A DNA stretch of 64,000 nt, taken from the NCBI RefSeq assembly GCF_026151205.1, contig NC_087074.1, positions 1,364,001 to 1,428,000 of the forward strand. Reading direction: 5' to 3'. The translations under genes were made by a program, and so were the position numbers. The stretch is from Bolinopsis microptera (Eukaryota > Ctenophora > Tentaculata > Lobata > Bolinopsidae). Of the stretch, positions 1-64,000 are shown piece by piece (position 1 is the stretch's first letter; the number at the start of each line of letters is the position of its first letter). A model generated the notes under the pieces. That model was not told the DNA's origin and made no database searches. It was given only the letters and a program-made list of their open reading frames with translations.

Positions 1-785
1 GACAGACCGGTGATGTCATTAGAGTCTCAGCCAACTGTCATCATACTCATAGGAGACCTGGACAAACTTTAAAGTGTTTCATCAGAAGAGGGATAAAATG
101 AATTGTATTAGGTGGGAATCCTGCACCGTCGATGGCATATTTTGCGACGTTATCTCTGATGTCAAGTTCACCTTAATTAACCCGTTATCAATTTAACATC
201 TTTCGTGTAATTAGTTCAGAATAAAGTTTGTAAGAATGGAAATACTTTAAGCTTTATTAATGGAAAGTTTCACGATGTTCTAGAGTCTACATCATCCATT
301 TAAACAACAACTACATCACAGAATGACTTGATTTTCCGTTAAAAGTAGCTATAAACATTTGTCATGGAGTTGTAGAGGGAGTTATGTGCCTCGCCGGGCT
401 AAAGTAGTGGATGACCTTGCTGTACGGCAAGTTAAACAAGGATCTGAAACTACTAGGTTCCGTACAGACTCAACTCTGCACCCGTGTCAATATGTTCATT
501 ATATGCAAGCCTCTTGATTTATAAAATACATCATGCCCTTAGCGATGTTTTCTTCAAAAATTTTAAAATTTTATCAGATATGTGAATTGTTTGCAATAAC
601 CTATTCTCAAAATATTATGTCACTGTCAACATATTAAAAGAAATATACTGATACTAGATTTGCCCATCCATTGGAATTTCATCGTAAGTGAACGGTTCAT
701 CAATTAGCTTTTAAGTTCGACAGAATTCGAAATGGAACAGATCTGAAAGACTAGATATTAAAAATTCACTGAAACCGCTTAAATC
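1..785. other. No gene recognised
   Basis: AT-rich sequence with no convincing reading frame, splice-bounded exon or repeat. It lies downstream of the small membrane-protein gene that follows on the minus strand. Confidence 0.5.
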
Positions 786-1148
786 TTAAAACCTTCGAGC
801 ACGATCATGATCACTTAGTTTAGAACTCATGGGGCAACGAAAAATAGTTACCAAAAACAGAACTACCGATAATCCAATAAAAAATAGAACTCCTAAAACA
901 ATAACATCGTTTCTCTCTTCATTGTCGATCTCTTTATCAGGCTCTTCCACGATCTTCTCTCCAGTTCCATCCAAAGTTGCAGATCCTTGGTCGGGCTTAT
1001 TTTCGGTGATCTCGTTATTAGACTCCGAATCTAGCCCTTGCAACGGGTCATGCTGATCAGTTTTGCTCAGATTTTCATCAGTTTCTAAGCCAAAACATGG
1101 TTTTAATATCAAAGTGGACCAGGCAAGACAATATAGGAGAAAAAACAT
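786..1148 (-). CDS. Small type I membrane protein, 120 aa, unknown family
   Basis: The frame is open above this ATG only through a non-ATG codon, so the start is placed at 1148, where a hydrophobic leader begins (MFFLLYCLAWSTLILK). The order is: signal peptide (about residues 1-20), an acidic Asp/Glu/Asn-rich extracellular stretch without cysteines (about 21-78), one transmembrane helix (about 80-102, VIVLGVLFFIGLSVVLFLV) and a short basic tail ending RARRF. Signal peptide plus one helix plus a basic stop-transfer tail predicts a plasma-membrane protein with its N-terminus outside. I do not recognise the family. It appears single-exon, but an upstream 5' exon cannot be excluded. Confidence 0.5.
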   Translation of the reverse strand: MFFLLYCLAWSTLILKPCFGLETDENLSKTDQHDPLQGLDSESNNEITENKPDQGSATLDGTGEKIVEEPDKEIDNEERNDVIVLGVLFFIGLSVVLFLVTIFRCPMSSKLSDHDRARRF

Positions 1149-1690
1149 CGCCCAACAATAATTTAAATAGCTATGAAGTAAGACATGACTACTGCGGTAG
1201 TCATGTTTCAAATGTATTGTTTCATATGTACTGTATCAAATGTATTGCGGTGTTTACATCGACTTAATCATTTTTTAAATGAGTTTAACACACATAAAAC
1301 GCATCAGCGTTGAAGTGCCATTTTTCAATATGACGTTCACGTCCTCCGGACCCGGACCTGCTCTCTGTATGAAGATTATCAACACCGCGTTAAATTATTA
1401 TATTCGCACTTATTTCTTTTTCGATAAAGATGTGCCGAAGTTCAATTTTAATAATTTTTTAAATTTAAAGAACATTCTTGCACAATAGTTATTTTTTACT
1501 GATGTATAGTCAATATAGGAGTGTTAGGGCTCTCATTTACAAATTTTTGTTTAATTTCTATTTAATACATAACAATAATTTATGCTGATCAGTTTCGCTC
1601 AGAATTCCATTAGTTTCAAAGCCAAAATATCTTACTATATATATAGCGTTACGATATGTATTTATATCTGTTGTTAATCGAAACAAGGAA
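1149..1690. other. Intergenic; holds a degraded copy of part of the membrane-protein gene
   Basis: Bases about 1578-1630 closely resemble about 1050-1105 inside the preceding gene (shared words tgctgatcagtt and gctcagaat/gctcagatt). This is a short duplicated fragment without an open frame. A 69-codon plus-strand frame at 1279-1488 has no family features and is not called. Confidence 0.4.
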
Positions 1691-1697
1691 GATATAA

Positions 1698-2486
1698 TTG
1701 GAAATCAGGTGCTCAGGGACATTGTGTAACCAATTGTGGTTTGTGGATAAGTTAAGAGATATAAACTGTCTTTTCGTTAACCTGGAGGGGCTATTGACAG
1801 ATGCTAGCCTCATAAGAGAGACAGCGAAGTTCCTGGTGAGAGCAAACAGCAGGCGTTTCCTGAAGAAGGAAGTCACTAAGAAGGAAGTCACTAAGAAGGA
1901 AGTCACTAAGATGGAAGTCACTAAGAAGGAAGTCACTAAGAAGGAAGTCACTAAGAAGGAAGTCACTAAGAAGGAAGTCACTAAGAAGGAAGTCACTAAG
2001 AAGGAAGTCACTAAGAAGGAAGTCACTAAGAAGGAAGTCACTAAGAAGGAAGTCACTAAGAAGGAAGTCACTAAGATGGAAGTCACTAAGAAGGAAGTCA
2101 CTAAGAAGGAAGTCACTAAGAAGGAAGTCACTAAGAAGGAAGTCACTAAGATGGAAGTCACTAAGAAGGAAGTCACTAAGAAGGAAGTCACTAAGAAGGA
2201 AGTCACTAAGAAGGAAGTCACTAAGAAGGAAGTCACTAAGAAGGAAGTCACTAAGAAGGAAGTCACTAAGAAGGAAGTCACTAAGAAGGAAGTCACTAAG
2301 AAGGAAGTCACTAAGAAGGAAGTCACTAAGAAGGAAGTCACTAAGAAGGAAGTCTCGAAGAAGGAAGTCACTAAGAAGGATCCGCTGAAGGCCAGCTGTA
2401 AAGTCCCCGCTACACCTCAACAGGACTCATCTGCGGAGTGCGGATACGTGACGGCCAAGTTGAACTTAAAGTTAATTAGAAACTGA
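1698..2486 (+). CDS. Possible repeat-protein exon (KKEVT repeats), doubtful
   Basis: The open frame is about 262 codons: a 50-residue unique lead (contains RDINCLFVNLEGLLTD), about 34 copies of Lys-Lys-Glu-Val-Thr with a few Lys-to-Met changes, then a 40-residue unique tail ending NLKLIRN before a stop. No ATG precedes the repeats, so if coding it must be an internal or terminal exon. The 15-bp unit is a multiple of three, so both strands stay open through the array and openness is weak evidence. The tail with two cysteines and the conserved frame across the array are the only hints of coding. It may be a minisatellite in non-coding DNA. Confidence 0.25.
   Translation: MEIRCSGTLCNQLWFVDKLRDINCLFVNLEGLLTDASLIRETAKFLVRANSRRFLKKEVTKKEVTKKEVTKMEVTKKEVTKKEVTKKEVTKKEVTKKEVTKKEVTKKEVTKKEVTKKEVTKKEVTKMEVTKKEVTKKEVTKKEVTKKEVTKMEVTKKEVTKKEVTKKEVTKKEVTKKEVTKKEVTKKEVTKKEVTKKEVTKKEVTKKEVTKKEVTKKEVSKKEVTKKDPLKASCKVPATPQQDSSAECGYVTAKLNLKLIRN
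1863..2376 (+). repeat. 15-bp minisatellite, about 34 copies
   Basis: The near-perfect unit aagaaggaagtcact is repeated head to tail, with a scattered aagatggaagtcact variant and one agtctcg variant near the end. Variants are interspersed, which suggests repeated local duplication of blocks. Confidence 0.95.
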
Positions 2487-3340
2487 ACTAGGAACCGACC
2501 GGGTACCCGGCTGAATCCAGCTTAAATATCCAGGTCCAGTTCCGGACTCCGGTCCGGTTTCCAAGAATTTGGCCGGATATTCAACCGGAAGTTTCTTTTT
2601 TATATGTTCCTGAAATAAAAAAATCCTTGCTAAGGGGCATCCAGTCAATGCTTTCAGTGAACAGTGAATTCATGGTAGATTTTAATCTGTCAGCTACCTA
2701 ACTGCTTAAAACCCCTTTATGTGAGATTCTGTGTAACACAAAGAAGCAGCTATCCAGATCAACGACAAAACATTACTCATGAGCATTGCGAGCAGAGGGT
2801 TCCTGCTTTATTGTGGTAAAAACACAGGCCTTTATGCCATTTAAAAAATACGGACATTATCCTCGGTTAAATCGACGCCACAAACTTGTGAGAGCTGAAT
2901 TTTGGGTTTTACTTTTGTCTTCTAGAGGCAGAGCAATCTCTACGTTTGGTACGCAAAATGCAGTGAATTCTTGAAATGTGCGTTTTGATTTTATCCCAAC
3001 TCTGAGCTCGCTTGAGATAAGGCATGAAGACAGTTAGTCCGGCAGCCAAAACCCCAGACCTACACTGAACTGTTGATATATACGGTTACTCATATTTATC
3101 ATTATGCATGCACATGGACTTTTGGAAAATTGGGAGTTGCATGGTACCTCTAAAAATCTTCTTTTTTCGTATTATTTTCCAATCAGTCTTCACATAGTAT
3201 ATTTCCAGGTACTTTTTCACACTTTTAAGGTTTTTTAGGCTATTTTACACTACACCTTTTTACACTACACTTTTGCCTTTTTTTATGTATGGTGTAAAAA
3301 AGTGTAGCTAGACAGTATAGTAGTAAGTTCAATCCAATTT
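2487..3340. other. Intergenic, nothing recognised
   Basis: No convincing exon. Around 3245-3305 the words tacactacac/acactacact and gtgtaaaaaagtgtag form an imperfect inverted repeat (possible hairpin). Confidence 0.4.
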
Positions 3341-3343
3341 CAC

Positions 3344-3350
3344 TATAAAA
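3344..3350 (+). promoter_or_regulatory. TATA box of the secreted-peptide gene
   Basis: TATAAAA lies 60 bp before the ATG at 3404. The identical box recurs at 3763-3769 in the duplicate, at the same distance from its ATG. Confidence 0.55.
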
Positions 3351-3403
3351 TGGTGGGCTGTTCTTAGTGTTCAATTCTCTCTGTGCAGGTCTATTTAAAT
3401 GCC

Positions 3404-3631
3404 ATGTTAACGCACAAAACCTTGCTACTATCTATATGGAGCATAGTACTCAGCCTTCTAAGGACCAATAACGGACATGGAATCAAGTCACGTGACTCAG
3501 TGAATGGGTTCTATTGGACAGATATTCTGAATAAATCAAGTGCACCTCCCCGGCCCCGGCTACCATTGATGTCAAAAACTTCTACCACAGTTAGACGCCT
3601 CAAATTGCTTATTTCAATTCGACCTAGTTAA
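3404..3631 (+). CDS. Small secreted peptide or precursor, 75 aa, unknown family
   Basis: ATG to stop in one exon. Residues 1-20 are a hydrophobic leader (MLTHKTLLLSIWSIVLSLL), followed by a short basic/polar chain with a proline-rich stretch (SSAPPRPRLP) and a basic C-terminus with no cysteines. A TATA box lies upstream, and AATAAA (3634-3639) directly follows the stop, so the cassette has the layout of a complete compact gene. Single basic sites could be processing points, but no known peptide motif is seen. The ATG was chosen because the leader begins there; upstream in-frame codons are non-ATG. It could be non-coding sequence with a chance frame. Confidence 0.45.
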   Translation: MLTHKTLLLSIWSIVLSLLRTNNGHGIKSRDSVNGFYWTDILNKSSAPPRPRLPLMSKTSTTVRRLKLLISIRPS

Positions 3632-3822
3632 TCAATAAAACATTAAAAGTAAAGTCCCTCTAAGTTAGACTCCCCTGGCCCTAGAGTATCGTGTATTTTA
3701 AGAGGCACAGTATGATGCACTGCCCGTTACTCAGTCTGACTAACAGTCTGCTCATTGTTCACTATAAAATGGTGGGCTGTTCCTAGTGTTCAGTTCTCTT
3801 TGTGTAGGTCTATTTAAATGCC

Positions 3823-4042
3823 ATGTTAACGCACAAAACCTTGCTAATATCTGTATGGAGCATAGTACTCAACCAATAACGGACATGGAATCAAGTCACG
3901 TGACTCAGTGAATGGGTTCTATTGGACAGATATTCTGAATAAATCAAGTGCACCTCCCCCGGCTACCATTGATGTCAAAAACTTCTACCACAGTTAGACG
4001 CCTCAAATTGCTCATCTCAATTCGACCTAGTTAATCAATAAA
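3823..4042 (+). pseudogene. Broken duplicate of the secreted-peptide gene
   Basis: The TATA box (3763-3769), ATG (3823) and AATAAA (4037-4042) are kept. An 11-bp deletion after codon 16 brings a stop at codon 19 (3877-3879). The remainder still aligns with copy 1 to the original stop region. The break suggests loss of function after duplication. Confidence 0.6.
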
Positions 4043-4162
4043 ACATTAAAAGTAAAGTTCCTCTGAGTTTGAGTCTCCTGGCCCTGGATTAACGCGTATT
4101 TTAAGAGGCACAGTAGGTTGCACTGCCCGTTACTCACTCTGACTAACAGTCTGCTCATTGTT

Positions 4163-4723
4163 CACAAGGCTTTGACCAATGGGTCACTTCTTCTAGAGTA
4201 ATTACGCACCGCATACAAGACCCATACTTTAACCAAGCCGAGTAGTTTGCCACCCAACGGTGTCACACCGGCACAGAGTTATAATGTTATTATCCCAACA
4301 CCAGCTCCAATGTTCAACATTACCCGATATATTTCCAATAAGCATGCGATAATGATTATCGCGAAGTACATTAAGTATATAATATAAGTTTAACCTGCCA
4401 AAGCTATAAGAGAGCCATAGCAAGGCTGTCAGGCGAAGTAATGCCATTATTACATGGTGGGTAAAGCCAGCCAGAGGTCTAATTGTGCTTGCTGCTCCCG
4501 TGTCTTAAATTACATTGTTCTAAAAATTAACTTTGTTCTTTATACCCACCGTCGTGTTAGGTGCTGGGATTTTTCTTGATTTCACAAAATATTACCAGTT
4601 TGTCATTTTGTGTCAATTGTGTACAACATCACACAGAAATAACTGCGTGAAGGTCTGATATTTTTCTCATTCTTAGTGATTATACGACTCCGATAGTAGA
4701 TGACAACGCGTGACTGTCACGTG
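4163..4723. other. Presumed upstream region of the lectin gene
   Basis: No exon recognised. The sequence around 4700-4723 precedes the signal-peptide exon and includes a tcacgtga palindrome just before the ATG. Confidence 0.4.
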
Positions 4724-6419
4724 ATGAAGCCAGTGATACTGTTAACACTGTTCATTTGGTTTACAAGTACAGCTCACGCACAACCTTCTAAAGGTAGGGG
4801 AAATATAATGCACATAATGCACAACAGCTTCTAATTAGATATGATATGAACAGAAGAGCGCATGCTAGTCAGGAATCATTGTCTGGTCTAACATAGTCTG
4901 TAAATCTAGCATATTAATAATAGGATGTCATAAATAAAGTTATAAATTTATTTATTTCAGTTCGTGATCAGAAGATAGCAGAGATAACTCCAACAAAAAT
5001 AACAAAAGGATCCGCTTATCTAAATGACGAGGAAAGGTTGAGTTTTGCTGCTGAACATGCAATTGATAAGGATCTCTCAACAGTAGCAGTAACTGTAGGT
5101 AGCGCAGATAACGCAGATAACGGTGCAGTCTGGATAAAGTTAGAGTTTGATAGGACCTACTTTATCCACAAGGTCCTTATCTACTACATGTTCTACACTA
5201 ACTGGTATGATCCAGAGCATTGGTGTGCACAAACTGCAATTAAATTTAGGGACTGTGTCAACAGCGATAACAACGTGGATGTGTCAGTATACCAGGGAGG
5301 GGTAAAACAGAAGTCTTGTGGAACACTCCAACTAACATACGCACTAGAGCAGGCAGACCAGATCTACACACTGATCTGTAACACTGAAGGAGATACTGTA
5401 AAACTCAGTAAGAGTACTGGAAACATAGCGGTCTATGAAATAGCAGTTCAGAGTAGAGGTACTGTTTTTCTAATTATCAAATAATTAAGAAGCCCTTTAC
5501 TTGCTTCAGTGTATTTATCGTGTTTAGTACTACTGGTTACCTGATAGTATCCATAACATTCTATGTGGCCCTGAGCTTGACAAAGTGAATGGAGTATTTA
5601 TTTTTAAACCTCATATCCTCCGTCAAGTGTGCTTCAATGGCCGCTGGTAGAGCTGACTACGAAGTTATGAAAATGACCTTTCCTTCTCAGAATGCGACAA
5701 CTTCGTCAGTTCTGATTTCCCGGGAATGTTGGATCTATCACCGTGGTTACCAGTATTAACAGGAACAGTTCTTACGGTGGAATGTGGCAGATCTCATAGA
5801 TTTGCCGTGGTGTCCGGGGACAAAACCCTGACTTGTGTCCACGGTTAGTACAACACTTGCTTATCTGTTTAGTTACATAATCTATATAATTTACATGATT
5901 TACATAATTTAAAATTATTATTATTATTGCAGTATAACGAAATAACGATAACGATAATTCTTCAGGATCTACCTTCGCCTACTACCAGATTCCTAAATGT
6001 GAAAAAATAGGTAAGTGAGATTAATAAACCATGATTGATCCTTTGATATTTGATACTGTTCATCAAAGACATGAAATAATTGGGAGTTATACTTTGTCTT
6101 TGCATGACCAGTTATCACTGAATTTTCTCCATTCACGCTGTTAATAACATACCAGCTAAGATAAAGAGATAGCCGCCACCTCCTCATCAGAATCCGGGTA
6201 TAATAAGTATAGAATTGTTGTATTTTATATAATTAATTGCACTGTTAATTGCAATGTACGATCTGTTCGTTAAGCTGAGAAACTTTCCACTATTTTATCT
6301 TTCATGTACGCCCATTTAATGCGGCCCTTTAATTGGAAAATTAAGGAGTTCACTTATTTTTAATACTATCCTTTTTAATATCTGTTTCAGAAACCTCAAT
6401 ACTCCATCTTGAGATTTAA
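4724..6419 (+). CDS. Secreted lectin-like protein: discoidin-like plus sushi-like domains
   Basis: Five exons: 4724-4793, 4961-5458, 5691-5843, 5966-6010, 6391-6419. All introns are GT-AG and all are phase 1, giving 264 aa. Exon 1 is a signal peptide (MKPVILLTLFIWFTSTAHAQ). Exon 2 (about 165 aa) reads like a galactose-binding/F5-8C or fucolectin-type beta-sandwich: an AIDKDLST motif, an IKLEFDRTYFIHKV strand pair, and paired cysteines. Exons 3-4 look like a sushi/CCP unit (a cysteine after the splice, ECGRSH, GDKTLTC, YYQIPKCEK). Phase-1 modules are typical of shuffled extracellular domains. It is probably extracellular carbohydrate recognition or innate immunity; the ligand is unknown. The start is set by the signal peptide. 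The mirrored allele differs by several residues, lacks 3 codons in exon 2 and has 3 extra in exon 5. Confidence 0.8.
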
Positions 6420-6497
6420 GAGTAATTTCAGATTAACAGTGTGGAAATATCTTTGGACTACGTATCGTTGAAGTTCATTCTATATCATAATTGAGTA

Positions 6498-7192
6498 CCT
6501 TAGGGCCAAAAAATTTGGGTCACAATAAATTTTGTTACTATAATTTTGGTTTTCCATAATTTTGGGCACAAATTTCGCAAATTTTTAGTCTACAACAATT
6601 TTAGTCGAATTTTTAGACTTTTCGAGACCATGTTCTATTCCATTTATTTGATTTTTCCATCATTAAGCTAGTTTTTTTTTCAATTTCGCATATAAAGTCT
6701 TACTTTATAGTGAACTAAGTACAGACAATGGAACACATGTATTAGAAATTTCCCATGGCCCACGTGCACACCGCGCGCCAAACGGTCACGTGGACAAATT
6801 ATCAACCTCGTGATCCTGTAACTTATATATTACACCATACGCCCGTATTTTGGTAAGGAGGAATATTCTCGATCTGGGAACATTCCAACGAAAGGCCAAC
6901 ATTACATACATTGCATTAGTTACATATCATAGGCCATAGCATACAATTTCTTATTACACGCAGTAGGGACCTGTGTACAGTTAGCGATATTTAATTAACT
7001 GTTTATCATAAACATAATATGATAAAGTCAAAGAATGTAAGCTCAATAAAATTTAATTCATAGATGCTCTATTAAAATTTTGGTCTACTTCAAAATTAGT
7101 CGCCGAAAAATTTAGTCACGTGAAATTTGGTTTACAACAATTTAAGTCAAAAGTTTGACTAAATTTATGGTAGACTAAATTTGTCGTTAAGG
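6498..7192. mobile_element. 695-bp non-autonomous DNA transposon, TA target duplication
   Basis: Flanked by TA (6496-6497 and 7193-7194). Ends are inverted: CCTTAgggccaaaaaattt on the left, and the right end read backwards begins CCTTAacgacaaattt. Inside are many aaattt-rich words. The mirror arm at about 48166 has the uninterrupted site with a single TA. No coding capacity. TA duplication suggests the Tc1/mariner-like group. Confidence 0.8.
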
Positions 7193-7318
7193 TAATCATT
7201 TTATTATGGTATGTAACACGACTTATTTCCTGGGGCCAGAATGTTGCAAATACCTTAAACACTGAATAAAGTTAAATCAATAAAACAACATAACGAAGCT
7301 AGACTCTATAGCGTGTAC

Positions 7319-10278
7319 CTGATAATCAAGAATCATCTGCTCGAGGTGCGTGCTCTTCATGAAGAAGTTGTATTTAGAGCCGGGGTCGGTACTAGCCAGG
7401 AACTTCTTGCTCATTTCCTGGTTCAGGATGCTCACTGGGTTGTTCACCTGAGTTGGGGAGTTAATTGTTAATTGGTTAATTGGTTAAGTGGTGAGCTGAG
7501 ATTAAAGAGGGGGTTTACTAGCTGCATGACATGCTCATAAGGATTATAAGTATTGGTTTTGTGACTGAATAATGGCATTCGAGGGAGTGATCACAGAGTT
7601 TGAGGAATTAGAGTTCGCCTCATGAAGTTTAATGAAGGAGTAAGTAACCTTAAATGTTGCTATTGACCACATATAATTGACTCTAACATTTTTTTTGGAA
7701 ATGAAGCTGTCTTTCACTTTAGTTCTTGTTCCTCTAAAACATAATAATATAGATCTCAGACAAAGGAAACTTATTTTGGTACAAATCCAGTTTAATAATT
7801 GAATACCTTACTCGGGATTATTATGACCGGGATAAAGTGGTGGGTTTAGGGTAATTTCGCCATATTTTTCCCGAACCACATTTTCACCGGTCGTTAATAA
7901 ACCCGCCTACTCAGCTTTTAGGGTTCCCAAGGGGTATGGGTGCTCATATTTTAATCGTTGTCTTATATTCACTAAAGAAGACTATTGGGACACTTGTTGT
8001 AGGTTTTTCGACTTCATTTGGCTAAAATTGCAAAAAATTCACCTTTTTGCCCAATTCTTGTCATATATCCTTATTGTCAAATTTGATTTAAATAGGCCAA
8101 TTTTTAATTTCTTAGGTATTGACTATCTCTACATAATGAAATAGGACTCAAAGTAAAAGTAACAGTTAAATTAAAACTTGAATTAATTAAAACTGATGAA
8201 AGGGATGATCCAGATGAAGATAACGAAGATGATTACAACTTATTGGAAGACTAAACAGCTCTCCCTTTATCTTAATATCGATCTGGTTGTTACGCTTCAA
8301 ATGTTAAAAATTATTTTCCATCTAGTTTGATTAACCACGAGTCATTATTTCTGTCTACTTTCAACAATTATTGATAATTCGACTTGTTTCACAAGTTTTA
8401 GCAATGCGAAAATTTCTAAACTTGTTTATCTCTAATAAGGAAATTTACATCTGAGACAAAATTTTTGAATCTAAAATTGAAAGGTTGGACACCGGTAAAA
8501 TGGCGACCGGGAAAATGTGGTGGGTTTTGAGCAATTTCGCCATATTTTTCCCGAACCATATTTTAACCGGTCGTTAATAAACCCGTCGTAATAATCCCGA
8601 GTAAGGTAATAGTTCAATACCTTACTCGGGATTATTACGACGGGTTTATTAACGACCGGTTAAAATATGGTTCGGGAAAAATATGGCGAAATTGCTCAAA
8701 ACCCACCACATTTTCCCGGTCGCCATTTTACCGGTGTCCAACCTTTCAATTTTAGATTCAAAAATTTTGTCTCAGATGTAAATTTCCTTATTAGAGATAA
8801 ACAAGTTTAGAAATTTTCGCATTGCTAAAACTTGTGAAACAAGTCGAATTATCAATAATTGTTGAAAGTAGACAGAAATAATGACTCGTGGTTAATCAAA
8901 CTAGATGGAAAATAATTTTTAACATTTGAAGCGTAACAACCAGATCGATATTAAGATAAAGGGAGAGCTGTTTAGTCTTCCAATAAGTTGTAATCATCTT
9001 CGTTATCTTCATCTGGATCATCCCTTTCATCAGTTTTAATTAATTCAAGTTTTAATTTAACTGTTACTTTTACTTTGAGTCCTATTTCATTATGTAGAGA
9101 TAGTCAATACCTAAGAAATTAAAAATTGGCCTATTTAAATCAAATTTGACAATAAGGATATATGACAAGAATTGGGCAAAAAGGTGAATTTTTTGCAATT
9201 TTAGCCAAATGAAGTCGAAAAACCTACAACAAGTGTCCCAATAGTCTTCTTTAGTGAATATAAGACAACGATTAAAATATGAGCACCCATACCCCTTGGG
9301 AACCCTAAAAGCTGAGTAGGCGGGTTTATTAACGACCGGTGAAAATGTGGTTCGGGAAAAATATGGCGAAATTACCCTAAACCCACCACTTTATCCCGGT
9401 CATAATAATCCCGAGTAAGGTACTTCATTTACCTGGATGTTGTAATGGTCGAGAAGAAGCGTTAAATCGTTCTTCTTTGTTGATATGGTCTTCCCTTCAA
9501 AGTTCTTCAGTTTGTACTTACTGCCCTGCTTCGTTATTTTCCTCTCCACCAGCACGGCAGATCCATATAGCTGGACATTTCACAATTTAACTTACAATTC
9601 AACAAAAATGGGACTAACTACTAAGTGAAAGTAATACACCGCGCCGTGATACTAATTTTTTAAAACATGAACAACTGTCCAATTTTCATTTCCCCTCAAT
9701 AATAAATAACACAAAAACTGCACTCACCTCAACTTCCCAAGCATCGTGATTATGATTAGAGTTGCAGATTGTGATGGTAACTTGGCCCCAACTCGAACCT
9801 TGCTTGATGAACTCTGTCATGTTTGGAGCTCGGTTTGTAGCGGAACTTTTTCCGCCAAGTCCAATGACAAGCGCCATCAAGATAGCTGATTTACCGCCTG
9901 GTGGTAATGGGATGATTGACTAGCTAATTAATTAATTAATTAGCTAATGGAACATGGTGTTCCTTGTTATCAGTACTCAGAGCGAAAATCTCAATTCGAG
10001 CAATTTAATTCATGAACAAATATTGAAATTACAGTGCTTACTTAAAAATACAACAAAACCAAACTGCACTACAAGATAAACTTACTTCCATTTCTTCCGA
10101 CGACAAAGTTGACGGTGGAACAAAACTCGACCTCAAAAAATGTGTGGCACATAAAGTTCTGAAGCTCAATCTTCATGATCCCGCCGGGGACTAGGGCTCC
10201 CTCTCCCAGCCCCTCAGGGTCTGCTCTACCCCTCTTACTTCCTGGCCCCGGCCTATCGGGGGCTCTCTTCTGGGACAT
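7319..10278 (-). CDS. SMC6: SMC6, first four exons only (N-terminal ATPase half-head)
   Basis: Exons 10278-10086, 9897-9728, 9570-9433 and 7447-7319, all with GT-AG borders and matching phases, give 210 codons. Residues ~35-70 hold the family start ([11 protein letters not shown]...[18 protein letters not shown]) with a complete Walker A (GRNGSGKS) made across the exon 1/2 junction. [14 protein letters not shown] and [17 protein letters not shown] are characteristic of SMC6 rather than SMC5. SMC6 is the DNA-repair SMC of the SMC5/6 complex. The rest (coiled coils, hinge, signature motif, Walker B; normally over 1,000 aa) is not seen, and the lectin gene converges from the other side. Reading past the exon 4 donor gives about 13 more codons then a stop. 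It is either a truncated duplicate, or the remainder lies beyond an intron containing the lectin gene. Both arms show the same truncation. Intron 3 holds two transposons. Confidence 0.85.
7806..8606 (+). mobile_element. 801-bp TA-flanked DNA transposon, copy A
   Basis: Bounded by TA at 7804-7805 and 8607-8608. The ends are CCTTACTCGGGATTATTA inverted. A ~75-bp subterminal motif (with gtggtgggttt, ttcgccatatttttcccg, ccggtcgttaataaaccc) occurs in the same direction near both ends. Copy B lies 13 bp away in opposite orientation and is nearly identical, same length. The mirror arm (47550-47570) has neither, only the two empty TA sites. It lies in SMC6 intron 3. Confidence 0.9.
8123..8254 (+). 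pseudogene. C-terminal coding tail of a lost transposase (in copy A)
   Basis: An open stretch ends in a very acidic C-terminus ([18 protein letters not shown] then stop). There is no start. Codon-like composition and an acidic tail inside an 801-bp terminal-inverted-repeat element suggest a deletion derivative of an autonomous transposon that kept its last ~43 codons. Confidence 0.45.
8620..9420 (-). mobile_element. 801-bp TA-flanked DNA transposon, copy B
   Basis: Same family and length as copy A but inverted. Bounded by TA at 8618-8619 and 9421-9422. Together the two copies form an internal palindrome of about 1.6 kb. The near-identity of the copies suggests recent insertion, one beside the other. 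Confidence 0.9.
8972..9103 (-). pseudogene. C-terminal coding tail of a lost transposase (in copy B)
   Basis: Mirror of the acidic tail in copy A, with the same stop and the same [16 protein letters not shown] ending. Confidence 0.45.
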
Positions 10279-11255
10279 ACTGGGGGTGCTATTGGAGATG
10301 TTGAGATTAGAAACTAGTTTAACACAGTTTGCTTATTTCTTGTTTGTTTTTGATAGGTGGTTTTTAGATTATTACCACGTAATGAAAAGGTATACGGTGT
10401 TTTGAAGTCCATTTTTACTTGCGATGTTTTGAAGTCCATTTTAATTGCTATGTTTAAAAAAGAGATTTTTGAAGGTATACAAAATTTGACTGATGTGGAA
10501 AATTTGAGAACTTCGGTGTATTAACTGAAAACGAATAAATCACAGAGCTTCAATCTATTAGAAAGTATTAGTTTAACAAACGTAAACTGTCATTCGAATT
10601 AAGAATGAGCTAGAATTTCGATATAATAATAAGCAAATCCATTATAGAACTTATTATTAACATATCATGATTAAAAAATCGAGAATAAAAAATCTATAAA
10701 AGTATAAAAAATCTGATCAATAAATCAAATCTCTAAAAACCAAAAATAAGGTGCTAAAAATTACATTTAATTCGGTCATTAGTCAAAAACAATTGAAAAT
10801 GGAATTTCTCATAATATGATCGATTTCAGCATATACGTTTCTATATCGAAAGATAAAACAACTATCCCTCATGATACATGAAAATGATCACTAAACTATA
10901 AACTTTCGTTAACAATGCTAAAAGAGTAAGCAAATCGTCAATCTACATCTATATGAAATCACAAACAAACCGGTCGACCACCGACAAAAACAATAGCTAA
11001 AAATTTGATAAAATATCGAAGATATTATAAAATGATATAAAATTAGGAGACTAAAGTCAAAAAATTGCCTAAATAAATTAAAAGATTCCTAACTTAACAA
11101 GTCATGAGGGGATACAAATTAATGACGCATAAAACCAAATGAATCTAATCAGAAGTGGTCCAACAACAAATTCGACCCCTCTAAAAAACTTACTCTAGAA
11201 TGCAAATTATCACGAGGGTAATTCCGGAAAGTTCTACCAAATTCTTACAAGTGAT
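10279..11255. other. Intergenic between SMC6 5' end and the 9-exon gene
   Basis: AT-rich, no exon recognised. Should contain the SMC6 promoter and the 3' UTR of the upstream gene. It is well conserved in the mirror arm (45722-46678). Confidence 0.5.
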
Positions 11256-14200
11256 CTAAAAGTTACCGTTGTTAAAATAACTTGACGGTTGAGAGAAATA
11301 CATGTCGTGTCCCTGTACCGGTGAGCCCTGAGCGGTGGAGGGACTGAGAGGGGCCGGTGGTTGGAGGTATATGTCGGGTGGCTGGAGAGCAGGTGTTGAG
11401 AGTGGGTAAGGGGTCAGACTCGGCAATTCAGTCGACCACTGAAACTAAGGATGCGTTATGTTTGGGGTTAAATGCACGTCCAGCTATGAGAACACATCCC
11501 TCCGAGCTAGCGATACTAAATAATTCATCACAGGAATGAACTAAATCCAAGTGGGCTTGGTTAAATTACCTGGTAGCCAGGGTATAGGATACGAGGAGGG
11601 CTTGGTTAAATTACCTGGTAGCCAGGATATAGGATACGAGGAGGGCTTGGTTAAATTACCTGGTAGCCAGGGTATAGGATACGAGGAGGGAGAGCGTACA
11701 AGCTGCCGAGAGGAACATGGGTTACTGCTGGGGTAGTGTTGTCACCCCAGCTACTCCTGCTCGGTTTATCAGCTGTGTTGTTATCCTCACTGACCTGCCC
11801 CATCCCTGTAATGGATGAAAAACGTTTTGTTGTGGATCTCAAATGTAGAAATGGATATTTTGGGAAATACCGGAATATTGTGTTTCTATGATGGAATACA
11901 AAGATTCTTGCATTGGGGGGGGGGGGGGGGGGGGGGGGGCCAATGGCATAAAATGGCATAAAATGGCATAAAATGGAGACTTTTTCTATGGAGAAAATGG
12001 AAAAACCCATGAGTAATTCTCCATTTTCTCCATTTTATGCCATGAATTTTGTCTTCGAAATTTCATCTTTAACACCATTTAACACCTAAATTGGACATCC
12101 TAACATGTTTATTTACGCTTACTAGGGGCGTAAGAAGCTTATGAAAGCTCATAGTAGGCTACTAGATGCTTATACTAAGTTAGTAGAGGCACACTTCAGG
12201 CAAACTCATAATTACTCAAGCCTAATGTAAAGTTATTTCTACAGGCTACAGCAGGAGTGAGTAATAGGGGAGAGTAATAGGCACTGAGAAGTGAGACCTA
12301 CATCCTCGACAGTCGAAACAAGCTCGCACTGCAAAGGGGAGGCCTGCTTTCCGAGATCGCATTACCAGGGGGAATCCTCGAGTCCAAAATTGTGTACCGA
12401 GGGGTAATTTTCTAAGTCAAAATTTTTCAAAGTTTTTCTGAAAAACACTTTTCTCCACGTTTCATGCTACCTTGTTCATTTTAAGCCGAAAATATTTTTT
12501 CGGTCAACATTTTTCAAATTTTTTCTGAAAACCGCTTTTCTCCACGTTTCATGCTACTCTGTTCATTATTTGCCGAAAATATTTTTTCGGTTTTTCGAAG
12601 TCCACACCTTCCCCTAGATACACAATTTTGGACTCGAAGTAATGCGATCTCGGAAGGCAGGCCTCCCCTTTGCAACACGAGCTCGGAATCGGGAGCTCTC
12701 GATACGAGAGGTACGTATCGAGAATGACTTGGGCCGAAAATTTTCTCAGTCAAAATTTTTCAAAGTTTTTCTAAAAACCACTTTTCTCCACGTTTCATGC
12801 TACCCTCTTCATTATTAGCCGAAAATATTTTTTTTTAAAATACTTTTTCTCGAAATTTTAAATTTTTCAGGTTTTCAATGGCATAAAATGGCATAAAATG
12901 GCATAAAATGGAGACTATTTCTATGGAGAAAATGGAAAAACCTATGAGTAATTCTCCATTTTCTCCATTTATGCCATTGGCCCCCCCCCCCACCCCCCCC
13001 CCCTTGCATTTTTATATTATATTATTCTATAAGAATATGCTTTAAAAATGTTTACAGACCCATACAAAAATAAAGATCATAAACATGTGATTCATCTGTA
13101 CGGAAACCAAACCAGTTTTTCTAATGTAAACATAAATTAAGAAGACTGACCGTAGAGAGAGTACAACATGGACGGAGGTTGTGGAGGAGGGGGAGGTCGG
13201 ACAAAGTTGGGAGCTGACAGCTTAGCAGCCAATACTGGGGTGAGTGGTGGGGACAAGGGGTGGAGACTGTTACCAGAACCAGGACTTCTGGGAACATGCA
13301 GTTACTATCAATAACAATTACAAGCTGGTTCAACCCACATGAAAAAGGCACAGTCATCGTGCAATTTTCATCTTTTAGAACTATGTCATGTCAATAAATG
13401 ATTTTATTTATAAAACCGGCAAAACTTACAAATTCACAGGTTTAGGGGAGGATGTGTAACAGGGCTGGATGGTATGATAGGTTCTGTTCCCCTGTTGCCC
13501 CTGACAACCACTCGGAATCTTTATAACAGTTGTACTGGGTTCACATTCCGGAGCTGATTTTTCAGGAGTTGAGCTCGTCACTGCACCATCTAGACTGCTA
13601 CAACCACTTGACAGCTGGTCAGATTGCACAAATTGTGGGCTGTGAGGAGTTGAGATGGTACCGGGCGTGGAGATGAAGTTGTCTGCGTACTTCATTATAT
13701 CTTTATCAACGTGATCAACAAGATCACTCGTCATGTCAAGGTTTATCTGAAAGAAATGGTTCCGGTTATCGATTAGAATCGTCAAAAATTGATTAAATTA
13801 ACTTTAGGCAATCCTCAATCTTCATGTTTTAAATATGATTACAAATTGTTACTTTCTCATAAATTGTCACAACTGAAAGGAGTAATAATTGATACAGTTT
13901 TGAAAATACTTACAAAAATTTTGAAAAATACTAACAATAGTTTTGAAAGTACTTACAACAGTTTTTGAGGCAAACATTTGTTTGAATTGTTCCGTTTCCT
14001 TCTTCATGAATTTAGAACACTTGTTCCGTAGAGTAGCTATGACGGGGTCTGACCCCACCCTGCCAGGATATCCCAGGTCCAGGATAAACTGGTTCTGCTT
14101 GTACCACTGCCAATGTAGGGAATATTAATTCAAGTATTTGTAATACTAATAGAAGTACTCGAAAATTTAAGAAGCACATAAACTGAACCAGATGAACGTA

Positions 14201-17200
14201 GATGTTTTTATAATTATTTAACCTCGTTATCATATAGTTTCTCAGTTACCTTAAGTTACCATTAGAAATTAGAAAAATCCCTACCTTGTAGAGACTCTTG
14301 AATAGCATATTCATACAGCGACTCTCTTCTATCCTTACAGGAGGAAGAGGGAAGCCATGTCTCAGATGTACTGCTATCATTGTCTCTAGGAATGTGGACT
14401 TCTCTTCAGCTGTCTGTCTTCTGTACTCCTGGGTGATTGGCAAGTTTAGAATGTTTTCGTTTTAAGTTTCCTTGTGGATCGGGCTAATGCTACATTTTAT
14501 TTCGATAATATGCCTCATTCCATTTAATCATTTTGTCGATAGGATTACTGAAAAAAGAATCGGCTTCTGTTCCGACATTTGATCTTGATCAATTACATTT
14601 ATTAAAACCCCATCGCGTGTCAGGACTCAGGAAAGATATGGATCATCAATTTAATAATATTCAAATTTATGACAAGTTTTCGTAGAAAATCACTGATAAT
14701 CGCTGATAATCACGAATCAAGGAGTTACGGAGAATCAACAGGCATGCTACACAGCAAATTCCCCACAAGCATTACATATTAGTGCACAGCAACCGCAAGA
14801 GATAATATGGCAGATGCATACAGGATGGGTGCTTACAGCGTTAACTCACCTGGTCACATGATCGTGTCACGTGATCTGGTCACATGATCGTACACAACTA
14901 GATGTTTATATGGTACCTGGTACCGGTCAGTTTAAAAATATTAACATTTTATTTAACAAATTCCACTCGATTTTATAGTACATTCTTTAAATATTTCTTA
15001 TACTTTTTGACGTTTATACCACTAAAAATTCAAATCACAGGACCAAACTTACTTCCTTCAGGTCACTATCGCAGGAAGCCCATTTCTCACTGATAATTTT
15101 GCTCATAAAACCGATTATCCTTCCCTGGCGCTCTCTGGTGTAGGAGCCTGGTGAGGTCCTGACATCAACCGTCTGCGAAGAAAATATTTATTTAAACTAA
15201 TTACAACATTACTCATTTATTACATTTATTGAGGACGTTACAGAAGGAATGTATTTAATGTAGTTTGAGGAGTCCTCACTCTTCTAACGTCCGATAATGG
15301 CATTTCTCTTGGACTCGCTAATATGAATAGTTTTTGTAAAGTCTCAGCAGTAGAGTTTGAATATTATTGGGGGGTTGTTTTCAGGATAAAATGTCAGTAT
15401 GTTTAGTAAACCCAATGGTTGTATCCACAGTCCGACTACCACAACTCGGTCAGATATTTCCCAGAAAGTAACGCCTCATCATTTGTTTCTTGGGAGAAGC
15501 TTTCTAATCTTTAGCTATGGCTTCAACTTTTGAGTAATTTGTTGCACGTATGATAAAAAATGTTTTTCTGTGTCTCCTCACAAAAAATAAGTTAAGACAA
15601 AGTTAGGTGACATTTTTAACACTGACCAGAAGTGGGAGGTTTCACACAGGTGGATAACAGATTATGAGTAAATCAAAAGGAGAACTAACAGATTCTCGAA
15701 TTAGCCTTTCAACAAATGATTGGCGTGAAATCGTCTGTAGGACTACGCCCCTAAACAATAAACCCTTTATAAAGTTTACATATAATGCTTACTCGACACA
15801 TCTACAGCACCATCGACTATATAGGATTTTTTTAAAGCATACCGCGGTCTTGATCTTAGTTGCTTCTGGAATGTAAATGTAAAGTAACATGAAACATCTG
15901 TTCTCAAATATGTTTTCGCTTTTTACCATTCAGTGTCGATCAACTGTTAAATATTCAACAAATGATTGGTGTGAAATGTTTGAAAGGGTTTATTGTTTAC
16001 GCCCCTAAACAATAAACCCTTTCAAACAGAGAAACTGAAGGTGGTATAAAGTTATACAGGGTGATTCAAAAATAATGTTTGGATTGTAAAAAATAATTTT
16101 TTATGAAGGAGCAAAAAATTTTTTTATGAAGGAGCAAATTTTGAAAGATGAGTTTCTATCAATTCATAAACGTTATTAATTTCATTCTGACTTTTCATTT
16201 GATCCTGCCTCATGATTCTAGGATAAATCACCAAACTGCTCGACTCAACTCCAAGATGAAATACTTTCTTGTGTTTGCCTTGTTTGCACTTGCCACCGCC
16301 GGGCCCGCCCAGCGTGATGGAAACGACATAAAACCAAAATCTCCGCATCAAGTACCAGCAATCTTTGTAAGAAACCTCCACAGAGCCAATCAGAGCGAGC
16401 CCTATGACTTCAAGTTCAGAGTGATCGGAATGAAACCTCTCATAGAATCTGAGGTGCATCTGTATAAAGTAGAGAAGGGAGAGGAGGGTCCAGAGCTCAA
16501 GGTAACAGATTTTGATATCTCTTTGAAGACACTGTCTGAGGAAGATATCATGCAAATGATTAGTGAGAAACGTCCCAAACCTGAAGACAAGGTTAATAAG
16601 TATGACTCAATTTGGTAAATACCAATTTTGAGGGATTTTAAGTGTGACACTTAAAAATTAAGGGTGACACTTAAAAGAGAATTTCGTGAATACCATTTGT
16701 AGAGTTGCCACTTAAACTCCTTTTTAAGTGCGACCTCATCCTTAAACTGCTGTTTAAGTGTGACCTAAAGGTTGGTAAATAAGAGACGTTCCAAAACTAG
16801 TGAGAAGGATGAAATTGAAGAGAGACGTCTTAGATCTCACGGCAAAGATGATAAGAGACGCCCCAGAGCTGACGACAAGGACGATAAGAGACTTCCCAAA
16901 CCGAAGCACGTTATCATTGGGAGTGTGAGCGTTGCTAATGTAAGCTGTGATGAACAGGGATCATATCTGGTGTACTACGGAACACTGCCTCATGTCAGTC
17001 ATGTGTCCCGTAATGTCAGGGAGGTTGGTAGTAACAAAAAACATCCAAAACCGCGAGGTACATTCGTTCTCATGGTGAACGGTTGTGAAAATCAGGACGA
17101 ATAGGAGATGAAGAAAAATACACACCTAATAAAGCTTGTAGCATAATATATTATTCTGATTTATCATTTTTGACAAAAGAAAAATATGTCTTTCATTTTC

Positions 17201-18057
17201 GTTGGACCAGGATTACTAAACAATTGTTGAATTTGACGGACAACCGTGTACAATTACAAATGTATCTAGCGAAATTGAATAATTTAGGTAATAAATGGAC
17301 AACCTAGCTGATTTGTCAGTCCCTATATTGTTTAACTGTCTATCGTGCTAAAAACCGTCGTACGTATAATTACATAACTTGTGACTTTGAATTAAAATAT
17401 AAATACCTGGCCGGAAGAAGGAACATTCTGATCAGGATCAGGTAAAATGTCCACCTCATCATCTATCTGGTGAACAGGGAGAGGATGTAGATTAAGGGGT
17501 TCCAGTGGTGCACAAGTAGGAGCTGTGAGAGTCAGTTTAGTAGTGTTACAGGGGCTGTTATCAGTTCTGGGACTCTTGAAGCCAATATCTGGACTCACTG
17601 CCTGTGACACAGACGGAGCTGGGTTGTGAACTGTAGAGTCGGATACAGGAACTGGTTTTGTATCTTTACAGAAGTCAAATAGAGCACTCCGAGCGGAAGG
17701 ACTGCAGACTGCTAGGTTACTGTCTCTTAATATTAATCCAGTGTTGTGTTTCGCTTTGATATCTTCAAAAAACTCGAACAGAATCTTCCTCTCTGTTCGG
17801 TCAAACCGAGGTTTCGAAATTACAGCCTTGTGATGTCCGTAAGCCTGAACAGATATGTCAAGAGTTAAATCGAGTATTAGTGACTTCATCAGTTGAAGAG
17901 TTGAACCAACCATGTTCAGGAGACAATTTAGTTTTAAAATGTAAGTTCTACAATTGATTGAACTAACCTTGTAGCAGGCCCAAAAGTCACTAGCGAATCT
18001 AGTGTAAGGAGTCCTTATTCGTAGATGAGGATTAACAATACCCTTTCGCTTCCCCAT
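11256..18057 (-). CDS. Nine-exon gene, 574 aa, partial HMG-box-like, identity unknown
   Basis: Exons 18057-17968, 17844-17407, 15172-15053, 14428-14285, 14106-13957, 13746-13430, 13287-13151, 11805-11660, 11438-11256. All have GT-AG borders and compatible phases, giving 1,725 nt ending NNGNF-stop. The N-terminus is basic (MGKRKGIVNPHLRIRTPYTR). Exons 3-4 (SKIISEKWASCDSDLKEEYR then RQTAEEKSTFLE) resemble helices 2 and 3 of an HMG box, but helix 1 is not recognisable. Exons 6-9 are low-complexity Ser/Thr/Pro-rich with a poly-proline run (RPPPPPQPP) and Tyr/Pro motifs, like an activation domain. A nuclear DNA-binding role is inferred only weakly. The ATG is the first in an exon with a good donor. 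Intron 2 hosts a gene on the other strand, and intron 7 hosts a transposon. Confidence 0.8.
11551..11700 (-). repeat. 58-bp tandem repeat spanning the exon 8 splice donor, 3 copies
   Basis: Each unit holds the last ~30 coding bases of exon 8 (CCTCGTATCCTATA, GGCTACCAG), the donor gtaatttaacc and some intron. The copy nearest exon 8 is the one used in the model; two extra donors follow. The mirror arm (about 45335-45380) has a single copy. Confidence 0.9.
11915..13002. mobile_element. 1,088-bp element bounded by poly-G / poly-C, 8-bp target duplication
   Basis: Target duplication CTTGCATT at 11907-11914 and 13003-13010; the mirror arm (about 45066-45075) has it once, with no insert. The ends are a ~25-base G run followed by ccaatggcataaa, and the inverse at the other end. 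Inside each end is a same-direction ~100-bp block of three atggcataaa units followed by its own inverted partner (ttctccattttatgcca). The centre holds an inverted repeat (about 12329-12400 with 12608-12676, sharing caaaggggaggcctgc) and three degenerate copies of a cttttctccacgtttcatgc block. No ORF. The 8-bp duplication fits hAT-like transposition, but the poly-G terminus is unusual. Confidence 0.8.
13886..13957 (-). repeat. About 22-bp tandem repeat of the exon 5 splice donor, 3 copies
   Basis: Reading on the minus strand, gtaagtactttcaaaact is followed by two variants that begin gttagta and gtaagta, so two further potential donors lie in the intron. The mirror arm (about 44170-44195) has one copy. 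Confidence 0.8.
15978..16027. repeat. Perfect 22-bp hairpin with 6-base loop
   Basis: Arms 15978-15999 and 16006-16027 are exact inverse complements (begin gtttgaaagggtttattg), loop cgcccc. A second copy of the acgcccctaaacaataaa half lies at about 15746-15765. It is located upstream of the nested gene. Function unknown; could be a solo terminal repeat or a structured transcript. Confidence 0.7.
16256..17104 (+). CDS. Secreted protein nested in intron 2 of the 9-exon gene
   Basis: Exon 1 starts at 16256 with a clear signal peptide (MKYFLVFALFALATAG). It then has a charged region with beta-like strands (YDFKFRVIGMKP, ESEVHLYKVEKGEEG) and ends KRPKPEDK. Unspliced, it stops at 16615-16617 (YDSIW), about 120 aa. 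A second open stretch (about 16784-17104) begins RRSKTSEKDEIEERR and continues with dibasic-rich KDDKRRPRADDKDDKRLPKP, then a region with two cysteines ending CENQDE. Joining 16591 to 16784 is in phase, though the acceptor lacks a pyrimidine tract. AATAAA at 17128-17133 supports a transcript ending there. The layout faintly recalls growth-factor prodomains, but no mature domain is seen. An earlier ATG (16148) would precede the signal peptide and is less likely. Confidence 0.6.
16625..16770 (+). repeat. Short repeats of ttaagtgtgac-type words in the nested gene
   Basis: Variants of aagtgtgacacttaa / tttaagtgcgacctcat / tttaagtgtgacctaa recur about five times between the two coding stretches. 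They fall in the proposed intron and could themselves be a decayed tandem array. Confidence 0.6.
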
Positions 18058-20950
18058 TCTATAATCTAATTTCCTTGAAAAATACTCGGTCAGTTCAACT
18101 GTTTAGGCTTAGTTATTGCTTAACTTGTAAAAGCAAACCACCGAACAATACAGCAAAGATCAAGAAGCTGAGTAGAGAATAACTTCCTAGTGATTAATGT
18201 AAACTTCCGGTCAAATGTATCAAATAGGGGTCTACAGGAATGTTCACATTTTAGAGGCCATGTTTGTACACGTGCTTATCATAATTGCCGATTAGCGCGC
18301 GTGTGACGCGCATCAGTTTTCTGCGCGAAAATCGAAACACTTGTTACACAAAGTTATTATTCGCGCGTTCCGTTAACTAAGTGCGAAGACCCTTCCAGCG
18401 GTATTCTTGCCAAATTTAGTAACCGAAAGACAGTTACTATTTTAGGATCGTACGCCATATGTATTATCCATATGTATAATTATACATGTGAATTGTAAAG
18501 AGTCAATACCTATCTGTGCCGGTATTTGCTCTCCCTAGTGTGGCTACAAGGTGGCCGCGGATAATAACCTGGTGAATATCAGTGCACCCTGATAGCCAAA
18601 CTAATTTTATTTTTGCTTTTGACGGTTGGCTCTCGAACATTCGTTGACTGTGTAAATATTCGCGTTAAAATGACGAAAGTCAGACGTTCCGTTTGAAAGT
18701 GTGAAGAGGACATAAAAGTTTGAACTGAAAATGCAGATTCTCTACTCAGCGCCTTATTTAAAATGTGTGAACAATTTCGGTACATCAACTTTGATTTTAA
18801 TATTTGCATTTTAGACCGAAAGTTTGATTTCTAACAAAATTTGTTAAGTTCGACCAGGAATTTAATTCCGATTTTTTTAATAAATACTTGACAAATAAGC
18901 AGTAACCACAAAGACATTATATATACACATGTAAATATTATTTGTGAGTTTCAAAAATAATATCCAATTATGACAAATTCGGATAAATAATCCTGTACGA
19001 CAGCGGACAAATATAATGGTTTATTTTAAGAGAACACATATTTTAGTTGTAATAATTATGTACATATCATCTAGCTTCATACCAATCATATTATAAGCTA
19101 TTGAATAATAGCTTGTACATTTTCATAGAACTTTGTTGGATCAAGAATACTTCAGTATAGATTTCAAGGTTAATTGTGATCACTTCATGTTATGCAACAT
19201 ATATACCACCTCCAATGGTGTGTTTTTTGACCAAGTAAACAAAGGTAAAACTGTAGGTGTATGAAGTGAATTACTTAACGCATCACACAATCATGAATGA
19301 AACATAAAACTTTAAGGGGAGATACACCAAAAACGTTTTTGCTCCGAACATCGATTTTATTTTATATTATGGTTAAATAGACAAAAAGAATAAGATTGCA
19401 CACCTTCAAAATTTTCTAAAAATATTCCCTCATCGAGAAAAAAAAAATTTTTCTTTTTCGAAAATTTTTAAAATTTGGAGAAGTCTGTCACTGTAATATC
19501 GATAGTTCGGCCATTTTAAAAGTTTTTTGGCTGATTTTTTTACTGAAGATCACTTACACTCCGTACAAGACAACCCTTTAAAGGATTATTTCATTGAACA
19601 ATAAATGACCAAGTTACAGACCGAACAAGGTGAAAAAAGAAAAATTGGGATTTTTGCCTACCACCAAAGTTGTACATTTTACCACTCGCCCAGGTCATCA
19701 GATATCGCTTCAAAAATTCTTGTGAGTGTAGTTGATGATAATATCAAACTTTTTGGAACAGGATTTCTCTCAGTTTTGAGTTTTAAGGTATGAAATATGG
19801 CCTCAAACGACTTAGTAAAATTCATCGTAAAAAAGGGCTAAACATGGCAGATTTAAGGCTTAAAATGCCTATAACTCAAAAAGTGTCAGTTTTTTTCGAA
19901 ATAATTTTTACAGAATCGTAATCAGCTTGAAAAGACTAATCTTTTAGTTTTTGGTGTATCTCCCCTTAATCCTCACTAATTTATAGGATTCACAGAGCAT
20001 GCAACTTTAGGGGCCGAGCTTACGCTTATAAACTATAATTGTTGATTAAAAACAGTGCTTTTTGCCTCAAGAGAAGAAAACTTGAAAATAAAATGCTCTC
20101 AAAATGGTAGAAACGCTAACCCATCTATTATTGGTGATATAATGTACAATCTATGCACAAATCAAATAGTTCTGTCCTTTCCTGTTTAAACCAATGTTAC
20201 TTTGTAGTAAAATAAAAAGAAAATAACAATAATTGGAATTATAATATTATCATAGTCATCAAATCTTTTTTGGAGTAGATTTCCAATAGTTGATATTGAA
20301 GTTAAATTCCTTTCCTTACAAACTTTTCAAGATTTTAAAGTTATTTAGCAATAAAAAGTGCAGTTCGTTAAATCTTGTTTGAAAATCATATTTAAACGGG
20401 TTTTCTTGTTCCAATTAAAAAGCTTGTGGCAAAATAATCAAAATTATAACGCTCCATGAGCGACTGTAAACATTTCTTTTTTAAGCACCATCTCAAAATA
20501 CAGGTTTTCCAAAAACCATTCATCATTGATCTACAATCAAATATAAGCCGCCATAACAGCCTCAAAAACAGATAACAACAACACAAATCCCTCTAAGAAA
20601 ACTGTCGTTGTTCATCCACCCAGAGGGCATCATCTGCTGGCAATCGCACACAAATAACATTAATTTTTCTGACAAACCATTTTATCTGTTCACTGACCAG
20701 TGCTACCACCATGACCACGATATCTCTTCACCATGGTCAGCAACAAACCTTAAATCAAACATGATCACATCATGTCGTCTCACTTGTGTCTCAAGTGTTT
20801 AACTTGTGTGAGGATGAGTGTCCCACAGTTAGAGAGAATAGCGAGCCTGTCTCACTTGTAGAGTGTGAGAGAGGGGCGTGTTGACCCCTAACTTGTAAGA
20901 GAGGGGCGTGTCCCCCCTCACTTCTCTGCAGAGTGAAAGCAGTAAGGGCC
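18058..20950. other. Intergenic between the 9-exon gene and MARCH gene
   Basis: No gene recognised. Contains the presumed promoter of the 9-exon gene (GC- and CpG-rich words around 18290-18370, gcgcgcgtgtgacgcgc), a TTAA-flanked transposon (19316-19965), and near 20870-20930 a duplicated gagaggggcgtgt phrase just past the MARCH stop. Confidence 0.5.
19316..19965. mobile_element. 650-bp TTAA-flanked MITE (piggyBac-like)
   Basis: TTAA on both sides (19312-19315 and 19966-19969). Terminal inverted repeats begin GGGGAGATACACCAAAAAC at both ends. No long ORF. The corresponding stretch of the mirror arm (about 38590-38660) lacks it. TTAA duplication is the hallmark of the piggyBac superfamily. Confidence 0.75.
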
Positions 20951-22072
20951 TCACTTCTCACACTGCGTGGCTGCTGACTCGTTAAGTTTACCAGTCTCCA
21001 GCAACTCCTGCTCCTCCCCTTCCTCCCCCCACAACACTATCTGATTACTTTCCCGCAGCTTCAAATAGAAGTACTTTAGTGTGGGGTACTGGAATGCCAG
21101 GATGAACAAGCCGAACACAATGAACAATAACTTGGTCCAGAATCCCCAGTTCATGTATATATTGGTAACCTGAATGTTCTGAACAAGGTCGTTAATAGAC
21201 CACAACACTATGAGCACAGCCAGGACACATATGACAACGAGACAGGTGGCGCGGCGTTGCTCTGTCACCGACAGCGCCGGCATACGCCACTCCATCCACG
21301 GCTTAGGCTTCAGTTTAAACTCGTACGTACACAGCTCACAGTGATGCTTGTTGACACAGTCGTACGCTTTAAGCCATTTCAGGAGGCAACTCTGATGAAC
21401 ATACTGTAGAGAACCAGCACAGTAACAGGGAGATATTATCTTCTCAGAGCCAGGTTCAGATCTACAAATCCGACACATGATATCAGGGGTGGTGGATACT
21501 GTGCTGTCTGTGTCGGATAACATTGAGAACTGGTTTATATCTGAAGCGGGTGCTAGTGTTACTGATGTGTAGCATGATTCGTTAGGTGGAAGAGGGTAAA
21601 CTGGAGGTGGTATGGTGGGGTAGTGGGACAGATCACACCCAGTAACTGGAGGTGTGGACTGATATACAGGGGGCGCTGATTCGTGCGCAGTGGGCGCTGA
21701 TTCATACACAACAGGCCCAGTATTCCAATCAGAAGGGAGCGAAGTTTCAGGGTAAGTTTGGCGAACAGGTGAACAAACAGCTACAAGCGGTACCGCGGAG
21801 GTCTGCTGCTCATCTCCCTCGCGAACAGGTGAACAAACAGCTACAAGCGGTACCGCGGAGGTCTGCTGCTCATCTCCCTCGCGAACAGGTGAACAAACAG
21901 CTACAAGCGGTACAGCGGAGGTCTGCTGCTCCTCTCCCTCGGAATCACAGCTGGTCACGTGGTCACTGCTGGTCCCGTGGTCACTGCTGGCCACGTGGTC
22001 ACTGCTGGCCACGTGGTCACAGCTGGTCACGTGGTCACAGCTGGTCACGTGCTTTATATCTGAATACCTCAT
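20951..22072 (-). CDS. MARCH-type RING-CH E3 ubiquitin ligase, 373 aa
   Basis: Single coding exon. N-terminal ~105 residues are repeats: six-residue VTSCDH/VASSDH units, then a 20-residue block (contains EQQTSAVPLVAVCSPVR) three times; a Pro/Tyr-rich linker follows. Around residues 205-255 there is a C4HC3 RING-CH finger: CRICRSEPG, CYCAGSLQYVHQSC, CELC, with the histidine in the fourth-ligand order typical of MARCH proteins. Two transmembrane helices follow (CLVVICVLAVLIVLW and LLFIVFGLFILAFQY) with a short lumenal loop and a cytosolic tail. The family transfers ubiquitin to membrane receptors and directs them to endosomes; the closest layout is the MARCH1/8 group. A 5' UTR exon is spliced: an acceptor lies just upstream (about 22117). 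The mirror copy is frame-broken. Confidence 0.88.
   Translation of the reverse strand: MRYSDIKHVTSCDHVTSCDHVASSDHVASSDHGTSSDHVTSCDSEGEEQQTSAVPLVAVCSPVREGDEQQTSAVPLVAVCSPVREGDEQQTSAVPLVAVCSPVRQTYPETSLPSDWNTGPVVYESAPTAHESAPPVYQSTPPVTGCDLSHYPTIPPPVYPLPPNESCYTSVTLAPASDINQFSMLSDTDSTVSTTPDIMCRICRSEPGSEKIISPCYCAGSLQYVHQSCLLKWLKAYDCVNKHHCELCTYEFKLKPKPWMEWRMPALSVTEQRRATCLVVICVLAVLIVLWSINDLVQNIQVTNIYMNWGFWTKLLFIVFGLFILAFQYPTLKYFYLKLRESNQIVLWGEEGEEQELLETGKLNESAATQCEK
21765..21945 (-). repeat. 60-bp coding tandem repeat in MARCH N-terminus, 3 copies
   Basis: The unit contains gcgaacaggtgaacaaacag and agcggtaccgcggaggtctg and encodes 20 residues. Copies 1 and 2 are identical; copy 3 differs by a few bases. 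The mirror arm (about 36650-36720) holds only one copy. Confidence 0.9.
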
Positions 22073-22091
22073 AACAATCTTACAGGATCTG

Positions 22092-22097
22092 TTACAT
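22092..22097 (-). promoter_or_regulatory. Minimal start-stop uORF upstream of MARCH
   Basis: On the minus strand, ATGTAA (an AUG directly followed by a stop) lies 20 bases before the MARCH ATG, in the same exon and after the 5' UTR acceptor. The mirror arm keeps it. Minimal uORFs of this type are known to stall ribosomes and dampen translation; that role here is inference. Confidence 0.5.
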
Positions 22098-22206
22098 GGC
22101 TGAGCTTGCTGCTTCTACAAAATATAACGGTTAGTTTCACTGAGAGAGCGTGTTATTACATTGTATGTGACTTTTGAGATCCCGCCTCGCAATGTAGATA
22201 AATGCA

Positions 22207-22350
22207 TAAGGGGGGGGGGGGGGTTTCCGAATGATTACGCTAGTGTAATTTTGACACAATAGCTATGTGTAAAACCGATTACGGAGGGGAGGGGGGGGGC
22301 GTAAAAATGTTCCAAAAAATGATTACGTAATATGTGAACGACCCCTAATT
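22207..22350. mobile_element. Small G-run MITE-like element
   Basis: Starts with a run of 14 G. It carries gattacgctagtgtaat and gattacgtaatatgtgaacg, with a second G-rich tract inside, and ends cccctaattt. Ends taaGGGG and CCCCTaa are inverse. Present in both arms (mirror about 36316-36470). It resembles widespread short repeats with ends near ggggtcgttcacatattacg; family not assigned. Confidence 0.5.
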
Positions 22351-22827
22351 TGTATGATAATGTAATTTGTATTATATGTAATTTGTATGATGTGTAGACG
22401 TTGTGTGCCGGCGTCAATATTTTCTTGGGATAATTTATCCGTAAAGTTGACGCTCCTTAATCATGCTTAATTTAAGTCACACTTTATGCGGTACACCATG
22501 TACATAGTATGATCAGATAAATCAACGGGACAATTATATAATGGGTAATTCGGCAACAGATAATTACAAATTTCTCTGAGATTGAAAGCAACGTAATACA
22601 TGAAAGTGTGACACAAACACAATACTCAAACTATTATAAAATGTCAAGCAGTGAAACGAACATCATATACATTTAAACTTCACAATATCACAATATAGTA
22701 CAATACGCATCATGTATAAATGTTCAACAATAGATCTCGAGGGGAGGAGGTGAACCATATTTTGACACGTGATAGTGGTTCCTGGTTTTGATTGGTAACT
22801 ATGGTAACTGCTGAAAGCTAGTTGGTT

Positions 22828-22915
22828 AATCACTGGTTAATCACTGGTTAATCACTGGTTAATCACTGGTTAATCACTGGTTAATCACTGGTTAATCACT
22901 GGTTGATCACTGTCA
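22828..22915 (+). repeat. 11-bp tandem repeat (actggttaatc), about 8 copies
   Basis: Near-perfect head-to-tail array, last copy ggttgatcact. The mirror arm (about 35745-35830) has a shorter, indel-rich version. Confidence 0.9.
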
Positions 22916-24897
22916 CGCGTCAGATATGGTTCATCTCCTCATCAGTACGCAACCAGATCGTCACAAACCGCATAGATCCAGAAAACTAATGCAGTGATGA
23001 GTCCTTAGTTCTACTATATAACAACACGGCGCATAGTTAGTAGCTTATATAACTAACAAAAATGTAAAGTATTTAGTTGGAGAGAGTAAAGACTGGGGAG
23101 GATTTCAGAAAGGACCTCTGTAATAACCTATTCTTTTAAAACTGATATTTTAATGGCATTTAGAGTAGCCTAAATCGGACCCACGGCACACATCATGGCG
23201 TGCTGAAGTTCATCATTGTTATTTCAGGGGATTTGAACCAAAAGTAAAAGAAACGTTTGTTAAAGAACGGTGCGTGTAATACACAAGACAATACATCACG
23301 CTAGCAAATGAGGGGCCTTGTTTTTAAGATGAAGACTGAAGGGACTGAAGGATGACATGCAGCAATCAATATCAACAATCAACACCATCAATATCAACAA
23401 TCAACAATATAGTATACAATCATCTCTTTTACTTGACCTTCAGTAATATTACGTGTGTAAGAAAAAGGCAGAAAGAGAGACAGAGGGTAAAGGACAGCAA
23501 CAATAAACATCAGCATCACGAGATCACGGCTCGAAATCAATTCAATCTGGTGGTTATCATAGACATTCCGTTGTAACGTCACTTACTCCGCAAGCATTCC
23601 GTTGTATTCCCTGTATTATGTACTGGCAGTGCATTTTATCAGATCATACACGTACGAATATCAATATACAGTTCAAGAACGTGTCACATAACAATAATAA
23701 CATGTCTACTAGTGTAACCCGGCCATATTATAAACCAGGATAATATTTATGTGGACCACAAAGCAGGGCGATCATCAAAACAGACGATAACATTGAATTG
23801 TTAACAGTTACACTGCACAACAACAGAAGTGAGCTATCATTTCTACATTCCTGACGAGATGTGGCGCAATTTCGTGCATTCCACAGCAGAACTGCGGTGT
23901 TCTACTTACAGCTGCAGAGGTGATCTAGCTACAGCTGCTCAATAATGGGTTCCGATGACTCATCAAGCTCACACATACTGTATGCGGGCGTGGTCCTAGC
24001 AATTATTGTGAACTATAACATTAGTCACTTTAGTGGTCACACTCCTGGTAACTAATCAGTTAAGATTTCCGCAGAAAAGGAGAGTTTGTGTTGATGGAGT
24101 TTTCTCTAGAACGTCAAAAAACCACAAAAGGTTGTCATGTGCTACCTAGCTACCAATCAGTGGACGAGACAGTTTCATGTGACCACAGAGCTGAACAAAT
24201 TGCAAATATGGCAGAGGTGAAATAGGAATACTCATTACTCAGCTGTAAAAGTATGTTGAGTAGTGTGGTAACTTGCAGCAAGGTATTACTGGGGTACTGA
24301 CGTGAGAATCGCACAGAAGTCAAAATATGCACGCGAATATTATAATTATTATCATTCTTTACTAAATCTGTTGGTTCAATTCCCTGCACAATGATCAACT
24401 ACAACCTCAGCCAAGAAAAGCGTACTTCAGAGAAAATAACGTAAAAATAGAAATCGCGCTCTTAATTAATCAAAATATAATCATCGATTAAGGTAAGTCA
24501 TAGTTTCTCATGACTATTATCTTAATCATTAATAATTCTAAATTTTAATAGAAATTAAATTTAAATACTCTCTGAACTGATTAAATTCAATTTTCGCAAA
24601 CTACTAAATACAAACGTAATAAACTAATAATACTCAAATTATCAAAAACTAAAGAGGTCAAATATACATAATAATATTTATAATTAGTTAAATAACTAAT
24701 TAATCAATAATCACCGAGCAATTTCTTCATAAATACTACAAATTTTGTCATAATGTGAACGTTCAAATATCTTAATCAAGTTATAATTTGTGTTTTCTTT
24801 AAATCGATTGTTACATTTTACTTAATCGTTAATTAGATAATTATCGAGATATAAGCAAACAAATTACAGAGTCTTAGTGACACACAGCAACGTCACA

Positions 24898-25085
24898 TAA
24901 ACGTCACCGCAACGTCACAGCAACGTCACATAAACGTCACAGCAACGTCACAGCAACGTCACAGCAACGTCACAGCAACGTCACAGCAACGTCACAGCAA
25001 CGTCATAGCAACGTCACAGCAACGTCACAGCAACGTCACAGCAACGTCACAGCAACGTCACAACAACATCACAACAACGTCATAG
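24898..25085 (+). repeat. 11-bp tandem repeat (agcaacgtcac), about 16 copies
   Basis: Each unit contains ACGTCA, the half-site of a cAMP-response element. Located about 200 bp past the KIFBP stop. The mirror arm (about 33478-33690) is shorter and full of indels. Confidence 0.9.
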
Positions 25086-25268
25086 CCATTGTTTGACCAA
25101 TCAACTGAGTTAATTGAAAAGTAAGGCGCAGTGTGTCATCTGCATATAATGCTCATCCAATTCTCTCCACGAAACGGTAATTAATCAATTAATTAATTAA
25201 CAAATCAAGGTCACTTAAAGACCTGCGGACACGTGACCAGCACGGTTATTTCACTTCTCTGCACTTCT

Positions 25269-28262
25269 TCATGCTATGGCCCTGATCTTCTCCATCTTAC
25301 GGGGCAGGAAGTGAGCCATTTCCCTCGCCACATCAATCTCCTCCTTCAGATCCATTCCCTTGCACTGGTCCCAGTGTGAGTCGTAGTACTCCAGCGCCTT
25401 CTTGAAGTGAGTCTCTGCCTTGGCCAGGAAAGCTAACTTCTGCATGGTATCAGTGGGCCGGAACTTGCCGTAAAGCCTCGCTATGTAAATCTGTGAGATC
25501 ACGTAGGGACGGACCGTTTCGTCGGATAAAACATCAGGGAAGTTATCACTTGGATCCCGGAGGAGATCACAGAAGTTCTCAAACTCCTGGATAGCTCCAA
25601 AACACAAGTTGTTGATCTTCTTCCAGTTCTGTTGGTCAGGAGGTAGCTCTGCAGCTATGGAGTACTTGAGGGAAACCATTGTGTTCTTCACTTCCCCCAA
25701 CTCAAACCTCAACTGTCTACACAACTGAAACAAACAAAATGTGAGCTGCAAATTGGGGAGCTAAGTACTTTTTTAGAAGTTTTGATGAGAGAGCTTTTTG
25801 ACAAAATCCCACATTTCATGCAAAAGATAATATAAAACAGAAACAGAAACAGACAAACTGTTAGTAACACTACTGAAACAAAGCTCATTAACGTAACCGA
25901 AACAAAGCTCATTTAGTCATTAACTTTTCATTTGTCTGTATAGGAAACTGCTATTAGAGAGCAATTTTAAATGGCTAATAGCTCTGTGCACTACAGTTAC
26001 AACACTATAGTACAGCTACAACAAGTTATATTGTATGTACTGTGTTTAGTGCCGGAAACCATGATCAGGTAACAGTTTTCATGACTGTTATCACCAGCTT
26101 CAAGGTAAATCAAATATTCATTATTGGGAGCGAACATTTTTTTAAAGAATAGAATCCTTCGATGAATGTTCATTTATTTTTTTAACAATAAATTATGCAA
26201 TTTAAAAGAAGAGTAGACTATATATTTGTGCTACACAGTACACAGTGCACAGTACACAGTACACAGTGCACAGTACACAGTACACAGTACACAGTACACA
26301 GTACACAGTACATAGTACATAGTACACAGTGCACAGTACACAGTACACAGTACACAGTACACAGTACACAGTACACAGTACACAGTGCACAGTACACAGT
26401 ACACAGTACACAGTGCACAGTGCACAGTACACAGTACACAGTGCACAGTACACAGTACACAGTACATAGTACACAGTACACAGTGCACAGTACACAGTAC
26501 ACAGTACACAGTACACAGTACACAGTACACAGTACACAGTACACAGTACACAGTACACAGTACACAGTAGTCGAGTCCTATTAGTAGACAGTAACAACAG
26601 TGTTAGAACTAAAGGAAATGTAGCAGGAGCTCAAATATTCGAATGTTTTATAGGAATATAGGCACGGGCTCATTATTGACTGTCTCGCGGATAGCTCTAA
26701 AAGCCTCACTTTGCTTGCCAATACCGCAATACATACTCGGATAATGTGCCAGGTTTTATGAGACAGATATGGTTATATTATATATCTACTGTATATACAA
26801 TACAAAGGATCTGTCTCATCAGTGATTGTGAGGGATTATTGGCATAATTTAAAATACAGCACGTAAATTACAGTGGCAAGCAATAACACACACAGACAGA
26901 TACACACATAAGTATTATTATCATTATTAGATCTAATAATGATGATCTCCGAGCAGAGCACTCATATAATATGAAATTAAAGGAGGCCAGTTTGTAATAT
27001 CAAGCCCAGGAAGGAGAGAGAACAAGGTGTAGTTTTGATGGAAACTAGTGGTGAGAGGTGACTGGTGAGAGAGAGTTCAGAGCTGAGCAGTCACGTGATT
27101 TGTGAGCGGTCACGTGCCTTGTGAGTACTTAAGCTGTCATGTGGTTTTTGAGCGGTTACGTGATTAATCTGAGAGTTTAGGGTTACAGGGTTATGAAATA
27201 AGGGAGGATGATGGTTAGGGTTACGTGACTGAGTTAATGAAAGTTACTCTGGAGTCACGAGGTCACGTGACTGCTCTACGAGGTCACGTGACTGCTCTAC
27301 GAGGTCACGTGACTGCTCCACGAGGTCACGTGACTGCTCTACGAGGTCACGTGACTGCTCTACGAGGTCACGTGACTGCTCCACGAGGTCACGTGACTGC
27401 TCTACGAGGTCCCGTGACTGCTCTACGAGGGACGGTTATACCAAAACAGAAGCTCAGAAGTAATATCGGGGAAGTAATCATGAAATGGGGCTGAACACGC
27501 GGGCAATACCTAGGCATATCTATTATTAGAATATTAAAGAATCGTTAAAAGGTCTAAGTAGAACATTATGGGATGGGATTAGTATCAAAAGCAAAAACTC
27601 CAGATGGTTGTCTGTGAGCTTCTGAGCTTGGTATGCGAAAGAAAATGGACAAAACCATTTACAAGATGAAGGATACAAATTTATGCGATGTATTATTATG
27701 TATAATTATGTATAATTAATAACTATTAGATCCATGTAAATTAAAAAGCAGTAATGATTAAAAGCTTTTATGAGAGGATTTTCTGGACAAATCCCTCGAC
27801 ACCCATAAAGAGAGAATATGATGCAGTAACAATTACAACAACGTGTTATTTAGACCTTCCAAGTAACGACTATATCTCCCGAGTCAAGTGACCACAAACC
27901 TTCCTTTCCCCTGATAACCCCCTTATAATAACCTAATTACCCCCTAATCGCCTAATTACCTAATTACCCCAGGGTCCTACCTGACGGAAGTGCTGGATGT
28001 TGAGTGGAGATACTAGCTCAGTAAGAGTGTAGACCCCCTTATAACAACCTAATACTACTACTACTACCACTACTACTACTACTACTACTACTAATTACCC
28101 CCTAATTACCTAATTACCCCAGGGTCCTACCTGACGGAAGTGCTGGATGTTGAGTGGAGAGACTAGCTCGGTGAGCGTGTCAATGCGTCTCTTGTGCATT
28201 TTACACTGTCTGGTCTCATCCTTGTCGTACACTGCTAGGTTCTTGTACATTAGAGACAGGTC
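25269..28262 (-). CDS. KIFBP: KIFBP (KIF1-binding protein), exons 7-8, C-terminal part
   Basis: Exon 7 is 28262-28131 (44 codons: DLSLMYKNLAVYDKDETRQC...NIQHFRQ). Exon 8 is 25724-25269 (151 codons and stop, LCRQLRFELGEVKNTM...PRKMEKIRAIA). Both borders are GT-AG, phase 0. These are the C-terminal helical (TPR-like) repeats of the kinesin-binding protein, which binds motor domains of some kinesins and keeps them off microtubules. The 5' exons are not upstream in this arm: they lie at 50608-52914, same strand, beyond the mirrored segment. Exon 6 ends in phase 0 and exon 7 begins in phase 0, so the two parts are one gene split in this assembly. Confidence 0.93.
26233..26570 (+). repeat. 7-bp minisatellite (acacagt), about 48 copies
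   Basis: Units gtacaca with scattered gtgcaca and catagta variants, in KIFBP intron 7. All frames stay open because the short unit lacks stops; the resulting ORFs are not genes. The mirror array is at about 31935-32305. Confidence 0.95.
27256..27430 (+). repeat. 21-bp tandem repeat with TCACGTGA E-box palindrome, about 8-9 copies
   Basis: Unit gaggtcacgtgactgctcta, with small variants. Each full copy holds a CACGTG E-box. It is in KIFBP intron 7. The same palindrome is scattered upstream (27089-27155) and in the MARCH 5' coding repeats. Mirror array about 31045-31215. Confidence 0.9.
27981..28032 (-). repeat. Duplicated 3' end of KIFBP exon 7 with its splice donor
   Basis: About 50 bases coding LTELVSPLNIQHFRQ and the donor gtaggaccctgg recur 150 bp downstream of the real exon 7 end, separated by an (act)n microsatellite. 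The copy is open in the right frame and could act as a cryptic exon. Also present in the mirror arm (about 30430-30490). Confidence 0.85.
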
Positions 28263-29200
28263 CTGAAATATGAGGGGTATTGAAGAGCAGTGAGGGGTAG
28301 TGGGGGGTTATGTGGGGTAGTGAGGGTTGTTAATTGGCGGGGGGGTACAGGGGGGCATTTATTGAGGAATAAATGGGCATCATTTTCCGGGCAAAATCGA
28401 AAAACATAGTAAATTATATTTACTAATCAGAGGACGGCGAACACGAAGGTGATATCGATTTTGATCATAAATCAAGATTTAGCGATGCCCATGCCCATTT
28501 GAGGAATAAATATGCATCGGGGTGGCGTAATTACGGGGCGTTAACTAGTGACGTACCATTTTAATAATGATGAGGTGATGTCATGTGTATTAGACGAGAA
28601 ATTGTAGACAAATTGTGTATTATATCGGTGAGGGTTATTGAACTGAGGCATTGTGAAATGTAGGGATATACAGTCAGAACTCTTACAACAAAACAGCAGT
28701 TGCACTGTTCTAATTGGCGAGGCCAGTTCATTGCCCACATCGAGTTTAAAGCTAATACACAATACTGACTACTAGGCAATACTTCGTGGACAGGTATTCT
28801 CTGGAAGTACGTTAGCGTAGTCACTGGTTTCGCGAGAAATTGTAAATCGACATAAATTGTTAATTTCACGCGAGAATCATAGCTTAATTTATACTTCATA
28901 ATTAGCCTAAATCTCGTCGTACCTGGGAAGGGTTGTAAATCTAAAAACAGAGATAAGGAATATGACTGAAATTTAACTAATAATTAGATCATAGCCTTTG
29001 AACATAAGTTTCCGGCGATTGCGAAAAATTCTAAAAATTGTGTACCTATTATAACAGTAGTACCTGTACTACAGCTCAAGAACGCAAAGGTAAAAGCTAG
29101 TAAAATAAATGAAAAGTGAGGCCGGCCAACTTTTCAACGAACAAACTGTCAAGACAAAATGAAAATACAATCAATCCATCAAACATGGGAAACTTCTCAT
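28263..29200. other. KIFBP intron 6, up to the inverted-repeat centre
   Basis: No exon seen. Contains a G-rich tract (about 28325-28360). The end (aacatgggaaacttctcat) is the last base pair run of the left arm. Confidence 0.6.
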
Positions 29201-29223
29201 AAGTTTTTCTAGTTTTTTATTTA
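29201..29223. other. Spacer at the centre of the giant inverted repeat
   Basis: 23 bases, AT-rich, with T runs. On either side aacatgggaaacttctcat is followed by its exact inverse complement. It does not look like a sequencing adapter. Confidence 0.9.
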
Positions 29224-31044
29224 ATGAGAAGTTTCCCATGTTTGATGGATGATTGTATTTTCATTTTTGGTCCCTTGACATTTTGTTCGTTTGAAACTTG
29301 GCCGGCCTCACTTTCATTATTTACGAGCTTTTACCTTTGCGTTCTTGTGCTGTAGTAACAGGTAACACTGTTATAATAGGTTACAGCGCGATTTTTTAGA
29401 AATGTTTTCGCAATCGCCGGAAACTTATGTTCAAGGCTATGATCTAATATTATTAAATTTCAGTCATATTCCCCTTATCTCTGTTTTTAGATTTACAACC
29501 TTCCCAGGTACGAACGAGATTTAGCCTACTTATGAAGTATAAATTAAGCTATGATTCTCCGCGTTGAAAGTACAGTTTATGTCAGATTTTACAATTTCTC
29601 GCGAAACCAGTGACTACTCTTAACTAACTTCCAGAGAATACCTGTCCACGAAGTATTGCCTAGTATCATATTGTTGTATTAGCTTTAAACGCGATGTGGG
29701 CAATGAAATGGCCTCCCATTTAGAACAGTGCAACTGCTGTTTTTTGTAAGAGTTCTGACTGTATATCCCTACATTTCACAATGCCTCAAGTTTCAATAAC
29801 CCTCACCGATATAATACACATTTTGTCTTACAATTTCGCCGTCTAATACACATGACACACCTCATCATTATTAAAAATGTACGTCACTAGTTAACGCCCC
29901 CGTAATTACGCCACCCCGATGCATATTTTATTCCTCAAATGGGCAATGGGGCATCGCTAAATCTTGAATTTTTATGATCAAAATCCGATTATCACCTTCG
30001 TGTTCGCCGTCCTCTGATTAGTAAAATATAAATTTTACTTATGTTTTTCGATTTTGCCCGGAAAAATGATGCCCATTTATTCCTCAATAAATGCCCCCCC
30101 TGTACCCCCCCCGCCAATTAACAACCCTCACTACCCCACATAACCCCCCACACCCCTCACTCTCTTTCAATACCCCTCATATTTCAGGACCTGTCCTCTA
30201 AATGTACAAGAAACCTAGCAGTGTACGACAAGGATGAGACCAGACAGTGTAAAATGCACAAGAAGAACCATTGACACGCTCACCGAGCTAGTCCTCCTTC
30301 CACCAACATCCAGCACTTCCGTCAGGTAGACCCTGGGTTAATTAGGTAATTAGGGGTACTTAGTAGTAGTAGTAGAAGTAAGTAAGTGGTAGTAATTTAG
30401 TAGTATTAGGGTTTGTAAAGGGGGGTTTACACTCTTACTGAGCTAGTAATCTCCACTCCAACATCCCTGCACTTCAGTCAGGTAGGACCCTGGGGTAATT
30501 AGGTAATTAGGCGATTTAGTGGGTAATTAGTTTTATTATAAGGGGGTTATTCAGGGGAAAGGAAGGTTTTGTGGTCACTTGACCGGAAATTTAGTCCGTT
30601 TTACTTGGAAGTCTAAATAACACGTTGTTGTAAATGTTTACTGCTTCATATTTCTCCCTTTATGGGTGGTCGAGGGATTTGTCCAGAAAATCCTCTCATA
30701 AAAACTTTTTAATCATTACTTGCTTTTTAATTTACATGGAATCAATAGTTATTAAGTATACATTAAGTTTACATAATATACATCGCATAATTTGTATCCT
30801 TCATCTGTAAATTTTTTTTGTCCATTTTCTTTCGCATACCAAGCTCAGAAGCTCACCAGACAACCATCTGAGTTTTTGCTTTGATACTAAATCCCATCCC
30901 ATAATGTTCCTACTTAGCCCTTGTCACGATTCGTTAATATTCCTAATAAAAGATATCTAGGTATTGGCCAGCGTGTTTCAGCCCCATTTCATGATGTAAT
31001 TCCCCGATATACTTTCTGAGCTTCTGTTTTGGTATAACCCCCCT

Positions 31045-31215
31045 CGTAGAGCAGTCACGGACCCTCGTAAAAAGCAGTCACGTGACCTCGAGGGAGCAGT
31101 CACGTGGACTCGTAGAGCAGTCACGTGACCTCGTAAGCATTCCCACGTGACCGCGTGAGCAAGTCACGTGACCTCGTAGAGCGTCACGTGACCTCGAAGA
31201 GCAGTCACGTGACCT
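31045..31215 (-). repeat. Mirror of the E-box 21-bp array
   Basis: Units agcagtcacgtgacctcgt with many indels. Confidence 0.8.
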
Positions 31216-31934
31216 CGTGACCCACTCCAGAAGTATCTTTCATTAACTCAGTCACGTAACCCTAACCAGCATCCTCCCTTAATTCAGAACCCTGTAAGCC
31301 CACGCCACACCTAAACTCCAATTAATCACGTACCCGCTAAAAACCACATGCAGCTTAAGTACTCCACAAGGCACGTGCCGCTCACAAACATCGTGACTGC
31401 TCAGACTCTGAACCCTCTCTCTCACCAGTCACCTCTCACCACTAGTTTTTCCATCAAAACCTACACCTTGTTCTCTCTCCTTCCTGGGCTTGATTATTAG
31501 CAATCGGCCTCCTTTAAATTCATATTTTAATGAGTGCTCTGCTCGGAGATCATCCTTATTAGATCTAATAATGATAATAAATTTGCATATGTGTGTAATC
31601 TGTCTTGTGTGTGTTATTGCTTGCCACTGTAATTTACGTGCTGTAATTTAAATTATGCCAATAATCCCTCACAATCACTGATTGAACAGATCTTGTATAG
31701 TATAATACTGCAGATAATTATATAACCATAATCTGTCCTCATAAAACCTGGCACATTATCCGAGTAGAATTGCCGGTATTGGGCAAGCAAAGTGAGCTTT
31801 AGAGCTAGCCGCGAGACAGTTTTTCAATTATGAGCCCGTGCCTATATCCTATAAAACATTTCGAATATTTGAGCTCCGGCTACATTTCCTTTAGTTCTAA
31901 CACTGTTGTTTACGTCTACTAATTAGGACTCGAC

Positions 31935-32305
31935 ACTGTACTGTGGTACATGGTGTACTGTGTACTGTGGGAAACTGTGTCTGTGTGTACTGTGTACTGT
32001 GTACTGTGTACTGTGTCCTGAGCACTTGTGTACTGTGTTTATCGGGTGTCTGTACTTGAGGGGGGGTATATGTACTGTGTACTGTTTACTGTGCACTGTG
32101 TACTGTGTACTGGGGTGGCACTGTGCACTGTATACTGTGTACTGTGTACTGTGCACTGGGTACTGTGTACTGTGTAGTGTACGTGTACTGTGTACTGTGT
32201 ACTGTGCACTGTGTACTTTGTACTATTACTGTGTACTTGTACTGTGTAACTGTGTACTGTTAAAGGTGCACTGTGTACTGTTGACTGTCACTGTTACTGT
32301 AGCAC
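31935..32305 (-). repeat. Mirror of the 7-bp minisatellite
   Basis: gtgtact units interrupted by odd inserts (for example around 32040-32070), consistent with poor consensus. Confidence 0.8.
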
Positions 32306-33477
32306 AAAAATATAGTTCCTACTCTTCTTTTAAATTGCATAATTTATTGTTAAAAAAATAAATGAACATTCTCGAAGGATTATATTCTTTAAAAAAATGT
32401 TCGCTCCCAATAATGAAATATTTGATTTACTTGAAGCTGGTGATAACAGGCCCATGAAAACTGGTTACCTGATCATGTTTTTCCGGCACTAAACACAGTA
32501 TCATACAATATAACATGTTAGCTGGTACTAAGTGTTGTAACTGTATGCACAGAGCTTTTAGCCCAATTTTTAAAATTGCTTCTCGAATAGCAGTTTTCCT
32601 ATAAGACAAAGAAATTTAATGACAAATGACTTGTTTCGTTACGTTTAATGAGCTTTGTTTTATTCAGTAGTGTGTACTAAACAGTTTGTCGGTTTCTGTT
32701 TCTGTTTTTATATTATCTTTTGCAATGAAATTGTGGGATTTTGTCAAAAAGCTCTCTCATCAAAACTTCCTAAAAAAGTACTTAGCTCCCAATTTTTGCA
32801 GCTCACATTTTTGTTTGTTTTCATTGTGTAGACAGTTGAAGGTTTGAGTTTGGGGGAAGTGAAGAACAACAATGGTTTTTTCCCTCAGACTCCATAGCTG
32901 AGAGGCTACTCCTGAACAACAGAACTGGAAGAAGATCAACACTTGTGTTTTGCAGCTATCCAGAGTTTTGAGAAACTTCTGTGATCTCCTCCGGATCCAG
33001 TGATAACTTCCCTATGTTTTATCCGAACGAAACGGCCGTCCCTTAACGTGATCTCACCAGATTTACATAGCGAGGCTTTACGGCAAATTTTCCCGCCCAC
33101 TGATACCATGCGAAGTTAGCTTTCCTGGCCAAGGCAGAGACTCACTTACAAGAAGGCGCTGGAGTACTACGACACCACACTGGGACCAGTGCAAGGGAAA
33201 TGGATCCCGAAGGAAGGAGATTGATGTGGCGAGGGGAAATGGGCTCACTTCCTGCCCGTAAGATTGGAAAAGAAGATCAGGGCCATACATGAAGAAGTGG
33301 CAGAGATTTGAAATAACCGTGCTGGTCACCGTGTCCGCAGGTCCTTTAAGTGACCTTGATTTGTTAATTATTAATTGATTAATTACCGATTCGGTGGAGA
33401 GAATTGGATGAGCTATATGCAGATGACACCACTGCGCCTTACTTTTTCAATTAACTCAGTTGATTGGTCAACAATGG

Positions 33478-33690
33478 CTATGACGTTTGTTGTGATGTGT
33501 TGTGACGTTTGCTGGACGTTGCTGTGACGTTGCTGTGACGTTGCTGTGACGTTTGGCTATCCGTTCTGTGACGTTTGCTGTGACGTTGCTGGTGACGTTT
33601 GCTGTGACTTTGCTGTTGACGTTGCTGTGGACGTTTTATGTGACGTTGCTGTGACGTTTGCCGGTGACGTTTATGTGAAACGTTGCCTGT
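33478..33690 (-). repeat. Mirror of the 11-bp CRE-like array
   Basis: gctgtgacgtt units with frequent extra T or G. Confidence 0.8.
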
Positions 33691-36594
33691 GTGCACTAAG
33701 ACTCGGTAATTTGTTTGCTTATATCTCGCTAATTATCTAATTACGATTAAGTAAAATGGTAACAATCGATTAAAGAAAACACAAATTATAACTTGAATTA
33801 AGATATTTGAACGTTCACATTATGACAAAATTTGTAGTATTTAAGAAGGAAAAATTTTTTTGCTCGGTGACTTATTGATTAATTAGTTATTTTAACTAAT
33901 TATAAATAGTATTTGTATTATTGGAACTCTTTAGTTTTTGATAATTTGAGTATTATTTGTTTATTACGTTGTGGTATTTTGTAGATTTTGCGAAAATTAT
34001 GAATTTTAATCAGTTTCAGAGAGTATATTAAATTTAAATTTCTACTTAAAATTAAGAAATATTAAGAGTTAAGGATAATAGCCATGAGAAATTATATGAC
34101 TGACCTTAATCGACTGATATTATATTTTGATTAATTTAAGAGCGCGATTTCTAGTTTTTACGTTATTTTCTCTGAATACGCTTTTCTTGGCTGAGGTTGC
34201 GTGATCATTGTGCAGGGAATTGAAACCAACAAATTTTGTAAAGAAGATCATAATTTAATATTCGCACATAATTTGACTCTGTTTGATTCTCACGTCAGTA
34301 ACCTTACGACCAAGTAAATACATTGCTGCAAGGTACCACACTACTCAACATACTTTTTACACTGAGTAATGAGTATTCCTATTTCTACCTCTCATATTTG
34401 CAACTTTGTTTCAGCTCTGTGGTCACATGAAACCGGTCTCGTCCACGATTGGTAGCCTAGGTAGCACATGACAACCTGTTGTGGTGTTTTTGAACGTTCT
34501 AGAAAAACTCCATCAACACAAACTCTCCTTTCTGCGGAAATCTTAACTGATAGTTACCAGGAGTGTGACCACTAAAGTGACAATGTTATAGTTCACAATA
34601 ATTGATAGGACCACGCCCGCATACAGTATGTGTGAGGCTTAGTTTACGTCCATCGAACCATTTATTTGAGCATCTGTAGCGAATCACCTCTGCAGCTTGT
34701 AAGTAGAACACCGCAGTCTGCTGTGAATGCAACGAAAATGCCCGAGCCCACATCTCCGTCAGGAATGGTAGAAATGATAGCTCACTTCTGTTGTTGTGCA
34801 TGTAACTGTTAACAATTCAAGTTTCTCGTCCCTGTTTTGATGATCGCCCGGCTTTGTGGTCCACAAAAATATTACCTGGTTTATAAGATGGGCCGGTTAC
34901 ACTAGTAGACATGTAATTATTGTTAAGTGACACGTTTCTTGAACTGTAATATTGATATTCGTACGTGTATGAACTGAAAAAGCCTGCCAGTACATAATAC
35001 AGAATACAACAATGCTTGCGGAGTAAGTGACGTTTCTACAACGAATGTCTATATAACCACCAGATTGAATTGATTTCGAGCACCGTGATCTCGTGATGCT
35101 GGATGTTTATGGTTTGCTGTCCGTTACCCTCTGTCCCCTCTCTTTCTGCCTTTTTTCTTACCCAACGGTTAATATATACTGAAGGTCAAGTAAAAAGAGA
35201 ATGATTGTATACTATATTGTTTGATTTGTTGATATTTGATTGTGTTTGATTTGTTGAATATTTGAGTGCTGCATAGACATCCTTCAGGTCCCCTTAGTCT
35301 TCATCTTAAAAAACAAGGCCCCTCAAATTGCTAGCGTGAGTATTGTCTTGTGTATTACACGCCCCATACTTTAAACAAACGTTTTTCTTTTACTTTTGGT
35401 TTCAAATCCCCTGAAATAACCAATGATGAACTTCAGCCGCCAGTGTGTGCCGTGGGTCCGATTTAGGCTACTCTAAATTGCCATTAAAATATCAGTTTTT
35501 AAAAGAATAGGTTATTACAGAGGTCCTTTCTGAAATCCTCCCCAGTCCTTTACTCTCTCCAACTAAATACTTTTACATTTTTGTTAGTTTTATATAACTA
35601 CTAACTATGGCGCCTGTTGTAATAAAGTAGAACTAAGGCCATCACTGCATTAGTTTTTTCTGATCTATGCGGGTTTTGTGACGATCTGGTTGCGTAAACT
35701 GAATGAGGAGATGAACCTTATCTGACGCGTGACTGTGGAATCAACCAGTGTGGATTAACCAGTGATTAACCAGTGATTAACCAGTGATAACCGGTGATTA
35801 ACCAGTGATTTAACCAGTGAATAACCAACTAGCTTTCAGCCAGTTACCATAGTTACCAATCAAAACCAGGAACCAACTATCACGTTCCAAATATGGTTTC
35901 AACCCCTCCCCTCGAGATCTATTGTTGAACATTTATACTTGATGCGTATTGTACTATATTTGTTGATATGTGAAGTTTAAATGTATTGATGTTTCGTTGC
36001 ACTGCTTTGACATTTTATAATAGTTTTTTTGAGTATTGTGTTTGTGTCAGCACTTTTTTCATGTATTACGTTGCTTTCAATCTCAGAGAAAGTTTGTAAT
36101 TATCTGTTGCCGAATACCCATTATATAATAGTTCCGTTGATTTATCTGATCAGACTATGTTACATGGTGTACCGCATAAAGTTGTGACTTAAATTACAGA
36201 TTAAGAGCGTCAACTTTACGGATTAAATTATCCCAGAAAATATTGACGCCGGCAACACAACGACCTACACATCAACAAAAATTACATATAAATACAATTA
36301 CATTATCATACAAATTAGGGGTCGTTCATCATATTCGTAATCCATTTTTTGGAACATTTTTTACGCCCCCCCCCCCCCCTCCCCCTCCGTAATCGGTTTT
36401 TACACATACTATTGTGGTCAAAATTACACTACGTTAATCATTCGGAACCCCCCCCCCCCCTTATGCATTATCAACATTGCGAGGCTGGATCTCAAAAAGT
36501 CCACATACAATGTATAATACGCTTCTCAGTGAAACTAACCGTTATATGTTGTAGAAGCAGCAAGCTCGCCATGTAACAATCCCTGTAAATTGTT

Positions 36595-37580
36595 ATGAGG
36601 TAATTCAGATATAAGGCACGGGACCAGCTGTGACCACGTGACCAGCAGTGATTCCGAGGGAGATGAGCAGCAGACCTCGCGGTCCGCTTGTAGCTGTTTG
36701 TTCACACTGTTACGCCAAACTGGACCCTGAAACGTCCGCCCCCTTCTGATTGGACAACCTGGCCTGTTGTGTAATGAATCAGCGCCCACTGCGCACGAAT
36801 CAGCGCCCCCTGTGTATCAGTCCACACCTCCAGTTATTGGATATGATCTGTCCCACTACCCCACCGTACCACCTCCAGGGTGTGATCTGTCCCACTACCC
36901 CACCGTAACCACCTCCAGTTTTACCCCCTTCCACCTAACGAGTTCCCCATGCGACCATCATAACACAGCCCCCGCTTCAGAATAATAACCAATTGTCTCA
37001 ATGTTATCCGACAACAGACAGCACAGTAGTCCACCACCCCTGATATCATGTGTCCGTTATATGTAGATCTGAACCTGGCTCTGAAAGATAATATCTCCCT
37101 GTTACATGTGCTGGTTCTCTACAGTATGTTCATCAGAGTTGCCTCCTGAAATGGCTTTAAAGCGTACGACTGTGTCAACAAGCATCACTGGTGAGCTGTG
37201 GTAACGTACGAGTTTAAACTGAAGCCGAAGCCGTGATGGAGTAGGCGTAAGCCGCGCTGTCCGGTTGACAGAGCAACGCCGCGCCACTGTCCCCTCCGTT
37301 GTCATATGTTCCTGGCTGTGCTCATCGTGTTATGGGTCCCTAGTAACGAAACCTTGTTCAGAACATTCAGGTTAACAATATATACATGAACTGGGGATCC
37401 TGGACCAAGTTATTGTTCATTGTGTTCGGTTTGTGCATCTGGCATACCAGTACCCCACACTAAAGTACTTCTTTTGAATTGCGGGAAAGTAACCAATTGT
37501 GTTGTGGGGGAGGAAGGGGAGGAGCAGACGGCTGGAGACTGGTAAACTTAACGAGTCAAGCACGCAGGTGGGAGAAGTGA
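36595..37580 (+). pseudogene. Mirror copy of the MARCH gene, frame-broken
   Basis: The ATG is followed by a stop at codon 3 because of an indel; the RING-CH and transmembrane regions are recognisable in pieces in different frames. The upstream ATGTAA uORF and 5' UTR acceptor are kept. Only one copy of the 60-bp repeat is present. Confidence 0.8.
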
Positions 37581-39929
37581 ACCTTGCTACTCCACTCATG
37601 TGCGGCGGGATGCGAAAGCACGCTGTGGGGATGGAGGTGGGTTAAGGGTGTTTGTGTGTGTGCCAGTCGGGTGACTACATAATGGAGGGGTGACGGAGCG
37701 CACGCCCCTCTCTCACAAGTGAGGGGTTGAACCCGCTCTCTCAGACTCACTCCTCGTCGAGAGCAAGTGAGACTAGAGCTATTCTCCCTAACTGTAGAAC
37801 TCCTACTCACATAAGTTTTAAACACTTGAGACACAAGTGAGACGACATATGAGATGTGATCATGTTTGAATTTAAGGTTGTTGCTGAACCATGGTGAAGA
37901 GACATCGTGGTCTTGGTGGTAGCACTGGTCAGTGAAAACAGATAATATAGTTTTCAGAAAAAATTAATGTTATTTGTGGTGCGATTGCCAGCAGATGATG
38001 CCCTCTGGGTGGATGTACAACGACAGTTTTCTATTGGGATTTTGTGTTGTTGTTATCTGTTTTTGAGGCTGTTATGGCGGCTTATATTTGATTGTAGATA
38101 ATGAATGAATGGTTTTTGAAAACCTGTTTTTTTGAGATGTGTTTTAAAAAAGAAATTTTACAGTCGCTCATGGATCGTTATAATTTAGATTATTTTGCCA
38201 CAAGCTTTTTTAATTGGAACAAGAAAACCCGTGTTAAATATGATTTTTCAAACAAGCTTTAACGAACTGCAACTTTTTAAATTGCTAATTAATTTAAACC
38301 TTGAAAAGTTGTATAGGAAAAGAATTTAACTTCAATATCAACTATTGGAAAGATCCTACTCCAAAAAAGATGTGATGAACTATGATAATATTATAATTCC
38401 AAATACTGTTTTTTTTCTTTTTATTTTTAGTACAAAGTAACATTGGTTTAAAACAGGAAAGGACAGAACTATTTTGATTTTGTGCATAGATTGTACATTA
38501 ATCTCGCCATTATAGTTGGGTTAAGCGTTTCTAACCAATTTTTGAGAGCAATTTATTTTCAAGTTTGCGTCTCTTTCAAAGTTTATAGGTGGTAGCCTGC
38601 TGTAGAGCATGATGGAGTTGTGCGAATGTCGTTAAGTAAATTCGCGGTCTGCTCTGGTCATACACCTACGTTTTTACCCTTTGTTTACTTGTCAAAAACA
38701 CACCATGGGAGGTGTATAGTGGTTGCAGTAACGTTGAGTATTCATAATTAACTTTGAAATCCGGGACAAGACACTGAAGTTTTCTGATCCAAAAAAGTTT
38801 ATGAAAATGTACAATAAGCTATTATTCAATAGCATAATATGAATTGGTATGAACTAGATGATATGTACATATTATACAACTAAAATATGTGTTCTCCTGA
38901 AAATAAACCATTCTATTTGTCCGCTGTCCCGTACAGGATTATTTATCCGAATTTGTCAATAATTGGATATTAATTTTTTGAAACTCACAAATAATATTTA
39001 CATGTGATATATAATGTCTTTGTGGTTACTGCTTATTTGTGCAAGTATTTATTAAAAAAATCGGAATTAAACTCCTGGTCGAACTACAAAAAATTTTGCT
39101 AGAAATCAAACTTCTGGGGGGGTGGGGTGGGGTCTCAAAATGCAAATATTAAAATCAAAAGGTTGATGTAACCGAAATTGTTTCACACATTTTAAACGTT
39201 AAGGCGCTGAGTAGAGAATCTGCAGTTTCTGTTCAAACTTTTAAGTCCTCTTCACCACCTTTCCAACGGAATCGTCTGACTCTCCGTGGCTTTCCGTCTT
39301 TTAACTCGAATATTTACACAGGCAACGAATGTTTTCGAAGAGCCAACCGTCAAAAGCAAAAATAAAATTAGTTTGGCTATCAGGGTGCACTGATATCACC
39401 AGGTTTATATCCGCGGCCACCTTGTAGCCACACTAGGGAGAGCAAAATACCGGACCGACAGGTATTAACTCTTTACTATTCACATGTATAATTATACATA
39501 TGGGATAATACATATTGGCGTACGAATCCTAAATAGTAAACTGTCTTTCGGTTTTACTAAATTGGCAAGAATACCGCTGAAAGGGTTCCTTCGCACTCGT
39601 TCACGGAACGCGCGAATAAGAACGTTTGTGTAACAAGTGTTTCCGATTTTCGCGCAGAAACCTGATGCGCGACACACGCGCGCTAATCGGCAATTAATGA
39701 TAAGCACGATCGTGTACAAACATGGCCTCTAAAATGTGAACCTTTCCTGTAGACCCCTAATTGATACATTTTGAGCCGGAAGTTAACCATTAATCCTAGG
39801 AAGTTATTCTCTACGCAGCTCTTGATCTTTGCTGTATTGGTGTCGGTGGTTTGCTTTTAACAAAGTTTAGCAATAACTAGCACTAAACATTTGAACGACC
39901 GAGTATTTTTCAAGGAAATAGAATATAGA

Positions 39930-42900
39930 ATGGGGAAGCGAAAAGGTATTGTTAATCCTCATCTACGAATAAGGACTCCTTACACTAGATTCGCTATGAC
40001 TTTGGGCCTGCTACAAGGTTAGGTTCAATCAATTGTAGAAACTACATTTTAAAACTAAATTGTCCTCCTGACATGGTTTGGTTCAACTCTCAACTGATGA
40101 AGGTCACTAAATACTCGAATGTAACTCTTGGACATATCCTGTTCAGGCTTACGGACATCACAAGGCTGTTATTTCGAAACCTCGGTTTTGACCGAAACAG
40201 AGAGGGAAGATTCTGTTCGAGTTTTTTGAAGAATCTAAAGCCGAAACACAACACTGGATAATATTAAGAGACCGTAACCTATCAGTCTGCAGTCCTTCCG
40301 CTCGGAGTGCTCTAATTTGACTTGCTTAAAGGATACAAAACCATTCCTTGGTATCCCGACTCTACAGACTCTCGCTCTGCTCTGCGCCCCGCTCCGTCTT
40401 ATAGAGTCCTGGCGCGTCGGGAGTGCAGTGAAGTCCAGGGAGTCACTGTGGCTACAAGAGTCCCAGAAGCGAGATCTATGGCGACAGCCCTGTAACACTA
40501 CTAAACTGACTCTCACGCGGTGTATCGTTCCTACTTTGTGCACCACTGGAACCCTTAATCTACATCCCTCCCGGTTCCCAATAAGATGATGAGGTGGACA
40601 TTTTACCTGATCCTGATCATAAAAAAAAAAAAAAAAGAAAGAAAAAATTGTGCCTTTCTTCCGGCCAGGTATTTATATTGTAATTCAAGTCACAAAGTTA
40701 TGTAATTATACGTACGACGGTTGTTTAGCACGATAGAACAGTTTAAACAAATATAGGGACTGTACAAATCAGCTAGTTCCATTTAGTCCCAAATAGCAAT
40801 TTCCCGCTAGATACATTTGTAATTGTAACACGGTTGTCCGTCAAATTCAACAATTGTTTTTAGTAATCCTGGCCAACGAAAATGAAAGAACATATGATTC
40901 TTTTGTCAAAAATGATAAATCAGAATAAGATATTAATGCCTACAAGCTTTATTAGGTGTGTATTTTTCTTCATCTCCTATTCGTCCCTGATTTTCACACC
41001 GTCACCATGAGACACGGATGTACCTCGCGGTTTTGGATGTTTTTTTTGTTACTACCAACTCCCTGACATTACGGGACACATGACCTGACATGAGGCAGTG
41101 TTCCGTAGTACACCAGATATGAGCCCCTGTTCATCACAGCTTACATTAGCAAACGCTCACACTCCCAATGATAACGTTGCTTCGGTTTGGGAAAGTCTCC
41201 TTATCGTCCTTTGTCGTCAGCTCTGGGGCGTCCCTCTTACATCTTTGCCGTGAAGATCTAAGACGTCCTCTCTTCAATTTCATCCTCTCACTAGTTTTTG
41301 GAACGTCTCTATTACCAACCTTTAGGTCACACTTAAACAGCAGTTTACGGTGATGTTCGCACTTAAAAAGGAGTTTAAGTTGCAACTCAACAAATGGTAT
41401 TCCCACGAAATTCTCTTTTAAAGTGTCACCCTTAATTTTTAAGGTGTCACACTAAAAATCCCTCAAAATTTGGTATTTACCAAATTGAGTCATACTTATT
41501 AAACCTTGTCTTTCAAAGGTTTGGGACGTTTTCACAACGAATCATTTGCTGATATCTCCTCAGACAGTGTCCTTCAAAGAGAATCAAAATCTGTTACTTG
41601 AGCTCTGAACCCTCCTCTCCCTTCTCTACTTTATACAGAATGCCCTCAATTCTATGAGAGGTTTTTCATTCCGATCACTCTGAACTTGAAGACATAGGGC
41701 TCGCTCTGATTGGCTCGGTGGAAGGTTCTTACAAAGATTGCTGTAACATTGATGCGGAGATTTTGGTTTTTATGTCGTTTCCATCACGCGGGCGGGCCCG
41801 GGCGGGTGCAAGTGCAAACAAGGCAAACACAAGAAAGTATTTCATCTTGAGTTGATTCGCATTTTGGTGATTATCTAGAATCATGAGGCCAGGATCAAAT
41901 GAAAATTCAGAATGAAATTAATAACGTTTATGACTTGATAGAAACTCCCATCTTTCAAAAATTTGCTCCTTCATAAACAATTTTTTTGCTCCAATCATAA
42001 AAATATTGTGTACTACAATCCCAAACATTATCCTTGAATCACCCTGATAACTTTATACCACCTTCAGTTTCTCTGTTGAAAGGTTTTATTGTTTAGGGCG
42101 TAAAACAATAAACCCTTTCAAACATTTTTCACCACAATCACAATGTTGAATATTTTAACAGTGATCGACACTGAAATGTAAAAATCCGAAAACATATTTG
42201 AGAACAGATTTTCATGTTACTTTACATTTACCTTCCAGAAGCAACTAGGATCAGACCGCGGTATGCCCTTTAAAAAAATCCTATATAGTCGATGGTGCTG
42301 TAATGTGTCGAGTAAGCATTATATGGAAAACTTTATAAAGGGATTATTGTTTTAGGGGCGTAGTCCTACAGACGATTTCACGCCAATCATTGTTGATAAT
42401 GCGCATCGAGAATCTGTTAGTTCTCCTTTGATTTACTCATCATCTTTTATCCACCTGCGTGAAACCTCCCACTTCTGGTACAGTTTAAAAAATGTCAACC
42501 TAAACTTTGTCTTTAACTTAAATTTGTAGTGAGGAGACACAGAAATAACATTTTTTATATACGTGCAACAAATTACTCAAAAGTTGAAGCCATAGCTAAA
42601 GATTAGAAAGCTTCTCCCAAGAAACAATGATAGCGGTACTTTCTGGGAATCTCTGACCGAGTTGTGGTAGTCGGACTGTGGATACAACCATTGGGTTTTA
42701 CTAAACATCCTGACCATTTTTATCCTGAATACAACCTCCCAAATATATTCAAACTCTACTGCTGACACTTACAAAAACTATTCAATATTAGCGAAAAGAG
42801 AAACGCTATTTTCGGACGTTAGGAGAGTGAGGACTCCTCAACAACATTTAAATAATTCCTCTGTAACGTCTCAATAAATGTAATAGGTGTGTAAATGTTT

Positions 42901-45721
42901 AATTAGTTTTAAATAAATATTTTTCTTCGCAGCACGGTTGATGTCAGGACCTCCCCAGGCTCCTACACCAGAGAGCGCCAGGGAAGGATAATCGGTTTTT
43001 ATGAGCAAAATTTATCAGTGAGAATGGGCCTTCCTTGCGATAGGTGACCTGAAGGAATACGTTTGGTCCTGTGGATTTGAATTTTAGTGGTATACACTCA
43101 AAAAGTATAAGAACATATTTAAAGAATGTACTATAAAATCGAGTGGAATTTGTTAAATAAAAATTAATATTTTTAACTGACCGGGTACCAGGTACCAATA
43201 AACATCTAGTTGTGTAACATCATGTGACCAGATCACGTGACACGATCATGTGACCAGGTGAGTTAACGCTGTGAAGCACCCATCCTTAATGCATCTGCCA
43301 TTATTATCTCTGAGGTTGCTGTCACTAATTATTAATGCTTGTGGGGAATTTGGCGGTAGCAAATGCCTGTTGAATTCTCCGTAACTCCTTGATTCGTGAT
43401 TATCAGCGATTATCATGATTTTCTACGAAAACTTGTCATAAATTTTGAATATTATTAAATTGATGATCCATATCCTTTCCTGAGGTCCTGAACACGCGAT
43501 GGGGTTTTAATAAATGTAATTGATCAAACAAATGTCGTAACAGAAAGGCCGATTCTTTTTCAGTAATCCCTATCGCCAAAATGATTAAATGGAATGAGGC
43601 ATATTATTCGAAAATAAAATGTTAGCCATTAGCCCGATCCACAAGGAAACATAAAACGAACACATTCTAAACTTGCCAATCACCCAGGAAGTACAGAAGA
43701 AAGACAGCTTGAAGAGAAGTCCCCACATTCCAGAGACAATGATAGCAGTACTTCTGGAACATGGCTTCCCTCTTCCTCCTGTAAGGATAGAATAGAGTCG
43801 GCTGTATAATATGCTATTCAAGATCTCTACAAGGTAGGGATTTTTCTAATTCTAATGGTAACTTAAGGTAACTGAGAAACTATGATAATGATAACGAGTT
43901 AATTAATTATAAAAACATCTAACGTTCATCTGTTTCAGTTTATGTGCTTTCTTAAATTTTTTCGAGTACTTTCTATTATATTACAAATACTTTGAATTAA
44001 TATTCCCCTAACATTGGCAGTGGTACAAGCAGAACCAGGGTTATTCCTGGGGACCTGGGGAATCTCCTGCAGTGGGGCAGACCCCGTCATAGCTACTCTA
44101 CGAACTAGTGTTCTAAATTCATGAGAAAGGAAACGGAACAATTTCAACCAATGTTTGCCTCAAAAACTGTTGTAAGTACTTTCCAAACTATCAATTATTG
44201 CTCCTCTCAGTTGTCACTATTTAGGAGATAAGTAAGTAACAATTTGTAATCATATTTAAAACATGAAGATTGAGGATTGCCTATGGTTAATTTAATCAAT
44301 TTTTGACGAGTCTAATCGCTAACCGGAACCATTTCTTTCAGATAAACCTTGACATGACGAGTGATCTTGTTGATCACGTTGATAAAGATATAATGAAGTA
44401 CGCGGACAACTTCATCTCCACGCCCGGTACCATCTCAACTCCTCACAGCCCACAATTTGTGCAATCTGACCAGCTGTCAAGTGGTTGTAGCAGTCTAGAT
44501 GGTGCAGTGACGAGCTCAACTCCTGAAAAAGCAGCTCCAGAGTGTGAAGCCAGTACACCTATTATCAAGATTCCGAGTGGTTGCCAGGGGAATAGAACAT
44601 ATCATACCATCCAACCCTGTTACACATCCTCCCCTAAACCTATTAATTTGTAAGTTTTGCCGTTTTTATAAATAAAATCATTTATTGACATGACTATGTT
44701 CTAACAGATGAAAATTGCACGATGACTGTGCCTTTTTCATGTGGTTTGAACCAGCTTGTTATTGATAGTAACTGCATGATCCCAGAAGTCCTGGTTCTGG
44801 AAACAGTCTCCACCCCTTGTCCCCACCACTCACCCCAGTATTGGCTGCTAAGCTGTCAGCTCCCAACTTTGTCCGACCTCCCCCTCCTCCACAACCTCCG
44901 TCCATGCTGTATTCTCTCTACGGTGAGTCTTCTCAATTTATGTTTACATTAGAAAGACTGGTTTGGTTTCCGTACAGATGAATCACATGTTTATAAGATA
45001 TTTTTCGTTTTTGTTTGGGTCTGTAAACATTTAAGCATATTCTTATAGACTAATATAATATAAAAATGCAAGAACCTTTGTATTCCATCATAGAAACACA
45101 ATATTCCGGTATTTCCCAAAATATCCATTTCTACATTTGAGATCCACAACAAAACGTTTCTCAACCATTACAGGGATGGGAATATCTAATCTAATAACTG
45201 TTAAACTACAGGGATGGGGCAGATCAGTGAGGATAACAACACAGCAGCTGATAAACCGAGCAGGAGTAGCTGGGGTGAAAACACTTCCTCCCCTGCAGTA
45301 ACCCATGTTCCTCTCGGCAGCTTGTACGCTTTACCTCCTCGTATCCTATATCCTGGCTACCAGGTAATTTAACCAAGCCCACTTGGATTTAGTTCATTCC
45401 TGTGACGAATATGCCGTATCTGCGGTGATTCAAAATCTAAGTCGATATTTTTCTTATTTAGTATCGCTAGCTCGGAGGGATGTGTGCTTATAGCTGGAAG
45501 TGTATTTAACCCCAAACATAACTCAACCATAGTTTCAGTGGTCGACTGAATTGCCGAGTCTGACCCCTTACCCCCTCTCAACACCCGCTCTCCAGCAACC
45601 CGACATATACCTCCAACCACCGGCCCCTCTTAGTCCCTCCACCGCTCAAGGCTCACCGGTCCAGGGACACGACATGTACTTCTCTCAACCGTCAAGTTAT
45701 TTTAACAACGGTAACTTTTAG
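39930..45721 (+). pseudogene. Mirror copy of the 9-exon gene; 5' exons broken, 3' exons intact
   Basis: Exons 1-5 (39930 to about 44170) carry frameshifts. Exon 6 (44342-44649) onward is clean: exon 6 is 9 bp shorter by whole codons and has replacements, and the last exon ends at 45721 with the same NNGNF stop. The change from indels to substitutions near 44.2 kb marks a change of sequence quality, not of gene fate. Confidence 0.8.
40977..41845 (-). pseudogene. Mirror copy of the nested secreted-protein gene, frame-broken
   Basis: The signal-peptide start (41845) and the final stop are found, but indels disrupt both coding stretches. Confidence 0.75.
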
Positions 45722-46678
45722 ATCACTTGTAAGAATTTGGTAGAACTTTCCGGATTACCCTCGTGATAATTTGCGTTCTAGAGTAAGTTTTTTAGTGGAG
45801 GGGTCGAATTTGTTGTTGAACCACTTCTGATTAGATTCATTTGGTTTTATACGATCGTCTTTAATTTGTATCCCCTCATGACTTGTTAAGTTAGGAATGT
45901 TTTAATTTATTTAGGCAATTTTTTGACTTTAGTCGCCTAATTTTATATCATTTTATAATATCTTCGATATTTTATCAAATTTTTAGCTATTGTTTTTTGT
46001 CGGTGGTCGACCGGTTTGTTTGTGATTTCATGTAGAATGTAGATGTAGACTGACGATTTGCTTACTCTTTTAGCATTGTTAACGACAATTTATAGTTTAG
46101 TGATCATTTTCATGTATCATGAGGGATAGTTGTTTTATCTTTCGATATAGAAACGTATATGCTGAAATCGATCATATTATGAGAAATTCCATTTCCAATT
46201 GTTTTTGACTAATGACCGAATTAAATGTAATTTTTAGCACCTTATTTTTGGTTTTTAGAGATTTGATTTATTGATCAGATTTTTTATACATTTATAGATT
46301 TTTTATTCTCGATTTTTTAATAATGATATGTTAATAATAAGTTCTATAATGGATTTGCTTATTATTATATCGAAATTCTAGCTCATTCTTAATTCGAATG
46401 ACAGTTTACGTTTGTTAAACTAATACTTTCCAATAGATTGAAGCTCTGTGATTTATTCGTTTTCATTTTTCAGTTAATACACCGTTCTCAAATTTTCCAC
46501 ATCAGTTCAATTTTTTATACCTTCAAAAATCTCTTTTTTAAACATCCCAATTTTAAAGTAAAAATGAACTTCAAAACATCGTATTTCATTACGTGGTAAT
46601 AATCTAAAATCCACCTATCAAAAACAAACAAGCAAACTGTGTTAAACTAATCTCAACATCTCTAATAGCTGTTCCAGT

Positions 46679-48036
46679 ATGTCCCAGAAGAGAGCTCCCG
46701 ACAGGCCGGGACCAGGAAGTAAGAGGAGCAGAGCAGACCCTGAGGGGCTGGGAGAGGGGGCCCTAGTCCCCGGCGGCATCATGAAGATTGAGCTTCAGAA
46801 CTTTATGTGTCACACATTTTTTGAGGTCGAGTTTTGTTCCACCGTCAACTTTGTCGTCGGAAGAAATGGAAGTAAGTTTATCTTGTAGTTCAGTTTGGTT
46901 TTGTTGTATTTTTAAGTAAGCACTGTAATTTCAATATTTGGTCATGAATTAAATTGCTCGAATTGAGATTTTCGCTCTGATTACTGATAACAAGGGACAC
47001 CATATTATGTTCAATTAGCTAATTAATTATCCCATTACCACCAGGCGGTAAATCAGCTATCTTGATGGCGCTTGTCATTGGACTTGGCGGGAAAAGCTCC
47101 GCTACAAACCGAGCTCCAAACATGACAGAGTTCATCAAGCAAGGTTCGAGTTGGGGCCAAGTTACCATCACAATCTGCAACTCTAATCATAATCACGATG
47201 CTTGGGAAGTTGAGGTGAGTGCAGTTTTTGTGTTATGTATTATCGAGGGGGGGGGGGGGGGGGGGGGAATTATCGAGGGGAAATGAAAACTGGACAGTAG
47301 ATTGTTCATGTAAACAAATTTAGTATCACGGCGCGGTGTATTGCTTTCACTTAGTAGTTAGTCCCATTTTTGTTGAATTGTAAGTTAAATTGTAAACTGT
47401 CCAGCTATATGGATCTGCTGTGCTGGTGGAGAGGAAGATAACAAAGCAGGGCAGTAAGTACAAACTGAAGAACTTTGAAGGGAAGACCATATCAACAAAG
47501 AAGAACGATTTAACTCTCCTTCTCGACCATTACAACATCCAGGTAAATGAAGTATTGAACTATTATTCAATTATTAAACTGGATTCGTACCAAAATAAGT
47601 TTTATTTGTCTGAGATCTATATTATTATGTTTTAGAGGAACAAGAACTAAAGTGAAAGACAGCTTCATTTCCAATAAAATTATTAGAGTCAATTATATGT
47701 GGTCACTAGCAACACGTAAGGTTACTTACTCCTTCATTAAACTTTATGTTGCGATCATTCCCTCGAATAAGTCAGTCACACAACCAATACTTATAATCCT
47801 TGGCCTTATGAGCATGTCATGCAGCTAGTAAACCCCCTCTTTAATCTCAACTCACCACTTAAACCGATTAACCAATTAACCAATTAACAATTAACTCCCC
47901 AACTCAGGTGAACAACCCAGTGAGTATTCTGAACCAGGAAATGAGTAAGAAGTTCCTGGCTAGTACCGACCCCGGCTCTAAATACAACTTCTTCATGAAG
48001 AGCACGCACCTCGAGCAGATGATTCTTGATTATCAG
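46679..48036 (+). CDS. SMC6: SMC6 5' fragment, second haplotype copy (intact)
   Basis: Exons 46679-46871, 47045-47214, 47405-47542, 47908-48036: the same exon lengths and phases as the left-arm copy, 210 codons, with few amino-acid changes (for example Gly to Ser at residue 17). It lacks the two intron-3 transposons. As in the other arm, nothing resembling the rest of SMC6 follows; the lectin stop lies only about 200 bp downstream. Confidence 0.85.
47248..47280 (+). repeat. Poly-G tract flanked by a short duplication
   Basis: About 21 G are followed by aattatcgagggg, with attatcgagggg also before the run; the left arm has a single attattgagggg. It looks like an insertion or excision footprint related to the poly-G-ended element. 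Confidence 0.5.
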
Positions 48037-48242
48037 GTACACGCTATAGAGTCTAGAGTCTAGCTTCGTTATGTTGTTTTATTGATTTAACTTCAGTGTT
48101 TGAGGTATTTCCAACATCCTGGCCCCAGGAAATAATTCATGTTACATACCATAATAAAATGTTTACTCAATTATGATATAGAATGTTTCAATGATACGTA
48201 TAAGTCCAACAATATTTCCACACTGTTAATCTGGAATTACAC

Positions 48243-49720
48243 TTAAATCTCAAAATGCTCAAGATAGAGTATTGAGGTTTCTGAAACAGATATTAAAAAG
48301 GATAGTATTAAAAATAAGTGAACTCCTTATTTTTTCAATTAAAGGGCCGCATTAAAAGGGCGTACATGAAAGATAAAATAAGTGGAAAGTTTCTCAACTA
48401 AACGAACAGATCGTACATTGCAATTAACAGTGCAATCAATTACATAAAATACAACAATTCTAAACTTATTATACTCGGATTCTGATGAGGAGGTGGGGGT
48501 TATCTCTTTATCTTAGCTGGTATGTTATTAACAGTGTGAATGGAGAAACTTCAGTGATAACTGGTCATGCAAAGACAAAATATAACTCCCAATTATTTCA
48601 TGTCTTTGATGAACAGTATCATATATCAAACATTGTTTATTAATCTCACTTACCTATTTTTTCACATTGAGGAATCTGGGAGTAGGCGAAGGTAGATCCT
48701 GAAGAATTATCATCATCGTTATTTCGTTATATTGCAATAATAATAATAATAATTTTGAATTATGTAAATCATGTAAATTATATAAATTATGTAACTAAAC
48801 AGTGTAGATAAGCACGACGTGTTCTACTAACCGTGAACACAAGTCAGGGTTTTGTCCCCGGACACCAGTGCAAATCTATGAGATCTCTCACATGTCACCG
48901 TAAGGACTGTTCCTGTTAGTACTGGTAACCACGGTGATAGATCCAACATTCCCGGGTAATTAGAACTGACGAAGCTGTTGCATTCTGAAAAGGAAAGGTC
49001 ATTTTCATAACTTCGTAGTCAGCTCTACCAGCGGCCATTGAAGCACACTTGACAGAGGATGAGAGGATATGGGGTTTAAAAACAAATACTCCATAGTCCA
49101 TTCACTTTGTCAAGCTCAGGGCCACATAGAATGTTATGGATACTGCCAGGTATCTAGTAGTACTAAACACGATAAATACACTGAAGCAAGTAAATGGCTT
49201 CTTAAATATTTGATAATTATAAAAACATTACCTCTACTCTGAACTGCTACTTCATAGACCGCTATGTTTCCTGTACTCTTACTGAGTTTTACAGTATCTC
49301 CTTCAGTGTTACAGATCAGTGTGTAGATCTGGTCTGCCTGCTCTAGTCTATATGTTAGTTGGAGTGTTCCACAAGTCCCCTGTTTTACCTCTCCCTGGTA
49401 CACTGACACATCCACGTTGTTATCGCTGTTTACACAGTCCCTAAATTTAATTGCAGTTTGTGCACACCAATGCGCTGAATCATACCAGTTAGTGTAGAAC
49501 ATGTAGTAGATACGGACCTTGTGGATAAAGTAGGTCCTATCAAACTCTAACTTTATCCAGCCTGCACCGTTATCTGCGCTACCTCCAGCTAGTGCTACTG
49601 TTGAGAGATCCTTATCAATTGCATGTTCAGCAGCAAAACTCAACCTTTCCTCGTCACTTAGATAAGCTGATCCTTTTGTTATTGTTGTTGGAGTTATCTC
49701 TGCTATCCTCTGATCACGAA
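48243..49720 (-). CDS. Lectin-like gene, second haplotype copy, exon 1 missing
   Basis: Exons 2-5 are 49720-49232, 48984-48832, 48698-48654 and 48280-48243, in the same phases as the left copy. Exon 2 is 9 bp shorter (one Ala-Asp-Asn unit absent). The sushi-like exon reads CNSFVSSNYPGML...TVTCERSH. The C-terminus has three extra residues (YLEHFEI). The signal-peptide exon should lie upstream, but the sequence runs into a tandem array and the N gap. Confidence 0.8.
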
Positions 49721-50157
49721 CTGAAATACAAAGCTTTTGTTATTTTTGTTGGAGTTATCTCTGTTATTGTTGTTGGAGTTATCTCTGCTATCTTCTGATC
49801 ACGAACTGAAATACAAAGCTTTTGTTATTTTTGTTGGAGTTATCTCTGCTATCTTCTGATCACGAACTGAAATACAAAGCTTTTGTTATTGTTGTTGGAG
49901 TTATCTCTGCTATCTCTGATCACGAACTGAAATACAAAGCTTTTGTTATTTTTGTTGGAGTTATCTCTGTTATTGTTGTTGGAGTTATCTCTGCTATCTT
50001 CTGATCACGAACTGAAATACAAAGCTTTTGTTATTTTTGTTGGAGTTATCTCTGCTATCTTCTGATCACGAACTGAAATACAAAGCTTTTGTTATTGTTG
50101 TTGGAGTTATCTCTGCTATCTTCTGATCACGAACTGAAATACAAAGCTTTTGTTATT
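49721..50157 (-). repeat. Tandem array of the lectin exon 2 acceptor region, next to the gap
   Basis: Units of about 60 and 87 bp, each containing ttgtatttcag, the acceptor, then the first ~45 coding bases of exon 2 (TTCGTGATCAGAAGATAGC onward). Seven copies of the junction are visible (including the true one) before the N run. The left arm has one. Confidence 0.9.
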
Positions 50158-50257
50158 NNNNNNNNNNNNNNNNNNNNNNNNNNNNNNNNNNNNNNNNNNN
50201 NNNNNNNNNNNNNNNNNNNNNNNNNNNNNNNNNNNNNNNNNNNNNNNNNNNNNNNNN
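50158..50257. other. Assembly gap, 100 N
   Basis: Exactly 100 unknown bases, a conventional placeholder for a gap of unknown size. Confidence 1.
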
Positions 50258-50607
50258 GTGAATAGTTGATTGGTTACCAGACCATATGACCGCAAATGTT
50301 ATGAAATTGAATGGTATGATTGGATTTATGTCCCACTTTGGATATACCAGTTACACTACATGATTGATAGTTAGTTTCTACAGAAGTTTGAACAGGATTA
50401 AATGATACATATCTTAGAGGATAAATATCTAGGAGAGTGTAGAGCGCGCTAATCTATGGGTAATAGTTTGCAGTACCTAGAACAAAAATATATAAACTGT
50501 ATTGACTATACTCTCTAACTCTTTCGTTTTCTGACTTATGGTTATGTGCTAAAGTCACATTTTTGAAAATTCTTTTAGATAAAGGCAGAATTTGTAGTGC
50601 ATCTCAC
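50258..50607. other. KIFBP intron 6, 5' part
   Basis: No exon seen. Not part of the inverted repeat. Confidence 0.6.
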
Positions 50608-52914
50608 CTCATCACCATCGTAATCCTTTTCATTAAACTCGATCTTCTTTTCACCAGCCTCCAAATCTTCCACCTTCTCCTCCTCTTTCTTCTCTTCCTC
50701 TTTCTCCTCTTCCTTTTCTTCTTCTTTCTCTTCTTTATCTTCTTCGTCCTCGAACGTGTTCTTCATTTCTGTAATTTTGGAGACTTTCTCCGTCAGGTCA
50801 CTTTCTTCAAGATCCTTTACTGAGTCCTTTAACAAGTTCACACAGAACTTTATCCAGCAACGCTCAACATCTGCCCTCGCCTTTACTATCTGAAAATTTT
50901 TAATTGACGAACGTTTTTTAATGATTTTATTCACATCAACTACAGTAAGAGTGAAATAAAAGCTTGAACTCTCTACAAAAAACACGTTTGTTTCGAATGA
51001 GATTATCATTTTTCAGATCAAAAGTAAACACCAAATACATTTAAAAAGGAACCTTCTCGTTATCGTAAGACTCATCACTGTAGATAGCATTCTCAGCGCT
51101 TTCCTGCACGTTACTCATGACGCTGGACGCGCACGCAAGCGTGTGGCGTGCTGATTGGTAGTTGTTCATTGTAACGTAGTACTGGGACAGTGTGGCGCAG
51201 TTCAAACTCCAGTCAAGGGGATCAAAGTCCTGCGGGGAATTACAGAGTTAGTTTCAGCGCTTACCTTCCAAACTAGACAGACAGGAATTAAAGAAATAAG
51301 ATAGCTCCTGTATTATAAAGGTAAGATCAACTATTTCCTGTCTAATCCTACTGTAGTTTTTGCCAAATAATCGGGGGAAAAATAATCCTTGCAAACAATT
51401 AACACACTCCCTACATCAGCCTCAAGTTGTCTCTGCAGTGTAATGTGACAATGTGCAGCAGCCTGCTTGTTATCGCCCTTCACTCCGTACACTTGAGCCA
51501 GGTAGAACAGAGTGTTTGTGTACAGTTTCTCAAACATTACGTTTCTCTCATCCGAGCTGAACTTCTGAAACGATTGCGGAGTTAAGGGTGCTTTAAATGA
51601 GGATATCGTCTGTACAGTTGTACTGTACGCTTACTGTACACTTACTGTGCACTTACTGTACACTTACTGTACACTTACTGTACACTTACTGTACACTTAC
51701 TGTACACTTACTGTACACTTACTGTACACTTACTGTGCACTTACTGTACACTTACTGTACACTTACTGTGCACTTACTGTACACTTACTGTACACTTACT
51801 GTACACTTACTGTACACTTACTGTAACACTTACTGTACACTTACTGTACACTTACTGTAACACTTACTGTACACTTACTGTACACTTACTGTACACTTAC
51901 TGTACACTTACTGTACACTTACTGTACACTACTGTACACTTACTGTGCACTTACTGTAATCTGGATTAAAATCAATGTACGTGGTTTTAATTTCCACTAA
52001 ACACAAGCAATGTAAACTTTAGAGAATCTATAAAACTGCCGGTGATGTTCACGGTATAACAGATTTATAAAGTAAAATTGGAAAACTTCATTAAAAAAAG
52101 CAGTAACTAATAACCTCATCCATGAATATTTCGTCGTAAGATTTAGGAGGGGGTTCCTTGCTGTGGAGGAATCCCGCGTGAAGCTCTTTAGCCCTCTCAA
52201 GCAGCTTATACGCTTTGTCATGATCACCACGGCCGCTCCATACCGTGGCTGAAAGTACGAAACGTTAACAATAGATACTCTTAAATTCCTGCAGTGTAAG
52301 GTATTTAAATGTCATAATAAACTGTGTGAGGTTTAAGTAGTCTTACCCTTGACATTGTGCACATGGAGGAGTAAGCTTATGTTATATTTGTTGACCGGTT
52401 CCAGAGCCAGAACGTCCACACAAGACTGGAAACTCTTGACAGCTTCCTTTGGTTCCTCGACCTCCACACCGACTTGTCCTGTAAATAATAGTGTTTACAG
52501 CTGTGACGTATCAATATCAGAGTGTAGGTATTATATAACAGTAACATTATATATTCGTAGGGTTCATATTGTCATATTGATTGTGCACCCTTGTCTTGGA
52601 AACGTTATGAAGTTTCTAAAGAATAAACAAGATGAAATAAAAAGGCACACACCGATGTAGAACATTATTGTAGCTTGAGCACATCTTATTCTAGAAATCT
52701 CCTGATCGGTTGAGGGATTGAAAGACTGAGCTCTCTGCAGTGCTGACTGAAGCATGCTCCTCCCTGCATATTTAGATTTGAAGGGTTCTGTAGGAGGATC
52801 CTCTTTGGACAGCTCCTCAATAACCCTCCTTGATTCAGCCACGTGGGAGCAGATTGACAGGAACCATTCGTTAATGTTCTGAGGAGCTTTAGCAAGCTCA
52901 TCCAGGGACGGCAT
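50608..52914 (-). CDS. KIFBP: KIFBP (KIF1-binding protein), exons 1-6, N-terminal part
   Basis: Exons 52914-52653, 52478-52347, 52248-52115, 51564-51415, 51229-51053, 50889-50608; phases match throughout (exon 5 donor gttcct is weak). The start MPSLDELAKAPQNINEW is a good ATG. Motifs: YNISLLLHVHNVKG, DKAYKLLERAKELH and FEKLYTNTLFYLAQVYG are helical TPR-like repeats typical of the family; exon 6 has a long Glu/Lys-rich low-complexity linker (about 35 residues). Exon 6 ends GDE in phase 0, which fits exon 7 at 28262. The joined protein is 574 aa, near the ~620 aa usual for the family. It is a cytoplasmic adaptor that blocks certain kinesin motor heads and is needed for axon growth in vertebrates. 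Confidence 0.93.
51620..51955 (+). repeat. 11-bp tandem repeat (acttactgtac), about 30 copies
   Basis: Lies in KIFBP intron 3. Variants gtgcactt and gtaacactt are scattered. Its actgtacac core resembles the 7-bp array in intron 7 of the same gene. Confidence 0.95.
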
Positions 52915-54220
52915 TTAGTCAGCAGTAGTACTTTCTATAGCTATAAAAGGGAGTTTTATTACTCTGATGCAATAATTATTCGAGATAACAGGAATTGTGA
53001 TAACTATGTGATAAATATGTTTTGAAAATATAGCAAAGTTCAAAAGAAATTAGATTAGACAAAGGTTAGCTAATTTTCACAAGACAGTAACTGAATGCAC
53101 GAGAATTGTCAATACTATAACCAATAGTAATTTAAAGAATGCTTTACTCAATGTAAGGAAACCTTATTTTTTCAATAATTTTTCTGCCTTCAGAGCTTTA
53201 AGTCACAACTTAATTCTCTATCACATTATATTTATAGAAACTGAAATTCCAAGAAATAAAGTACGACGCAAACCCGGAAGTACGAGAATTCTCCACAGAA
53301 AAAGCAAAATAAACGACCTGTAAGCTCAAAGAGAAAAGACGGTGCAATGACAGCAAAGCATGTAATACACTGTTAGAACTACCCAACAGATCACCTCTAT
53401 ATATATTTATATACAGTAAGTATCATTGCATTATGTCCATGTTAGGCCTGATTTACCTCGCTAATTAAAGCTATGTGACCATTATGTATTTCCTACACAC
53501 GATCCAAACATTCTAACATTACTCTGAAGCACCAGTAGTAGTAGTAGTAAAGCACCAGTTACGAAAGCAACAGACGTAAGTGGTATGAGGTTAGCTGATG
53601 ATGCTATCAGTTTGTGGTACAGCAGAATGGGAGTAACAGTAATTACAGTATATTCTTAGTAATTAGTACAGTAATTACAGTACATTCTTAGTGCATGCAC
53701 CGTGTGGGAATATTATTGTGTAACTTTAAAAGCTTTTAAATTATTACAATAAGTTACTTTGTACTGTGTAGTACTTACAACATTGGGGAGTTTCAATTAT
53801 GCAATTAACGGTTCATCTGAGCCAGTTTGTAGTCAACATCATTGTTTAAGCTTATGTTTTGTCGATTAAAAACTTAATTGTTAACAATTATACATGAATG
53901 AGAGGCTATGGTTTGGTTGATTTGATTGAATATTAATAACAGGTAATTTATTGTTCCAGTAACTTATGCTTGTTCAGATACCTTTCTGTAAATGTACATT
54001 AATAACTGCATTAAAGCAATAAGCTAGATCTTTGATAAAAACCAACGCATTACAGAAGACAGAATACCGCGCCGGAAATGAAAAATTATTATCAACGCAA
54101 CATGATCCTAAAACATAAGTACAAAATCGCAAGCACACATAAATAGTTATAACTAGTATAAATACTATTATTTAAATACTAAAATAGACCAGTAATTTCT
54201 GCTCTGAGATGTCATTATTT
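52915..54220. other. Intergenic between KIFBP start and ALKBH7 end
   Basis: Should hold the KIFBP promoter. A short (agt)n run lies at about 53535-53550, and attacagta words are repeated at 53640-53690. No gene recognised. Confidence 0.5.
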
Positions 54221-54895
54221 TCACGGATCAGTAACACTGTGATCTGACTCCAAGGATCGTTTCATAACAGTTATTCTTCTCGTCCTATTGACTTTCTGCC
54301 CACAAATTTCAGCAACATTAGGCAAAATTTCATGAGTGTATTTGTACCTTATATCATCAGACATGATGTACACAGAAAAGCGAGGAATTAATACATCTGC
54401 ATAATTACCTTCATCAAGCTGTAGTCTCATTACTGCATCTGATAAAAGGGACAAACCACTAACAAGGGCACCACAGAACTTGATACTGTCAATGTGTGGT
54501 TTAATGTAACCTTCTTCAGAAAGATCAAGTACATGTGTAGCGGAAATAGAACTGTCTTTACGCCCAAAAACATGCTCCTCAAATTTGTTCATGATGGTGG
54601 TGTTGGGTGTGTTCCACTCCAATTTTTCCATTTCCCGGTATAATACTATTGCTCCATCCCAGTGGCCAGAGTTGTATTTCCTTCTGAGGAACCTATGATT
54701 CACCTCACCAAGTATTTGTTCTTCCTCTTCTTCTGTGAGGAAATTTTCTTTCAGATTAAACCCTTGTTTAAGCTGAGATTCAACAAGCTCAGATGAGGCT
54801 TCATAAAGAAGATTACGGGATTGAATATATGATTTCAGGCAGTGATTACAAGAGTTTTTGTTGAGCTTAGAAAGCAATCTTCCAGCTAGATACAT
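54221..54895 (-). CDS. ALKBH7: ALKBH7, mitochondrial 2-oxoglutarate/Fe(II) dioxygenase
   Basis: Single exon, 224 aa, close to the family length of about 220. The ATG at 54895 begins a Leu/Arg/Lys/Ser-rich mitochondrial targeting leader (MYLAGRLLSKLNKNS). Metal ligands: HID in KPHIDSIKFCG (about residues 134-144) and a distal His in KYTHEILP; RTRRITVMKR supplies the 2-oxoglutarate-binding arginine. The HxD...H...R order and the DGAIVLYREME segment mark the AlkB family, subgroup 7. In mammals it acts in the mitochondrial matrix in programmed necrosis and fat metabolism. It is intronless, unlike its neighbours, so it could be a retrocopy, but no oligo-A tail is obvious and all key residues are kept. 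Confidence 0.88.
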   Translation of the reverse strand: MYLAGRLLSKLNKNSCNHCLKSYIQSRNLLYEASSELVESQLKQGFNLKENFLTEEEEEQILGEVNHRFLRRKYNSGHWDGAIVLYREMEKLEWNTPNTTIMNKFEEHVFGRKDSSISATHVLDLSEEGYIKPHIDSIKFCGALVSGLSLLSDAVMRLQLDEGNYADVLIPRFSVYIMSDDIRYKYTHEILPNVAEICGQKVNRTRRITVMKRSLESDHSVTDP

Positions 54896-55772
54896 GGACC
54901 TGAACACGGTTAAATTAATGACAGGGAATAGAATTAACCAGGTTTGTATATAATATTAACAAATATTCAAATAATCACAATAGAGAATTGATTTTTCAAA
55001 TTGATTTATTATTGATATAAATAATGCTTCGACATTAAAATATACCCAACAAAGATGTACATTAAAGTCATTCAAGCAAGACTTAGTGTGGAAATATCAG
55101 GATTATGCACTTCTTAAATATTAATTTATTAGTTCAGAATTTATGGACAAATATTGGTATAAAATAACCAAAATTATGCACTTTCATATCAGTTCAGACA
55201 TTATAGACAAATATTAGGAATATTGTCAAAAGCTAGGTGGAAATAAAATGTCTTTAGGGCATTTGGTTTTATAAAGGGGCAGTTGTGATGTTGAATTGTA
55301 TAATATTGATTGATTGTATTTTTGACTGATGTTACATATCAATATGATTATATGTACATTTTGGCTTCAGTTATGTTGCCCCACTAAAAGAACAGGATTC
55401 TTATAGGAAGCATCTTGGAACATGAGCACCATTTTATTTCTAAACTATTGAATATTCATCCCTGCTGGGAAGTTTAATAATTTCATTCAATTCGAATAAA
55501 GTATATGTTTCAATTCGACAAATTAGAACATATACTGTAGGAATTCTTAGGTTGATCTCTTAAAAGATGTTAGATTGGTCCCCTTGAAGGTGGTTTGATT
55601 ACAAGGTTTCCATGATTCCAAGATAAAACTTATAGTCAGCAGTGTTTAATCTAAAGATCCCAGAAAAGTGCTTGAATAAGATAAGGACTGGTAATGTATG
55701 CTTGAAACATATCTAATGACAGAAAATGATACTAATATGTAAAAATCAAACACCAATATTGACCAAAATAAG
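54896..55772. other. Intergenic, nothing coding recognised
   Basis: AT-rich. A repeated phrase (tcagttcagacattatagacaaatatt / ttagttcagaatttatgg and kin, 55130-55215) is a weak tandem duplication. Confidence 0.4.
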
Positions 55773-56330
55773 TTATCGATAAAGTTTTTCAAGTTCATGA
55801 AGGGGCAGTTTAAACAGAAAAGTTTTTAGAAGAGCTTTAAATGATTCCAGTGATTGAGCAGATGAAATGGTATCAGGCAGACGATTGTAGATCTTTGCAG
55901 CCACCACAGAGAAGCTACGCTCACCAAACTTAGAGTTAGTAAAACAAAATTTTTTTTTTTAGTAAAACAAAATTTTTATTTACCACAAAACAATCAATAC
56001 ATATTTAATATTATTATACATTTACAAATAAATCTAAATTTAAATTCAGCTATATACACAATACACAGCCCGCCGCGCAGACAGCCACACATTGCTGAGA
56101 GATTCTCAGGTGCAGATGTAAGCGCCGCGCGCGCGAGGTTTGTTATCTTACAATTACATGTCACGATATATTATTAATTATCAGAGAATTTTAGAAGCAA
56201 AATAAGTTAAAAGATGGTACAATTAGTTTGAATGTTTGACCATGATGTAAGTACCTAAACATGTCCTGCAGATAATGTGGTGCCAATCCTAGCAATGCCT
56301 TGTGAGACAGCAGTAAGATTTTGAAAAGTT
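55773..56330 (-). mobile_element. LINE ORF2 C-terminal remnant, split by an insertion
   Basis: Minus-strand 55931-55773 reads KFGERSFSVVAAKIYNRLPD...LFKLPLHELEKLYR then stop, the conserved C-terminal end of CR1-like LINE proteins. Further upstream (about 56330-56247) KILLLSHKALLGLAPHYLQD is the preceding block of the same protein. Between them, about 55945-56215, is foreign sequence with T-rich and CpG-rich parts (gcgccgcgcgcgcgagg). Confidence 0.7.
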
Positions 56331-56399
56331 TAAATTATATGTATCATGATTTGATGCTTGAAAAGAACAATACAACAAATGAGAGCAGAAATCAAGAAC

Positions 56400-56800
56400 G
56401 ACAAAGAGAAAAGATTTTGTGAGCAGCTTAGGTTGTAGAGAAATCTGATTCCTTGACCAAAAGATGTCTTAAAGCAACTCAACAAAGGGGAGCATCATTG
56501 TTGGCGACAGCCTTGTCACTAAAACAAATTTGGTTTATTCTTAACAAACAAGAATTTCGAGATACTGTTCAATGGAATAATAAGTTTTATTGCTTATATC
56601 TAAGGTAAAATTGGTGCATTCCAGACATATCAAAATTTTGTGGCTGTGGAGAAAAGAATGATTACTAACCATATATTCTATCCTGTAAAAAGGAAAGCTA
56701 CAATGAGGCTTAACTCTTTGAGAGAAGCAATGTGTTCAGATAAAACCTCCTGCTCCCTGTCAATACAAATGATTTCCGTGCTAGAACCAATGCAATACAG
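56400..56800 (+). mobile_element. Degraded LINE C-terminal fragment
   Basis: Around 56612 the plus strand reads IPDISKFCGCGEKNDY, followed by stops, then SCKKESYN and similar scraps, ending TADGARLDIFAD. These are the cysteine-rich C-terminal features of a second LINE type, broken by stops and joined directly to the reverse transcriptase below. Confidence 0.5.
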
Positions 56801-56895
56801 CAGATGGTGCTAGACTGGATATATTTGCTGACGTTCTGATATCACATCTGCTGTGGGCTGACGATCTTGTCCTTCTTGCTCTAAGTCCCGAGGCC

Positions 56896-58131
56896 TTGCA
56901 AGTCAATATCAACATTCTATTTGATTTCTGTAACTCCATGGGCCTTGAAGTAAATATTAAGAAAACTAAGATTGTAATATTCAGCCCTCCCAAACGAAAG
57001 CAGTCCTATGAAACATTCACATTGGGAGGTCAGCCCATCCAGCACACCGATAAATACTGCTATCTTGGCATAATATTCCACAGAAATGGATCGTTTACAG
57101 CAGCAAATATTGAGCTGAGGGCCAAGGCTCTCCGTGCTCTCTATGGCCTCAAAGGCAAAATAGTTAAGGATGCCCTCTCACACCGTGCCCTTAATATTCT
57201 ATTTGACTCCTTAATAAAACCAATCCTGCTTTATGGCTGTCAAGTCTTATGCCCCCACTCAAAAACCATGAGATACCTTTCAAAAATAGATGACAAAGCA
57301 AACCCCCAGCATACCTTGAAGTACATTGCACAAGACCACTATGAAAAATTCCACCTAAAGTTTATCAAGTGGTCTTTGTCTGTACATTCTAAAGCATCAA
57401 ATATAGGTTGCTGGGGCGAAAGCGGGCGCCACCCTCTATTCTTTGAAGCCTGCAAACTTGCAATAGATTACTATAGTCGCCTTGAAAACACTGAAAACGA
57501 ACTTCTCTGCGCTGCATTTCACGAACAAATCATGTTGGGACTTCCTTGGTATACCAACATCTCAAAGCTGCTCACCAAATACAACTACACCCCCTCATCT
57601 TCCTCAAAATCTAAGCTCTCCACCCAAATCAGTCATAACATGAGGGAAGAATTCGTGAATACCTGGAAAGCTGCCAAGGCCTCCTCGCCAAAACTAGAAT
57701 TCTATAACTTAATTAAACATGATTTCGAACCAGAGGCATACCTACGAATTATCAAAATACCGGATGTTCGAAAAAGTCTGACAAAGTTTCGTATCAGCTG
57801 CCACAACCTCTACATTGAAAGGGGCAGATACGAAACCCCCCTTGTACCAAGAGAAGAACGTTGGTGCACCTACTGCTTTTTCAGCAAAGGGCTCAAGCCT
57901 ATTGAGGACGAAAGTCACGTATTGATTGACTGTCTGCTCTACTCCTCAGTTAGGGAAAAATTCAATTTCCATCCCCTAAACATTACTGACCTAGTCGGTT
58001 TGCTCTCCAACAAAACTCTAGATCCTACCACACTCACTGCCACAGCAAGAGCAATCCATTCAATTCTCTCTGTGAACGAAAATTATACAGCCTACTATAA
58101 GAGCCAGTGGCGTAACGAAAGGCCCTGCTGA
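56896..58131 (+). CDS. LINE reverse transcriptase, C-terminal part
   Basis: About 411 codons are open as displayed, and the frame extends upstream through WADD. The last eight residues (QWRNERPC) come from the inserted MITE, not the LINE. Without it the protein continues SQDFHSNTGKCIML then stop. The long intact frame suggests fairly recent activity of the family, though this copy lacks its 5' half. Confidence 0.8.
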   Translation: MQVNINILFDFCNSMGLEVNIKKTKIVIFSPPKRKQSYETFTLGGQPIQHTDKYCYLGIIFHRNGSFTAANIELRAKALRALYGLKGKIVKDALSHRALNILFDSLIKPILLYGCQVLCPHSKTMRYLSKIDDKANPQHTLKYIAQDHYEKFHLKFIKWSLSVHSKASNIGCWGESGRHPLFFEACKLAIDYYSRLENTENELLCAAFHEQIMLGLPWYTNISKLLTKYNYTPSSSSKSKLSTQISHNMREEFVNTWKAAKASSPKLEFYNLIKHDFEPEAYLRIIKIPDVRKSLTKFRISCHNLYIERGRYETPLVPREERWCTYCFFSKGLKPIEDESHVLIDCLLYSSVREKFNFHPLNITDLVGLLSNKTLDPTTLTATARAIHSILSVNENYTAYYKSQWRNERPC

Positions 58132-58392
58132 CCCCGCTGTGCAGGGGGGCGCCGTCTTAGGGGGGCGCCAAATCGTCGTTTGAATGTGGGACAATTTCGA
58201 AAACTTAACTAAAGTACTAGCAAAACTGCGCGTTTTGCTCTAGATACACACTTTTTTAGAGATTTTACCGGCGTATTCTCTAAAATCACCTAATTTGTTC
58301 AATTTTAGGGAGGAGCACCAAAAAGGGAGGGGCGCCAACAGGGGGGCGCTTTTTTCGGCAGGGGGGCGCCAACAGGCAACGTTACGCCACTG
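58105..58392. mobile_element. 288-bp hAT-like MITE inside the LINE
   Basis: Eight-bp target duplication ATAAGAGC at 58097-58104 and 58393-58400. Termini CAGTGGCGTAAC and GTTACGCCACTG are inverse. The inside is rich in ggggggcgcc repeats. CAGTGGCG ends with 8-bp duplication are characteristic of hAT elements. Confidence 0.9.
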
Positions 58393-58645
58393 ATAAGAGC
58401 CAAGATTTCCACTCAAATACTGGCAAGTGCATAATGCTATAGGACCTTAAAATAAGATTGAACCATACAAACTCGATTTATCTATTTTTCTAAAACTAGC
58501 ATTATATAACATTTCTAAATTATCCCTACACACTTGTAAATAATTAGAATTGTGTAACTTAAATTATTTCAGAATTACAACTATTGTGTACTCAATAAAG
58601 TAATTATCACTTTTGTATCCTTGTATCCTTGTATCCTTGTATCCT

Positions 58646-59309
58646 TAGAAGAGTCGAATTTCTTTGGGGTCAAAATGATGCTCTCCAGGATTTATCCAAC
58701 TAAACTAGAAAGATCATAAAATAAAGACTCTGCAAACATCTCAGAGAAATAACACCACCGTAAAGATTAAAGAGGGAGGATCCTGGACCCCGAAATCCAC
58801 CACTTTTCTGTACTTTCAGAGGTACCAATGTGGCAGGAAACCAGGGCTCATGCTGCCGCTGAGCTAAAGCAGTAGAGGGGATGGCGGCTTCTCTAGGATC
58901 TAACACGTCCTGAAGCAGACCAACACTATGTCCCAACGCACTGGTGTTGGGATGTCTGCCCCCGGTGCCTGTCCGGGTCAATAAAGCAGTCAAGCATCAT
59001 GTATGTTATGTTGAGCATTCTCAACCAACAAATGTGGGAACTCCCACAAAACACCAAAACAGATCTAAAGAGACACTTAACAACATTGGAAAAATAGACT
59101 GCAATTTGTTTATATAATTAATAAAGCGTATATTATTGCCCACGTTAAGGGGCCTGTTAATAATTTATTAAATTATTAGCTATTTTAGATTTAATAATAA
59201 TAATAATGTACTAAATAATAAATTTACAATAATATTCGAAATTAAAACAACTTTCAAACAACTTTCAAAAAAAATTAAAATTTATATATAAATAAAAGCT
59301 ATACCAGCA
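58646..59309. other. Repeat-derived sequence, no gene
   Basis: Follows the LINE tail. The minus strand shows proline/leucine-rich open frame scraps (58700-58993) but no recognised domain. 59160-59280 is A/T-rich with taataa runs. Confidence 0.4.
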
Positions 59310-59636
59310 ATGTACCTGTCCCATGAAAATGAGAAAAAGCGATGTTACAATGCAAGGGTTCTTGAAGTGGAGAAAGGAAGCTTCACACCTTTAGTGTTCT
59401 CGACTTCTGGTGGAATGGGTGGTGAAGCTGAGAGACTGGTCAAGAAGCTGGCCAGTAAGATGGAGTCCCACACTGGCCAGAGATACTCAGACGCCGTAGG
59501 ATACATAAGAAAGCGCCTTCGCTTTGAAATTCTCAGAACAACAGTGATTTCTCTCCGTGGAGACAGAGGTGCGAGAAAAAACATTGTTGATATAAACAGT
59601 CTAGATCTTAACTTGGAGCCACAAGGCCAAGGGTAA
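59310..59636 (+). CDS. LINE ORF2 C-terminal fragment
   Basis: 108 codons: KKRCYNARVLEVEKGSFTPL, VFSTSGGMGGEAE, YIRKRLRFEILRTTVISLRG. This block is the conserved C-terminal domain of several invertebrate LINE proteins. It ends in a natural stop followed by AT-rich sequence and an A-rich run (59738-59752), probably the element's tail. A 5'-truncated insertion. Confidence 0.7.
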   Translation: MYLSHENEKKRCYNARVLEVEKGSFTPLVFSTSGGMGGEAERLVKKLASKMESHTGQRYSDAVGYIRKRLRFEILRTTVISLRGDRGARKNIVDINSLDLNLEPQGQG

Positions 59637-59639
59637 TTT

Positions 59640-60414
59640 TTAATTGTTAAGGGAATTTTTTGAATCCTTAAAGGGTTGATTTTATATAGGGTCATTGCTA
59701 TATTATTATGTGTATATTGTTTGAATAATTTTATATAAAAAAAAAATAAAAGCTATTGAGTGTTATTATATATTGTATTAATGCTTTTCTAACAACGTTA
59801 CAACAAATTCATCATGTAGTGCATCCGCTGGGTATATATATATAAATATATTTTATGTTCATGTTCGGGTAAACAAATTTTATTTCTTTAATGTTTAATA
59901 TCTGATAATATTGGTTTTTAAAATAAAGTATAATAATCATCATTACGTTGGTGTTAATTTGGAGGACTTCGCCGCTTCGACGCGCCACGCGAACTAGCAT
60001 TCTTGCTTCGCATCGTCGATCGTTGCTCTGCTTCGCAGAGCAACGATCTCGATGGGTTAACATCGTCAACCAAGTATTAATTAGCATGCTGTTCTATGGC
60101 TCATTTCTCAAAATATACATATTCACCTGTTTATAAAAAAATCTATGCATTTTTAGAAAACTTTTGGTACAACAAATGTTGTGCCAACTTTTATTATGCT
60201 ATTTCTTCCGGTCGCATTTAGTAACCGGTAATACGATTGTAAAATATTTTTCCAATTATCTGATTTCCATTTCAATGGTAAGTATTTAAAATTAAATGTT
60301 CAGGTACACAAATTTGTGCTTCAAATCTTAAAACCAAAACTAAATAAATCCTAGCTAAAGCATAAATAGCTCAAATATCGTTTTACAAGCCTGTGGCGTG
60401 CGCGCGTCTGACAA
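59640..60414. other. No gene; one perfect 14-bp hairpin
   Basis: gatcgttgctctgc at 60018-60031 pairs exactly with 60035-60048 over a 3-base loop. CpG-rich words (cgcttcgacgcgccacgcg) contrast with AT-rich surroundings and suggest a decayed element. Confidence 0.5.
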
Positions 60415-60800
60415 AAACGGTTATTTGCTTGATTCACGATGTCAATCCTTCGCATCTCGCCGATCTGCATAAACATTATTACATGCGCGGCGCGGCCCAG
60501 TAGTGCATCGCGCTACATTATTATTTGACGGATGTTACTCGTCTAAATTTCTTCGAAGTAGCGCGCCGCTTTCTTCTCGAAATGTTGGCACGAAATGTTG
60601 GCACGAGCTACGAAGTAGCGCGCGCCGGGTCAGATCATTAACAATGGTCAACAAGTTATTTGTAGCGCGATGCACTACTGGGTCGCGCGCGCATCAAATA
60701 ATGCTTCTCGCAACCACAGAAGCAGATCACAGAAGCAACCACAGAAGCAGATCGGCGAGATGCGAAGGATTGACATCGTCAATCAAACAAGTTATTTGCT
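60415..60800. mobile_element. Fold-back element, about 390 bp, CpG-rich
   Basis: The outer inverted arms (gatgtcaatccttcgcatct at about 60439 and its inverse at about 60755-60775) enclose inner inverted arms (cccagtagtgcatcgcgcta at about 60496 and its inverse at about 60660-60685). The interior has acagaagcagatc repeats. No coding. Confidence 0.65.
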
Positions 60801-61034
60801 CATTACTCGTCAAAAAATGAATTTCATGCTATGTAATAGGTCTTATTCGAAATCAGCGTAAAAATAAATTGGTATAATTATAACTTACTTTTACATTCCC
60901 ACAACTTACTCATATGAGCTCTTAAAACAAAAACGTATACGCATTAGCATGTACAAAAACGGTTAAAATCTAACTTAATCGCGCCCAGGTTTTCATGGGA
61001 CTATGGCGTGCCAGGTAACTAGTTGTATCACGTG

Positions 61035-61283
61035 CACAGGGGGGCCTGAAACCAGGTTTTCGATCAAACGCTACCATTTGTAGTCAAACGTCGCCAACAG
61101 TTGCTCTCGTCCAATGAAATCGCTGCATTCTGCAAGTCATTATGCTTAATTGAATTACATATATTCGTATGCGAAGCTTGGCTTACATAATGCAGCGAAT
61201 TCATTGGACGAGAGCAACTGTTGGCGACGTTTGACTACAAATGGCAGCGTTTGATCGAAAACCTGGTTTCAGCTCCCCCTGTG
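61035..61283. mobile_element. 249-bp palindromic MITE
   Basis: Starts CACAGGGGGGCCTGAAACC and ends in the near-inverse GGTTTCAGCTCCCCCTGTG; arms of about 100 bp pair almost throughout (shared tttgtagtcaaacgtcgcca and cagttgctctcgtccaatga). No clear target duplication found. Confidence 0.75.
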
Positions 61284-62911
61284 CGTGGTGATGCAGGGGG
61301 AGCCGCGCACTCGTGCGCGGCGGGTCATACAATGTATGACAAGTAACTAGAAGTAAAATACAATTTAAGTAAAATACAATTTTTATTTTCCACAGAAGAA
61401 TCAATACATATTGAATTATAAATATCCGATAATTCCATTAATAACCATTAAAAGTTGCTTTGTCATTTGTAAAATCAAAAACGAAAAGCCCTACGCTGAA
61501 CGCGCGCGGCATTTTTTCTGTCATCGTTTGTCGTACTCAAAACGTTTCGCGGTTGCGAATGCCGGCCAATCGAGGAAAATCTTTTTACTTTGTATTTTAA
61601 CCATTATAAAGTGTGATTAGTCGGATATGGTACTGAGTTCAAACAGTCCCCGAAACGAAAAAGCAAACATTTGATTTTTGTTTCGGCGACTGAATCGTTG
61701 ATGGGCCGGCAAATATTTGTTGTCGAGTAGTGTTGAATACTCATATTAACATGATTATTGATTTAGTTTAGGAATTGTATATAAATATCTTCGACCAAGT
61801 TTAATTGTTAATGAGACTGCACCCCAGCACTGGGCGCGCGCGGCGGCTTTGATGTTAGCGGCTACAAGCTTGAAGCTAGGCAGCTGCAGAAAGATTGTAT
61901 TTTATCTAAAGAACACGATCGTTGCTTATTTTCATTTCAGCAAGTTTGGATCGTACGCGAACATTTAACATTTGTAAGTTGTTTGGTTCTCCTCTTGAAT
62001 GTTTTCAATTGTTTCTTGTTGATGCATGACAGAAATGTAACCTTAAACCTGTAATTTGGGAAGTTCCCAGTGTGGACTCTAGATGTTATTTGTAGATGGA
62101 CATAATAATAATAATAATAATAAATTAATGTTATTTTGATACAGCACCAAAAGGTTAAATAATTTAAATTTAACCCTTATGCTCAGCTGTAAATGATACT
62201 TAAATGACAGTAGAGATCGTGCATCTCGCCTTGGACTGGAGTAAAAACGGAAGTTTATAGCTGCAAGTTAAATCCTGACTAAATAAGGCAGAAACACCTT
62301 TAACAAGAAGATATCCAAGAAAGGTTAGCAGGTTTTCTAACAAAACATATGAAAAATAGATGATGACCACAAGAAATCTATGTATGAGACTCAAGAGACT
62401 AACAAAAAGATATACAAGATAATAAAGATGAAAAATCATAAAATATTAAAATTTCTGTAAGAATCTATAGAACTCCAAATATACAAACAATCTGAATACT
62501 TCAATATACAATACAAAATTATTAAAAAAGCTTACTGCAGAACAGTAACTGATGTTACAGAAAATCCAATACAGTCATGTTAAATTATCTGGGCAACATA
62601 CAAGTCTAGAGACGGTGAAATAAACAGAGTGGTAGAAGACGCTAAAATACTTGAGACAAAATACAAAGAATAAGGCAGCTTTCTCCTGGGTGCCAACCCA
62701 AAAAATGTTGGTGTCCCGGGATAGAGCCTCCTTTTCTGACCTACACTACAATTTTGTTGGCAGAAACAGTGAAACACGGAAAATAATAATATCTCGAATG
62801 TTGCCCGAAAATCCTGAAAAATTAGTAGCCTAAAATAATTTAATTTAAAGCGTAAAATTGACCTGCTATAGGATGAAGATTTTAAAAATCTTCTGATAAT
62901 GTATTATTTAC
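61284..62911. other. No gene; repeat relics
   Basis: 61360-61420 (caatttttattttccacag, gaatcaatacatatt) resembles 55960-56010, so the two share a repeat family. Near 61835-61850 is a CpG-rich phrase (gcgcgcgcggcggc). (ataata)n at 62100-62125. 62450-62911 is probably the 3' UTR of the LINE that follows on the minus strand. Confidence 0.45.
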
Positions 62912-64000
62912 TCAGTACATATCAAAGGACTTTCTAAACAGATGAGCTTTTAGTTTTCCCTTAAAGTCATTGATGTTTACACATTTCCTGATTTCTTGAG
63001 GAAGGTTGTTCCATAATCTTGGAGCAGATGAAGAGAAGGCTCTTGGTGGTCTGTTTATAGGGCAATGAAGAGACACATCTCTGCCACCACTGGGATTGTA
63101 CTTGACAAGGTTTGACAGGTATGAAGGTGCTAGTCCATGGAGCAATTTGAAAGTTAGCAGGAGTATTTTAAATTCAATACGTTCTTGTACCTTGAGCCAA
63201 TGAAGTTCTTTTATGTAGGGCTCAACTTCTTCTCTCCTCTTTAGACCTTTAACTAAGCGACATGCTCTGTTTTGCAGAGATTGTAGCTGTTTCAAAACAG
63301 AATGATTAGTACCATAGTAAAGTGCATTGCAGTAGTCAAGGGAACTAATAACAAGAGATTGTACGATGATTTGCATTTGATCTTCAGAGAGGAATGGTTT
63401 CATCTTTGCAATATTCCGCATCTTGTGGCAGTTTGCAGCTTTAAGCTTCTTTATCTGAGGATTTAGAGTCAGAGAGGAATCCAATGTAAAGCCAAGGTTT
63501 TTGGTAACGTTAACAAGTCTTTTACAGACAGAAGATTTTAGGAAGACACCACCAATTTCTAATTCTGACAATAAACGTTTTGAACCAAAAACAATAATTT
63601 CAGTTTTAGTTGGATTCAGAAGAAGGAAGTGATTCGTCATCCAGGTCTCGATTTCTCTAAAACAGGAGGGCAGGTCTTCGCTGAGGACTTGATATTCTGT
63701 AGCGGATGAAAATGACTTGTAGATCTGGTGATCATCAGCATAGCCATGGATCAGAAATTGCTTTGATTTTACAGAAGAGTAAATTGAGCGGATGTAGATA
63801 TTGAACAACACAGGGCCAAGGACAGAGCCCTGTGGGACACCAAACTTTATTACAATTTCTTCAGATTCTAGGTCACCTATCTTGACTTTTTGACAACGAC
63901 CACGGATGAAGCTGGTGAACCATTTCAAGGCTGTTCCCGCAATCCCAATCTCACACTTCAATATATTGATCAGTTTGATATGGTCAACTGTGTCGAATGC
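62912..64000 (-). mobile_element. CR1-like LINE reverse transcriptase, runs off the window edge
   Basis: 363 codons in frame to the window edge. Reading inward from 64000: AFDTVDHIKL (first catalytic block), GVPQGSVLGPVLFNIYI, YADDHQIY (catalytic YADD), LGFTLDSSLTL, CNALYYGTN, LQSLQNRACRLVKGL, LHWLKVQERIEFKILLLTFK, LLHGLAPSYLSNLV, LWNNLPQEIRK, LKAHLFRKSF and stop. This motif order is typical of CR1/Rex-type non-LTR elements. The catalytic motifs are intact and the frame unbroken, so this may be a young copy; the endonuclease should lie beyond 64000. Confidence 0.9.

Follow-up and report, generated by a model that had tools for sequence, protein, structure and literature searches.

Large real palindromes, e.g., those of the mammalian Y chromosome, consist of big inverted arms around a spacer; their arms are near-identical via gene conversion and show doubled read depth. 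Palindromic long reads arise after whole-genome amplification or through missed adapters (PMC6218980), and also as fold-back reads (PMC12870357). In the artefact reads treated by Pacasus (PMC6218980) and Breakinator (PMC12870357), the second half runs backwards through the locus of the first half, with no or a short spacer and at the raw error rate. The gap-filling program TGS-GapCloser takes the order and orientation of contigs as given, ignores possible assembly errors, and uses the best single-read fragment as the fill; such fills are normally error-corrected afterwards (PMC7476103). The assembly pipeline for the ctenophore Bolinopsis microptera comprised PacBio reads, wtdbg2, HiRise, TGS-GapCloser, Purge Haplotigs, and Pilon (PMC10232365).

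The locus analyzed here lies in a window of 64,000 nucleotides of B. microptera DNA (C3:1364001–1428000; positions below are those of the window unless prefixed with C3) and resembles each of these systems in part. The big inverted arms around a spacer are shared with the Y palindromes; however, here one arm is raw, belongs in part to another allele, and interrupts a gene. The likeness to the Pacasus and Breakinator reads extends to the reversed second half, the short spacer, and the raw error rate; the differences are that here the fold-back is built into a chromosome-scale assembly, is known from the assembly alone, and continues into a polished contig from the other haplotype. As in raw-read fills by TGS-GapCloser, a program used in the published assembly, a stretch of single-read quality stands between two clean contigs, although here it is uncorrected and palindromic.

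Self-BLAST of the window finds a 45-kb inverted repeat with a 23-base spacer, just as the initial annotation had described it (Table 1). The inverted matches run colinearly inward from 4953/49728 until the arms meet at 29200/29224, with an arm-to-arm identity of 87–93%, far above chance. Direct mirroring at one point across a short spacer, here TAAGTTTTTCTAGTTTTTTATTT, is a trait of fold-back artefacts; a fold that is base-precise at the centre would also suit a true genomic palindrome, i.e., an inverted duplication in the animal's chromosome. The outer end of the right arm (49673–50157) is a short tandem repeat.

We also searched the genome (264.65 Mb, 232 contigs) for further copies. For a centre-proximal piece (28000–29200, 1.2 kb) and for an outer piece (9700–11640, 1.9 kb), the mirror is the sole second full-length copy in the 264.65-Mb genome. 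A central palindromic repeat causing a misjoin in the assembly graph was rejected, as 28000–29200 has only its mirror at full length, other genome matches being short. The candidate of a missed SMRTbell adapter as the spacer fared no better: the spacer has only 23 bases vs. 45 in the adapter, and their local alignment score of 11 (mean of 8.2 for shuffled sequences) is reached by 43 of 500 shuffles, which does not identify an adapter remnant. Since the spacer is unlike the adapter, a missed adapter is not supported as the cause of the fold-back.

Table 1. Features of the inverted repeat and of the split KIFBP gene (window positions; residue numbers follow human KIFBP, PDB 6zpg).
Feature	Position	Strand	Description
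Left arm	4953–29200	+	Clean, very probably correctly placed; carries KIFBP 3' exons (minus strand); open RINGv and KBP_C exon frames
Spacer	29201–29223	.	23 bases, AT-rich, fold point; similarity to SMRTbell adapter unconvincing
Inner right arm	29224–44190	-	Raw, error-laden reverse copy of the left arm from 29200 to ~13937; very probably a false insert
Outer right arm	44191–50157 (inverted repeat to 49728)	-	Polished ~6-kb contig of the other haplotype, reversed
Scaffold gap	50158–50257	.	100 N, left open, at the outer end of the right arm
KIFBP 5' part	50578–52914	-	Human residues ~23–361; very probably the left arm's true neighbour
KIFBP exon	28113–28307	-	Human residues 422–468
KIFBP last exon	25269–25760	-	Human residues 469–615
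TA-flanked element	~6500–7190, left arm		Ends CCTTA..TAAGG; empty site in right arm
Two elements	7803–9422, left arm		Empty site in the other allele at ~47554–47564
Element with long poly-G/poly-C ends	~11940–13003, left arm		Flanked by TTGCATT; empty site in right arm
TTAA-flanked MITE-like element	~19330–20000, left arm		Ends GGGGAGATACACC

Differences between the arms, scored from the BLAST alignment pieces, are not uniform. A sharp step is directly visible at ~13937 of the left arm and ~44191 of the right arm: outside this boundary there are 0–3 single-base indels per kb-bin and direction, while inside it most full 1-kb bins contain 18–38 one-base insertions and 11–21 one-base deletions. 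The outer part shows ~4.4% substitutions, with isolated transitions and transversions at 46:46, and only four one-base indels over 5.0 kb (two insertions, two deletions); indels here preserve reading frames. In the inner part, one-base insertions number 382 and one-base deletions 216 over 12.8 kb, and isolated transitions and transversions stand at 15:85 (Fisher P 2e-7 against the outer part). One 444-bp exon stretch is open in the left arm and carries 28 frame-breaking indels in the inner right arm. Coding frames are open in the left arm, hence inside the boundary the errors lie in the right arm. These insertion-heavy errors are the signature of uncorrected long reads of the PacBio CLR type. 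In a true palindrome, raw-read-like errors in one arm only would imply almost no independent coverage, which argues against this reading.

Transition rates, taken only where six clean columns flank the site on either side, further separate the two parts. Transitions occupy 1.63% of eligible sites outside the boundary vs. 0.37% inside, i.e., about a fifth; three of the four inner blocks show 0.09–0.27%, and the garbled block 17650–21600 shows 1.1%. Another allele would be expected to show a rate near that of the outer part; as the inner rate is far below it, the inner right arm should belong to the left-arm haplotype, or to a tract where the haplotypes are near-identical. Judged by its sequence, it appears to be in essence the left-arm haplotype with raw-read errors added, as a fold-back read would give; this combination of single-read errors with the haplotype of the first arm, a further trait of fold-back artefacts, is seen in 29224–44190 only. 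The outer right arm, in turn, is clean sequence from the other haplotype, and only these outer ~6 kb are allelic. The left arm holds transposon-like insertions (Table 1) for which the outer right arm keeps intact empty sites; together with allelic divergence and clean sequence, these are the traits of a haplotig in a primary assembly, and they are found in 44191–49728 only. In a true palindrome, an old duplication could account for an outer-arm divergence of 4%; however, the divergence resembles that between alleles up to the error boundary, where it drops to nearly zero for the inner part.

The initial annotation had explained the repeat as a haplotype joined in reverse, pointing to unpolished sequence, allelic differences, and a gap at the outer end. 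All of these are present: the right arm is partly raw, as seen from its indel pattern; the outer right arm shows both the substitutions and the empty transposon sites expected of another allele; and the 100-N gap is where it was said to be. The explanation itself holds for 44191–50157, which is allelic in character and adjoins the gap, and fails for the inner 15 kb, given their low transition rate. Extended to the whole right arm as an alternate haplotype, joined in reverse and partly unpolished, it is very improbable in our view: the allelic outer 6 kb with their empty sites and the gap at their end agree with it, whereas transitions in the inner 15 kb are about five times rarer than in the outer part, and two haplotypes turning at the same base would need a reason. 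If the haplotypes were near-identical over the inner tract, this reading and the fold-back reading would be indistinguishable. A haplotig continuing past the gap was rejected, as 50258–56000 has no match to the left flank; self-BLAST likewise finds no similarity of the left-arm end to the beginning of the right flank. For 1–4952, no second allele elsewhere is seen among the scored matches, which include only short dispersed repeats.

The gene for the KIF-binding protein (KIFBP; Pfam KBP_C) is present in one copy in the genome; all its exons are on the minus strand, and it is split. To the right of the gap, KBP_C profile positions 1–52 are matched at 51062–51217 and positions 56–128 at 50668–50895; in the left arm, positions 167–215 are matched at 28128–28274 and positions 214–361 at 25284–25727. 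The exon at 50578–51012 is by itself a weak match to human KIFBP (E 0.047), yet it is in order with the neighbouring exons. Directly observed, the exons are colinear only if 29201–50257 is omitted; therefore, the right arm is a false insert, with ~29200 and ~50258 as true neighbours. Restoration of true neighbours when the second arm is dropped, here of KIFBP across 29200/50258, is again what a fold-back artefact should give. In a true palindrome, both arms should be equally supported and the gene structure should fit a real insertion; instead, one arm is raw, and a conserved single-copy gene would be cut in half. We regard a true palindrome as extremely improbable, and the choice of an artefact over it, already made in the initial annotation, is borne out by KIFBP being split exactly by the right arm and the gap. 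We consider it just as improbable that KIFBP in the sequenced animal contains a genuine fold-back inverted duplication, limited perhaps to a subset of cells or to one copy of the chromosome, that very few reads captured.

Taken on the sequence evidence, the palindrome is almost certainly an artefact of the assembly: the real chromosome would run from ~29200 through a gap of probably small size to ~50258, with KIFBP running through. As part of this whole explanation, and with the same near-certainty, the inserted false reverse sequence of ~21 kb would combine a raw fold-back-type copy with a short stretch from the other parental haplotype; the two-part structure of the insert is itself directly seen. 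Counting against the explanation, ~60 residues of KIFBP (human ~362–421) are missing from both sides of the junction; they would fall at the junction itself, probably in the true gap. Also counting against it, the inner right arm is short by ~720 bases around the TTAA-flanked MITE-like element (left-arm positions 19264–20069), where it is garbled; this deletion exceeds ordinary read errors. The unlikeness of the spacer to a SMRTbell adapter is a further point against, and neither it nor the deletion alters the verdict.

The published Bolinopsis pipeline can account for the anatomy of the insert; the programs involved, the use of a single read, and the fold-back origin of that read are what we infer. 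Hi-C scaffolding would have put the ~6-kb contig of the other haplotype, reversed, between the true neighbours, i.e., the halves of KIFBP, and a 100-N gap would then have flanked the reversed haplotig on each side. Into the left gap, the gap closer may have pasted part of a single long read that turns back on itself at 29200 and continues for 15 kb in reverse; we propose that this read was chosen because it matched the end of the left contig as well as the reversed haplotig. Short-read polishing would have left the 15 kb uncorrected, possibly because the accurate reads aligned to the clean left arm instead, and the second gap would have stayed open.

The 45-kb mirror image is not a real genomic feature, and the main weight of this result concerns data quality: a chromosome-scale ctenophore assembly, used for deep synteny, would hold a 21-kb false insert, which would break KIFBP and repeat neighbouring genes in frameshifted form. 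Tests of gene continuity and of transition rates need no raw reads to detect gap-fill palindromes of this kind.

Several other repeats were observed in and around the window. The region of the KIFBP 5' end (52533–55264) is repeated directly at C3:1439614–1443886, ~23 kb further on, with ~94–95% identity; this reflects either a tandem duplication or a further case of allelic sequence assembled twice. The end of the KIFBP exon 28113–28307 recurs at 27951–28030 as an 80-bp tandem copy. The insertion at 7803–9422 consists of two near-identical ~800-bp MITE-like elements with ends CCTTACTCGGGATTATT and TA duplications, which stand in opposite orientation, 11 bases apart, and form a real 1.6-kb inverted pair; a further copy of the element is at C3:1430018–1430816. 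A 15-bp tandem repeat at 1863–2380 is open in both strands and codes for a KEVTK repeat, and a ~180-bp dispersed repeat at 344–534 is found on most chromosomes as long tandem arrays with a period of ~317. Finally, an array of a 48-bp satellite occupies C3:1463834–1468000; it is at least 4 kb long and extends beyond the fetched stretch.
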